Origin: Terebella lapidaria
Taxonomy: Eukaryota; Annelida; Polychaeta; Terebellida; Terebellidae
Assembly (NCBI GenBank): GCA_949152475.1
Contig: OX424570.1
Span: forward strand, 18,968,694-19,032,693
Reading direction: 5' to 3'
Length of the DNA: 64,000 nucleotides
Position numbers and translations under genes: made by a program. Of this stretch, positions 1 through 64,000 are shown one piece after another. Numbering within the stretch: position 1 is the stretch's first letter; each line of letters starts with the position of its first letter. Below the pieces are notes generated by a model. It did not search any database. It was not told the origin of the DNA and saw only the letters and a list, made by a program, of their open reading frames with translations.

Positions 1-1352
1 AATAAATAGTACTGACTCTAAATATCAAGACAAGAAATGCCATAATGCCGCCATCTGACCCGTTCATTTGAATTGTCAAACATACTCCAGGGGAATGAAT
101 ATGCGACATGCAGTTTACCTTGCTGGCTACCTGTACTTTCAGGTCTGCCTCAACTGACGTCACCAACCACGTGACCCACACTAAAATCCTGATACAAATC
201 TTCGGCAATTTACGAAAGGAGTGCCTATTGGATTCAATATCTCGAAACCCATTAATTGTATTTGTAAAATTCGTTCGAATTCACTGAAAACTATTCATAA
301 TAGACTAAATGAAAAGCACTTTCATCAGCATGCTACTAGGTCTTTAAACAACCAATTATCTGATATGTTGTAGACGGAAAGGTACAGAAAGAAGTTGACC
401 CGGTTAATCGAAATTTTGAACATCTTAGCAATTTCATGTCCGCAACACTTTTCTGCATTTCTAGGTTACCAGATCTTTGGTATTTGTATATAGAATAATC
501 CTTTATATATGGCGAAATCTTTTGGTGACCTTGAATAATGAATCTCAAGGTCACATCCAAACTGGATTATTTGAATTGATCTGTACATATGATGCGGCTG
601 CCAATGGACGTTTTAATTAAGAATATATAGGAAGTGGATCTTTTGGCAGTCTTTGTCCTCAGGTCGTTGACCTTGAGTCGCAAATCCGAAGACCACATCT
701 GACCCAAATTGTGTAAGTTGGACTCCGCATACATACCAGCTGTATTATGAGCATACTAAATCTGGATTATGAGCATATAAGAAATCATAAATAGTGGACT
801 TTTCGGGGAGCCCAATCTTGACTTGAGTGGTAATTCTCAATGTTACGTCTGAATTGAAATGTGTGGAGTAACTTATGCGTACAAAACAACTGTCGATAGA
901 GCATAGGTTGATATGATAAGCATATAGCAGATCGTATGGCAGATATTTTGATGGTCTTGAAATTGAACTCAGATGACCTTGAATCTTCTGGTCAATCAGG
1001 TCACATCTGACCTGAAGTGTTTACATTAGACATACAGAGTGACTCTGGACAAAGCTTGGGATCTTTCAGTGACCTTGAACTTGACAAAAGATGACCTTGA
1101 GTGGAAGTTGTCAAGGCAACGTTTTGAGGTGAAAGATTGAATTGAACGTTGCCGACTAAATGTTTGTAGATAGAGCTTAGGTTTGTATTATGAGTATATT
1201 GGCAATCACATCAAGTAATTCATTTGGTGACTTTCAATTTGATCTTTAGCAGTTTAGTGCATTTGAAAGGTCAAAGCAGCAATTTTACTGAAAAAAATTG
1301 GTCTCCTGTCCAGCACTGCTCCGGTAAACTTTTTTTAGCTGGTGGGCTATTT
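1..1352 (+). mobile_element. Old tandem-unit transposon remnant (GGTTACCGG-ended family, ~150-bp units)
   Basis: The stretch repeats a loose unit of roughly 115-150 bp. Each unit has a segment like GCATATAGGAAGTC, then GACCTTGAA and AGGTCA-type words; units are recognisable near 507, 623, 773, 921 and 1192. It ends near 1312-1352 with CTCCGGTAAACT followed by a short T-rich tail, matching the 3' ends of the better preserved copies at 57274-58428 and 62428-63850. The left end lies outside the window. No coding frame is visible. It is a diverged subfamily, closer in its units to the remnant at 15330-16075 than to the 134-bp units near 63 kb. Confidence 0.55.
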
Positions 1353-1432
1353 TTTCGTTTGAGAGCTTGGTGATCAAGCACATGGTGACATGTGACATCT
1401 AGCACGTATTTGAAGATTTTATAATTGCCTAC

Positions 1433-1572
1433 CGACGATATCACCAAGGGCAGTGTTGTGAGCGAGAGACCGGACTTTAACTAGGTGTTCAGTGCTAAAC
1501 AAACGGCGTGTGCATCATCCCAGTCCAAGTCAAAACCATAGATGTTACACACACTTCGATCTGGGCACATCC
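1433..1572 (-). pseudogene. Dead inverted copy of C-type lectin exon 2
   Basis: Read on the minus strand, this matches exon 2 of the lectin gene at 25162-25314. The start MCPD and the core IYGFDLDWDD are kept. A 13-base deletion removes the codons after the ALK/ALN position, shifts the frame and brings in a stop shortly after. The 3' boundary still reads GT but with altered bases (gtagg instead of gtgag), and the CAG acceptor at the 5' boundary has become CATG-like. No copies of exon 1 or exon 3 lie next to it, so it cannot make a lectin. It arose with the inverted duplication. Confidence 0.88.
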
Positions 1573-2199
1573 ATGTTGATAAGAAAAACAAATTGTACAA
1601 TATGGTGAATGATGTTAAAGTATTATAATATACAATATCTGAAAGAGTAATTTTGTCTATTTGTTCTGGTCCATCGGTGAGTAGAATAGCAATGGACAAT
1701 GTTCAATTACATTTTTATGTGGTCGTGGTGGTTGTGGTTGTTGTTACACGGTATATTTGTATAAATGACAAAAATAATACGAAAACCCACGTCAGTATCG
1801 ATTGATGCTTGTCTCGAACTAAAATTTAATTAAATATTTGCATGTATGTGTCTTCAAATAATTGTGAATTCACAATAATTATACGACTAATTGCATACAA
1901 CTTTCCATGTATGGAAATGAGAATGCTATGTCTTGGCCCACACATACCCTCAAGCCACTAAAAACATTGAATGAAATATGCAGTTCAATATTCATGCTGG
2001 AAGAATTTGCAATATATTCACATGCTGAATGGAACATGAACTAAGTGTATGGATATAAAAGACAACTATGAATATAAAAGACAACCCAATCCAGCCCTAT
2101 AAACCGAGCCCGCTACCTATTCTCGTAGTCCAATGTCAGGCACTCTCAAAGGAACTTCATAAACTCACATACAAAAATATAACAATAATATTGTAAAAT

Positions 2200-2345
2200 G
2201 AGGTGTTCCAAATGAGGCGAGCATTTCCCAGCCCACATGTGGCATCCGTCGTGCATTTCGATAATTGATATGTTGACAGGCCTTGTTGTATATTTGTCAT
2301 ATCTTTGGTACATTTATCAACCAGATCGTGAAGACCTCAATGGTT
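2200..2345 (+). repeat. Dispersed repeat family A copy
   Basis: The words GGTGTTCCA, GAGCATTTCC, CACATGTGGCATCCGTC and ATCAACCAGATCGTGAAG occur in the same order as in the reverse complement of 9110-9330, which has GGTGTTCCAGAAAGAGTGAGC and later ACCAACCAGATCATGATGAC. Other copies are near 7690-7830, 18600-18745, 11625-11800, 27540-27600 and 55545-55710. Ends and class were not determined. Confidence 0.5.
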
Positions 2346-2754
2346 TCTTGTAGGAAGTTATCAGTCTTGGTAAATATATCATGTTGCAGCAGTTCAGAGA
2401 CCAGCCAGGCACTTTGTTCAGTGAAGTCCTTGAATCTGTTATTTTCTCTGGAATAGCGCCGTAAAACGAACAGTATTGCGCAGCAAAGAAATGGTACTTA
2501 GGAAATGGTAACTATGGTAAAATTATAATCATCACGTCTGTTATATAATCTATTTGACAGGTTATTATCCTTATCAACGTTCAACCTCGAACGTGAATGG
2601 CTTTGAAAAAAAATGTATATTTACTTTCGATTTACTAATTTCAAATTAATTTATTTCTATTCCAAGTGATCGAACAACGTCTCGTGACACTAAGAGGTTC
2701 ACCCAGTATATTGATACACTATTAACAAATTGGATGGAATTTTTCCGGCCACAA

Positions 2755-4515
2755 GCCTGAATTTAGAATAAACTGTTAACATGATCGAGCTGTCTATATG
2801 TCATCAAATGCCGCTAGTTTTGTTTTTCTTGCCGCATACTTTTATTATAAATTACTAGGCACCCAGGTCCAGACATGACTCGGATGCGTTTAGATATAAA
2901 ACGTCAGTTTATGGCACCTACATGTGTCTGGAAAAGTGAAAACAAATCTATTTACAAGGTACCCCTAGAAGGAGCATGTACTCAGAATCAATGTTCTGCT
3001 TCCCGTATGGCCGCTTTACGCTTGACACAATGGTATCGGTAAGGTCGCCGAACATCTAGGGTACAAAATGTACCTCAATATGCTCAATGTCGGAAAATGA
3101 TACAGGCGGGTTACCTAAAATCAAGTTCAACACAAAACCTCATATGATTTTTGGCCATAACTTCCTTTAGGATGGTCGGATCAATTTGAAATTTTGTTGG
3201 TTTGCATTTGGCGTAAAACCGTATTTTTTTCACTTCACCAGAATTCAAATTTTTATCTTGAAAATTGAAACAACTGGCAATCTACTCCAATGTTAATTTC
3301 ACATCAAACATGAAACTTGTGAGTCTGAACCGATTTCGGCATAATAATCAATAATTATTCTTCAATGTTCGCATTGCATAGTACTTTGTAAAAATGATAT
3401 TTTATTATAATACATTTCTATGATTCTTCCTGCTCAATGACTTTCTTCATATTACACAATTCTCAGGGGAATAAAGATAATGAAAACACTGATTATTTGC
3501 TTGAATCCTTGTGACTTAATTCCTATCCATCACTTAACATTGGGGTAGATTGCCAACTTGTTAAGTTTTCAAGATAGAAGTGTTTTGTGAAAAATATGGT
3601 TTTGTGCCAAATGGAAACATATAATAAAATTTCAAATTGATCCGACCATCCTAAATGATGTTATGGCCCAAAATCATATGAGGATTTGTGTTGAACTTGA
3701 GTATAACACCTCCTAACATCAGGAAATGCTGTACTTTGCTCGCCGCATGTCGTGCGTTGATTCGTATTTCTCTAACGGGTCTACTTACGTTTTCGCCAAC
3801 AAATCTGCGAGAGGAAAAGGATATTCATTGATTTACTTCACCTGGGGGTCGAACGGCGATATCACATCAAATTTCTGTAAGACTTTCTAAAAAAAAATCG
3901 GGGGAAAATGTGATGGACAAAGACTGAAAAAAATGTTTGCAATCTGCGGCACTTTGGCCCCATCACGGAAATCTGAGTCCTAATACAGTTTTGTGCATTT
4001 GCTTGAGGCTCGACGTGTGATTGGAATTCACTGGAATATATCTTTTGGTTTACAATTTCAGAAACATTATTATTCTGGAATAGGATTTTTTTCCCGGTCA
4101 GACTCCTGAATTTATAATAAACTGTCAACATCATCGAGCTGTCTCCCTGTCGTCAAATCTATCATCGATACTCTGTCATCGAAAGCGTAAATCGAACAAC
4201 TATGCCGCTAGTTTTGTTTTTCGTGCCGCATACTTCTATTTTGAATAACTCGGCATCCAGGCCCAAACATGCATAGGATGCGTCTAGATATAAAGCGTCA
4301 GTTTATGGCACCTGCGCGTATCTGGAAAATTGAAACAAATCTCTTTACAAGGTATCCCTGAAAGGAACATTTGCCCAAAATCAATGCGCTGCTTCCCTAG
4401 TTCGATAAGTCACCTACGTCATATTTGTTTATGGCCGCTTTGCGCTTGACACGCTGGTTTCGGTAAGGTCGCCGATATTCTAGGGTACAATATGTCCCTC
4501 GATATACTCATTGTC
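2755..4515. repeat. Direct duplication inside arm 1
   Basis: Segments 2755-3090 and about 4095-4515 are diverged direct copies, about 1.35 kb apart. Both contain GAATTTA-AATAAACTGT, the GCCGCTAGTTTTGTTTTT block, ATATAAA-CGTCAGTTTATGG, and the GGTAAGGTCGCCGA block. Arm 2 has only one copy (about 23090-23520), so the duplication came after the inverted duplication or the second copy was lost from arm 2. The foldback element at 3113-3708 and a half-copy of the 4516-4985 foldback (about 3840-4080) lie between the two copies. Confidence 0.6.
3113..3708. mobile_element. Foldback element with ~175-bp terminal inverted repeats
   Basis: The left arm (about 3117-3293) starts TCAAGTTCAACACAAA and ends near CAATCTACTCCAATG. 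The right arm (about 3537-3705) is its reverse complement, starting CATTGGGGTAGATTG and ending GTTGAACTTGA. The loop is about 245 bp of AT-rich sequence without a coding frame. The arms differ at scattered positions and by small gaps, so this is an old non-autonomous element. The TIR length relative to the total resembles foldback MITEs. A target duplication is not clear. Confidence 0.7.
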
Positions 4516-4985
4516 GCTAACAGATCTGCAAGTGATACACCTTACGTGGAATACGATCCATACAGAATTAGAATGTTTTTTTTGCAATTGTAAACCTGAA
4601 GATACATCCCGGTGGATGAATTTCCGTGATGGGACCAAAGCTGATTGCACACTTTTTTCTCAGTCATTGGCCATCATATTTTTCCCCAATTGTTTAATGA
4701 TAGGCCTACTGAAATAGGCCTACTCAATGAACACATTGAGTTACTTCACCTGGGTCGAAGTTTGAACGGCGATATCACATCAAATTTCAGTAGGCCTATC
4801 TTTGAACAATTGGGGAAAAATATGATGGCCAAAGACTGAAAAAAAAGTTTGCAATCTGATGCACTTTGGCCCCATCACGGAAATTCTGAGTCCTAATACA
4901 GTTTTGTGCAATTACTTGATGCTCGACGTGTGATTGGAATTCACCGGGATGTATCTTCAGCGTACGGTATATCACTAGAATATAG
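4516..4985. mobile_element. Palindromic (foldback) element, arm 1 copy
   Basis: Both ends carry GAAGATACATCCCGGTG facing inward, then TTCCGTGATGG, then GGCCATCATATTTTTCCCC and ATAGGCCTACTGAAA. The right half is the reverse complement of the left, with about 190-230 bp per arm. The centre is GGCGATATC plus CAATGAACACATTGAG, a small palindrome of its own. A collinear relative is at 22560-23070 in arm 2, and a half-copy is at about 3840-4080. There is no coding capacity. Confidence 0.62.
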
Positions 4986-6730
4986 ACTTCTATTGTCACT
5001 CGAAAATCGCCTTTTCGGAAACAACAAAAAATAATCAATAATTCAGTATTCGCATTTGTTTTATTGCTATGGTGGCCATCCACAATTCACAAGAACGTCA
5101 GCCAAATTGTTGTCTGAAACGTCACGCTACAAAAGTAATCCTAAGATGTAATGAAGTCAATGAGACTACTCTACTGTTCAATAGTCCATTCGAACGCATG
5201 TAATACGTGAAGTGGGAGTGGGGGGAGGGGGGGGGGTGAGTAATAAAAAATGTGCGTATTGCTCCTGCAGTAACACGATTCATAACAAAAACAATTTGGT
5301 CAAGACTTAAAAGGAACATGGCCTGTAGACAGACATGTGACTGCATGGTTTCAACCATTATTAATGTTGCATGTTTCCAGATACGGTTGAGATGAAGGAC
5401 AAAATCATCGGCCTCTACAAACGCAGCGGCCTGAGGCAACACTCCGAGTATTTGTTTGTTTCAGATGAAGCGAATAAAAAACTGTGTTACACTCTACGAC
5501 ACACTGTTTTCTTGTAAATGTAGGCCATTTTACTTTTTTGGTAAGAATAGGACCACCGTATTCCACGTACGGTATATCACTAGAATATATACTTCTATTG
5601 TCACTCGACAATCGCCTATTCGCAAACAACAAAAAATAATGAATAATTCAGTATTCACAGTGCAATCATTGTTTTATTGTTATGGTGGCCATCCACAATA
5701 CACAAGCACGTCAGCCAAATTGTTGTTTGAATAGTCATGCTACAAAAGTAATCCTAAGATGTAATAAAGTCAATGAGATTGCTGTTCAGTAGTCCATTTG
5801 AACGCATGTTATACGTGGGTGGGTCAGTAATAATTAATGTACATGTATTGTTCCTGCAACAACAAAATACATATCGAAAGACAATTCGGTCAAGACCTGA
5901 AAGGAACATGGCCTGTAGACATACATGTGACTGCTGGGTTTCAACCATTAAAGCTATAATCACTTTTAGAATTGACAAAATGCATTCAGTCTGCAATAGC
6001 TGGATTTTGTCTATAGAATGAGAATTCGTGAAAGTTTTGGTCCGAAAATATGTATTATGTGCCTAAACTGAGTTGCAAAAATCAAGATTCAAACTCGGGC
6101 CGCATCCATTTTTTCTCAAAGCGGCCCGCGTTGCGGGCGAGTTCTACACACAGTCTTGTGACGTCATTGGTATTAGTGTAGATACTGTGGCAACCGGCAA
6201 TGGATGCAGGCCGATCATTCTCTATCCGATGTTTTCATGTACAATTAACGGCGATTTTCTGAATATCTGTCGTCGAGTTGTGCATGTTTCCTGTTTATTC
6301 CTGACAATCTCGAGATATACTTTCAAGTTTGCGTTACAAACAAGAATGCTAGATTTGACTGATTTTAAAATAGATTCCAACTTTAATAATCTTACATACT
6401 TCCAGATACGGTTGAGATGAAAGAAAAAATCACTAGATCTCCACAAAAGCAGTTACGGCCTGAGGCCAGGTTCAATGAAAACACTCCTAATATTTGTTTG
6501 TTTCAGATGAAGCAAATAATAATACACTCTACGACACACTGTTTTCATGTAAATTTACGCCATTTCGCCTTTTTGATGAGAATCGGGCCACCAATATCCA
6601 CCATTACCCCCTCTGGTCGTGCATATCTCAACAACAATGAGAACGGACTGGAACCCTATACGCTGTAAAATGAATGCATAGAAACTTAGCGAGGTATTAA
6701 AACGTCAATATTTCCCGGATAACATGTGGT
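4965..6730. repeat. Tandem duplication in arm 1 (~600-bp unit), second unit enlarged by a MITE
   Basis: Unit 1 starts at about 4965 and unit 2 at about 5566, both with CGTACGGTATATCACTAGAA. They continue in parallel through ATGGTGGCCATCCACAAT, GTCAGCCAAATTGTTGT and CCTAAGATGTAAT, and end with the GATACGGTTGAGATGAA block at 5380 and 6405. Unit 2 is longer because of a MITE at 5948-6386. Arm 2 carries one unit only (about 20480-21150 plus 22515-22590). A short exon-like block in each unit is treated among the findings. Confidence 0.65.
5948..6386 (+). mobile_element. MITE with TTAAAG-type ends, arm 1 copy
   Basis: The element starts TTAAAGCTATAATCACTTTT and ends with AACTTTAA, a short imperfect inverted repeat. 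The inner core has ACACACAGTCTTGTGACGTC and GTGGCAACCGGCAATG, shared with the inverted copy at 24692-25080. The two copies sit at different places in the two arms, so they are separate insertions and not part of the duplication. There is no reading frame of note. The TTAA-like ends allow a piggyBac-type origin, but that is only a guess. Confidence 0.55.
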
Positions 6731-6954
6731 TCAACCGAACCAATTCAATAATCATGTCCTTGTGGTGTATTAACTTCCAAAGTGAATGTTTTCGAAAGTA
6801 ATCATCGATGTACTATCTGCGACAGGAAAAAGACCAATACATTTTGTTTTTCAATGTTCTTCGTAAAGTTCTAGGGTTTATATTCCATCAACTCAGTAGC
6901 CTTTTGGCTTGTGATTAGGTACTTATGTACTTGTCATATATCTATTTCTTGAGG

Positions 6955-7205
6955 GTTTGTTTCGGATTTCTAAATTATTTTCATAAGTTGTTGGGCAGTT
7001 GTATACTAATTCCATCAGGTGTACAGTAGAAACAACTACATTTACCACACTGTCTGCCCCTGATGACGCCAGTGTGTCTTTTGATAAAGTATTTGGTCGG
7101 GCTTTGTTTCTATTGCAAAATGTTGTAGTTTACGTTTGTTATTGGAATCATCAAAATTTAGCTGTATCAGTGGTAATAGATTGATACTTACATTCATCAT
7201 TCTTC
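6955..7205 (+). repeat. Dispersed repeat family D copy
   Basis: The segment holds GGTGTACAGTAGAAACAACT, CTGTCTGCCCCTGATGACG, CAGTGTGTCTTTTGATAAAG and GTGGTAATAGATTGATACTT. Copies recur at 34690-34875 (+, with a 22-bp internal gap), 11930-12210 (-), 60300-60400 (+, partial) and 62090-62150 (+, partial). Class unknown. It could be a SINE- or MITE-like element; no A/B boxes or clear terminal repeats were seen. Confidence 0.55.
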
Positions 7206-7689
7206 TAACATCCTCAGCTAATATATATTTTTCATAACGAACTGAATATAACACAACATGACATAATTAGTTTGAAGTTACATATTAAGCTACATATTAA
7301 GCTAAAGCTAAAAATTTACCGAATAATGATAGGTGAATATTTATTATCTGAATATCACAAGACATTTTGAATATAAAACAGTGAATTTTGTATGTGCAAC
7401 ATACATAAGTACATTGTCATTTGCTCTTCCGACATGTCAAGATGCTGCTTTTGGTATCGAATTCTTCGCAAACGCTTATGACCGTAAATAGTTCATTTGA
7501 TTTGCGTTTTGGCAAATATTATTACTGTGCACAATGATTTTTGACGCAGGTGCCAAAACGCCCAATACATCATCTACAGGAGATCAGCATATTGGAATTC
7601 GTTCCCAATCCACTGATCCCGCTCAGTACATCATGGTCAAGTGTTCGTGATTATTGTTATATTGTTTTCATATAGTAATCTACCTTACA

Positions 7690-8560
7690 TGTATTTCAAA
7701 AATACTTGCAGCATGCTTGCTTGCATATTGATTTTTATGCAATCCATAACGACTGTCACGTGTGGCGCAGTAAATGTTCACTCTTTCCAAAACACGTAAT
7801 TTTGCTTCCATTATAATGACCACGCACCACAGAATCAGGCATGGGTGATCGAGTATCAGAATTGAGATGTATGTACCACAATAACGAAGAGATGATACTC
7901 TCTCTGGTGGTATAAAATTCAACTTTCGTTCATGACTTGGATGAAGTTATGTTGATTCGAAGATTGCAATCGCTGCTGTATTGATTCTGAAAAACTGGCG
8001 TCGAAGTCGGATATCACCCACAAAATGACATTTTACTCATATTTTGACAACGGGTTTTCTTGATCACCAGTCTTCATTCTTCAAAACTTATAATGAAATT
8101 GGTATCAGAGAAAAGAGCAAGACGTTCATCATTCACTCTGCAACAATCATAGTTGTATTGAATAAAAGTATTTCTCTTGACACACAGGGAGTGTTAAAAA
8201 TATATACATTTTTGATGTTTTCACCAGTAAATTAAAATTTATTATGACAATTTACAATCAACTCATTACAATCAATTTACAATTTACAATCAAATGAAAT
8301 TTCAGTAATTATCGGGTGGAGACTCCAATAATTTGTTGTAGAGCCTTCTCCCAATAAAATGATAACAAAAAATCATTTTGACCAAAATGAGTATTTTTAA
8401 TGTATTTTCCCCTGTATTATGAAATCAATATTTGCGACTTATGCATGATTTTGTGGTGCGGGGTATATTATGACCATATGGGTTCTTGACTTCAGATCGT
8501 ATAACGGAGTCTGGTTTCTGTTCGCTCAGAATACTTCATATCTGGGTATTGGCAGTCACT
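7690..8560 (-). repeat. Family A copy in arm 1, split by a ~650-bp insert
   Basis: On the minus strand, 7690-7825 matches family A (GTTTTGGAAAGAGTGAAC, GACAGTCGTTATGGATT). The match to arm 2 breaks at about 7825 and resumes at about 8470 (GACTTCAGATCGTATAACGG). The break points carry similar inverted words (TGGTGCG and CGCACCA regions near 7830 and 8450). The intervening ~640 bp is AT-rich, has no gene, and has TTTACAATCAA repeats near 8250-8290. Confidence 0.42.
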
Positions 8561-9109
8561 GGTGTAATGAAGCAGTGCTTTTGTTAATAGCCCATTGTTA
8601 AATTAACCACGCTGGTTTTAATAATCCACTCTACGCAGTCGATTCTTAGACCACTCCGTCTTCCACAGTGAGTTTACACAACTATTAAGTGGAATGACTG
8701 TGAAGGAAACAAACATATTTAATTATATCGAGTAGATATCAAATTTATTTTTTGGGGTCAAAGTACCATACGCTGCGCCTTAATACCACTCGGCCACCAG
8801 ATGAATGCCATTTAATCCTGCCTGTCACCTTTTTAATCCATATTGAACATAGAGAAAGGCACAGGGTATGATAATCGGACCATTGTTTGTTATAATGATA
8901 CTGGTATTATAATATTCTTCGTAATATGAACTTGCACGTAGGCATATGTTCATGCAAACCACACAATTGTCAATCTGCAGATGAGGGAGGCACACTCCAA
9001 TATCCAGTAAAATCATGTCGTAGGGTGGGTTAGAAAAGGGTCCCCAAAACAATGTGCATACTGGTCCAGATGCACTTTGATAACAAGGATAAACTTTTAA
9101 ATAAAATTT
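8561..9109. other. No gene seen; AT-rich spacer
   Basis: This stretch lies between the inner end of arm 1 and the next family A copy. No coding frame with a family signature, no RNA gene and no repeat that I could match elsewhere in the window was found. Confidence 0.5.
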
Positions 9110-9520
9110 GAAGTTCGCATATTAAGCGCGGACTCATGACCAGACTCCAACCAGCACATTCCTATGGACGTCCTATGGACGTCATCATGATCTGGTTGGT
9201 AAATACAGCAAATCCATGTCTGCCATGCATATAGATCTATTTTCATGTTAATTTTGGGGAATTCATGACGGGTGCCACTAGTGGGCCAGGAAATGCTCAC
9301 TCTTTCTGGAACACCTGATTTCACCTCCTAATGGCCATTCTTGGGGGTTCATGAGTTTCCCTGTCATTTGTGTTTTCTCTCACTTCGTATGCCTGATATG
9401 ACTTTCTGTCCCCGGACTATGGGATTGGATAACGGACCCTGTTTTGTTTGCTCGGAATACTTAATACTGGGTATTGATTCCACGTCTATGATGCCTTCTC
9501 AGCGTCTGTACCACATTAGG
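9110..9520 (-). repeat. Dispersed repeat family A, long copy
   Basis: On the minus strand this has the longest run of family A: an end with ATCAATACCCAGTATTAAGT, a core with ATCCAATCCCATAGTCCGGG and AGGAGGTGAAATCAGGTGTT, then CAGAAAGAGTGAGCATTTCC and GGCACCCGTCATGAAT. The first part (9330-9520) is in near-perfect inverted relation to 11625-11800, so these two copies flank the PIF/Harbinger remnant head-to-head. Whether they are parts of one composite element is not known. Confidence 0.55.
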
Positions 9521-10799
9521 CCAGGCAGTAAACTGATGAGGTTCTATAAAAATGTGAACAAAGCTGAAAGCGGTTGGCCTTGGTAGGCGAGTTGTCCACT
9601 TCTCATATCTCACACATGTTGCAGGCCATGGTTCAAAACAGCTAGATACGTTTCGAACTGTTTTTCGATCAAGAAAGTCTTCATGTTGAACAAATTATTC
9701 ATCACTGATTATAAATAATATATTTTCTACATGCATTTGTGATCATAAGTGTCAATATGATCACATGCACTGCTAGTCATGTCCTTAAGTTGGGACTTTT
9801 TTTCCAGCCCACCCTGTACATATTGTATAATGTAAGTATCAATCTATTACCACCAATACAGTAATAATAATAATGCAACTATGTAAGATTTTGCATGGTC
9901 GTGATCAATTATGAATGTGATTATTGTTTTTTTTACTGTAGTATTATTCTTTTGTCATCGTCAATTTGGTACGGAGTGACTGAGTACTGTATTCGTCCAG
10001 AAGCATTAGAACAGAGGAAAATACAAACCGTTGATATAACAAGACGATTATGGAATAACATACTCGTGATTCAAAACCGTGAGTACAAGAAGACCTACAC
10101 ATGACAGAAACTTGTGTTGAATGCAAAACTGCACAAGAACATGCTAATACATCTCACACAGTCGCGGGACCAAGCCCTCTAGTAAAGAAAGCCAAAAGGT
10201 GTTGCCACTTGACGAGTGTTATCAACAACGGGATCGTCAAGAGAGCACACGAAAATACTTGATGGACACCAAACTGACCAACAGACTTGATGGCTTGGGA
10301 TCTCACCAGATTCTGGTGAGCATATTATAAAACAACCACATCAAAGTAAGTACCAACCCAAGTCATCATCCAAATAGAAGAAACAAGGGAAGTGTGTGGT
10401 GAAGCTATCATGACGTAAAGCGGATACATCCCACGGCGTTGTGGAACCGAGACTTCTAGTCACAGAAGTGCTGCGTAGGGTGATGCCATCTGACGAGTGT
10501 TACCAATGAAGGGATAGTCAAAGGAGCACATGAGAAGACGACTTGGGATGTGGTCAGTTTCTGCCCAGATGGCAGATCTTGGTTGGATCTAGGATCTCGG
10601 TGAAAAAATCTCGGCACAAACTAAAATATTCTGGTCGAAACCGAAAAATCTTGTTAGAAACAATTCCACAAACTGAGGGTGGTTATAAACCACATTGATA
10701 GCACTATATTTGTAAGCATTTGAGCGAGCGGGAACAGCTCGAAGACAGACGAAGACGATTTGAAATAACTTCATCACAAGAGATGAATACCATCATAAT
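9521..10799. other. No intact gene; contains a short direct repeat
   Basis: A ~70-bp segment near 10197 (GACGAGTGTTATCAACA, then GGGATCGTCAAGAGAGCACA) recurs in diverged form near 10490 (GACGAGTGTTACCAATGAAG, GGATAGTCAAAGGAGCACA). This suggests a decayed, internally repeated element upstream of the PIF/Harbinger remnant. No frame longer than about 70 codons is convincing. Confidence 0.4.
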
Positions 10800-11400
10800 T
10801 ATAATAGATTTTATCAAGCGGATATTCGTCGCCTGGTGAGCGTCCTAGACATACCCGACAAAGTTAGCAGTAAAGACGCTAGCGGACACTGGCCTCTCAA
10901 ATTGGTTGTGCCACATAACATCGTTGTTTGGCTGCTCTGAACAGGAACTGTACGAAATATTTTTTCTCATCTTAAGTGAGTATTGTGCTGCCGTCCAACG
11001 CAAAGGATCTCCAATGGACACTCTTTTGGGTTTCGTCGATAGCACATGTACACCTATGTCGAGACCCGATCGTCACAGGCGTGTACTGTGGAGTTCCAAA
11101 ATACCTTCAAACCGAATAGTCTGACGCGTGGAAGGACCCAGACCACGACACATTCATGTTGAGAAAGTCCCGTCTGGTGGACAGGATGGCACATCATATA
11201 ATATACGGAGATCAGGGAGACCCAATATCGAACCACTTGATATCGCCCTTCAAAGGGGCATATTTGAGTGAAAAACGTGATGTCAAATATATGCGAGAGC
11301 GTTGAATGGAAATTCAAGGACAACTCAGGAGTTGGATATAACACACTCACCTAACCGCTAGTCAAACAAAACCAAAACGGCCGAATCTGTTGCCCGCATC
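10800..11400 (+). pseudogene. Decayed PIF/Harbinger transposase (DDE_Tnp_4 type)
   Basis: Pieces in several frames follow the order of PIF/Harbinger transposases. First comes an N-terminal DIRRLVSVLDIPDKV (about 10815-10860). Next is AAVQRKGSPMDTLLGFVDST (around 10985-11045), whose GFVD holds the first catalytic aspartate. Then come a piece with DTFMLRKSRLVDRM and IIYGDQGDPISNHLISPFKG (11145-11260, second aspartate region GDPAYP-like), and an RER/EW-like end near 11295. In the family these residues cut and paste elements with 3-bp TWA targets. Several frameshifts and stops leave it non-functional. A 1360-bp element with TTA target duplication lies at 21153-22512 and could be a dependent of this superfamily; that is inference. 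Confidence 0.82.
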
Positions 11401-11624
11401 TTGGTTTCATACTTCAACGCAGTGCGCTGCTATCTGGGTAGTAATCAGATTATAAGACAAACACTTCAAGTTACTACAATACGCTGATCGCAAGAATACG
11501 TTTTGATATGATAAAAAAAAAGTTCAGTTCAACGGAGCTGAAAAATGGCCCACTTCTGCGTTTTCTCCGAAATGTCATATGGGGTTTGTATATCTTCTGT
11601 TTTGATAAACGTTTCCATGGTTAC

Positions 11625-11800
11625 TCCTGTTACATCATCATGCTATAGACGTGGAATCAATACCCAGTATCAAGTATTCCGAGCAAACAAAACAGGGTCC
11701 GTTATCCAATCTCATAGTCCGGGGACAGAAAGTCATATCAGGCATACGAAGTGAGAGAAAACAAAAATGACAGGGAAACTCATGAACCCCCGTAAAACTT
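11625..11800 (+). repeat. Family A copy, inverted partner of 9330-9520
   Basis: It carries ATCAATACCCAGTATCAAGT, GTCCGTTATCCAATCTCATA and GACAGGGAAACTCATGAACC in the orientation opposite to 9330-9520, with only scattered differences. A related segment continues at about 12230-12370 (TGTCCGGCAAAATTGAGAAA, AAGGAGGTGAAATCATCTG). Confidence 0.55.
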
Positions 11801-11929
11801 GTGTTTTACGGGGTCCTTATACATGTTTTATTATTACAGATCTTGGTTGTGTCCTTATGTGTTGTGTCCTACATGTCCTTATACATGTTTTATACGACAT
11901 CCTTATACATGTTTTATTGCACAGGTACT

Positions 11930-12210
11930 GGCTCAAAAGTTGGGTCTTTGCTAGTGAAAGTAAGAATGAACCTGTTACCACCAAACCAACCAGATGTTGA
12001 TGATGCCAATAACAAACCTAAAATGCAACATTGTGGAATAAGAACAAAACCCCGTTTCTACCGTACACAAGATGGAATTAGTATACAGCTACCCAACCGC
12101 TTACTAGAACAAGTTAAAAATCCGAAACGAAACCATGCAATAGGTGTATGACAAGTACATAAATACCCAATCACAATTCAAAAAGCTACTGACAGCAATG
12201 AACAAGGAAT
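11930..12210 (-). repeat. Dispersed repeat family D copy, inverted
   Basis: The plus strand shows GATGATGCCAATAACAAACC, then AAGATGGAATTAGTATACAG and GACAAGTACATAAATACCC. These are the reverse complement of the family D run at 6860-7205. The copy is about as diverged as the arms of the inverted duplication. Confidence 0.5.
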
Positions 12211-12479
12211 CAGTACTAAAGTAAAGTATTTCGTGTGAATAAAACCAAGTCCTTTATCCAATATCAAAGTCCTGTGTCCGGCAAAATTGAGAAAATTTCG
12301 TGGAACTTCATCAAGCCCCATATATCGCCATAAGGAGGTGAAATCATCTGTTCATTGATTCATATGCGGTTACTCCCTCGTCCTGAATCAGTTGCCGTGA
12401 TGCATACCATCTTTTGTGGTATGTACATTTTATATCGGATATAAACGTTGTCGCTGCACAACACAAGTCAGAAAATCAA

Positions 12480-13080
12480 CAACAACTACGTGGCTTGATG
12501 CAGCTTTCGCTAAACTCACCATGTATGGACCATCACGGATGTCCCAGAACAGGAACTTGTCCGGCTCATTCAACTGTGTGTGCTTCACGGACTGGTTTGA
12601 GCATCATTTCCTCCCCACACACAACGTCTGCACATACCCATTGTTCTGATAGGTGACAATTTGTTGAGCCATTTCACCCTGAGAGTCATCCAGCTTTCTG
12701 AAGAGCACAACATCAAGTTCATGCGCTTGTCCGAAAGCGCAACCCATATATTGCAACCACCTGATGTAGCTTTCTTTTGGCCCTTGAGAATCAAACAGGG
12801 AGCTATCATGACAAGACGGAGAACTGAAAAAAAACGATCGTGGTCCAAGCCTGCTGAAAGAAGTCAACCTTGAGATCTGTGGTACAAAACAAGCCTGAGG
12901 CACTGGTGAATGGTCTCGAGAAGTCTACCCAGTGGACAGGTTAAAGGGTCCGAGAGGTTGCCAATCCTTATACACCATTGACTCCAGAAGATAATGCTCA
13001 AGCGAATCAGGACCAGGTTCCAGTGAACAGCCCACAAGCTGTGTCAGTTATCCTGGTTGATATGTTGAGAGGAAACAATA
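12480..13080 (+). pseudogene. Decayed pogo/Tigger-type transposase (DDE_1 domain)
   Basis: Pieces in order: a stretch ending FTDWFEHHFLP (about 12585-12615), then after a frame change VLIGDNLLSHFTLRVIQL, SEEHNIKFMRLSESATHI and LQPPDVAFFWPLRIK (12640-12800). These match the pogo/Tigger DDE_1 core, where GDN holds the second catalytic aspartate and the THxxQPxDVAFF block follows. A proline/glutamine-rich end (about 12970-13070) fits the C-terminal part. It is cut up by frameshifts and stops, and no terminal repeats were found. Frames on the minus strand here are shadows of it. Confidence 0.8.
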
Positions 13081-14000
13081 AGAAATGAGTGATGTGCAGA
13101 AAAAGTGACATGAATCAGTTTGTCGTAGAAAGGAGGACAAGGGTGTACCAGAATCATATGAGGAGCAAGTGAAAATGTCGTCCAGAAGACACTTTATCGA
13201 AAAGAAAAGTATGATACCAAACACCAAACAATCCGCAAAACTAAACTCAAAATCCATGGACAAAATTAACACAATCGGTATGTTAAGGTTGGATAAAATT
13301 TCAAAATAGGTGATCAAGGTCCGAGCAATTTGAATATCACAGACATCCGGCGAAGCCAAATGTGAGATCAGGTGTACCAGTGAGAGTAAGCTTCTCTTGC
13401 CTCGCATGCAACATCCACTGTGATATCCAAAATAAATGCCAAGCCATTATGTTACTAAGGATCTCACTCACTACAATGGATTACCATGAACGTGTCCAAA
13501 ATTTACAATGAGGGTATGGAAAAGTTCATGGCAACTACGGGGGGATTATAATCAGTCATCACTCGCAAAGGTAGATGTATATGGTATGATCCTGAGTTGC
13601 TGTTTCCAGTTGTGGACGCGGTCACACAGAACAGATACTCACGATTCGCATCCTGATTTGTGTAGCATGCACGGAAAAAAACATTTTAGGTCGCATTCTG
13701 TGAGAAAGAAATCCTGGCGACTATGTAGGAATCTGAATGTTGTCATTACTCGTCAATCTGAGTCGCAGTTTTTTTTCAGCTATGGCTACATCCAATCTGA
13801 ACAAGCCAGAGGAAAACACTGTTTTTGCTGAATACATTGATGATGAGACGTTTTGGAAAAAAAAGTAGTTCATTGCGAACAAAAATTGTCCCAACTTGAT
13901 AGATAACATGGAAGGAAAGAAGATAATATTTTGCGGAGCATCATATTTTCAACATTTTTATCAATGCCTAAAACCCCTTTGTTCAAAAGAATAGATTGTT
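13081..14000. other. Probable continuation of transposon debris; no intact gene
   Basis: Small plus-strand pieces look coding (for example EENTVFAEYIDDETFWKKK near 13810-13870), but frames shift often and I recognise no family. The piece may be the rest of the pogo-type element or another insertion. Confidence 0.35.
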
Positions 14001-14005
14001 TAACA

Positions 14006-14412
14006 ATGTAGGGTTCGGCGACCCCACGATAAAGAGGTATACCCCATTACTGGAGTGTCACCGAATGTCTTATAAATCCGCCCACATTGCAGCATCATAA
14101 CCGTGGTGTCACTACTCGCGCACACCACGTCATAACGCTACAGTGTTTCCCCTTTCGGAGAGACCTCGTGCCTAAGGTCAGCTATATCCCACTTTTGAGC
14201 CATATCACAGGCCACATCGAGCCACGAACAAAATAGGGGTTAGGGGGAAAACAGTGATTCGAAAGGTACGGCACCAATGTAGGGTTGGGCGACCCCACAA
14301 TAAAGAGGTGTACCCCACTACTGGAGTGTCACCGAATGTCTTATAATTCCGCCCACACTGCAGCATCACAACCGTGGTGTCACTACTCGCGCACACCACG
14401 TCATAACGCTAC
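14006..14412. repeat. Two direct copies of a ~140-bp repeat, 268 bp apart
   Basis: Copies at 14006-14152 and 14274-14412 share ACCCCA-ATAAAGAGGT, GGAGTGTCACCGAATGTCTT, CCGCCCACA-TGCAGCATCA and GTGGTGTCACTACTCGCGCA with few differences. The spacer holds no gene. The second copy runs on into unique sequence and a perfect hairpin at 14504-14541. The class is unknown. Confidence 0.75.
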
Positions 14413-14503
14413 AATAACGGATAGTGATACGCGACCTCAATGTACCCCACCACCTCTTATTGTACAGCGTACATTTACACTCAGTGTACAATGAATAAAA
14501 AGA

Positions 14504-14541
14504 TACCAAAGCGCAAGAGACAATACTCTTGCGCTTTGGTA
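14504..14541. repeat. Perfect 16-bp hairpin, 6-base loop
   Basis: TACCAAAGCGCAAGAG, loop ACAATA, then the exact reverse complement CTCTTGCGCTTTGGTA. It is GC-richer than its surroundings. Helitron ends carry a hairpin near a CTRR end, but no CTRR end or TC start was identified, so no class is assigned. Confidence 0.8.
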
Positions 14542-14544
14542 ACG

Positions 14545-15240
14545 GACAGTTGTATCGGACAGGGACATAGGAAATCACCATCAACGTTAATTGTGGAAAT
14601 AAATTACGACGCTAAAAGTAAAAAAAAAAATTGGCCAAGGACCAAAATACTGTACAATGTAATTTGTGGTTTATCAAAAAGCCTAAAATACCAATAGAAC
14701 GCACTCATCTATGTTCCTAAACGGATGGCTCCTCCACTGGTGATTCAACATACAACTCGCAATATATTGAACACCAGTGCAAGAGCAGTTTTATATTGAG
14801 TAGGTCACTCCTTCCCTGACTATGTTGGTATTTTATTCTATTTTTCACCCCGTGATCAAAAAAAAATGCCCCCATCTTGGTATTTTAGGTTCTTTGGTAA
14901 TAACGCTTACAAAGATGGTAGGCCTGTTTTTTTTCTCCACCTTGAATGTCCACATCAACACATGTCGCTCATATTCTGAATAAATGGCAAGGTGAAGTTG
15001 AATGATGAATAATTATTTACTTTCATTGAAAAGCCTAGGTTGTGTTACAGATGAATGTTAATAAAAGCTGAGGTCTGTAAAATAACATGATGACCGATAG
15101 GGGAAGTAAATAATTTAGTGTATAATTATTCTACCACCATATACCAGGCATTTCAGATAAAAGTATTGACACTAGAATTCTCAACTGTTGCTCAAAAAAA
15201 AAAAAAAACACAGTGTTTGCACATCCCCAACAAATGTTAT
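14545..15240. other. No gene seen; AT-rich
   Basis: The stretch contains simple A runs (about 15195-15210) and no frame, RNA gene or matched repeat. Confidence 0.45.
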
Positions 15241-15244
15241 AGAC

Positions 15245-15352
15245 CTGGAGCTTTTTTTCACAAATAATTCAAATCTACTTTAGCCGACTAGGTTTAGAAC
15301 ATAGCATGGTAGTTTGTAGATAAAACCATACTTTTTGTGAAAAAGTCTCCAG
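15245..15352. repeat. Short foldback, 21-bp arms
   Basis: CTGGAGCTTTTTTTCACAAA at 15245 pairs with the block TTTTTGTGAAAAAGTCTCCAG at 15332-15352, around a ~66-bp loop. It lies at the start of the tandem-unit transposon remnant that follows and may be part of it. Confidence 0.6.
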
Positions 15353-16075
15353 ATCTGACCTTACATGACACTGAGTGTTCAAATTCAAGGTCGCGCACTG
15401 CAGATAGAGCTTAATTGTGTCTTATCGGTATATAAGGAGTCGTATATGGCAAATCGTTTGGCGACCTTGAAATCTCGATCTTGACCTCATGACTTGAGTG
15501 GTAATTCCCAAAGTTACTTGTGCCCTGAAATGTGTAAATCGTACAAAACAGCTTTCGATATAGCTAAAATTTTATAATATGAGCATATAGGAAGTCATAT
15601 ATGGCGTATCTCTGTGTGATCTTGAACTAGACCCAAAATGACCTTGTGTTTTAAATCCAAAGTTCATATCTGAATTGATATATGTAAATTACCCTCTCTC
15701 CGTATATAATGGCTGTATAAAAGAGGTTCGGTTTGTATTAAAAGCACATAGCAAGTCAGATCTTTCAGGTCCTTTGATGACCAATGACTTGATCTGAGAT
15801 GACGTCGAGTAGCAATTGTCGAGGTAACATCTGACCGTAAACGTGTAAATTGGCCGCTAGAGACGAAATGCTTGTAGAGATTTTTTAGGTTGTATTATAA
15901 GCATATAGGTAGTCACATATGGTGGATCTTTTGTTGGCTTTGAATTTGACTTTTACTTAAATTGAGGCGCTTACTTTGAAGCGGCACTTTTATGTAGTGG
16001 AAAAAACCCTCCAGTTTCTCTGGCTTAACACTGCACATTTTCCCGGTAAACTTTCTTAGTCCTTGGGTTAATTTT
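15330..16075 (+). mobile_element. Tandem-unit transposon remnant, ~160-bp units
   Basis: Units recur near 15422, 15580, 15740 and 15900 (158-160 bp apart). Each has a GCATATAGGAAGTC-like word followed by GACCTTGA-type words. The right end (about 16030-16075) reads CCCGGTAAACTTTCTTAG plus CCTTGGGTTAATTTT, the same end as in the copies at 58.4 and 63.8 kb. The left GGTTACCGG end is missing. No coding frame. Confidence 0.6.
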
Positions 16076-16079
16076 AAAA

Positions 16080-16950
16080 CTCTTATAGGATATCCACTGT
16101 CAACTTTTATTCAGGATTTGAGTCCCCTATTTGCTTCGGGCTTGTCGAAGTTATAGGCCTTCGAGCATAAAAACCTGATGTCATGCAATAACGTTACAGT
16201 ATATGATGATTGTTGACCACGTTTTATTGTGCAAAAGCAGTATTTGAGTTTAAAGGCACTATATTAATAATGACATATCTTTTCATTTGTGAATCGAAAA
16301 GTAATCACGGTTTTGATGTGAATGTGTAATCTAATACGATCTAATACAATTCCTCGTGTTTACTGAACGTGTTCTAGATTATGCAATATCAGGGGCATGT
16401 CGTACATGCTAGACAATTTCCGTATCAGTTTATGTAAGAGGCATTGTTTCAGCTTTTGTGAACATAAACATGTTTCCTAAAGGCCGGTTCTCCCCATAAG
16501 AAAATGCCATAAAAAATCTTGTAACATATTGGGTAATTGGCATCTCATGAGACATGGATATCACAAGGTAATACAATGTCATGAGACAAACATGAACTTG
16601 ACATTAAAACATGTAGTTCCAACTGGATGTACCGTTGTGTACATGTATAAATATGTCACAGTTTTCGAAATCACAGGAACTTACACATGTATTCACAGAA
16701 CAGTGCTATCTGCTTTGCGATACTAGCAATCGTTTTTTAACAATTGTAATCAGATAAAAATGTACGACAGCTTTAAAAAAGACATCACGTGATGAGAACT
16801 ACTAGTATATGGGTTTACACAAGCTGTACTGTAGAGCCAATTTCAGCTAAACTGTGAAAGGCAGGCTGGCATTTATTAAGTGGAAGAGTAGTATTAAGGC
16901 ACAGGCTTTGGTACTTGGGACCTATTTGTCACATTATTGTTGAGCACATA
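16080..16950. other. No gene seen
   Basis: AT-rich spacer. The longest open frames are short and show no domain. No repeat match elsewhere in the window was noticed. Confidence 0.45.
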
Positions 16951-16954
16951 ATTT

Positions 16955-17078
16955 TGCATTTAGCGTAAAGGTATATGACACATTTTCACATTTAGCGTTA
17001 GATTTTACATTAAGCGTTGGTGTTTTTAATATTCAACGGACGTTATCATATTAAGTGTTATATTCACATTGAGCGGTT
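16955..17078 (+). repeat. Cluster of five ATTNAGCG motifs
   Basis: CATTTAGCG (16957 and 16989), CATTAAGCG (17008), ATATTAAGTG (17047, one mismatch) and CATTGAGCG (17068) occur on the same strand within ~120 bp, mostly preceded by ACA and followed by GTT or GGT. The spacing is irregular (19-39 bp). It lies about 0.9 kb upstream of the lectin start codon. It may be a decayed minisatellite or a factor-binding cluster; nothing in the sequence decides this. Confidence 0.55.
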
Positions 17079-17670
17079 CTCTCTTTTGGAAAATTTTTCA
17101 AGTTTATTTTTTTATTGTCATCACTAAAATCTCGTTGCGATGGTCGTAATTATATCGATCCATATCCCTGGTACGTTTCTGACAAAGGGAATATTAAATC
17201 TAATTTTAGGGTGACTACGAAACCACTACATATGTAGTGGTCTTAATCCTTTGATCTACCGGCATGAATCAATTACCTCACACAGAATTTGGACCAGCGG
17301 AAACAAACTTCTCCAATGTTATTTGGAGTATTGTTTATTTGCAAAGAATGCAGGGCTCTTCATTTCAAGGTGACCGATTGTGTTTCGCGCAAAATCTATT
17401 GTTTTTATCCTCGTTCCGATTTCTGGACAATTGAATAGATGCTTATTTTAGCACATGTGACCAACAATAAGGAAAATCCATACACGAATATTCATTGACA
17501 ATGCAATGAATGAATTGACGCGGGGTAATTCACAACAGTCCCTACCATCGATCATTCTCTACCAATTCATCAACCAATATACACGAACAGGCATTGTCAA
17601 TCAATAAGTTACCTCCAGTCCCGAGCCAGGTTCTGATTTCGAGACAAACGTGGGATTCATTCTGGGCCAG

Positions 17671-17883
17671 CCAATGTTCCCAGCCGATGTCATCAGCCAA
17701 TCGGCGCAGTTGTCTTCCGTTCTATCGGGGCACAGTTTGTAGAATACAGTGCACTAGCGATTGGGAGACATAGCACTGACTCGTCGTATGGTCTAAACTT
17801 GTCTGCGTGTGGGTGGCAGGCGCATATCATCTAAATATCCTAAATGAATGTGGTACATAATGTGACAATTAGGAAAATATATA
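17671..17883 (+). promoter_or_regulatory. Candidate promoter of the lectin gene (two CCAAT boxes, TATA)
   Basis: Two CCAAT words (17671-17675 and 17697-17701) sit 26 bp apart in a locally GC-richer stretch. A TATATA word follows at 17878-17883, about 105 bp before the start codon at 17988. This order and spacing suit a RNA polymerase II promoter with a transcription start near 17910. The TATA-like AAGTATAAAAC at 17976 is too close to the ATG to serve. The CCAAT block overlaps an exon-like frame on the other strand (17613-17753), so one of the two readings may be wrong. Confidence 0.4.
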
Positions 17884-17987
17884 CGAAAACTTGAAAACCC
17901 AAAACTACTTATATTACCATAACGGTAGTAACTAAAAGCAGCACAAGGACGACTCCGAAATCAATATCGATAAAAGTATAAAACAAC

Positions 17988-18285
17988 ATGGAAAGATATG
18001 TGCTTATGTGGATTTTAGGCAGTGGAGTAATATGTTACGTTCGTGGTAATATACTGAACTTGAGATTCAACTCACTCTACGGGAAGAACATGAAATCCCC
18101 GAAGTTAGTTCTGGATACGTACACAGGATTCAGTAAGTGGGATTGTGCCAAGGTCTGCAACGGCACGTGTGAAGGATTCAACTATTATTCTGTGATTAAG
18201 ACATGTGAACTGCTGGAAGAACCTTCATACCCATCTTCAATGCTGAGCCAGAGTGACGTCACGTACTATGAAAGGCTCGATCATA
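17988..18285 (+). CDS. Lectin gene exon 1: signal peptide and PAN-like module
   Basis: It codes residues 1-99 plus one base of codon 100. The donor ATA|GTAAGT is near consensus; the frame stays open only a few codons past it. Five cysteines lie between residues 53 and 73. This exon is not present in the inverted copy at 1.4-8.6 kb, because the duplication starts inside intron 1. Confidence 0.8.
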
Positions 18286-21200
18286 GTAAGTGGTAGCAAA
18301 CATTTCAAATTGCATCGTTTCAAATTAATCACACATATTTCGGCCATGACGGACAAATAAAACTTTCATGGTGTATTTATTCGAAGTTTGTATAAATGGT
18401 TCTGAAGTATGACATCGTTCCATTGTTATATGTTATTTTTAACGAATTTAGCTTTACCGCGTATGTAGCAGTTTTTGTCAGATTGTTTTGCTGGTGGACT
18501 GCTAAAATACCGTTTGTCGAAGTATTTGAAATACAGAAGTGATTTTGAGATTAAATCCCTAGAAAACATTGAATGTATAAACATGAAACCAATACCCAGG
18601 TATGAAGTAATCCGAGCGAACAGAAACCAGATTCCGTTATACGATCTGAAGTCCAGAACTCCTATGGTCATATGGAAGCGAAACTACGTGTCCTGGAAAG
18701 AGTGAGCGTTTCCTGCCCCACACTTGACAGCCGTTATGGATTCCGGAAAAAAAATATGCTAGTAATCGTCCTGTAAGGACTCTTTGAAATTAGGTAGATT
18801 ACAAGATGGAAACAGTATAACAATAATCACGAACACTTGACCAATGGATGTATTGAATGGGATCATTGCATTGGGAACGCATTCCAATATGCTGATCTTT
18901 TGGATATGGTGTACTGGGCGTTTTGGCACCTGCGTTAAAATCATTGTGCACAGTATGAATTTTGTACGGCCATAAGCGTAGGCGCTGAATTCGATTCCAA
19001 AAGCAGCATCATGACATGTCGGAAGAGCAAATGGCAATGTAGTTCCGTGTATTGCACGTACAAAAATGTCCTGATTTTAAACTCAAACTTTATGAAGGAT
19101 ATAATGCAATACCAAATGTGTCCCAAGTACCATACCCTGCAGTTTTCCTCTATTTTCAATAAGGAATGAAAAAGTGCGAAACGAAATAAATGGTATTTTG
19201 TCAGTGGACGAGTAGTAGAAAGGAGCAGTGTACGTTACATGGGCACAAAATGTAATGTTTTGTTTCCCTGGAGCGAACAATTTCATCTATTTTCACTCTC
19301 GCCCCAGTAGGGGGGGGGGAGGGGGGGTATTGCATTTGGGTCTCTCTCCCTGTCTGTCTGTTTGTCTGTCTGTCCGCGCACATAACTCGGAAATAAATGG
19401 TCCAATCGATGTGAAATTTATAGGGATGAAGCAGTATGTCAGTGGCTCGGTCCTCCCCAAACTTTGTCAAAATCGGATAAAAACGGTTGCCATGGCAATG
19501 GAAAACGTGAAAATCACATAATTGGCTCTAACTCCTGTTCTACTTGATATTAATTTTTCAAACTATTTTCTGTATTTTTCTTTGGACAATTCCCGATCGT
19601 ATGGTATACGACCGACGGTCGTACGACGAAAGCTCTCCATTATCGCCAGATGTCGAAAGTTGGGGGGCACGATTTCGAATACTTTTTGCGAGCGACGTTT
19701 CAGTGGAATTGTCTGCACTCATAACTCAAAGGCAAACGGTCCGATGGATCTGAAATTTATAGGGCTTGAGTGCTATGGAAGTGGCTCGGTCCCGTTCGAA
19801 TTTTGTCAAAATCAAATAAAAACAGTTGCCATGGCAACGGAAAAAACAAAATCACATAATTGGCTAAAACTCCGGTTCTAATCAATATTGAATTTTCAAC
19901 TTTTTTGTATTTTTCTTTGGCCACTTCCCGATCGTATGGCGTACAACGGATGGTTTTAAGACCAAAACTCTCAATTATCGCCCAAAGTCTAAAATTTTGG
20001 GGTCACGATTTTATTTCTTGTGGGTGTTCTGAGATTCGAGACCATATTGTGAAGCCAGTTATCAATCTGTTCGAACTGTTTTCATTCATGAGATGTCCCT
20101 TGATAATAGAAACTTACGGTGAAATTTTACAGCTCAATAATGAGCGACAAGGTCAAGGTCACAGAAGAGGTCAAAAATAGAAAAGTTGCAATAACTCCGT
20201 TTATATTCATGATTAATTTTCCCTAATCATTTTTTGTGGTCAGTTTTCCATCATTTGCTATATGACCAATGGTCGTACGAGCAAAATTCCCCATTATCGC
20301 CCCAGGTCGAGAATGTGAGGGTCATCAGCTGAAATTACAAGTTCATAGTATTTCAAGTAGTAATAATTCAGAAATCAATAGAAATTTTCATCTGATTGTC
20401 TCGTTTATTTTGAAAACATTCACTTTAGAAGTCAATGCATCACAAGGACGTGATTATTTAATGGGTTCGGTTGATCAACGTGTTATCCGGGAAATATTGA
20501 CGTTTTAATACCTCGCTAAGTTTCTATGCATTCATTTTACAGCGTATAGGGTTTCAGTCCGTTTTCATTGTTGTTGAGGGAAAGCACACCCAGAGGGGGT
20601 AATGGTGGTTGTCGGTGGCCCGATTCTCATCAAAAAGGCAAAATGGCGTAAATTTACATGGAAACAGTGTGTCATAGAGTGTATTATTATTCGCTTCATC
20701 TGAAACAAACAAATATTATGAGTGTTTTCATTAAACCTGGCCTCAGGCCGTAACTGCTTTTGTAGAGGTCGCATGATTTTTTCTTTCATCTCGACCGTAT
20801 CTGGAAACATGTAAAATTATTAATGGTTGAAACCTTGCTGTCACATGTATGTCTACAGGCCCTGTTCCTTTTAGGTATTGACCAAATTGTCTTTTGATAT
20901 GTATTTTGTTATTGCAGAAACAATACATGCACATTATTACATGTACATGTACAAATTATTACTGACCCACCCACGTATTACATGCGTTCAAATGGACTAT
21001 TGAACATTAATCTCATTGACTTTATTACATCTCAGGATTACTATTGTAGCGTGACGATTCAAACAACAATTTGGCTGACGTTCTTGTGTATTGTGGATGG
21101 CCACCATAGCAATAAAACAATGATTGCACTGCGAATACTGAATTGTTCATTAGGCCAAAAAAAAAAATGTTTTGGTTTGCGTCCCAGTGATGCTCCGAAA

Positions 21201-24200
21201 TCGGTGCTATGGCGCTTTTTTTTTTTTTGAGTACCGGTTCATGTATTATTTTTTTGCATAAAGTGTGCTTGTACCATATTTTTTTTCTGGACCAGTAAAA
21301 ATATATATTTATTCAAAGTCTATTGGACCTACGAGGCTGATTTAGGACACCCCGAAAAAAGAATTTGTCGTCATTTCAAGAAAATTGTTTATGACAGCAA
21401 AAAAATATTGTTTTTTATCTCGTCCTGCCGATTTAAATATCTCATTATTTCAAAATAATTATGTCGTTATTTCGAGATAATTAAGTCATCTCGTTAACTC
21501 GAGATAGTATCTCATTATTTCGAGATGATTATGTCGCTACATTGTCTAACATTGAGATAGTATAGTTATATAGGACTCCAAAAAATACTGTTTTTATCTC
21601 GTTATTTTGAAATAGTTACCTCGTTATCTCCAAATAACGAGATAATGATTTCGAAATAACGAAACACTATCTCGAAATAACGAGATAGCTCTCGAAATAA
21701 CTAGATAACTATCTCGAAATAACGAGATAAAAAACATTTTTTTTTGGTTTCCTATATAATTATCTCAAAATACACGATGAAATAAATTTTTGCACGTCCT
21801 TAATCAGCCACAGTATGGATCAAATAACGAGTGGAAAATAGTAATTGATAACAGAATTAATAAAAAATAGTCATGTAATAAAAAAAAGTCATAAAATAAC
21901 TAAATAAAAACAAACGAAAAAATGTTTACTTTGAAAACTTTGGCAGACTCTCGTTACAACATATATCAACGATATAAACTTGTATTGTTTCTAAGCAAGA
22001 GTGTCTATATTGCCAAGCATGCAACTACCTATGTCTGTATGAAACAAGTTTCTCACGAAGCGGTTCACTGGGGGTGATGTTTTAATCAATGACAAGTGGA
22101 CGGGGCTCGTATGGAAAGTTAGGTGTCATTACTTCCGCGGCAATGGACTATGCTAGTGTCAGAATTTGAAAAATCATTTTCCGGACGACTCTCCTTCTCG
22201 ATCTCCTTGTTTTGAGCCAGTGTGGATATAACGACCAACAAATATCTTAAAAACGAATCTGTAAAGTACTAGTATTAGGTTGCTAGTTGATTGGTTTGTA
22301 GCTTTCACAGTTAAACGCCTGATTGGTTCCTGCAAGATTGCAATCCTGGACAGTCACTAATACAGCCACTTTGAGGACGCTCATCGACTTGCACAGATTT
22401 AAAATGTGGCCGCTGCTTGTAAAATACCATCATGGCAAAAAAAAAATCTGACGCGGGAGGTTTGAGACGACGCGCGCGGGAACGCAAACCAAAACATTTA
22501 TTTTTTTTGGCCTTATTTTTTGTTGTTTGCGAATAGGCGATTGTCGAGTGACAATAGAAGTCTATATTCTAGTGATATACCGTACGCTGAAGATACATCC
22601 CGGTGAATTCCAATCTCACGTCGAGCATCAAGTAAATGCATAAAACTGTATTAGGACTCAGAATTTCCGTGATGGGGCCAAAGTGCATCAGATTGCACAC
22701 TTTTGTCTCAGTCTTTGGCCATCATATTTTCCCCCATTTTTTTTAAAGATAGGTCTACTGAAATTTGATTTGATATCGCCGTTCAAACTTCGACCCAGGT
22801 GAAGTAACTCAATGTGTTCATTGAGTAGGCCTATTTCAGTAGGCCTATCCTTAAACAATTGGTGAAAAATATGATGGCCAATGACTGAGAAAAAAGTTTG
22901 CAATCTGCTGCACTTTGGCCCCATCACGGAAATTCCGAGTCCTAATACAGTTTTGTGCATTTGCTTGAGGCTCGACGTGTGATTAGAATTCACCGGGATG
23001 TATCTTCAGGTTTACAATTGCAAAAACATTCTTATTCTGTATGGATCGTATTCCACGTACGGTATATCACTTGCAGATCTGTTAGCGACAATGAGTATAT
23101 CGAGGGACATATTGTACCATAGAATATCGGCGACCTTACCGAAACCAGCGTGTCAAACGCAAAGCGGCCATAAATAAATATGACGTAGGTGACTTATCCA
23201 ACTAGGGAAGCAGCACATTGATTTGGGGCAAACGTTCCTTTCAGGGGTACCTTGTAAAGAGATCTGTTTCCATTTTCCAGATACGCGCAGGTGCCATAAA
23301 CTGACGCTTTATATCTAGACGCATCCTATGCATGTTTGGGCCTGGATGCCTAGTTATTCAAAATAAAAGTATGCGGCACGAAAAACAAAACTAGCGGCAT
23401 AGTTGTTCGATTTACGCTTTCGATGACAGAGTGTCGAGGACAGATTTGATGACACGTAGACAGCTCGATGATGTTGACAGTTTATTATAAATTCAAGAGT
23501 CTTACCGGTAAAAAAATCCTATTCAAATTGTAAACAGGGTATTATTGTACTGGGTGAGCCTCTTAATGTTCGATACGCTGTTCGATTACTAGGAAAAGAA
23601 AGTGAAGTTAATGTAAAATTAATCATTCGAAAGTAAAGACACTACACATAGATTCTTCTTATTTCTCACAGCCATTCAGATCCGAGGTTTGTCAATGTCA
23701 GATGTCAATTAGTTTATATGACAGACGTTATAATATTACCATAATCAGTTGCCATTTTCTAACCATTCGTTTGCGTTTATTATACTGTTAATTTTACAAC
23801 GCTATTCCAGAGCTAGTTACCGATTTAAGGCCTTTACTCAACAAAAGTGCCTGGCTGGTCTCTGAACTCCTGCAACAAGATTAGGGTTTAATATATTCCC
23901 GGTTTTCCTGGAACCGGATCCCATATTTATGTATGGGAGTTCATCAAGTTCCTTTGAGAGCGCCTGACTTTGGAAAGTAATTTTTGTTTCAGAGCAATGA
24001 CTCGTATGAATGGACAGTAAAATTTGTTGTCTTTCACTGCAAATTCACTATCACATTTATGGATTCGGCCATGTAGCTGAACTTGCAAGTTATCTTACGA
24101 GGAAATACATCATAGATCTGTCACATAAACAATTATATGGTAGGATATCACATGACACGATACAAACGGATGTACACCCTTTGTCTTGTATGAAATATTC

Positions 24201-27120
24201 CAACATAAACAGCACATAGTGAATGAAATTAGTCCCGTTAAGCATTATTTGTTTCCAAAACCAAGAAGGGAGGGGAGGGGGGGGGGGGGAGGGGAGGGGC
24301 ATGTGTGCTGCTACATCCAGGATGTACTACTTTGTAGAACTATGATGGTGTGTACGGGCCGAAGACATGGCACCGCCACTTTTATACTCTCATAAATGGA
24401 ACACTGTATATATTGTGAATAGACAGCTATTTGAAAGAAAAAATTCTCAACAAAAGCAGAAATATCTTTTATTAAATTATATCTATAGACAGGCAACAAT
24501 TGGCAATGACATCGTGGGTTTTGCTATTACATTTATTTCCATCAGTTATACAAATGAACGTGTAACAATAACTACGGCCATTAATAAATGCAGTTGATAA
24601 TTGTCCATGTCTAGTCCATGGCTAGTTACAATTGGATCAGAACAAATACTAAAAATATGTCCCTTTTCAGACACTTTATCATGTAGTACTTTAAAGTTGT
24701 AATAAATTTCAAAATCAGCCAAATTTAGCATTCTTGTTTGTCACACAAACTTGAAAGTACATGTCGAGATAGTCGGAAATATATAGGAAATATGCAGGAA
24801 ATCGTACATGAAAACAGTGGATACAGAATGATCGGGCTGTCTACATTGCCGGTTGCCACAGTATCTAGACAAATACCAATTACGTCATGAGACTGTGTGT
24901 AGAACTCGCCCGCCGCTTTGAGGAAAAAATTGATGCGAAATAGACTGGCCCGAATTTGAATGTTGATTTGGCAACTCATTTTTAGACCCAAATTTGTACA
25001 ATTACTCATTTTATTGACAACAAGAAGATACCGCAGAATGGATAAATTTTGAAAATTCCAAAAGCGATCATAGCTTTAACACCATTCGCCCTAGGCTATT
25101 GGATTTGAATTATGTAACATACAACACTCTCACCATAACAAGTTGTTGTTTATCATCACAGGGATGTGCCCAGACCAAGGTGTGTGTTACATCTATGGTT
25201 TCGACTTGGACTGGGATGATGCAGACGTCGTTTGTTCAGCCCTGAAACCTGGTCGCTCACACCTAGTCAAAGTCCGCTCTCTCGCTCACAACACCGCCCT
25301 TGGTGATATCGTCGGTGAGCCATTATAATATTTTCATATACGTTCGCTTGTTATCACATCAAAGTCGATCGTAAATTTTAAGCATAAAAATGTGGACGAC
25401 AACAACGACGGACGCAACGTCAGGCCAATAGGTTATCGGTCCAGAGGTCCGGTAACTTAAAAATGCCAGAAAAAGTGTTGGAGGACGTGCCATTGGTAAG
25501 AAAAACCTTCCGATTAACCAAGTGATGGTTGTTTCATATTTGAACACATGTCATGTGTGTGTTGTACTCGGAATGATTGATCGCATTAAATTTAGATACA
25601 CTGAGGATTAATTTCATGTTTCTTTTATATTGGATGAAATGAGTGACAGAAGCTTTGGAAGAATACAAGATTGATGATATTCTGATTGTGAAATATTCTG
25701 TATTGTGCTGTCATATTTTCTGACTGAAATTGAACATTGGCGTGATATTTATCTTCAGCAAGACTCAGTGTATTTGTGATTTTCCATCCTTTGCTAAAAA
25801 TAAATCCATGTTCGGATGAGTTTCAGTAAACAAGTCACAGTTTAGAATTCTGGGTTACAATGATATGTGATTGAATAACTGCCACCTGCTGTCACTTACC
25901 ACCAAAAGTTCCTATTTTTCTGGATGTTGGTTGAGTTAAAAAAAAAATGTTCGGAATAGCACACCGAACATTTTATTCTTATGAATTCACAATATCGACT
26001 CCATGTTCTTTTCATTCGCATAGTAATATGTCGAAAGGCCCATTTCGTCAACAAGAAATCAATGATATGGAATGACATTCCATTTGCAAATCACTGAAAT
26101 AAGCTGTTTTTTGTTTTTCGTACGATATTGAACGACGAGAATATCTATCAAATCGAGTGACTTTTTGGTGACATTCTTGAGGTGTATCCCTGTTGTTTTC
26201 ATGTTCTACGACGATCTATTGTACACGATTTTTTTTCTGACCATCTTGAAAACTGCTCACCAGGTAGTTTCGATATTGATTCCTTCAGAATATTTCTATG
26301 AAATTTCATATTTTGTGAGAATAACGTGCATACTACATTTTGTACATTGCGAACTATGTACGACATTATGCTTTAGCAATGTACATTTTGGCGTTTAGGA
26401 CAAAAGTTGATGTGAACAAAGTCAGTCATTGTGAGCAAGTGTTATATTATATTGAATTCGAACGACAATAACACTGCAAGGATAAGGCTGAAAGACGAAA
26501 TGTATCTCAACTAGCAAATGGAAAAATTGGAGAAAGTAGCGAGGACAATAACATTACAACTGGAAGTATTGTCAAGTTCTCCAAAATAGATTGCAACAGT
26601 AACTACAGAATGTTCTGGAAATAGAATCTCATCAATAGCGATAGTAAACAAAGGATACTATTGAAAATGAATGTATTGTATATATGACTGTGTCACTTTG
26701 AAAATGACAATACAATCGGTTGTGGGTAACATATCACACTGGGTCAATAGAATGTGGCAGATTTTGCTAAAAAAAAAAAAACATCATAAACATTACCTTC
26801 GCTGATACACAGCTATGTTTTCACTCATTTATTTTTTCGTTGATATTTTTATTTTCCACATTTACCATCCTTCGACAGAGAGCTTTCCACCGGAGACCAG
26901 TTTCTGGACTGGCGGTCGTCGCCCAGATGGTGGCGGTCAATTCGAGTTCTACTGGACTCACAACAATGAACCCTTCTCATACACCAACTGGCACACTGAC
27001 AGTAACCAACCATGGGAGACTGACCCCGATCACGACTGTGTCAGTGGCTATAAATTCTGGGACTGGAAGTGGAATGACTGGCGATGCTGGCAAAGGAATA
27101 TGTACTTCTGCGAACTGTAG
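17988..27120 (+). CDS. Secreted PAN/apple-like plus C-type lectin domain protein (three exons)
   Basis: Exons 17988-18285, 25162-25314 and 26879-27120 join in phase 1 at both junctions and give 230 residues. Residues 1-20 are a signal peptide (hydrophobic LMWILGSGVICYV). Residues about 21-99 hold a cysteine-bearing PAN/apple-like module (CAKVCNGTCEGFNYYSVIKTC). Residues 102-228 form a C-type lectin-like domain. It has an extra N-terminal pair C102 and C108, canonical cysteines C124, C204, C220 and C228, W188 in SYTNW, and a WND motif at 215-217. The usual EPN or QPD sugar motif is not clear (NQPW instead), so calcium-dependent sugar binding is uncertain. The protein is probably extracellular, a candidate pattern-recognition or adhesion lectin. 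Intron 1 (6.9 kb) is swollen by the arm 2 repeats. The start is the first ATG, directly before the signal peptide. RNA evidence is not available here. Confidence 0.85.
18600..18745 (+). repeat. Family A copy in lectin intron 1
   Basis: The run reads ATACCCAGGTATGAAGTAAT, CAGATTCCGTTATACGATCT, TGTCCTGGAAAGAGTGAGCG and GACAGCCGTTATGGATT. It matches arm 1 at 8480-8560 and 7690-7825 inverted, and more distantly the copies at 9.3 and 11.7 kb. It therefore predates the inverted duplication. Confidence 0.55.
19225..20400 (+). repeat. Tandem-unit repeat family C (~339-bp unit, two full units plus a partial)
   Basis: A CTGTCTGTCTG tract (about 19345-19372) precedes CATAACTCGGAAATAAATGG at 19381. The second unit starts CATAACTCAAAGGCAAACGG at 19720. 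Shared words include GAAATTTATAGGG, TTTTGTCAAAATC, GGTTGCCATGGCAA and CACTTCCCGATCGTATGG-like text. A diverged part follows at 20130-20330 (GCGACAAGGTCAAGGTCACA), and the same part recurs at 32565-32795. A poly-purine G run lies at 19306-19327. The block is missing from arm 1, so it was inserted after the inverted duplication or lost from arm 1. No coding function is apparent. Confidence 0.62.
20480..20815 (-). repeat. Exon-like conserved block, arm 2 copy
   Basis: On the minus strand this matches 6405-6720 and, less fully, 5375-5570. It begins after CATGTTTCCAG with GATACGGTCGAGATGAAA. It has an acceptor-like TTTGTTTGTTTCAG in the middle and an open stretch DEANNNTLYDTLFPCKFTPF that runs on for about 30 codons. 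No protein family was recognised. It is part of intron 1 of the lectin gene but antisense to it. Confidence 0.35.
21153..22512. mobile_element. Non-autonomous PIF/Harbinger-like element with TTA target duplication
   Basis: The left end is GGCC followed by an A run and then ATGTTTTGGTTTGCGT. The right end is the inverted GGGAACGCAAACCAAAACAT with the T run and GGCC. The terminal repeats are about 34 bp. TTA flanks both sides (21150-21152 and 22513-22515). Arm 1 gives the empty site: around 5030-5045 the same flanks join with a single TTA. A 3-bp TTA duplication with GG-starting ends fits the PIF/Harbinger superfamily. There is no transposase frame inside. A palindromic ATCTCG array (21330-21835) is nested in it. 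Confidence 0.8.
21330..21835. repeat. Nested palindromic array of ATCTCGTTATTTCGAGAT type
   Basis: The words TATCTCGTTATTT and AAATAACGAGATA occur many times on both strands between about 21417 and 21735, so the region is self-complementary and could fold into cruciforms. Ends near 21340 (GGCTGATTTAGGAC) and 21805-21820 (inverted CTTAATCAGCC) look like imperfect terminal repeats, so this may be an element inserted into the 1360-bp one. A faint relative (CGAGATAATTGTCAACATTG) is at about 33340. Confidence 0.65.
22560..23070. mobile_element. Palindromic (foldback) element, arm 2 copy
   Basis: It has the same organisation as 4516-4985: inward-facing GAAGATACATCCCGGTGAAT ends, CCGTGATGGGGCCAAAGTGC, GGCCATCATATTTTCCCCC and the central AATGTGTTCATTGAG. 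Its presence at collinear positions in both arms shows the insertion is older than the inverted duplication. Confidence 0.62.
24692..25080 (-). mobile_element. MITE with TTAAAG-type ends, arm 2 copy
   Basis: On the minus strand it starts TTAAAGCTATGATCGCTTTT and ends near AACTTTAAAG. It shares ACACACAGTCTCATGACGTA, the GTGGCAACCGGCAATG core and GACAAACAAGAATGCTA with 5948-6386. It lies only ~80 bp upstream of lectin exon 2 and therefore close to its splice acceptor. Confidence 0.55.
25162..25314 (+). CDS. Lectin gene exon 2: N-terminal half of the C-type lectin domain
   Basis: The acceptor TCATCACAG and donor GTGAGC bound 153 bases, residues 100-150 (MCPDQGVCYIYGFDLDWDDA, then VVCSALKPG and LVKVRSLAHN). 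It corresponds to the first beta strand and first helix of the lectin fold, with C108 and C124. Its dead copy at 1433-1572 differs by a deletion and substitutions, while this one keeps an open frame, as expected for a functional exon. Confidence 0.88.
25362..25465 (-). mobile_element. Short end-fragment of the GGTTACCGG-ended transposon
   Basis: On the minus strand: AAGTTACCGGACCTCTGG, CCGATAACCTATTGGC, GTTGCGTCCGTCGTTGTTGT and GTCCACATTTTTATG, the 5' end of the copies at 57274 and 62428. Only the first ~100 bp are present. It lies in lectin intron 2, right at the outer limit of arm 2. Confidence 0.7.
25466..26878. other. Rest of lectin intron 2; nothing further seen
   Basis: AT-rich intron sequence. 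No open frame with a signature and no repeat matched elsewhere. A short A run precedes the acceptor region near 26770. Confidence 0.5.
26879..27120 (+). CDS. Lectin gene exon 3: C-terminal half of the C-type lectin domain, with stop
   Basis: The acceptor TTCGACAG precedes 242 bases, residues 151-230: SFWTGGRRPDGG, FEFYWTHNNEPFSYTNW, then DPDHDC, the WND motif in WKWNDWRC, and NMYFCEL before TAG. WTGG, W188, WND and the last two cysteines fit the C-type lectin fold. An alternative reading frame over the same bases is open for about 99 codons but has no family signature. Confidence 0.88.
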
Positions 27121-27468
27121 CTGTAGCCGGTTTTGTTGACGTTGTGGGTGACGTTGTTTTGTGCGTGGGATTACTGGCGAATATTCAATGTATTTTATCT
27201 GTTGAATAGATATGTATGTATGATGGATGTACGTAAAGTTATGTATGATATCTGCAAATCAGAAACGGTGTGTGTGTATATATTTCATTGGTACATGTAT
27301 ATATACATGAAGACGCAAAAACTTGAGGTTTTCTAGCAAAACGAGTTTCAATGGTGTAGTATATCCCATTTCACTACGATAAGCACTTTAATGGATTGTA
27401 CTAAATTATTGTGGTATACATGTATTACAACATGCAGCATACCTATTGAATTGTATATAAATTGGTAC

Positions 27469-27474
27469 AATAAA
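27469..27474 (+). terminator. Polyadenylation signal AATAAA of the lectin gene
   Basis: This is a clear AATAAA about 350 bases after the lectin stop codon. It would give a 3' UTR of about 370 bases. Confidence 0.55.
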
Positions 27475-27539
27475 AAGCAAATTGGTTGAGCTGTTATACT
27501 CACCTTTTATTCTATATTTTTTTTCATGATGGGTACCAC

Positions 27540-27800
27540 TTGTGCTTGTTGTGCTGTAAGAATTTCTCACTCTTTCTGGAACACCTGATTTAACCTCATG
27601 GTCTGTTAATCGAGATGCCGTTGTAACCAAGCGGAAACGTTGTATCAATAACATTCGCTGATTGGCTGACGGTCGTAAGCCCCGCCCAGTCCTCACGTGC
27701 TTTAAAGTATTGATAGGGGAGCCCGGTGATTTGATTGGATGATCATCGATCGTGTGCTGGTTTCCGATGGAGCCTGTTGCCAACGGTGCGGTCGGGCCTC
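27540..27800 (-). promoter_or_regulatory. Promoter-like block with CCAAT, E-box and GC-box words
   Basis: Read on the minus strand it contains CCAATCAAATC (about 27735), CACGTG (27695), GGGCGGGGC (27677) and GCCAATCAGCG (27657) within ~85 bp, in locally GC-rich sequence. This dense set is typical of housekeeping-type polymerase II promoters. The sequence on the transcribed side (27540-27600) is a family A repeat fragment, and no gene is visible there. It could be a promoter carried by a repeat or a chance cluster. Confidence 0.3.
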
Positions 27801-27809
27801 TATAGACTG

Positions 27810-28432
27810 ACCATATTCCACATTACCCAAACAGGTGATCATGGAGTAAAGTTATACTATATACGACTTCCTATCGAATGTGCCTATATTGAGCTCAATC
27901 TTTAAGTGGTTTAGGAGTTATCTCCATAAAGCTCTCATTTTGAAGAAAAAGTGTGTGAAGTCCAAAAAAATTTTCAATGACGATAAAAAATGTTTCACAT
28001 TTATTCGGCTGCAATGACTTGATTTCAGACCCAAACTTTTTTTTTCGCTATCTCCTCCGAAAATAAAAAATGACCACTATGCGCAGACCGTGGGACTCAA
28101 GGGCAATGAAACATATGCACGGCACAAAGGTACATTCGGATAATGATTAAAAAAAAAACATCTGAACAGATTAGAGAAAAAGACTGCCAAAGTCAAACAT
28201 TGAGCAGTATTCCTAAAAAATTACCCAAATTTGGAAAAAAACCGCAAAATTTTAAGAATAAAAAAATGCCTTCCTCTCGAATTATTTTTAGGCACTTTTT
28301 TCCCAAATTGTCAGAAAGATTCGACAGAGAACTTAAAAGGTATTAATGTTAATGCCGGATGGACGGCTAGGTGGACAGACGACGAATGCACTGCCATGCC
28401 AATAGGTTTCCCGACAATAGGCTCGGTAACAT
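27810..28432 (-). mobile_element. Truncated GGTTACCGG-ended transposon
   Basis: The minus strand begins ATGTTACCGAGCCTATTG and AACCTATTGGCATGGCAG. It runs parallel to 62428-62930 through AAAAATAATTCGAGAGGAAG, GACTTTGGCAGTC and AATCTGTTCAGATG, up to the first tandem unit (GATAGGAAGTCGTATATAG). It stops there, so the 134-bp array and the far end are missing. Small plus-strand frames here have no meaning. Confidence 0.65.
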
Positions 28433-28465
28433 AAAAACACTTTTGTCCTATATTATTCCTCTCGT

Positions 28466-28471
28466 TTTATT
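28466..28471 (-). terminator. Polyadenylation signal of the SET gene
   Basis: AATAAA on the minus strand, starting 22 bases after the stop codon. This implies a very short 3' UTR. Confidence 0.5.
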
Positions 28472-28492
28472 GATAGATATCATACACGGACA

Positions 28493-28762
28493 CTAAGATA
28501 ATTCATTCAATCTCCGACCTTCATCGTAAAAAAACTTTGGATCTATTCCCAGATTGGTTGCGTATGAATCTCCATAGTATACAAACAGCTCCATGCCCGG
28601 TGCTATATCTTTTGCAGTTATGTAATATATCTGTCCGTAACAGGCATACCGAACTACATTCTCTTCACTAATATGGCGTGGACAGTTGATGTATCTCAGC
28701 CAGTTGGATTCGTCCTTATTCCAGCCATCAACATAATAGGAAATTTCGTCGAATTTTGTAAC
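28493..28762 (-). CDS. SET gene exon B (C-terminal half of the SET domain, stop)
   Basis: It codes residues 81-169, from VTKFDEISYYVDGW to RRLNELS. The intron to exon A is 179 bases, with a pyrimidine-containing acceptor. Confidence 0.78.
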   Translation of the reverse strand, partial: VTKFDEISYYVDGWNKDESNWLRYINCPRHISEENVVRYACYGQIYYITAKDIAPGMELFVYYGDSYATNLGIDPKFFYDEGRRLNELS

Positions 28763-29181
28763 CTGGAGAACACAAATTACTTGCAAATAATATGTCAGTC
28801 ATATACATGAAAATGTGGTTATTATAATAGTTAAATAAATAAATTTAAGATTTTGTTTCATAGAAGTCTTGAAAAAATATTACTGATATATAGTATTTAC
28901 TATATTGAACTTACACTTGGATGAATGAATAAAGTACTTACTATCCAAGCATATGCTAAATCGTATTCCGCTGCTTCTTGGTGAGTGACAATTGCCCCGT
29001 CATAAACACCAAGCCACGTATTTTTAGGGATAAATGTCTTAGCGAACACCCCTAATCCTGCGTCTGGTATAATTGACTTGTCCAACCTGAACCACCTCTC
29101 TGGCAGTGTCTTGTATGACCTGTAGGGTTCGCCCATTGTAAACTGGAAGGGTTGAGGTGTTGATAAATTTTGATAAAGCAT
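28493..29181 (-). CDS. SET-domain protein, PRDM9-like, without zinc fingers (two exons)
   Basis: Exons 29181-28942 and 28762-28493 join in phase 0 (donor ATA|GTAAGT, acceptor CTCCAG|GTT) and give 169 residues. PRDM-type SET landmarks are in order: SIIPDAGLGVFA (36-47), the start of the core WLGVYDG (56-62), NWLRYINCPR (100-109), and ELFVYYGDSYATNLGI (138-153) with the catalytic-tyrosine region YYGD. In PRDM proteins this domain methylates histone H3 lysines or has lost activity. No zinc fingers follow; the protein stops 16 residues after the SET end. M1 has an in-frame stop upstream, but a good acceptor (CAACCCTTCCAG) at 29143 suggests that exon A could start at residue 14 with further 5' exons. 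It is likely nuclear. Activity cannot be judged from sequence. Confidence 0.8.
28942..29181 (-). CDS. SET gene exon A (N-terminal half of the SET domain)
   Basis: It codes residues 1-80 up to YDLAYAWI and ends at a strong GTAAGT donor. See the full gene entry for the alternative 5' boundary at 29142. Confidence 0.75.
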
Positions 29182-29529
29182 GTTGATAAAACATAATCAA
29201 GCCTGGTATGTAAATGCATCACCAATCAATCATCTTTCGAGTTTCTACGACTTTTCAGTACTAAAAAGTAGACACATGCGGTTATATGTAGCTGTCAATG
29301 GTAATCCGCAGCTGTCACAAATGTTCTGAGAAAGTTGATAATTTTATTGTGGTATATTTCTTCTCCTTATTCCTTCTTTCGACCCCCCCCCCCCCCCCCA
29401 TGGTTCCTCAGTTTGCTTCCATATGGCGTACACACAAACTCACACAACACGGCTAATGTTACCGGACCGCTACCCATATTCACACTCTACTCACGCATTA
29501 CCAAGATAGGAAATCTTTTGCAAATATTG

Positions 29530-29760
29530 TCACAAAAAGCACATTATTGGCACACTATAAATACGCACTGGTTGTGACGAGAAGAATATTTCCCGGTTGA
29601 CCAGTTTGGGGTCGGGACAGTCCATTTCCAGCACATGACTGAATTCTTGCAGCGTTACATCATGCATTATCATCAGCAGACACACTACACGCAAAATATC
29701 TGGAAACGAGAAACTGCATGTATTTTTCGTGACATCATATTCCAGCGAGAACTAAAATCA
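29530..29760 (-). other. Unassigned open stretch with protein-like sequence
   Basis: The minus strand is open for about 75 codons, including MIMHDVTLQEFSHVLEMDCP and then DPKLVNREIFFSSQPV. Composition is protein-like and an acceptor TTTCCAG is present near 29703, but no consensus donor and no family were recognised. It lies 350 bp upstream of the SET gene and could be a 5' exon or a decayed fragment. Confidence 0.25.
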
Positions 29761-31130
29761 ATCATATCAAAATTAACATATGTTTTTTTTTTTTTCTAAA
29801 AAAATGCTAATTTTCGTGCAACAAAGTGTTCTTATGTATCGGGCAACTTATTATTTAGGGCATTACATAACATGCATTATTTACTTACGTTTGAATGCCA
29901 TTCTCAATGCAGATGTTGTCTGTCCATGTGCAAGAATGATGTCGAACAGCGTACCGACTAGAAACCATAATCAGGTGTACAGCTGAACAGCTACAGCTGA
30001 ATGAGTCATACTACCTTTTTTCTCACACAGCCATGATTCTGTTTCGTTCGGGTTTTTGTTCTCCCTTTCAAGTCTTCAATTGTATGTATCGTGCATGTGT
30101 GTTCAGACCATCAATGACTATTGAAGTCCCCAGTGATGAATTTACTGTGGGATTAATACCCCCCCCCCCCCCCACGTACCTGATTACCAATTCAGATTTG
30201 TGCACAAAAAGTGGAAGAAAATTTAAGATTGATCGATCGATCATTCTTATATTCTTCGACAATACGGCAACTAGATCCTCTTCAAGTAAACCTTCAGTTT
30301 TTACTCCTTCAGTGTCATAGTGACCGACGTGTTTAGTGTTTAACGTTTAGTTGATCTTTCTCATTTTTATTATTGTCTAATAAGAATTGATATTTGTTTC
30401 TTTTGCTATTGCCGATCGAACCTTTAAAAAATTGATCGTCCAGTTCATCAGAGGTATTAGGTTGCAACTGAATTCTGAAAAGATCCTTTATGCTGCTGCA
30501 AAGCGCAAACGAACATCACAAGTATTGATGGGTGTGTGTTTGTTAAAGCATTGTTGTTCGGAGTCCACCCAGCCATACGTAGTACTCTTAGTCAGGGCCG
30601 ATATTTCTAAAACACTCCACTGAAGGAACGCGCAAATCAATTATGTGGAATCAGCGTTGCCACTCAGTTATTACGTTCATAAATCTGTTTAATCGTGTTT
30701 GACACCTGCCACGCGAAGGCTATTCAAATATAGATCAATGTAAGTCTAATGAAAATGAATGTATCTACAGTCGCTTGGGGTCAACGGGTGAGATGAAATT
30801 GGTACTAGTAGTATCGTATAAATTTACTTGATATTACCAATCAGTAATATCCACTCTAACTATGCCATCCCGAAATATCAGCTCAAAAAGATGCCATTGT
30901 TAGAGTTCATCTCTGAAACCCATGTGACAAGTTTGTGTCGGGCGACGAGTCGTATGATAGCGTCCGTGTCGCTCCTCGATGCACCGAGATATTAACGACA
31001 ACAAACAAACATAGCACCCATGGTGCTGTAGCTTACTGACAGACTAAGATCAATCGTGCTATTGAGGTTAAATACTGAAGGTAGCCTGACGTTAAGTTCA
31101 CGGTCACCAACAGGTCCACAATATATGGTA
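29761..31130. other. No gene seen; two C runs
   Basis: AT-rich. Poly-C tracts are at about 29383-29400 (just upstream) and 30161-30174. No frame is convincing and no repeat match was noted. Confidence 0.45.
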
Positions 31131-31139
31131 ATACAACCA

Positions 31140-31340
31140 TAAGATCTGTCAGCTTTTGTTTGCAGAGGCCAATTTACAGAGATCCTCAAAGTCATCCGAG
31201 ATCAAACTCAAGATCAGCAAAAGATCAAACATAATATTATATGACTTTCTATATGCTCACAATACAAACCTGAGCACTATCTAAAAGTGTTTTGTATACA
31301 TAGGCCAATTTTCACACTTCAGGTTTTATATTTTCTGTAT
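31140..31340 (-). repeat. Single unit of the tandem-unit transposon family
   Basis: On the minus strand: CTGAAGTGTGAAAATTGGCC, GCTCAGGTTTGTATTGTGAG and CATATAGAAAGTCATATA, the unit type of 1-1352. The core 31196-31290 recurs almost unchanged at 32465-32556. Confidence 0.55.
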
Positions 31341-31344
31341 AAAT

Positions 31345-32460
31345 TGCTTTGATATTTCCGTTGAAACCACTATTTTCAAAACAAATGCTGCCGTAAGAAC
31401 AGGAAAAGACATGATCATCGTTCCATACACCTTTCCCAATGGTATGTAATATGGACGGGTAGGTGGCAAAGTGTAATCGCTGGTGTTTCATGTTCAGTTC
31501 ATCCTTAACACAAAGTTACACCACTTTTCTTATATTCACACTAGAAAATAAACAAATAAACATCTACAGGCAATAATCATGAATTTCAGAGTAATTCAAA
31601 ACGAAATATATTTGCAAATATTAATGGAAAGAAAATAAGACAACAATACTTTCCCTGCCAATTTCGCCATCATATGCCAAGGCAAGATGCGGGAGACACA
31701 CAAGGAAATAGCCACTTACGCTAGTACTCATCATGAAAGTCATGAAGGTATTTTTAATTTTCATGTTCTGAACAAAATACAGAACGCACAAGCTATAGTG
31801 AAAGACATCCATCAGAGAACATGGAAAATATGTGTAAAAATCCATGACGTAGTCAGCGGAAAGTTTAGTTTTCTTTGAACTAAGATCGAAAGTATGTCTA
31901 ATCCTTTTCATCCTGGAATCAGCATGACAATTTGTAGTGAAATACACCCATTAACCACTCATGATGAGAAGTAGAGAGCAGCAGAAAATCCAGTGAAATT
32001 AATGGAATGCATAGTGGAGATTGATTGGTTGTCAGCAGTTTGTACTTTTAGTTCCCAACGAGTAGTGCAAACGAATTTTGGTGCGAGCACTCATTCTTGA
32101 TTTTGGGTGTGTTTAATTATTATGCATCTATATATTTCGATTGTAATATGACCCCTATTCAATTTTTAGTTGCCCCTGAAAGCGTCCATGTGGTTTTGCA
32201 TACACTGGCGACTAATTGCTGTAAGAAAACTGCAATGGGTAAATGCTCGTGCTTTGATCGAGACCATAGGCGTATGGCACCGATCGAGTACGGCCATCAC
32301 CTCATATCGCATATAATATAATAACGAGGCACGTAACGCCTGAGTCCCAGCTTCAATTCAAATGCCAAAAAAATCGTTTTGCTTTGTTCCCCCCATACAA
32401 ACGATACCTAGTTGTATTTCATATAGAGTTGTGCAAACCCACCATTTAACAGCACAATAT
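31345..32460. other. No gene seen
   Basis: AT-rich spacer. Overlapping frames on both strands at 31621-31947 have no signature and are taken as chance. Confidence 0.42.
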
Positions 32461-32464
32461 ATTT

Positions 32465-32795
32465 TACAGCATCTGAGATCAAACTCAAGATCAGCAAAAG
32501 ATCAAACATAATATTAGACTTCCTATATGCTCACAATACAAACCTGAGCACTATCAGTGCGAAATTTTACAGCACAATATTGAGCGACAAGGTCAAGGTC
32601 ACGGAAAAGGTCAAAATCGAAAAGTCGCAATAGCGCTGGTTTTATATATTCATTATTAATTTCCCTCTTTAATTTTGTATTTTTTCGATAGTCCATTCCA
32701 CATCATTTGCCATATGATCGATGGTCGTACGATCCAAATTCCCTTATATCGCCCAAGGTCGACAATGTAAGGGTCATCAGCTTTGATTTTTGAGT
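32465..32795. repeat. Composite of two repeat fragments (transposon unit, then family C end)
   Basis: 32465-32556 duplicates 31196-31290 (GATCAAACTCAAGATCAGCA and CTCACAATACAAACCTGAGC). It is followed at once by a family C piece, 32565-32795 (GAGCGACAAGGTCAAGGTCA, ATCGATGGTCGTACGATCCA), the same as 20130-20330. The join suggests that one element inserted next to or into the other and both were then copied. Confidence 0.6.
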
Positions 32796-32799
32796 TATC

Positions 32800-34685
32800 G
32801 TTTGGAAACCAGAAACATTGATTTCATCCCCACGGACCCCGGAGCCGGCTCGAAAACAATGGGTTTCTTCTACAAAACATTTTTTACCAGGAGTGAAAAT
32901 TCGGTGAAGATACATTGAGGCAAACTGAAGTTATCATGCTCAAAACCAAAAAGTATACCATAAGGCATTTCTGCTGAAATGCCATAATTATATTTTACAA
33001 TTTGACATGTATAGTTAACATTCACTTTGATGTCCGCAAAACTATAGTGAATTTACGTTTATACATCAGCTGGAACAGGAAAATGATCTACCGTCAAGGA
33101 GCTCGCTTCACAAATATGGGGTCGTCGCAAACGAGTGCAAATCTGCTAAAGCCTTGCAGGCTTACAATGTGCATACTGATCCCTGACTCTTCACAGGTCA
33201 AATGTTACTTATAAATTCTGCAACATGAATGATATTGTATTTGGTAGCATTATACAGATGCCTTGCTAAACATTTTTCTGGTATGCAGATCAATCCACAC
33301 GTTGTCTTCTAAGGGAATTACATATTGATACGATCACTTCGAGATAATTGTCAACATTGAGATAGTTGGTGATAGTTATTGACTATCTCCAATTCAGGGT
33401 GATTTCAGATACTTATGATTTGAATGCACGTCCTGCTATATGCGTTAATTTGGGAACTTCGAAAGCCACGTATCACTGTCACCCGGGTTTATAACTTGTT
33501 CATCGTTCATAAATTTGGGACATATTTATTCCCGGACGTGCGAAAGGACGGACTTTACGGGCTAACTCCATTTTATACCTTAACTTTCCCGTAAGTCATG
33601 AAAAATTCCCCGTAAAAGTGAACTTTTGGACTATAACATCATAGTTAGGGGCTACGTACGTCTCCCCCCACCCCCCTAAACCTTCCCCCTAAACCCTCTG
33701 TGTTGGCCCGATGATTCAAGTTCACAATCCTAATCAATCATTTTGAACACTGGATTCGTATCATATTATACACTTTCCAATGTGTTATAATGCTCATATT
33801 GAGGTATATGATTTATCTACAGTTCACAAAAACAAGCATCGCTTTAAAACGCGGCGCCACCTAGCGAGCCAGTCCTGAAACTGCATGAAAATAATCGCAG
33901 AGGCTGTCTAAAAAGTTGATATCATGTTTCAAACTGTAATTATGAAATATACATTGTGTTGAGGTGGGTTTACGTACCAAACTTTGGAAGAGAGATGTTT
34001 ATGGAATAAAGGTAGGTATCATTTGTGTGTGTGTGACACAACGCACAACGATTTTATTGGCATCTTAATCGGAGTTGGGACTTTGTTGGTGCCATACGCC
34101 TGTGGCAAGCACATAGTATACGTTCGCAAGCCACGAGCTACTGAAATATAAATATAATATAATTTATTCATTTAGTACCGCGCCACCTTCCAGCACTCAG
34201 TGCTGCTCAGGAGCGCATTACATTGAAATACATAGTAATGCTTAAGAAATAGTATATACGATACAAATAAAAACATTACATCATGTAGTTGATAGACTTA
34301 TTGACTAGTAGATAGTTGACTGGCTGTCCAGTCACCTATTGTGCCCATATACATGAAAAAGAAGACTCTAAATCGTATGTGGTAGCAGTCATATTCGCTG
34401 AGCCATGAAATACATACGGTAAAATGAATCAATTTACATAAATGTACTATGCAATGAATTCATCCATCTCGTATGTTGGACAGGCAGGGGAAAACCAACG
34501 CACGACATCAGAACAGGTCACAAAGAACTCAACTACAACAAATAGGCCTAAGGACATTTCGGTACATTCCCAGACACCCAATCATTTATGAATGAGATAG
34601 GCCAAACCAGAAGCAAGACAAAGCGAGCACAGTCTGTAAACATTGAGTTCACTCATGCTTTCAGCTGGCATCAATAAATTATTTT
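32800..34685. other. No gene seen
   Basis: Mostly unique AT-rich sequence. A short stretch at about 34165-34215 (AGTACCGCGCCACCTTCCAG, ...TGCTCAGGAGCGCATTACA) has the look of a dispersed repeat end, but no second copy is in the window. Confidence 0.4.
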
Positions 34686-34689
34686 TATA

Positions 34690-34875
34690 GGTTGTTGGGC
34701 AGTTGTATACTAATTCCATCAGGTGTACAGTAGAAACAACTACTGATGACGCCAGTGTGTCTTTTGATAAAGTATTTGGTCCGGCTTTGTTTCTATTTGA
34801 AAGTGTTGTCTTTTATGTTTGTTATTGGCATAATCAAAATCTGACTGTATTGGTGGTAATAGATTGATACTTACT
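34690..34875 (+). repeat. Dispersed repeat family D copy
   Basis: Nearly the same as 6970-7195 (GTTGTTGGGCAGTTGTATAC, GGTGTACAGTAGAAACAACT, GATGACGCCAGTGTGTCTTT), but lacking 22 bp in the middle. It is the most similar pair of this family in the window. Confidence 0.65.
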
Positions 34876-34963
34876 TACATACATACATTAATATATCTAA
34901 TTAGCACCTGCTCCTGCAAGTGGCAAAAACATTTATAATCATAGAAAAAGGAATTGCGTTCAC

Positions 34964-35245
34964 TTAGTAACCTGGTTCAGTGTGGTAAACATAAATGGAC
35001 TTGACCAGCCAGTTCTCCATGTCATTGGCCGGAACTTTGCGGATATCCCTAAGTGTCCTTCCAGGGTCTTTAACGGGTAAGCCAAGGGCCCGACGAAATA
35101 AAAACATCCAACACCCCACATTTGGACCGAGTCGCTTGATTAATTCCTCAAAAGATGTTAATTTATTTAGACGGGGTAGCTCGTCCAAGTCAATTTGTTG
35201 ATTTGAATATGAATGCGGCCTTGAAAACAGCATGGAGAATTCCAC
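34964..35245 (-). CDS. Putative terminal exon with a death-fold-like domain
   Basis: On the minus strand the frame ends at TAA after about 90 codons. The stretch FEELIKRLGPN, CWMFLFRRALGLPVKD, TLRDIRKVPANDMENWLVKS has the spacing of a death-superfamily domain (LxxLGxxW, LARxLGL-like helix, then IxxI and a helix with D/E). An acceptor TGTTTTCAAG lies at 35220. The family match is by eye and weak. If right, the protein would act in signalling complexes. The next upstream coding piece (36683-36495) does not join in the expected phase, so the gene may be broken or have an unseen exon. Confidence 0.35.
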   Translation of the reverse strand: MEFSMLFSRPHSYSNQQIDLDELPRLNKLTSFEELIKRLGPNVGCWMFLFRRALGLPVKDPGRTLRDIRKVPANDMENWLVKSIYVYHTEPGY

Positions 35246-35364
35246 TCAATAAAACGCTTTGACAAGTATTCAACAATGCAATTAACGTTTTTTTCTCTAT
35301 TCCGTACGATTTTGACGTTTATCATGTTTATAATTCATATGATGGGAGGGGCGGAAATGCCCTT

Positions 35365-36421
35365 CACGGTGGCCACCCGTTCCGCGTTATTGCTGGTTAA
35401 AAATCAAATTCCGCGTTATTATGGTTAGAGTCCGCGTTATTATGTTAAAATAAACACTGGATGCGAGAAGGTACAGGTGAAATCCGATAAATTGCATCAG
35501 ATACATAAAGTATTGGCATACAACAATAGTTCCACGGAATATCGGAATGTTTTAGTTGTCTATAGACAATAGTTTCATATTTATCAGTTCATTAGTCATT
35601 ATGCACGAGTGACCACAGATATTTTGTTCGCGACTGATCGGACGATGGTTATCAAAATCTGGTGACATTTCCGTGATAGATTAGCCATACAAATCCATAA
35701 ATAAGTAAACCATGATACATAAATGTGTATTGGGATTAGTTCCTTCAGGGAAACGTGAATCAGCTATACAGTTCCCCCACACACACCTTGAATCGATTCC
35801 TGATCAAAATTTTGTTTAGTCCGCGTTATTGCTTATCAAGAACACGCGATATTGCTGGGGAGCCTGATATCTGTGCGTGCAGTCGGCGACATCCATGCGG
35901 ATGATACCATAATATGTTTTCATGTGATGCGCCTAAGTTAAAAAAATATTTTCATAGACAATACTATAATTGGTTGTAGCCCACTGTGAGAGTGATCTCA
36001 GTGTCATGTTAAATTCAACTCCATTTAAAAAGGAAACACGCTTGGATTGTTGAATTAACTTGAAATTGTGTATGTCCTATATATAAAATGAAATTGAGTT
36101 TAGTATATGTTCAGGCAGAAACCCATAAGAGAGATAATACTAGCATCACAAAACGACCCTGGCGAATGGGCAGAGGGAGTCCACAACCAGAAGCCGATGG
36201 GCGGGCTTGTTACTCTAAAGTCTACAAAGTTAATATTCGGCAACTTGGTATGAAATAAAATGAAAATGTCTTGATGTGCACCATAATACCAACTTTTGCT
36301 CGAGCGTGGTGGAATTTGCCGACCTTCGGCAATTTTTTCACCATAATAACGCGAACCCTTACTATAATAACGCGGAATTTGATTTCTAACCAGCAATATC
36401 GCGGAACGGGTGGCCACCGTG
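35365..36421. mobile_element. Transib-like non-autonomous element (CACGGTGG ends, 5-bp CCCTT target duplication)
   Basis: Both ends read CACGGTGGCCACCCGTTCCG inward, and the terminal repeats continue with few differences for about 65 bp. CCCTT flanks both sides (35360-35364 and 36422-36426). Subterminal CCGCGTTATT words occur at least six times. Transib elements, the relatives of RAG recombinase, have CAC-starting ends like CACGGTGG and 5-bp GC-rich targets, which fits well; the first seven bases resemble the RSS heptamer. There is no transposase inside. It sits between two coding pieces of a minus-strand gene and is probably intronic. Confidence 0.72.
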
Positions 36422-36494
36422 CCCTTTGTCTAGTGAGAAAATCAAAATAGAGAACGAGAGAAAATTTAATATTTCATGGTTTCATCCATACCTG

Positions 36495-36683
36495 ACTGAA
36501 CTGCGTGGTAGGTTCTTCACATGCGCCACAAATATGACTACAAGGAAGGCAAAACTGTATTCGATAATCATAATGAAACTCGGTACACAGGAGTGAATGG
36601 AGTACATTATCGAAAGGTACAAATTGTTTGTGTCTTCCTGTATATAGACCCACCTTGCCACATGAAGTTATTCCAATTTTCAC
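36495..36683 (-). CDS. Putative exon, unidentified protein
   Basis: The minus strand is open through KVGLYTGRHKQFVPF, DNVLHSLLCTEFHYDYRIQF and CLPCSHICGACEE, and ends at a good donor CAG|GTATGG at 36494. The cysteine-rich end and codon quality look real. No acceptor is obvious at the 5' side. Family unknown; it could be the upstream neighbour of the death-fold exon. Confidence 0.35.
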
Positions 36684-36689
36684 AGTTTA

Positions 36690-37185
36690 ATCATGCATGA
36701 CTAAAATTAATCTATATTCATAGGACATGGTATGTGCTGACCAGTAAGGCGACTAAAATTCGCAATAATGACTTCGCTATGTATGAACGATATTCCCGTT
36801 AGAGGGCATGAAATGTAAGGTGGGTCTTTACTGAATGACTTCAATGAATTTGCAATTGGCGCAGTTACCCTATTGGTAATACAGGTTAATTTTCCTGAGG
36901 CGAGAAATAACTCTCACTTTGGTCATTGCTGTCATAATCTATACAATAATTTACAATAGTTCACATCGTGTAATGGTCAGTGAAACATAAAAGGTTCGGT
37001 GTGTATTTCTCACTAGAGACGACAGATTCGAACGTATTAACATCTGGATACATATCAACAGTTGTGTGTCAACAGTCATAGAAGCTATAGACAATACTTT
37101 CATCGTGATCTGGTGAAGTATCGTCTGATAAATCGAATTTTCTACATCGCCATTATAAGTTACTGGCAATATTCATATTGCACGG
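36690..37185. other. No gene seen; short spacer before the LINE
   Basis: AT-rich. A 72-codon minus frame here shows no domain. Confidence 0.45.
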
Positions 37186-37228
37186 TTGACTGATTTAGCC
37201 ATTTTAGGCTATACCCCTCGCCCGAGCC

Positions 37229-38755
37229 ATGACTGACCCGGCGTTGGCAGGGGAGACGGTTAGCGACCTGACGCTTGGGGCAATTGATTTTTCACAAACC
37301 GCCTCAGACGTGGAAAATGCAACGATGCTGCTGTTTGATTCCACCTCGGATATTTCTGCGCCGTTAACATCCACTCAAATTCCACGTAGCCAAGAAACCT
37401 CCGTTCTGGGACAACGTTCGTCCGGACGAGAACATAAGAAAGCCACGAAAAAGAACAATCAGAAGGTATGTGTGGCAGATTGCAAACATACAAAGACTTC
37501 CAAAAAATCTCTAGTCCAGTGTCACCTATGCCAAATCTGGGTTCATCCAGAATGTGTTGATGAACAGGACTCTGACATCGTCGGTATCTGGACCTGTGGC
37601 AAATGTCGTGAGAGTGCTTCGATTCTAGACAAAATCCTGACTCTTGTCAAATATCAATGTAGAACAATGATGAGTATGGACACGACGATACATGAACTTT
37701 CCACTCAAATCGAACTACTATAAAAGAAGAGCACTCTCGCAGCACAACTGCAGGCACAGCTGCAGTCTACAACAGAGGAGTGTAAAAGACTCTCCGTCGT
37801 AAACGTCGATCTGCGGACAAAACTAGCTGCGTTGACGCAACAAAGCGCTGAAAGTACATGGAAATCCTTCACGAAGAAGCCCCAAACCCTCCTGATCGGC
37901 AGTAGTATCATACGTGATGTACAAGCGAATAAACTACAGGATACCACAGTAAAATGCTGCCGAGGCGCGAAAATTGAAGATATCCAGAAAGAAGTGTCCG
38001 AGATCTCAAGTGATGAGCATTACGACCGCATCGTTATCGCATGTGGTGGAAACGACTGCGATAGCGATAAAGAAGCACGAGACATCGTCAAAGACTACAA
38101 AGACCTGTGCGACTCCGTCAACCAAAAAAACAAGCAATATCACCGTGTCCAGCATCTGCCCTCGCGCCTGTGAAAATCACGTCACTGACAAAATACACTC
38201 TGTGAACGCTTCGCTACAGGGGATGTGCTTAGACGAAAGGTGGGACTTCGTGAACAACGATCCCGCTTTCCATCTCAGTGACGGGACCGTAAACGACGGG
38301 TACCTGCTTGCAGACGGCGTTCATCTGACGCGATCAGGCACAAACCGTCTGGCGCGCAATCTTAGGCTCAACATTCGAGACGTCAACACTGGTGTATGTT
38401 CAGACAACAGGAACTACCGTCGAACGAAGATCACCCCACCAAACCCAATCTCGGACAACGAAGATCTAAATCATTCATTCTGGAACCATGCCCGACGAAA
38501 ATCAAATATTCCTCGGCGTGCTCCCCAAACAACACCTCCTACTGCATCGTCTTCAACGTCGAATCGAAAATCCATGATGCCCGAGTTCTGCCGTAATTGT
38601 GGTGAAACCAACCACAACACAAAAAGGTGCAGATACAGTTATCCACTGGACTGTAATCTGTGCGGAGAAGATGGACACACGGCCAAACACCACGGCGTCA
38701 CACGGACATCGCACTCCCGCTACAGTGACGACCGGACCTCGTACTCGCGCTAGGA
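37229..38755 (+). pseudogene. LINE ORF1: PHD finger, SGNH esterase, zinc knuckles
   Basis: The first 164 codons include a PHD-type finger (CVADCKH, CHLCQIWVHPECVD, WTCGKC). A stop at 37721 interrupts a frame that goes on with a coiled Gln-rich stretch. It then enters an SGNH hydrolase: GSS in LLIGSSIIRDV (serine block), GGND in VIACGGNDC, and DGVHL in LLADGVHLTRSGTN (Asp-His). A frameshift in an A run near 38125 falls inside the esterase. The C-terminus has zinc knuckles CRNCGETNHNTKRC and CNLCGEDGHTAKHH. Family ORF1 proteins bind element RNA; the esterase is typical of CR1/L2 ORF1. Confidence 0.85.
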
Positions 38756-38864
38756 TGATGGCCAAGACGAGTGTGCCCCCGACCCTGCAGCTCCTCCGAC
38801 CACCGCGGAAATAACTCACAATGTACCCAATACTATTGACTCTATCCTTGAACAATCCAATGAA

Positions 38865-41787
38865 ATGTGCGAACTTGTTCGGTTTTATCATAGATATAAG
38901 CATTGTCTAAAAGTGGGTCACATCAATATAAATAGCATACGTCATAAACACGCCCCTTTATACGAATCCCTTACAAAGGAAGTACTTGATATTCTATTTG
39001 TACAAGAGACTAAAGTTGATGACACCTTTCCTGACGCTCAGTTTCATATACCCGGTTTTAAAACTTATCGAAATGATTGTACATCTAACATGGGTGGTGT
39101 ACTAGCCCATGTGAGAGATGATATTCTCCATCGTAGACTAACGGATATGGAAAACATTGAATGTGAAAATGGTAGAATTGAATGTATCGTCATTGAAATA
39201 ACGATCAAATCCGACAAATGGCTTTTTTGCTCAATGTACAAACAACCCAAAGTAACCAATGGTGTTTTTAATAGAATATTCGAACGTTTTATCTCACAAT
39301 GTTGCAGCATGTATCCAAACATAGTTGTGGTTGGTGATCTAAATGTCAATATGACCAAAGATTCTCATTGTATAGCGGATGTCCTACAAGTTTATGGAAT
39401 CAAAAATGTTGTTAAAAACCCTACCTGCTTCAAAAGTAAAACCCCAACTACTATCGATGTTGTCTTAAGCAATGCCCCCAAAAAGTTACAAGGGGTGTTC
39501 TCATTTGAATGTATGTTAAGTGATTTTCATCACATGGTTTGCTTCGCCACGAAAACGCATATCCCAAAGAAAACACCAAAACGATATCATACCGTTCATA
39601 TAAACATTTCAATGAAGAAAAATATATCCGTGAATTACACGAAGCTCCTTTCCAAGTGGCCGAAATTTTTGACTCGGTGGATGATATATATTGGTTCCAA
39701 GAACACCTCCTGAAGCAAATCATCGATGAAAATGCACCGCTGAAAACTAAAAGGGTCAAACGTGCTCAGTTACCTTTTATGAATGGTAAACTGCGAAGGG
39801 AAATCAATTATAAAAATATGTTAAGGCGTAAATATAAAAAGAATAAAAGTAAAAGAAATTGGGAAAGTTATAGAAAACACAGAAATCTTGTTGTTAAAAT
39901 GCGCAAGGAAAGTTTTGCTTATTACATGAATAAGAAATGTTATACTGGTCAATACAGTGGTGAATTCTGGAAAGCTGTAAAGCCACTCATATCGGATAAA
40001 CACACTAGTAACTGTGATAATTTAACTTTGGTTGATGAAAATGTTGTTGTAAACGACCAAACAATGATTTGTTCTACACTAAATACAAATTTGTCGATAT
40101 TGCTAAACACATTGGGTATGATGACTCAATCCATGGATGTGAAGATGAACATATTGATGATATAACGTCTACATATAATGACCATGATAGTATTCTCTTT
40201 ATACAAAACAATTCTAAATATTCTGGTTTTAACTTCTTCAGTGTATCTAATTCTGTTATGTACGACAAACTTTCTAAAACCAACCCCCGAAAGGCCACAG
40301 GGTTTGATGGGATACCGCCCAAACTGATCAAATTGGGAGCAGAGGCGTTGTGTGGTCCCTTGAGTTTCACCTTAAACACTTGTTTTCAAACATGTACTTT
40401 TCCATCTGCCCTAAAAAACGCTGAAGTATGTCCAGTTCTCAAAAAAGGTGATAGCACACTCAAAGAAAACTATAGACCCATAAGTATTCTTCCGTGCATG
40501 TCCAAAGTCTTCGAGGGAATAATTATTGACCAGATGTCTCCATATTTTGACCACATTTTCTCTCCCTACATGTCAGGATTCCGTAAAGGCCATAGCTGTG
40601 AAAATGTATTACTCAGACTAGTTGAAAACTGTAAGTCTGCCATGGATAAAAACGAAGTATGTGGCGCCTTACTGACCGACCTGTCGAAGGCTTTCGATTG
40701 TTTACCACACAAGCTTTTGGTTGCCAAATTATCCAAATATGGCTTAAGCAAGTCATCATGTAAATTTTTTGCAAACTATTTTATGAACCGAAAACAACGT
40801 GTTAAGCTGGGAAATGCCCGCAGTCAATGGAAATTTGTATCAAAGGGAGCAGCACAAGGCTCTCTTCTTGGTCCTTTCGCATTCAATATTCATCTAAACG
40901 ATCTTTTAAATATGATCAGCGGAATATGTGACGTATTCAACTATGCAGACGATAACACAGTTTGTTGCTATGGTAGTGATCCTACACAAATATGTATGAA
41001 TCTTCAAAGTATTGCACAAATCATGATTTCATGGTTTCGTTTAAATCATCTCAAAGCAAATCCTGATAAATTTCAAATGATCATTTTTGATAAAGAATAC
41101 TGCCCCTACAGTATAAAAATAGACAATTTCACGATCACGGGACAGGAAAAGGTCAAACTATTGGGTGTTGAAATAGACAATAAACTGTTGTTCAAAGATC
41201 ATGTTGCAACCTTATGTAAAAAGGCAGGAAGAAAAATTAATGTTCTAGCAAGACTGGCCTCTCAACTGAATGTCCGTAGTAAACGAATACTGTTCCATTC
41301 CTTCATTATGTCCCATTTTGAATACTGTTCATCAATTTTTCACCTATGTAGCACTAGTGATGCACGCAAAATCGAGAAAATCCAAAAACGAGCATTACAA
41401 CATGTTTATAAGGATTATAACTGCAGTTATAACAATCTAAGGGAATTATCCAATCTTTCTCTCATGCATACCAAACGGATAAGGGGCATACTAATTCAAT
41501 TTTACAAAATTATTCATGGAAAAAGTCCGACTTACTTACATGGTTTCGTAACGTTGAAAGATATGGTTCATGACACCAGAAATGTACTCCCAGTAGCACT
41601 TCCTGACTTCAAGACAATAAGATATGGAAAGAACTCTGTAAGTTATCAGGGTGCTCTTTACTGGAATAAACTACCATCGGACATCAAAAATAGCTCTTCA
41701 TTACGTGAGTTTAAAAACAAAATATCCAAATGGGAAGTTCTATGTGTATGTCAAAACTGTTTAATATGTAATTTGAATAACGTTTGA
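38865..41787 (+). pseudogene. LINE ORF2: endonuclease and reverse transcriptase
   Basis: The endonuclease (38910-39540) has GHININSI, the catalytic glutamate in LFVQETKVDD, VVGDLNVNM, TTIDVVLSN and LSDFHHM, i.e. all core motifs. A frameshift near 39585 leads into the linker (SYRSYKHFNEEKY to DENAPLKTK), and a second near 40068 into the reverse transcriptase. RT motifs: KNAEVCPVLKKGD, NYRPISILP, SGFRKGHSCEN, TDLSKAFDCLPH (motif A), GAAQGSLLGP, and FNYADDNTVC (motif C with YADD). The C-terminal YWNKLPSDIKNSSSLREFK block is typical of the group. ORF2 would nick the target and copy the RNA in place. Confidence 0.9.
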
Positions 41788-41984
41788 GTGTGAATCTGTC
41801 ACTTGTATGTAAATATTATATGACAGCATGATATGTTTTTTCCATCTTTACTTCATCTTGTATATACCCACTGTATCTCATATCATGTCGATTACTAGCA
41901 GCCAACTGCTAATGTTTTTTGTTCAACCTCCACATCGACGTTTTAAATAAACTTTTACTTACTTACTTACTTACTTACAATTGG

Positions 41985-43500
41985 GACACCATTCGCAGCA
42001 CATTTATCAACATGTCGGGAAGCATGCTTTTTCATTGATTCAATCTTGGCGACCAGTGTCCAAAATTTATTACAAGATGCATCGACACCTCAACACGATG
42101 TATTGTCTTTTGTCGCCTCTATATTGGTCAAGCACAATATAGGACATTCGATTGAATTGATGGAGTCCAAGTGAAAAGGTTCAAATACATATTCGGCTTA
42201 TATAAAGATATCCGTTGTCCCTTTTCAAATAAAGATCATAGGCGTATCTAGGGGGGGGGGCGCACCGCCCCCCCCCCCCCCCCTTCAGACAAAGTGATGT
42301 CTTTATTTCAGACAAAAATCACGCTTTTCCATTGATTCAATCTTAGGGACCAAACAGTGTCCCAAAATTATTACAAGAATCATACCTGGTGCAAAGCACC
42401 AGATCTCCCCGAATGAAAGAAATCAATTGCGCGTTCATTTCTAGCACTGTTTTCAATTTAATTCCGTGCGCATATTATATAGGCCTACATACGATGTCCA
42501 TGCAGGACGAATACCGATGTGAAAGTAATTGGTAGTTCGTATGAACACTGATGAATAGTAGTCCCTGATCGAGTACGCCCATCAAAAAATAGCAAGGTGT
42601 TCATAAAATTCAACACCGTTTTCTATTTGGCCCAAAATTCAATATTTCCTTGGTCAATAGTGTATAAATAGGCGACAATACATGCCATTATGAGAAGCGT
42701 CTGCTAAATTTGAGTACCGTCGAAATAGTTATCAGCACCGAAATATCAATGTTGAAGGCGGTGGTGTTGAACTCGGAACCAATTCCGACTTTTACACATT
42801 GCCAACGATCAATAGGCTACCACGGTTCTCAATCTTCTGCACTCCAAAAAAAAAAATAACTCGGTGTGGGACAGCAAAAACTAAATGCGTATGATTGTAA
42901 AAGTAAAGATGCAGTCAGAAAATAGAACGTAACAAACGTGCTAGTTTTAATGCTCCAAAACAGGAAAAATTAGGCACTGACATGAGGTATAAGCGTGAGA
43001 AGTGAGCGATGGCTCGATAGTAGGGACAAAAGTGATACCCGGTTGACTGAATGCACACCGTAGTTATGTATTTATTCTCAAATCCAGCCGACACGCTAAT
43101 GTTCACGTAAGTCGGCGAGAGTGACGAAAAAATTGCTCCCTTCGACGAAAATATTCGACAGAATATATTAATTAACTGAATTATTTATGTCGAGCTCTGT
43201 AGAACACACGTTCAAAGTATTTTCTCTTCGAAACCAGGTTTTTCCCCCCAGCCGAAGAGTATTTCCCCCAGAGAGCGTTTACGAAGTCTCCCCTGCGGGG
43301 AGACAACAAGATGCATCTACACCAACACGATGTGTTGTCTTTTGTTGTCTCTATTGTCAAGCACAATATGATCATTCGATTGAATTGATGGAATCCACGT
43401 GAAGAGGTACAAATATATATATTCAGCTTATATAACGATATCCGCTGTCCCTTTTCAACTAATTTAAAAGATTGATCGTGGAGTGTCGTTTTTTTATGAA
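41985..43500. repeat. Direct repeats around 42.05-42.23 and 43.30-43.47 kb, with a G/C hairpin between
   Basis: AACACGATGT-TTGTCTTTTGT, CATTCGATTGAATTGATGGA and ATATCCG-TGTCCCTTTTC occur at both places, about 1240 bp apart. A third partial copy is at 42325-42390 (CATTGATTCAATCTT). Between them lies G10 (42251-42260), CGCACCG, then about 16 C: a strong potential hairpin. No gene was seen. The repeats could be ends of one element or fragments of a dispersed family. Confidence 0.55.
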
Positions 43501-43504
43501 CTTT

Positions 43505-44591
43505 GGTAACCTGGACGTTAATATACCCAGCCACTTGTTACATAAAATGTGCTGGTGCCTGCCATGAAAGAAAATAAGGAGTTATGAAACTTGGGGTGCG
43601 TGAGTGCGTCTACCCGTTAGGCATTGTGGAATAGAAGCCTGCTATGTAGCGCCCACGCGGAGTTTCGTAATTTTTATTTTCCTTCCGAAAAACACTTTGA
43701 TTCGTAACATGGGAATGTACCAATAAGATCATGCTATTCAAACTACGAATGTTATTTTGATTCTTTTTGTGACTGTTCCAGATATAAATATTCATCGATT
43801 TGGGGTTCACTCACATTCTTGGTATTTTACAATGCCATTGGTCGATTATCGTCAGACGCTTCCCGATACAAATTGATATTATCACCATGCAGATGAGCTG
43901 CATATGGTCATGACGTATATTGGAGAAAGGCACATGACTATGCATACACCAATAGATGAAATAGAAAATGTACTGGAATGGCAGTTGTGGTCAATGATTT
44001 ATCACGTGTTGAAGCCATTACCATGCAAGCATTGTCATTGGGCTCCAACGCTTCAATCTGTTTGAAACTGTCCAATGATAACTTGTTCACTGAAGCACGG
44101 CTGATTATTCCGGGGTGGGAGCCAACTATATGCAGTGGTCCAGAGCCAGTACAACGGCACAAATACATCTCGATACACTACATATATTTGCCACTTTCAC
44201 AACAAACACTATTTTCTCGTTATAAATAAGCATACATGTACCTCATGCATAAAATAGTATAGAAGCTGCATGCTCTCAAACGCTCAACCAATTGTTCGGC
44301 ATAAAATCCGGGAATATGAATTACATGTTCATCACTCTTTCGACATATTATATTTTTGTTCATGCAATATTTCCTCATTTCTGTACAGTATATTAGGATG
44401 TGACATGACATATTTTATTTGTGTCTTTAGGCTGATGAAATTCGGAACTTTGCATGTGCAGTCAATATTTTTCAAAAGGAACATGAACACTGTGGTATAT
44501 AATGTTATGATATTTCACCTTACATTGACTTTCTTTCAATCAAGAACGAATTTCATGGTGTGCTAATCAGACAAATAATAATGTTCCAGAG
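43505..44591. other. No gene assigned; paired frames on both strands near 44.0 kb
   Basis: Frames on both strands at 43938-44229 are open for about 80 codons and look moderately protein-like, but no family was recognised and no splice context stands out. Confidence 0.35.
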
Positions 44592-44705
44592 TCCAGTTAC
44601 ATATTCTTCACATCAAACCACAACGCAACGCGTCATGTTCTGTGCATCCCATGTGGCTCTGATGTCCTGGGCCTTTATGAATACGCAATTCCATACGGTA
44701 GTGAG
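44592..44705 (+). other. Candidate exon of an unidentified gene
   Basis: The frame SSYIFFTSNHNATRHVLCIP then CGSDVLGLYEYAIPYGSE (38 codons) is bounded by an acceptor (TTCCAGAG) and a consensus donor GAG|GTAAGC, both in phase 0. Vaguely similar sequence recurs near 46690 and 48570, in line with the repeated coding-like units downstream. No family was recognised. Confidence 0.3.
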
Positions 44706-44709
44706 GTAA

Positions 44710-46735
44710 GCAGGTGCCTGTCCGATACAGTTATGTTACTCAATTAAGAAGACGTTCGTCATTTGGCATCTGTTGAAGTGATGCTTTGGTCACACATTAT
44801 TCAATATCTCTTCGACTGACTTGACAGAGAGGTCAGATGACAAAATATTCAAATGATATTGAAGTGGAAATAATACTCAATGTTTAACTAGTTGGCTATC
44901 ATATCGTTTACCGATGTCTCTGAACATGCCTATATTTGATATTGTCGCACGATGATTATTGTCTTATTGAACTGATTCAGGGAAAAACTAAACATCCTAT
45001 TTCGCTCATTGTGTCCCAAAGTACTGTCCTAAATGGTTTTTATTTTTATTATATTGTATACTGATTGTCACCAATATACCAGTGTGTTTATTGATATAAA
45101 TATTGCGCAGAGTTTTGTATATATTCTGGATATGTTTCATGTTGGGATTTTTATTGTCATCATCAAAATCTTTCAGTATTAGTGGTAAAAAATAATAAAC
45201 ATGATAACCTTAAGGTGAATACTTCTGTCCTTTGAAGCATCAAGCAGTATTAAAGGTTGAATCTGCTATCATTTAATCGCACCATATAGATAATTCATAG
45301 TGATGTCAAACCATTACATACTCAAGTTGACTAGTGCAAATGAAGTACCTCACGTTAATGCAATGTATTTTTAGGAGCATAAAATAGGTATGGACAAATA
45401 GACAATATTATGGACGACGTAAAGCCATGGACGACAATTACAAAATCAGTGTGAGTGGTCAAATGAGCTATTTAAGTATCAGTTTAAATGCCAAATCATT
45501 TGAATATTATAGATTTTGGATGTCAAAACCTGTATTCTGACTATGCATTCCTGCTAAAGATGAACATGTTCTAACATAGCAGAAAAAATGTGATACGGAG
45601 GCACCATAGACTGGCCAAGCTGTGCTATTATTACTGCTCAAAGGTGAGGGAATAAATTGGAGGAAATCACAATAGTCATGTTTACATTTTACCAATTTGC
45701 CTTCATGAATATCAGGAGAGGAAGGAGTCTCAGGTGTTTCGTTTGTTTACGGTTCGTCTTGATATATCCTCTGATATGATATATCCCTAAATCCAAGGGT
45801 TTTCGATGATATGCCATTGGTGTGAGTTTTGGATGAAATCAGCTTCATATGTTTATAGGCACAAGTCAGCTCATAGTGAGACATTTTTGATATGTTCATA
45901 TGGATTCTAATTCTTCGTAGGAAATAGTACAACCACCCTCAATAGTTATGTTGGTAAGGAGGCATTCCTAGCTGCTAACATTATCATACCTATTATATTT
46001 CTATAGCACAGTCAATGTATTCTGTGGGAGAATAAATAAAAAATAACCATGCCTTGGAATGAAACAAAAAGAAAATGCAAATCCCATTTGAGTACTAGCA
46101 CATTTAGAGACCCAATTTTGATTGGACAAGACAACACTCACGCTTCGGTACTTGTTTTGTCCATATATGTTAATTGTCATCGGGAAAAAAACCACAGCAT
46201 GTGCAGAACAAATATAGGAGAGCATGGATCCACATTGATTTACCAGTGTAGTGTCCAAAATGTATCACAAGATTCATGGACACGAAGTCGAGGTATTGTC
46301 TTGCGACAGCGTCCTATTTATGGACACCATACAGAACAGTCCGTTGGTTGAGTTACAAGGGGGATAAAGGAACTTAGTTATATTTGGACTTCAGGACATA
46401 TTTGTGATCCCACTTTGAATAAACATTCAGGGCGAACTGTGTTTTGGTGAGAACAGAACATGTACAACTATGAAAGAAAAACATACTTTTCAAAAAAAAA
46501 TTTACTGACTTTTTTTCACAAAATGTGTATATTTCGAGAATGGGCTCCCAAATTTCTTTGGTATTGGTCCAACTGTTGTAATGCATATTCTCGTATAAAT
46601 TTCTAAGACTAATAGCTGCGTTTTAGGAATTCTATGGACATCTTTACGAAATGGTCATGGTGGTGAAATGAGTTGTGTTTTGGAGGACTTGACCAGTAAT
46701 ACTCACATCATCATACATCCAAAAAACACAACATG
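44710..46735. other. No gene seen
   Basis: AT-rich. A short word set (TATGTTTCATGTTGGGATTT, TTGTCATCATCAAAATC at 45135) recurs near 47285 and 48905, so parts belong to the repeated units of this region. Confidence 0.4.
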
Positions 46736-46859
46736 GTTGATGTCTAGTGATATAAACCCATTATCTGGTCGAGGAGGCAAGAATCTGGCAAATCGCTCGC
46801 ACTAACGTCACGCATTGTTAACAGTCCACACACCGAGATCATCATGCACTTGACTAATC

Positions 46860-48780
46860 AATCTGTATTTCCCTCCGGGGTTTTTATTGGCGAATCATGA
46901 GACATGATCCCAATCTCAGTAAAACACGAAGTTTTCACTCTGAAGTGTGTCCAATCTATAATTTCCGTGAAATCGTAGATGAAAGCTAGATGAAACCCGA
47001 CGCCACGAGGACCAGTGTATTCCATTTGCTGGCGAGCACCTTTTGACTCACTAATCAAATTTATTGCTATATTGGATTGTATCTCACACATATATCGATA
47101 TATCAAGCAAAAATTTACATTAAAAAAACTTCTCTGATGTGTGAGCATCGATATGTGTGTTTGGACATGTTATTGAAAAGTACATCAGAGCTACACATTT
47201 CGTTATCCATGCTAAAAGAACTAGTGCTGTTGTGAGCGGGAATATTAATATATACTGGAAATCTTAAACATTTCACTTTCAAATATGTTTCATGTTAGGT
47301 TTTGTATTTTCATCATCAATTTGTTGTAGCATTGACGGCAATGGGTTGATTGATCCATGTCGCGTTTGTCATGTTTGATGATGAAGCATTTATCATTGAA
47401 GTCACAAAACTTCATACACATTTCGTCGGTCAATTTAATTGCACAGGATGGCGAGAACTAGGAGGATCACAAACATTCACAAAATGGCACTGAAGTCTCT
47501 ACGTGTTTAACATGGCAGTACGATGCAATACGTCGTTGGAAATCGACAAATTCAAACCTACGATTTTTTTTGTCATGTGCACGATTATTTCAAATAATCA
47601 TGCACTTGAGAAAAGCAATCACAGGGTCACTTCTGATGGTTAATTGACATCAGTCTGAGCTCATTCTGTTGTTTTGTTTTTGGCTGTCTATAGTCATATG
47701 GCAGCTGTAAATCCCTCTATGCAAACCTGGGGCAATTCTTGGATTGGAAAGTATGGATCTATATTGATTGACGGGTGGTGAAGAAGAGTGTCCAAAATGT
47801 ATAATGACATTCATAGATATGACTGAGTTGCATTGTAAATAACAGCCGACTTGATTGACATAATTCAGGTGAAATATTGGCCAACAATCAATGATATACT
47901 TGGCCTTCCGCAAAGACATTTGTTGCCTCATCATAGTAAATAAACATTGACGGAAAAGTGGTCTTCGTACCAAATATTGGGTTCAAGTGAGGACGGGACA
48001 CGTACGATTGTCAAAGAAATGCATGCTTCTAGTGCTGTCACTAACCGTCGTGAATCTAATTATGCATATGATGTTTATATGATGGCTTATTATATATATA
48101 TATTATTTTTTTTTTGGGGGGGGGGGGGGGGGTATAAGTTTTTCATCAATATATGTTATGATCACATGGGGCCAAATTTGATGCGCAAACTAATGTGTGC
48201 TACATGAAGTGAACTTTTTCTTTAGCACCACATACATTTCCACCACATAGCAAATATTCCCTTCTCGGAGTAAACGTTTTGTACAGGTAGCAATTCTATG
48301 AGAAAACAACATTCACACTGGTTCCATGTCAGTAAATAAAATCTGCTGAATGCATCTTGATATTCATTTAATAATCTCTCCTACAATTCGCTACTGTGAG
48401 TGCAGCACTGTACACATATGACGATCATGCAATTTTTTCAGTTGCTTACACGGCAATTAAAAAATTCAATACTATCGTGACATGTAGGCTTGGTCAACAT
48501 GTTTTCTTATACCTATATCTATTTTGACTATGCAGTCAATATCTAAATCAATCATCATCATCACGCAGTCATGTCACAACGTTTGGACCAGTCACATCAC
48601 AGTTCTCGCTTCAAGTGTATAATGATAACTGATATCGACTTATAATCTGAATTACTTGATGGCCTGGACCTTTCACACTCTATGGGATTATAGCGGATAT
48701 GAGCCTGTGGATTTCATTCGTAGCGATAACGTACTAAACTGCTGTGGTTTTGACCCTGTCAGACGTTAATACATGTATTA
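46860..48780. other. Spacer between coding-like units; no gene seen
   Basis: AT-rich, with a T run and 17 G at about 48107-48132 and a weak repeat relation between 46230-46300 and 47750-47830 (GTGTCCAAAATGTAT). No convincing frame. Confidence 0.4.
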
Positions 48781-49638
48781 GATGATAATGCCTAGTGGAG
48801 TAAATCCATTAGTTGGTCGGAGAGAAAGGTGCAAAGAATCTGCCAAATCATTGGCACGAATGCACTTCACATTTCATCAATCTGAATTGGGTCTCACTCT
48901 TATTGGAAAAATGTTTCATGTCAGGTTTTTTTATTGTCATCATCGAAAGTGTGCCATACAGTGATTAATTTCTTTTGGAATGAATCAAGAGGGATGTATG
49001 GATGAAGGATGACTCAGGAATAATGAAAACAATACATAATGTAAATATCAACCTATTACCATCAATAAAACTAGATTTTGGTGATGACAATAGCGAACAT
49101 AAAATACAACAAAGTCCGACCAAATAGTTAATCCAGAGACAATAAATGAGACAGACGGAAGTGATGTAATAAGTAATCGTACTGTAAGTATATGGCTGGT
49201 GTGCCCGTTAGCAATTCCTTGATGTTTTTTTCCGTATGATAACCAAAATTTTCTCGAACTCTGCCAAAAGGATGTTCAACTACGAATGTGTTTCCAATAC
49301 TTGCATAAGATTCTCTGAAAGGCAGTTGATATTTTTTTTTTAGCAGAAAACCCCAGTTGATAGTTAGTATAGATGCATAGTTAGATAACCTAATTTGTGA
49401 TATTCTACGCTAACTATATCATAGTTAGATATGCCTAATTTGTGATATGCTACACCGGAAAAATTCAAACACAACTTTTCTTTCTTGCTAATATGCCTCT
49501 CCTCCAGTCGCCAAAAATATCATGGAGTGGTTCACACTTTATGATGTATATAATAAGAGACAATAATGGCATTTGCCTATCTACTAAGAGAGAGAGAGAG
49601 AAAGCGAGAAATTAATATTGTTACGTTTCATCTACACG

Positions 49639-50136
49639 TCAATAAACTTTGTAGGGGGTTTGGTTTCTTTGAAGTTTTATACATACCAGAACAACATGAT
49701 GCAGGGTACTGAAGGGAAACCAACACATCCAAATAAACGTGCACTGCTGAGAACAGAAACCAGCGGATCTTTTACGAGGTTGCATTGGAATATTTGATGA
49801 CATAACACATTTTTCGTTGAAGAAAGAATGTCTTGTTTCTTCCCTATGATATTGAACAACGTTTGCAAAACTATATGGTACTCCACGAACTAGGAAGAAT
49901 GGATCTACGTTCATTTCCTGGGAGCGATCAATGCAGTGGCTGAAATGTATTATACGATTGATGCACAGGAACGATATGCGTCGTCTTAAGACACACTCTA
50001 TTGATCCATTCAATATAGAAAGATCTATTAGATTGGCAGAATCCATATGAATTGTACAAAAGGACAGTATCGAGTGACGGCGTTTGGTATATGTTGTCTC
50101 AACGTAGATACATTTTGAAAATGAAGTGTTTGTCAT
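49639..50136 (-). CDS. 165-codon open frame, unidentified
   Basis: The minus strand from ATG (in MTNTSFSKCIYVETTYTKRR) is open to TGA/TAA at 49639. It contains VLRRRISFLCINRIIHFSHC, FFLVRGVPYSFANVVQYHRE and RSAGFCSQQCTFIWMCW. It is the longest non-LINE open frame in the window, and longer than usual for such AT-rich DNA. A donor-like CTG|GTATGT lies near its end, so it might be an exon. No domain was recognised, and a second overlapping frame on the same strand is open for 69 codons. It lies between two coding-like units of the 46.7-53.3 kb series. Confidence 0.28.
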   Translation of the reverse strand: MTNTSFSKCIYVETTYTKRRHSILSFCTIHMDSANLIDLSILNGSIECVLRRRISFLCINRIIHFSHCIDRSQEMNVDPFFLVRGVPYSFANVVQYHREETRHSFFNEKCVMSSNIPMQPRKRSAGFCSQQCTFIWMCWFPFSTLHHVVLVCIKLQRNQTPYKVY

Positions 50137-50465
50137 GGTGTGTCACGAGTTCAAGAACGAAACTGTATTTTTAAAAATATAAACATTGAAATGAAGTTCC
50201 TGGCACTGGTCCCATTGTCCTGGCACTGGTCAAAACGTCCTGATCATGTCATATACTGACTATAGGCTTCACATATCATTTTGTACTGAGTGGGTTATTA
50301 TAATATTGTTTTATTTGCTTAGATACGTAAACAACATGATGGTTCATAATCATGATAATGTATGTCTGATAAATAAGCAATATTTTAGGTAGTTTCCGCT
50401 AGATGCACTATTTTTATTTCATGGGTACTGCCCTTTCTTATGGTCAATAATCTGTTCACAGAGAA

Positions 50466-50815
50466 GTGCCGAGAAAATGTCAAATCGTTCGCGATAATGT
50501 ACTGTATATTGTTGGCAAGTGCACCCCCGACAAATCCATTCGCTTGATTAATCAATTCGCCAATCTTCAGAAAAGTGAAACACATGAGCCCAATCTCAGT
50601 CAATCAAGGAGTGTTCTGCTATGGAAGTTGTTACAATTGCCTCACTTTCTAACCCATACCGTTCGTTAGAGAAGGCTCGATGAGAATCGGAAGGCACTCG
50701 CTAAAAACTGGCCTATTCCATGTGTTGACAAAACTGTATGGACTTACGTAAACGCCCACACATCGGCTTTCCATGTCAATGACATCGACACCATGTATAC
50801 ATTGTTAGATTGTTG
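50466..50815 (+). pseudogene. Best preserved copy of the repeated coding-like unit
   Basis: One frame runs from MPRKCQIVRDNVLYIVGKC through IRLINQFANLQKSETHEP and SRSVLLWKLLQLPHFLTHTV. After a single stop it goes on as RRLDENRKALAKNWPIPCVD and KTVWTYVNAHTSAFHVND. The related copy at 52990-53260 keeps RYKIVLANVIHC, IYLTDQYATP and QSVLIWKFTQL in broken frames. Partial echoes are at 51130-51170. No known family was recognised; it may be a host gene fragment or part of a transposon. Confidence 0.35.
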
Positions 50816-50819
50816 ACAC

Positions 50820-52160
50820 AATTTTGTCACATCCATTAATCCAAGATGTTTCTCTTAAGTATATGAGCATTGATCTGTTTGCTCGACATAAACGAGGAAC
50901 GAGCCATTGAAAAATAATTGTTGTCATTAAATAGGGATTTTTTGGAACTAGACAACTCGTTGTCACGTACAATCTCATGGAAATTCGAATTGAGGTAACT
51001 CAAGATTATTCTGTTCCTTTCAGCCTATGTATGTAATTGCCCACGGTCTGATACACCAGTCACTCACGAATGAATTGTTTTTAAAGTAGCACAATATGTT
51101 TCTGAAATTTGTTATGAATCCATTGGCTAGTATGGACTTACTAGTAAACGCCCACACATCGGCTTTCGATGTCTATATCATAGCTAGGTTGATGTAGGAT
51201 CGCTACAGAATCAAAAATACGTCCGCATGATCTTTCAGTGTAGTTTGAACATATCGAAATCGAATTTACATCTGCGGTAACTTAAATTTCTATACATGTA
51301 TGTTGTGATTATATATTGAAGAAATGGAATATTTCGGGATTCGTCACTATAATATACCCAATCTATACGAGTTTAACGTAATTAAAATGTGTTTTTCTGC
51401 ATCACTGCAAGGGAACCGTTCCGCGCAAACTATTTTTAAAATTCGATTTTCGATGTCATATTTATACAAATTCGTTTGCACACTGAAAATTTTGCGCTCT
51501 ACAGCTGTTCTGAAGACAGCTTTTGATCACTTCCACACGGAAAACCAAAAACCGATTATGGAACTTTAATACCAAAATATTCTTCACGAAATACGTTCGA
51601 CTATTTCCACCGCGACCATCTGAAATCACAGTTATGCCGTACACTCAGTTTTGATATCAGCCATACTAGTTCAGCATTGTGTGATTTACAGCACAATGAC
51701 ATACAAATCGCTTCGACGTTTTTGTTCTCCCATTATATGCAGCCATTGATCAATATCCTATCGTTGCTATCTAATATATAATATTTATTAAAGACAGGTT
51801 TAGAGACATGACGTTTCGCGTGATCATCTATATATATATATTTTAAAAGGTTCACAGTTGCTACCCTCCGAAGATCCCCTTCCCAGTCAAGGGCTAGTTC
51901 TTGTAATTCACGGTAGGGAATTGAAAGCCAACTTCGCCTTGTTCATTGACTGAATTCAACTTGATGTGTTATTGAATGGTAAGTCGTTCACTGATGAATT
52001 AGGACAAATACATCTCGAGTTGTTCCCTGTCAGAACAATGGCATATACGTCGAGATTCAGCATGAAAATTGGCCGAAGACAAAGAGTCTCTCTTGCGTAT
52101 TGCATAATGCCAGTGCATCATTGTATACCAATAATGAATGTGTCTTTCACTCTAATGACA
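50820..52160. other. No gene seen
   Basis: AT-rich, with a TATATA tract near 51830 and a partial echo of the repeated unit at 51130-51170. No convincing frame. Confidence 0.42.
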
Positions 52161-52164
52161 CACA

Positions 52165-53290
52165 ATGGGAACTAGTTCTGAATTATTGTGCCAGGGCCCA
52201 TTCGGGGTTCACCAATTTGGTAGTCAGCATTCCCACTAGCTCAGCTAGTGGGATATCCCTTTAGCTCACTTTGTAGAGTGTTGGACTACTGTTCGTTGGG
52301 TCCTGGGTTCGAATCCACTCTCGGGCAAGTGGATTTTTCCGAAACCCTGTAACAATATAATAAGCATTGATATAAACTTCGGGATTACCTTGATGACTTA
52401 TATAGTTCAATGAGTAGCTTATCAGCAACGATATAGAAATGCAATGGTGGAAGCTTTTGAGGACACCAGCAATTCATCAAACAATAAGACATTATGAAGA
52501 TCTTCAGTATAAGGCTTCATGATGCAAATCCATCATCTGTATAGGGAGGAAGATACATATAGATAATACTTAATACTGGGTATTGATTCTGGGCCAACCT
52601 CGAAAATCACAAGATGTTCTTCTTTGGAAGTTCTTGAAATAGTCTGACTTCGACTTAGCTTGAGTCACCAATCTATAATGTCCAAGCGCAAAGTCTTCGC
52701 GACAACCGGAAGACACTAAGTACAAACCCGAGGTAATCTATTGACTTACGAGTAGCAACCGACAGCCTTGAGAACAATGAGAACTAGTTCTGAATTATAA
52801 TACTCATCGATACAAACTTCGGGATTACCTTGATGACTTATATAGTTCAATGAGTAGCTTATCAGCAATGATATAGTAATGCAATGGTCGAAGCCTTGGA
52901 GGACACGAGCGATGATACTCCAATGATTCATCTATCAAACGACAAGACATTCAAAAGATCATCTGATGATGTAAAGCCATTATCTTTTCGGGGAGGAAGA
53001 TACAAAATCGTTCTCGCTAATGTAATCCATTGTTAGCAATGAGCACGCCTTTGAGAATCATATACTTGACTGATCAATATGCAACTCCCACCAGAATTGT
53101 TATGGGTGAACCTCGAAGATCACAGAGTGTTCTGATCTGGAAGTTCACGCAATTGTCTGCCTTCGACTTTTCTCGAATCACCAATCTATAATGTCCAAGC
53201 GTGAAGTCTTCGCGACAATCGGAAGACACTAAGTACAAAACTGAGGTAATCCATGTGTTGACAAGCATCTATTGACTTACAAGTGGGTTA
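52165..53290. repeat. Local tandem duplication of ~500 bp, first unit carrying a SINE
   Basis: Unit A (52165-52760) and unit B (52777-53290) both start GAACTAGTTCTGAATTAT. They share AACTTCGGGATTACCTTGAT, GACTTATATAGTTCAATGAG, CACCAATCTATAATGTCCAA and GGAAGACACTAAGTACAAA. Unit A has two extra insertions: the SINE at 52187-52358 and a short family A piece near 52565. The duplication is younger than the other repeats of the region, since similarity is high. Confidence 0.78.
52187..52358 (+). mobile_element. tRNA-derived SINE
   Basis: Comparison with the empty site in unit B (GAATTAT joined to AATACTC at ~52797) gives an insertion of about 172 bp. Inside are an A-box-like TAGCTCACTTTGTAGAGTG (52262-52280) and a B box GGGTTCGAATCC (52306-52317), the polymerase III promoter of a tRNA-like head. 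A near-perfect 23-bp palindrome (52231-52253, TCCCACTAGCT and its inverse) precedes it and itself looks like another A box. The T stem does not pair fully, so it is a SINE head and not a working tRNA. The short tail is CCTGTAACAATAT. Confidence 0.72.
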
Positions 53291-53294
53291 ACAT

Positions 53295-55255
53295 GCGTAT
53301 CCATCCCACCCAGTGAAGATACATTGTAATATCATATTCAAACTGCTTCCCATACGTGTATAAGCATTGATCAGTGGGCTTCGACATGAAAAAGCCCACA
53401 TGGCATGTTGTTCAAAATTGGCAATGTAGCTGGGTACTCCATCACCAGCAGTGAGACTGAATCTAGAAAATGGAAAACGAAAAGGGTGTCACCATCTCCC
53501 TCATTGGCCAGTCGCGCTGGTCTTCTAAGTTTGGGAAAAAACAGACCCACGGAGGGTAGATATGAGTGGGCCCGGTCCTGCTATCCTTTGTTGAATATAG
53601 TAATCTCAACAAAAGGATATAGTAATCTCACAGCACTTTCAAAAATAATATTTCTGATTGTTTCCAAGAGGTTTTACATTTCATTCTTGTGGGTAAATGT
53701 AAATACTCTGAGAGCTTTGCTATATATGTGGTTTACCGTAATATATATGCATACAGTAGCGTAACAAAAATATTGAGCTAAATTTCTGATGTTGGCAGAA
53801 AGATAGCCAATTTTTATAGTTTCCGACAAAAAAGTGATAAAGTATGATGAAAAATATGGTTTTTACACCAAAATAGACGCCATGAACTATCAGTTTGGTC
53901 CAAAACAATGTGCAACATTGAAACCATTGATCTATAGATATGTTCGTCTGTGTTTATTATATGGAGAATAATGAGCAATTTAATCCATTAATTTAAGGTT
54001 ATCAATCACAAAAACTTTCCCATCCCAACATATTTCCGCTGGTCACAAAAAAAATGATGTCCACTGTAGATTACTTGTGAAAGAATCCATCGGATATTTC
54101 ATCGGATATTTCACTCTAGTGATTGACCACGGTACTGCCAGTCTGAAGGACGGTATTTCTGTTTGGAGTTCTGTGAACTCGCATCAAAACATGGTGCAGT
54201 GTTCCTTCTCAGGCATGGTATTGAGTGGGATGTGTTCAATGTAATTATACACATTGCAGTGTCCTCGCTTTTAGATTGAATGTGTGATAGGTTCAAACAG
54301 TATGAATCTGGAGATATATCGTCTGCGAGGCTTTATATTCCATATGTTTGTTTCTTGGGAATTTGTACTGCTGCGTAATACTACTCGTCCACTGAAAGCA
54401 TAGCATTTGGTCCATTTGATTACACCTTTTTAATCCTATTACTTGGGCCAACTTAAGTGTATGTCGTCAAAGTTTATCTTGTATTGACATGAAGTATTCA
54501 TGATATACAAATAATTCAATAAAATAAAAATGTCATCTATGAACAAAATTTACGACTTCGCCGTCCTAGACAGTAACTTATCTGACCAGAAAACCAATAT
54601 TATATTCTCATCACATGATACTTATTGGAAACTTACAGATGACAGATTTTGATGAATGGCGCATTCTCAGGCGATCATGCATGTTTATGTAAAATACATC
54701 TTCAACAACGAGACACATACAGTTTAAGGTATTTTTCAATGAGCATACTCTATATGTGATGTCCACTGGTGATGGCACTGGCGATTCGTTCGAATATATT
54801 GATTGATAGCTGGGTGAATGAAGCACAGAATATGGAAACTTACACACCTTGAGTATTTCACAGCATGATCATGTTAGTTTAATATCAAATATAAAAATAA
54901 TGAATTACTATATTAACATTAGCGGTTCAAATTCTCTAACGATCAATTTCTCTAGCAAGAGTTGTTATTATTAAATTTGTACATATAGGGTGGCCATGTT
55001 CTGAGCTCGGACAGAAAACATACAGTATTCAGGTGTTCGTTCGAAAAGAACATGCAGTCGTTTTCGTCACTCACCTACTCAAATCCCAGACGATGATCAC
55101 ACTATTTACATTCGAATAAGTACATTCAAACATATATCGAATGGACATATCACCTCAATCTGGAAGGGGATATATCCCTTCTATATCTGTCCAACCCATC
55201 TCAATCTCTCTCCTCAACAAGTACAAGTAGAAGTAGACCTCAGAGTTACTGTTCG
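53295..55255. other. No gene seen
   Basis: Unique AT-rich sequence. The 119-codon frame at 53405-53764 has no signature and low complexity toward its end. Confidence 0.42.
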
Positions 55256-55259
55256 GTCA

Positions 55260-55530
55260 GCTTCTGTGTCCATTTGCCATTTCGAGGACATTTGCACAAG
55301 TACAACAATCGGCAGGGCATTGAGAAGCTAGTCCATGCATTTATTGGATCGAGACTTGATTACTGCAATGCGTACTCATCAGTCTTCCCGAGAACACATT
55401 AAAGATCTTTCAGCGCCTGCAGAGCACAGCTGCCCGGATCGCGACACGAACAGGAAAGTTCGACCACATGTCACCTACTCGCCGATTTATACTGGCTCGT
55501 GATACGCCATCGGGTGGAGTATAAACATGA
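55260..55530 (+). pseudogene. LINE fragment: C-terminal part of a reverse transcriptase ORF
   Basis: In three frames one reads KLVHAFIGSRLDYCNA, then KIFQRLQSTAARIATRTGKF, then HLLADLYWLVIRHRVEYK. This is the conserved region downstream of the RT core in CR1/L2-type LINEs. Two frameshifts and a stop are seen in ~80 codons. No LINE tail follows, and a family A fragment starts at 55545. Confidence 0.8.
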
Positions 55531-55544
55531 TAAGATGTTATATA

Positions 55545-55710
55545 CTTATACCATATACTTACAGGATAAACATGGAAACAATACCCAAGTATATAATATC
55601 TGAGCAAACAAAGCCAAATCCATTATCCAATCTCATTATCCAATTTTGCCCGGTGTCAGGCAAAATCGAGAAAATTTTATGGCAGGTCATTGAGGCAGGG
55701 CAGGGCACCT
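55545..55710 (+). repeat. Family A fragment
   Basis: ACAATACCCAAGTATATAAT, ATTATCCAATCTCATTATCC and TGTCAGGCAAAATCGAGAAA match the order in 11640-11720 and 12250-12300. Confidence 0.5.
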
Positions 55711-55714
55711 AAGT

Positions 55715-57270
55715 ATAGGTACGATTATTATATCAAACATGTGAACGTAAATATATATGTGTGTTGATACACATATATAAAAATTTTGATAATATAATTA
55801 GTTTTGAAGATTTGCAATATTGTAACGACACAGACTCAGTACTACTTGGAATACATATGTTCAAGTTCATATAAAATTAATTCTCTGCATTATCGCCAAG
55901 TGAAACCGAGGTCAAGTAGGATGTAGACGAGGACAGTCTAACAGCTCTCTTCAGAACAATAAAGTAAGCACTGGACGTTTCTTTCGCACATTTCATGTTA
56001 TCTCAGTAGGTCTTTTAAACATCAATACCTTCATGAATGTGCCTGTGACGAATATTTATTCTCTGAAAATGTTCCATTCAATGGGTGTTTTTTTTTTTGC
56101 TTGCAAAGAGATACATTCGCGTGACAATACCAAACTTAGAAAAACGCGAAAACAATGCATACAATGAGCCCACTGATGCAAAAACAACATACTATTTCAT
56201 AGCAAGACAATGAGTTTTGATATTGCATCGTGTTCACCGATTTTAGTCTATCATAGCCTGTGTATAACGAGCTATAGGATAGGAGATATCTGATGTAGTC
56301 TTGGCAGTGATATAATTTAGTACGATCTTTCATCCTTTGAAATTCAAAAGCGGAACATACATAATTCATAGTGATCTGGAGCTATTACCCGCTGAACAAA
56401 GAAAGTACAGGGAAACTGGTGATTATTTCAAGCTCGTGCGATGTATTGTGGGCAATTTGAAAATTATTTGATTTGTTGTTCGATTAATAGTCCTCGAGAA
56501 GATTATGTGGATGTCTGCTCCAGGTAGCACGACACAACGGTTCTCCCGATCGTAGTGCTCACAACTATAGATATTCACGTATTTCGAAATTTGTGTTCAC
56601 TCTTCCAGTATCCAGCTGACAATATAATCAATGGGTACATCGAAAACATACACTTAGAAAGAATAATGGCATGTGGTGAAAAGTAAGCCTAGGTGAGAAA
56701 TGAAGTTTCACATGATTGACAGAGCTCTGAAGATGCGCTATAACCTCTTGACATGTCACCCTCAAACACCCTCAGTGATGCTGCATGCCATTTTGTGAAT
56801 GAAATCCACAACCCTCATTGTTCCATCCACGGGCAGACATCCTATACCCTCAATACCCTCATTGTTCCATCTACGGGCAGAAAAGATGGAAGTTAAACCA
56901 CTGTCGTAGCATGTCATTTCATTATTTGGTATAAAATCACTATTCAACGAACCCAAGTCACGTGAGAAAAAGCAAAACAAAAAACAACTCATGGGAGAAT
57001 TCCAAGAAACTACAAAATATGTCACTTAAAATACCGATGACATAAAACAGCTATTAGTATGCCCTTATTTTTGACGATAAAGAATATTGATCGGCAAACA
57101 GGACAGTGAGATAATCCAAACACTATGTGTTTTCGTTGCCTCTTTGTCGTTTTGTGTATTAAGCCCATTCTCAATGACAACGTATAGCATTTGCTACACT
57201 TGATCACTAGATACGTGAATATAAACTGTTATGAGGAGAGAAAGCTAGAGTTACAATGCCACATTGTATT
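55715..57270. other. No gene seen; one small tandem repeat
   Basis: CCCTCATTGTTCCATC-ACGG occurs twice about 55 bp apart (56813-56880). Otherwise AT-rich, with no convincing frame. Confidence 0.45.
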
Positions 57271-57273
57271 TTT

Positions 57274-58428
57274 AGGTTACCGAGCCTTTGGTCCAATAAC
57301 GTATTGGCATGTCGATGCGTCCGTCGTCGTCCGTCTACATTTTTATCTTCAAAGTTTACAGTCGAATCTTTCTAAATTTTTTAACAAAAATACCTCAAAA
57401 TAATCTGAGAGGGAAGCATTTTTAGTTTTTTGATTTCCGCAATTTTTTCACAATGGGGGCCAAGTTTGACGAAAAATAGTTAATTTTGGAGTTTGACGGT
57501 CGTTTTCTCAAAATCTGTTCAGTAAGTTGTTTTTTCTCATTGATGCATAACACTCCACATATATGCCCCTGTCACGTGTATAAGTTTCGTTACCCTTGAA
57601 TCGCTCGAAGTGGGCCATTTTGGCCCAAACTCGGTCCAAATTGGACTTTCCCATGTTAAATTTTCCTATGCTTTAATGAGACACATTTCTCAAAATATCT
57701 CACTTAATATTGAGATTAGAGATTAGGAATCAATTATGGACATATAGGAAATAATACATGCTGAAAAGTTTCGCAACCTTGAATTTTACCTTTGACCTAA
57801 TTTTCAAGGTCACAGGACAAAATGGCTAATATCTCGCTTGTGATCGACTTCACAGCTTAAGAATCCATTGTGAACATATATGAAATGATTTATGCTGAAT
57901 ATTCTCGTGACGTTGAATTTGACCTTTGATGTAATTTTCAAGGTTCACAGGACAAAGTCGCTAATATCTCGCTTATCAACGACTTTACAGCTTGGGAATC
58001 AATTATGAACATATAGGAAATGATATGTGCAGATTATTGTCGTGACCTTAAATTTGACATGTGACCCTATTTTCGATGTCAGAGCACAAAATGGCTGATA
58101 TGTCGCTTATTATCGACTTTACAGCTTAGGAATCAAGGGTGCACATAAAGGGAATGATGTATATCGACTTTTCAATTTGACCTTCGACCTTATTTCCAAG
58201 GTCATAGAACAAAATTGCTATTTTATTTTTCTTGTTATTGAATTGACATCATAGAAAGCAATTGTGGACATATGGGAAATGATATATACATGTTTGCTGG
58301 ATATGCTCATGGCCTTAATTTGACCTTACCAGTAACCTTATTTTCAAGGTCACTCGACAAAATGGCTAATATCTAAAATATAAAACATAATTTGTCCGGC
58401 AACCTGTCTTAGCCTTTGGGCTAATTTT
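57274..58428 (+). mobile_element. GGTTACCGG-ended tandem-unit transposon, copy 1
   Basis: It starts AGGTTACCGAGCCTTTGG, with CCAATAACGTATTGGC and a CGTCCGTCGTCG tract. It ends near TTGTCCGGCAACCTGTCTTA and CCTTTGGGCTAATTTT. The first and last ~10 bases form an inverted repeat. A ~400-bp leader with GGGCCATTTTGGCCC is followed by 134-bp units starting TATCTCGCTTAT at 57696, 57830, 57965 and 58099, then degenerate ones. Each unit has CAATTATGGACATATAGGAA and GACCTTGAATTTGACC with TTTCAAGGTCA. It has no protein, so it depends on another element or is a foldback-type remnant. Confidence 0.75.
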
Positions 58429-58429
58429 T

Positions 58430-59980
58430 AACCTGACATAAATTTGATAATGCAAGGGAAAATACCTAACAGGTCACTGACTCAGAACGAACAGCATGAC
58501 ATGTGGCAAAAAATCGAAACAAAATGTTTAATGATCAGCAACTGGTTTACCTTATAAATCATTATTATGTAGGCCTATCTTCACTATGAAATGGCGAAAC
58601 TCGTTTCTTTGCTTGAAATGATCAAAAACAAATGAAGATAAAGAAAAAACATACACTGGAAATACTATATGTGTAGACTATAATGTGAATGTCAACAAGC
58701 AGATGATGTATTTATGCTGACTGCACGTGCATCTCAATGATGCGTCCGAAAAATATATATACCTTAGATCGTATTACGAACAATGGAATCAATATTGTAT
58801 TCTTGTCATGTGAGAGTTCACTGAACTCAATGGTACATAATGTATGTCAACAAGATATTAGACCCACGAGGGCTATTCGTTTCAGTTCTTGACAGCAATC
58901 AAATTGCAAAATTGCATTTAGCTCGGAACCACACATGGTGTCTTTGTGAACAGTTCAACCGAAGCGCATCAGGTTAAGTTCAGGCTAATTAATCATATTT
59001 CCCAGTTATTATGACTATACACGTATTAATACATGCGCTTTGTGCTTCTGGGGATATGCCACTTGAAAGTCAATATAGCGAACGTATATCTCTTTGTGTA
59101 ATTTGTTATTCCGATATAGTGAAGAAAAGGCTCAAGATAGCATGGTGCATTTACACAAATAATACAATATTTATAATGAAGCACTATATCAATATTATTT
59201 CTCGCACAGTTTTACTTCCTTTTCAGTGGAAACGTAGGTCACTAGTCATTAATGGAATGAGTTGTCACCTTATTCATCTTTATCTGCCATGCCAGCTGCA
59301 GACAATGTCAAAAATAGCGATGCAAGAAGCTACCTTCAGTTACCTTGCAAATGCCCATGTTTATCCATTCTGGTGTTTTTAGGACCACACATTTATGAGA
59401 AATCGTGTATTGGGAGTTGAAAAAGAGGTTTCTATGTCATGAGAAACACAGTTCAGATAGTTGAAATTGTGTCTGTATTTTTTTTTTCTTAAATAGGGAC
59501 TGAAATATTGTGGTGTCAATTTTCTAGACCTTCTTGTAGGCGCTAGTGATCCATCACGGTTCCCTCTCGTCTTCTGAATAACATAAATGTTAACACACAT
59601 GACGCAAAATGTAATTCTACTCGTGGCCTGATTATCGCTCCCAAGCACCATTGCTTTAAAAGTTGTTCACGACCATAACACTCGCGATCGTTCTGATTCT
59701 CATTATACTCATGAATTATCCAACAGAACTGTGTACTTTTTCATGCATTAAGCTCGTTTCTGCCTGATAAAATAACAAGTTCGCCCACTCAGCACTTCTG
59801 GCTCAACGATAATGCTTCATTAGCTTAATTCATTTATATTATAAGTGTGCAAAATGAATCAATTGGTGATCACTTTGCTTTGTCCCTTATTGCAATCTAT
59901 TGTACTTCAAGGTATAAACAAGGTGGAGTCTATGCATACCAAGTTGTAAAAAATCTAACACTATTGATTGCGATATTACT
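58430..59980. other. No gene seen
   Basis: AT-rich. The 123-codon plus frame at 59011-59382 shows no domain or splice context and is taken as chance. Confidence 0.42.
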
Positions 59981-59984
59981 TACT

Positions 59985-60165
59985 TATTATTATTTTCATT
60001 ATTATTATTATACTTGTTCTCGGGTTACGTCTTCGTCAGACCCCAGGTTTTGACGTCCACCTGACACTGTTTCATTTATCTACATTTATTTATGTAATTC
60101 TATGTACTTCTATGTAAATAGTGGAATAAAGATATTGACTGATTGATTGAATGATTGATTTATTG
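59985..60165 (+). mobile_element. 5'-truncated LINE 3' end
   Basis: It has GACGTCCACCTGACACTG, then a T/A-rich stretch with repeated TATGTAAAT words, GGAATAAAGATATTGA, and a GATTGATTGA microsatellite tail. The set (short UTR, AATAAA, ATTG-type tail) is what CR1/L2-like LINEs leave when truncated. No coding part remains, and the tail differs from the TTAC tail at 41.96 kb, so it is another family. Confidence 0.45.
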
Positions 60166-60299
60166 ATTCCACATGATACATGTACAGCTTAATTGTTTTG
60201 GCACCAAAGACATACTTTGCTGAATAAAGATAATTGCCATGGTTACTGGTATGTTCTATCGCGAGGAGTTTCTTCGCCTAATGCATGGATGTCTTAATT

Positions 60300-60400
60300 G
60301 CTTTAGCAGGTTGTTGAACAGGTGCATAATAATTTCACTAGTAAGGTGTACACCTATATTTCACAAACTGTCTGCCCCTGATGACGCCAATATGTGACTC
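60300..60400 (+). repeat. Family D fragment
   Basis: AGGTTGTTGAACAGGTGCAT, AAGGTGTACACCTATATTTC and CTGTCTGCCCCTGATGACGC match 6975-7070. Confidence 0.55.
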
Positions 60401-60419
60401 AGAACGCGAATATTTCGCC

Positions 60420-62080
60420 GAGCTTTACACCTGGGAGGAAACCTTCAAAGTGGTATTGGCAGAAAGCCTATTTGTTCCAAATCATCTACAAATATGCCCA
60501 TGGTCTCAGAACAAAAAAGTTACAAAACAAATGATGCTTGATCAGATGGGTAAATCAAGCATATGACAGTACTAGCAGCCGTTTTGTTTTGTTTTGTGTG
60601 CCACACAGAGTTACCTCTCACATGACCTAGTTTATGCTCGGTTGGCTCGAACATATACGAGTAAGCTGAAATCGCATTGTATCAAGGGATACAAAGCACC
60701 GAGAATGGCGGTAATGTCAGCGCACTCAAACTATCTTCACAAGTAACTCGCAGAGAAATCAATGAGAAAGGTATATATGTTTGGGCATACCAGTGCATAT
60801 ATATACAATGTAACTGTCAGGTTTTCTTCGTTTTGTCGGAAATGTATGATAAAATCCATAACGTTCTTCCAATATCGCTTTAAACACGGGCGCAAATTAT
60901 TTGTGGTGGAAACTAGAGAAAGATATGACGATATACGAGTATTGGCTTGCTTTGATAGCTCTTTCTTGTACCGAGTGTGTGTTGCTGCATTGCGTAGGAG
61001 CGTTTGAAGTTGATACAGCGTAGAGAGCGGGGATTGTACAGTTTCCCGGTGGGACTTTTGCTGGTGAACCTGTTGTATATTGCAATTTGTAGTACTCGGG
61101 TCGCTCCTTGTCTCCATAAACACACATATCTTCCTAAACGTACTTCATTTAAGGATTTGTTGACATTCCGTTGTTGACAAGATAATAGGTGCCCTCTTAG
61201 TTGGTGTTCATAACTCGATCGCCACAGCACATGTCATACGTCTTTTTGTTGACCTGTTTTCTTAATATTTTGCATGCGATCCAACAAATGGTGTGCTAAA
61301 GAGATGTTAGAGTGTTGTTCCCCAGTCTGCCCTCTTCCCACAGTTGGTTGAGCTCTGATCATGTTGGAGCGCGCTTCCTCATCAACTTTCTTGCCTTCGC
61401 CACTTTTTTCTAGTATCATTGTGCTCGTTAAGGCTTCGTGAGAATTGCCACACACATTATAAGGCGACGCAGTGGAAATCAGAGAATAACAAAAAGATCC
61501 TGCTGCAGAAAGGAAGACAGACCAGCATTCAGTCTCACCTTGAATGCACATGTAATCGGGCCTCTGGGACAGTCTTCTGCACTGTTGGTTGCTCGTTCAC
61601 CTCAGACAAAGACTCTACTCCATAGGGCCTGGTATCCAACTATTCCTGTTGTATGTTAGGTCGTTTAGGCTGTCGTCACCAGAAAATGATTGAACGTCCT
61701 TATTATAACGCACATCTGTCAGCATTTTATCTAGAATTGGATCATCCTACATCAGCTCCCAGAAATCTCCAAGAAGTCAGCGGGCATCATGTCTCGACAG
61801 TTCATCCAGGCGCCAACACGATAGTTATCACTGTGTCTATTGTGGTGACTTCTACGAAGTGGGACGCTAATATTCGAATCAAGAAACGAACTATAACCAT
61901 CGCACGAGGACATTCTGACGAGTACTAAATCATAATGCTTTAGTGCAATACAGGAATCTGCTGATGTGTTGAGGCGACTGGATCGTTCTCAAGAAATGAA
62001 TACAAAGGCTCTTCTCAAAAGTCGTTCTGATCGCTCAGTGGCTCTCAGTCTGCTGAGTCTTGAAATCTTGAAATTGTTTC
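60420..62080 (-). other. No assigned gene; coding-like traces on the minus strand
   Basis: Minus frames at 61123-60737 (128 codons) and 61551-61234 (105 codons, with EALTSTMILEKSGEGKKVDE and EQHSNISLAHHLLDRMQN) are longer than average and less AT-rich than their surroundings. No family or splice structure was recognised. They may be remains of an old gene or element. Confidence 0.25.
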
Positions 62081-62089
62081 AGTCAGATG

Positions 62090-62150
62090 TTTTGCGGTAT
62101 AGTTGTATTCTAGTTTCATTAGGTGTACAGTAGGAACTGTCATTTGACAT
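62090..62150 (+). repeat. Short family D fragment
   Basis: GGTATAGTTGTATTCTAGTT and CATTAGGTGTACAGTAGGAA match the left part of family D at about 6990-7030. Confidence 0.45.
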
Positions 62151-62427
62151 TCTCTGCTTCCGTTCATGCCGGAGTAACTTCTGGCCTATCGCTTCATCAT
62201 GATCTTGTGCTATTGGAAATGTGTAGATACACACACCGGTTCATATTTTGGCATATCGTTTCACATAAATAAGTTTTGTCAATAATAGCAGTAACGTCGT
62301 GAAGTTTTCTCTCAATGTATTGACCTCTATATGATCAACTTGAAACACCCTTGCAATTAGTGCATTTGTGTTAAACACAACTATGTTATATGCTATTATT
62401 TTATACGTAGGTTATTCCAGAATCATT

Positions 62428-63850
62428 AGGTTACCGGACTTATGGTCCGATAACCTATTGGCATGGCGTTGCGTCCGTCGTCCGTCGTCTGTCGTCGTCG
62501 TCCACATTTTTATCTTTTTTGTTTACAGGCGAATTTTTCTGAAATTTTGCACAAAAATACTTAAAAATAATTCAAGAAGGAAGTATTTTTTTAGTTTTTT
62601 TATTTTCGCATTTTTTCCAAAATGGCGGCCGTTTTCGACGAAAAATGCCTGATTTTGGACTTTGGCGGCCATTTTCTAAAAATCTGTTCAGTAACTTTTT
62701 TTCTTTTTGATACATATCACTCCTCATATGTACTCCTATGATGTCTATAAATTTCGTTGCGCTTGAATCGCTTGAAGTGGGCCATTTTGGCCCAAATTGG
62801 CCCAAATGGGACTTTCCCATGTTAAATTCTCCTATGCTTTATAATGGAACACATTATGCCTAATATCTCACTTAAAATTGAGATTAGAGACTAGGAATCA
62901 ATTATGGACATATAGGAAATGATATATGCTGAATATTCTCGTGACCTTGAAATCGAACTCTGACCTCAGTTTCAAGGTCAGAGCACAAAATGGCTTATAT
63001 CTCACTTATTATTGACTCTACAGCTTAGGAAACAATTGTGGACATATAGGAAATGATATATGCTGATATTCTGATGGCCTTGAATTTGACCTTTGACCCC
63101 ATTTTCAAGGTCATAGTACAAAAAGGCTTGTATCTTACTTATTATCGACTCTACAGCTTAGGAATCAATTGTGGACATATAGGAAATGATATGTACTGAA
63201 TATTCTGATGACCTTAAATTTCACCTTTGACCCCATTTTCAAGGTCATAGGACAAAATGGCTAATATCTCGCTTGTTGTCGACTTTACAGCTTAGGAATC
63301 AGTTATGAACATATAGGAAATGATATGTGCAAATTATTGTCATGACCTTGAATTTTACCTTTGACCTCATTTTCAAGGTCACAGGAGAAAATGGCTAATA
63401 TCTTACTTATTATTGATTTTACAGCTTAGGAATCAATTGTGGACATATAGGAAATGATATATGCTGAATATTCTCGTGACCTTGAATTTGACCTCTGACC
63501 TCATTTTCAAGGGCACAGGACAAACTGGCTCATATCTTGCTCCTCTATTGTCTGTATGGCTTGGGAATCAATTGTGGACATATAGAAAATGATATACAAT
63601 GTACACTGAATATTTTGATGACCTTGAATTTGAACTTTGCTTTCATTTTCAAGACCACAGCACAAAATTGCTGATATCTCTCTGATTATTGAATGTACAG
63701 CTTAGCAATCAAGTGTGGACATGATGTATGCTTAATGTTATATATGCTGAATATTCTCTTGACCTTGCATTTAACCAGTGGCCTGGCTAACATCTAAAAT
63801 ATTAAACATTGTCCGGTAACCTATCTTTGGCCCTCGGCCTAATTTTTTTC
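62428..63850 (+). mobile_element. GGTTACCGG-ended tandem-unit transposon, copy 2 (best preserved)
   Basis: It starts AGGTTACCGGACTTATGG, with GGTCCGATAACCTATTGG and a CGTCCGTCGTCTGTCG tract. It ends TTGTCCGGTAACCTATCTTT plus CCTCGGCCTAATTTTT. After a ~430-bp leader, the words TATCTCACTTAT/TATCTTACTTAT start units at 62864, 62997, 63131, 63265, 63399, 63533 and 63675, i.e. exact steps of 133-134 bp and a last step of 142. Each unit has ATTGTGGACATATAGGAAAT, TGACCTTGAATTTGACCT and ATTTTCAAGGTCA. There is no coding frame. The regular spacing shows the array grew by unit duplication. Confidence 0.8.
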
Positions 63851-64000
63851 AATTAACATCACGATTTGCAATTTCAATCACGAAACTTGTGATTTCTTAC
63901 TTCCTACTTACAGAAAATTTAAAAATTCATTGGTGAAAAATAACATGCTACGTGAATGTTATACGATGAATTCTCAACATGAAAAGAAAACAACGATGTA

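Follow-up and report, generated by a model that had tools for sequence, protein, structure and literature searches.

The window, i.e. the whole stretch of 64,000 nt analysed here, harbours a PAN-like/C-type-lectin gene with three exons (Table 1). The protein joined from these exons matches Lectin_C with an E-value of 7e-10. By eye, the start of exon 1 resembles a signal peptide. The gene hosts one of two long inverted arms, namely arm B at 18589-25359, of which arm A at 1390-8552 represents a decayed copy in reverse orientation. Genome rearrangements of this kind are ordinary and already known; the history of this one can be read unusually well.

Table 1. Features of the lectin locus. Positions refer to the window; K, E, X and R denote blocks within the arms.
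Feature	Position	Strand	Description	Basis
Arm A	1390..8552	-	decayed copy: lectin intron 1, exon 2, start of intron 2	BLASTN, chain test, divergence table
Arm B	18589..25963	+	within lectin gene: intron 1, exon 2, part of intron 2	
Lectin exon 1	17988..18285	+	PAN-like domain	tblastn; Pfam PAN_1 E 4e-4, narrowly missing the cut-off
Lectin exon 2	25162..25314	+	first part of C-type lectin domain	tblastn
Lectin exon 3	26879..27120	+	remainder of C-type lectin domain	tblastn
Dead exon 2 copy	1434..1570	-	13-bp deletion, acceptor AG changed	alignment; two frames in tblastn
Old copy of B 23077-23881	2378..3101	-	includes old K	K80 about 0.19-0.21
Young copy of B 22587-23524	4078..4960	-	K and most of E	~95% identical
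First copy of B 22586-22513 and 21152-20613	4961..5558	-	X	
Second copy of B 22586-22513 and 21152-20408	5566..6797	-	X, split by mobile element	
E	22570..23071	+	palindrome and base (16-bp inverted repeat)	
Template-switch-like junction	5557..5581	+		
R	18577..18759	+	dispersed repeat at inner end of arms	
Mobile-element insertion	21149..22516	+	arm B only	inverted ends GGCCAAAAA..., TTA target duplication
Short dispersed element	24691..25079	+	arm B only	
Short element of the 24691-25079 family	5948..6386	-	independent insertion, arm A only	
Dispersed element	3115..3706	.	~170-bp inverted ends, arm A only	
Dispersed element	7820..8465	.	splits R repeat, arm A only	

A BLASTN comparison of arm against arm (E ≤ 1e-3) yielded 16 inverted matches, eleven of which form the inverted series. 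Its order steps back at the places where K and 22513-22591/20613-21152 occur for a second time in arm A. One further match, A 3826-4044, is a second one to palindrome E and does not belong to the eleven. The remaining four fall outside the series. Three of them are dispersed repeats (24681-25079/5948-6397, 18577-18654/9414-9489 and 18664-18758/9244-9338). The fourth, 19109-19250/8751-8893, recurs near 16854-16928 and is likely a dispersed repeat too, its other occurrence being known inside the window alone. Under strict chaining (E ≤ 1e-5) the inverted chain comprises 8 anchors with a score of 3217, the direct chain 2 anchors with a score of 366. The reversed but not complemented control scored 0, and the best of the 105 block pairs of the window not overlapping both arms reached 466. 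The large inverted duplication with lectin intron and exon, as claimed by the original prediction, is thereby confirmed by eleven anchors and the chain scores. Being inverted, largely collinear and longer than any single repeat, the arms represent an interstitial inverted segmental duplication. They are located at 18.97-18.99 Mb of a 28.6-Mb contig which continues on both sides, so neither a terminal deletion nor a translocation adjoins them.

The outer ends had been placed at 1390 and 25365. Homology resumes farther out, in the intron-2 DNA 25827-25963, whose one other match lies 1,035-1,173 bases upstream of the window in inverted and collinear arrangement. Since homology resumes beyond both positions, they are not breakpoints. 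Moreover, the single GGTTACCGG transposon proposed for both outer ends did not hold up, as 1-1352 does not belong to the same element as 25362-25465. In a shuffle test with two-base blocks, 25362-25470 matches around 57268-57365, 62426-62513 and 28379-28437 (0/300 shuffles as good in each case), whereas its scores against 1-1352 were 13 on the plus and 17 on the minus strand (93/300 and 3/300 shuffles as good). Region 1-1352 is not a single element either; scored genome matches besides itself cover 1-350 only (40 of 2647 candidates scored). A transposon-captured gene fragment was hence rejected, the two regions being unrelated and homology continuing past both. Arm A homology runs on past the left end of the window, and the outer limit of the duplication lies beyond 25963.

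The inner limit of the duplication lies near 18560-18589 and falls in the dispersed repeat R. Relatives of R are found at 9343-9489 and 11645-11791; the junction at the spacer edge is too worn to be read. As to the spacer content, exon 1 is present as predicted; the supposed transposase debris comes down to a weak DDE_1 match below the cut-off.

The exon 2 copy in arm A is dead owing to a frameshifting deletion and the loss of its splice acceptor. No second copy of exon 1 was found: 17140-18560, comprising exon 1 and upstream DNA, has itself as single genome match (1/1 candidates). For exon 3 no DNA-level copy was found on this chromosome, its DNA-level matches being itself and a 55-bp piece on C15 only, and tblastn detected none in the 8 kb upstream of the window. 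Distant protein-level relatives of exon 3 are located on C17 at 14.01 Mb. Nothing points to a new lectin being made, given that the exon copy is broken and neither exon 1 nor exon 3 was found to have a copy next to it. Because of the frameshift, the lost acceptor and no exon 3 copy being found, a working alternative-exon switch by inversion between the arms was discarded. Arm A lies upstream of exon 1, and a lectin transcript starting there would therefore not carry both arms. Judged from this arrangement, an arm-to-arm hairpin in the lectin transcript is unlikely.

Much of the gaps between the arms is explained by five mobile-element insertions, three of which have a visible empty site in the opposite arm. 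The insertion 21149-22516 has dispersed full-length relatives and an empty site in both A copies. Its inverted ends, which start with GGCC, and its 3-bp target duplication of the TWA type (TTA) make it a putative non-autonomous DNA transposon of the PIF/Harbinger type. The short elements 24691-25079 and 5948-6386 are each missing from the opposite arm.

Aligned blocks differ by 1-22% between the arms, most of them by more than 5%. Block K and palindrome E are ~95% identical, most flanking blocks 78-89%. K, E, 22513b and X show 102/1669 mismatches against 316/2056 in the old blocks (chi-square 78), whereby the two groups were assigned after the identities had been seen and the comparison leaves out 23923-23974 (88.5%), 22513-22586 versus A 4961 (95.9%) and two R pieces (84.9% and 91.7%). 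The inner-end R piece at 91.7% misfits a simple picture of a young centre with old flanks. Old K differs from B at 60/361 positions and young K at 24/515 (p 7e-9). The two X copies in A show no clear difference in their distance to B (51/494 against 60/737, p 0.23), although MAFFT identities are 83.0% against 92.7% for X1. Two clean ages for the X blocks are thus not supported, and later copying is solid for K and E alone. Given the layered identity and the presence of both old and young K in A, there was a later, further round of copying between the arms.

E is predicted to fold into a hairpin of -312.6 kcal/mol (z -31). Seven of its nine genome matches are at this locus, the other two being weak and short (5/5 candidates scored). 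At 5557-5581, 25 bp are identical to B 23047-23071 in plus orientation and pass into B minus-strand sequence via the base of E with its 16-bp inverted repeat. Such a junction suggests template switching.

Taken together, we consider it very probable that an interstitial inverted segmental duplication of the lectin stretch was followed by decay and then by recopying of part of B into A. The copied stretch would begin ~0.3 kb downstream of exon 1, include exon 2 and extend into intron 2. Placed upstream in reverse, it would leave exon 1 and the upstream DNA as unduplicated spacer. Because B carries the intact gene, A is presumably the copy and B the source. The first event may have been a fold-back or a replicative template switch near R. 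Decay would afterwards have inactivated the exon copy, with separate transposon insertions in both arms. Later on, part of B (K and E, possibly X) would have been copied again into A with the old copy retained, as is to be expected if a break in A is repaired by synthesis templated by the opposite arm and then by end joining. Palindrome E may have promoted these later breaks.

The arms could in principle be independent dispersed repeats coincidentally inserted in both regions, and indeed 24691-25079/5948-6386 and 18577-18759 are dispersed repeats. However, in the 761.6-Mb genome B 20408-21152 and 23045-23702 have no matches other than themselves and arm A, hence dispersed repeats do not explain the arms. 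All four genome matches of 20408-21152 are at this locus (2/2 candidates scored). For the query 23045-23885 the same holds for 3 of 40 matches, while none of the remaining 37, which fall in a repeat, begins before query base 659 (scored: 40 of 43 candidates). Genome-unique intron DNA and an exon are common to the arms, their order is largely conserved, and in the genome searches the shared intron DNA did not turn up at numerous unlinked sites. The original prediction, to be abandoned if the shared blocks were dispersed repeats with no unique intron in common, stands in this respect. A dispersed-repeat origin applies to three of the 16 matches, likely to a fourth (19109-19250), and coincidence can be practically dismissed for the arms as a whole. 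An assembly artefact joining two haplotypes or a palindromic read in inverted order is very improbable as well. Misassembly can produce inverted duplications, but the divergence of the aligned blocks exceeds what haplotypes usually show, and at least five separate transposon insertions add to it.

Quite improbable is also a head-to-head inverted duplication of the whole gene, after which the second lectin gene lost exons 1 and 3. Homology passes exon 2 into intron 2, so that the copied stretch is longer than first thought, and a decayed gene copy would be expected to leave just such an inactivated exon 2 at the corresponding position. Nevertheless, exon 1 with its upstream DNA lacks a second genome match, exon 3 has no DNA match apart from itself and the short C15 piece, and it is not found in the 8 kb upstream of the window. 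Alternatively, ordinary gene conversion between the arms may have followed a single inverted duplication, the doubling of K and X in A then going back to ancient tandem copies lost from B; this is possible but less likely. Uneven identity along the arms is typical of conversion, and the distance to B is about the same for both X copies in A. In contrast, A keeps old K beside young K, and the old blocks are collinear without the young ones; extra losses in B would be needed.

Our literature search found no title on such a locus, being too narrow to exclude similar published cases. The duplication with later recopying illustrates on a small scale, and in clear layers, how inverted duplications arise and become rewritten. 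It combines a first inverted copy, empty transposon sites which order the events, and later copying with a readable junction beside a palindrome. According to PMC3907307, human germline fold-back inverted duplications have an unduplicated (disomic) spacer of kilobases between two inverted copies. The locus here is similar, with the region 17140-18560 matched once. The human cases described there are very large and lie beside terminal deletions, translocations or rings, whereas ours spans few kilobases and is interstitial, old and worn at its junction.

For insertions at yeast double-strand breaks, PMC11724301 reports same-locus sequence in inverted orientation and proposes microhomology-mediated template switching. 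The junction at 5557-5581 resembles these templated, inverted insertions. Local foldback insertions in yeast are mostly about 5-34 bp according to that text, in contrast to blocks of ~0.8-0.9 kb (without the later insertion) deduced from sequence in an animal genome here. It is conceivable, yet rather unlikely, that E, a locus-specific palindrome of 0.5 kb in lectin intron 1, acts as a self-spreading rearrangement site by hairpin breaks, repair on the opposite arm and switches at the hairpin base. If so, copies of E and its neighbours would pile up locally without any transposase.

Arm B (18589-25963, plus strand) lies inside the lectin gene and arm A (1390-8552, minus strand) is its inverted, decayed copy upstream. 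BLASTN finds 16 inverted matches from arm to arm. 11 of them make up a series in inverted order joining 18589-25359 to 1390-8552, with steps back at the two stretches that arm A contains twice. Of the other five, one is an additional match to E, a palindrome at 22570-23071, and four do not belong to the series. With strict chaining (E<=1e-5) the inverted chain links 8 anchors at a score of 3217; the direct orientation reaches 366 and the reversed, uncomplemented control 0. The best score without overlap of both arms was 466 among 105 pairs of blocks from the window. The aligned blocks total ~4.0 kb of aligned columns, counting twice those stretches of B with two copies in A. The 11-match series and the chain scores confirm the inverted duplication of the original prediction.

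Dispersed repeats, named there as the refuting alternative, do not explain the shared blocks, as B 20408-21152 (block X) and 23045-23702 have scored matches at this locus alone. The match counts come from a 761.6-Mb genome, an animal's judging by its gene content, in which the window is C17:18968694-19032693; they are lower bounds, very common words being skipped. Four genome matches were obtained for X, one being X itself and the others lying in arm A (2 of 2 candidates scored). With 23045-23885 as query (40 of 43 scored), the stretch up to 23702 has no match besides itself and two sites in arm A; the remaining 37 of 40 matches map to 23703-23885, which is repetitive. For E (22587-23035) 7 of the 9 matches are at the locus, and those found elsewhere are two weak, short ones (5 of 5 candidates scored). 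The first ~200 bases of 18560-19100 are a dispersed repeat (R); beyond R the scored matches (40 of 667 candidates) include only itself and arm A. For 23525-25360 the matches are filled by a repeat at 24691-25079 (40 of 2595 scored) and are uninformative on the remaining bases.

On the inner side the alignment stops at B 18589 / A 8552, and 17140-18560, comprising exon 1 and preceding DNA, matches once in the genome (1 of 1 candidates). On the outer side the duplication extends further than predicted, because 25827-25963 (intron 2) has a reversed match of 76% identity at C17:18967521-18967659. This match lies 1,035-1,173 bases before the left end of the window and is collinear with arm A. The only other match of the query 25470-27420 is a 55-bp piece of exon 3 on contig C15 (3 of 3 scored); this search found no exon 3 copy on C17, nor was one found in the 8 kb upstream of the window. 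Judged from these alignments, 1390 and 25365 are not breakpoints. The proposed transposon common to both outer ends was rejected as well. 25362-25470 resembles 57268-57365, 62426-62513 and 28379-28437, but against 1-1352 it scores 13 and 17 on the two strands, values reached by 93 and 3 of 300 shuffles (two-base blocks), and the better match is a 30-base stretch at 452-480, not an element end. Scored genome matches of 1-1352 other than itself are confined to 1-350 (40 of 2647 candidates). GGTTACCGG occurs once on the plus strand (62429) and once as reverse complement (63813). Taken together, the original prediction holds for the duplication, but neither for its outer ends nor for the shared transposon.

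The divergence between the arms is layered. K, the block of arm B adjoining E, has an aligned-site identity of 95.3% (515 sites) and E of 95.0% (343) with A 4078-4960, which holds young K and most of E. The old copy of K (within 2378-3101) has 83.4%, the outer blocks 77.7-88.5%, the inner intron block 85%, an E remnant (A 3826-4077) 87-89% and an 84-base R piece from the inner end 91.7%. The second copy of X (5566-6797) shows 91-93% and the first (4961-5558) 89.7%; 74 bases beside E show 98.6% in the second and 95.9% in the first copy. Young blocks differ at 102 of 1669 sites and old blocks at 316 of 2056; the grouping was made after inspection of the identities and does not include four short blocks, namely 23923-23974, the 74-base stretch of the first copy and two R pieces. 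For K alone the difference is clear (24/515 versus 60/361 mismatches, p 7e-9), and a three-way MAFFT alignment gives 95.1% for B-young, 81.9% for B-old and 81.6% for old-young. For X the difference between the copies is not significant (60/737 versus 51/494, p 0.23); three-way MAFFT separates X1 (92.7% / 83.0%), less so X2 (91.3% / 88.6%). These values indicate that K and E passed from one arm to the other at some time after the first event, and X possibly did so too. Copying from B to A would be the simpler direction, since the extra copy sits in A.

The junction at A 5557-5581 consists of 25 bases equal to B 23047-23071 in plus orientation, whereas from A 5566 on arm A follows B in minus orientation from 22586. 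Common to both orientations is a 16-bp inverted repeat (22571-22586 / 23056-23071) forming the two sides of the base of E. Synthesis that reached this base, changed over to the opposite strand and ran on for a further nine bases would generate the junction; two of the nine also fit the neighbouring X copy. E with its base is predicted to form a hairpin as RNA (-312.6 kcal/mol, z -31), with 0 of 100 shuffles as stable. We infer that E caused the breaks. The ~0.5 kb palindrome, essentially locus-only, lies in lectin intron 1, and the lectin pre-mRNA would carry it.

Five insertions account for much of the gaps between the aligned blocks. The element at B 21149-22516 carries inverted termini and shows a TTA target duplication; its relatives are dispersed, several at full length with 80-97% identity (40 of 532 scored), and neither A copy of the site contains it. 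Two short elements, at B 24691-25079 and at A 5948-6386, are independent insertions of one dispersed family, and for both of them the opposite arm shows an empty site. A 3115-3706 (40 of 1942 scored) and A 7820-8465 (40 of 80) are dispersed elements. Either these five arrived once the first duplication had taken place, or one arm lost them without trace; insertion is favoured, as empty sites exist for three of five.

Fold-back of a broken end would produce an inverted copy with a unique spacer. In a human fold-back set (PMC3907307) a spacer of 766-70,466 bp is present in 21 of 21 sequenced junctions, and three junctions carry homologous LINE or SINE copies at the edges. The spacer of the lectin locus measures ~10 kb, part of which is repetitive, with R at the inner edge and copies related to R inside it. 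In yeast, insertions in which two sequences of one locus lie inverted are attributed to microhomology-mediated switching (PMC11724301). The rearrangement is ordinary in kind, with a readable history.

The copy of exon 2 in arm A lacks 13 bases, shifting the frame, and has a changed acceptor AG and a kept donor GT. With its borders it is 88% identical where aligned versus 78% in the nearest long intron block, as expected if constraint acts on the B exon alone. The gene with exons at 17988-27120 is a predicted PAN-like and C-type-lectin gene, its protein matching Lectin_C (E 7e-10) and, slightly under the Pfam cut-off, PAN_1 (E 4e-4).

Exons of the predicted lectin gene
Feature	Position	Basis
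Lectin exon 1	17988-18285	tblastn; splice sites from sequence
Lectin exon 2	25162-25314	tblastn; splice sites from sequence
Lectin exon 3	26879-27120	tblastn; splice sites from sequence

The protein has >100 further genome matches on other contigs, e.g. C14, C11, C5 and C16 (150 of 335 candidates scored). Most are to the C-type lectin part and many occur in clusters, pointing to a large lectin family in the genome. Directly downstream of the lectin gene lie minus-strand exons of a PR/SET-domain protein (28493-29196); 28493-28798 matches PRDM2_PR (Pfam, E 2e-22), the rest being assigned by eye. Long open frames at 37208-41787 resemble a non-LTR retrotransposon (endonuclease and reverse transcriptase, judged by eye). 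In the spacer, 12601-12873 is transposase-like debris whose match to DDE_1 is weak (E 0.001, under the Pfam cut-off), and the fragment 10849-11124 matched no Pfam family. Inverted 147-bp copies (9343-9489 / 11645-11791, 98% identical) bracket ~2.2 kb and may be the two termini of a fairly young DNA transposon with a relationship to R. Moreover the spacer contains a 139-bp direct repeat (14004-14142 / 14275-14413, 95% identical). In L085, a stretch upstream of the window, 4001-5140 looks coding and by eye tyrosine-recombinase-like, with stops in the frame tried.
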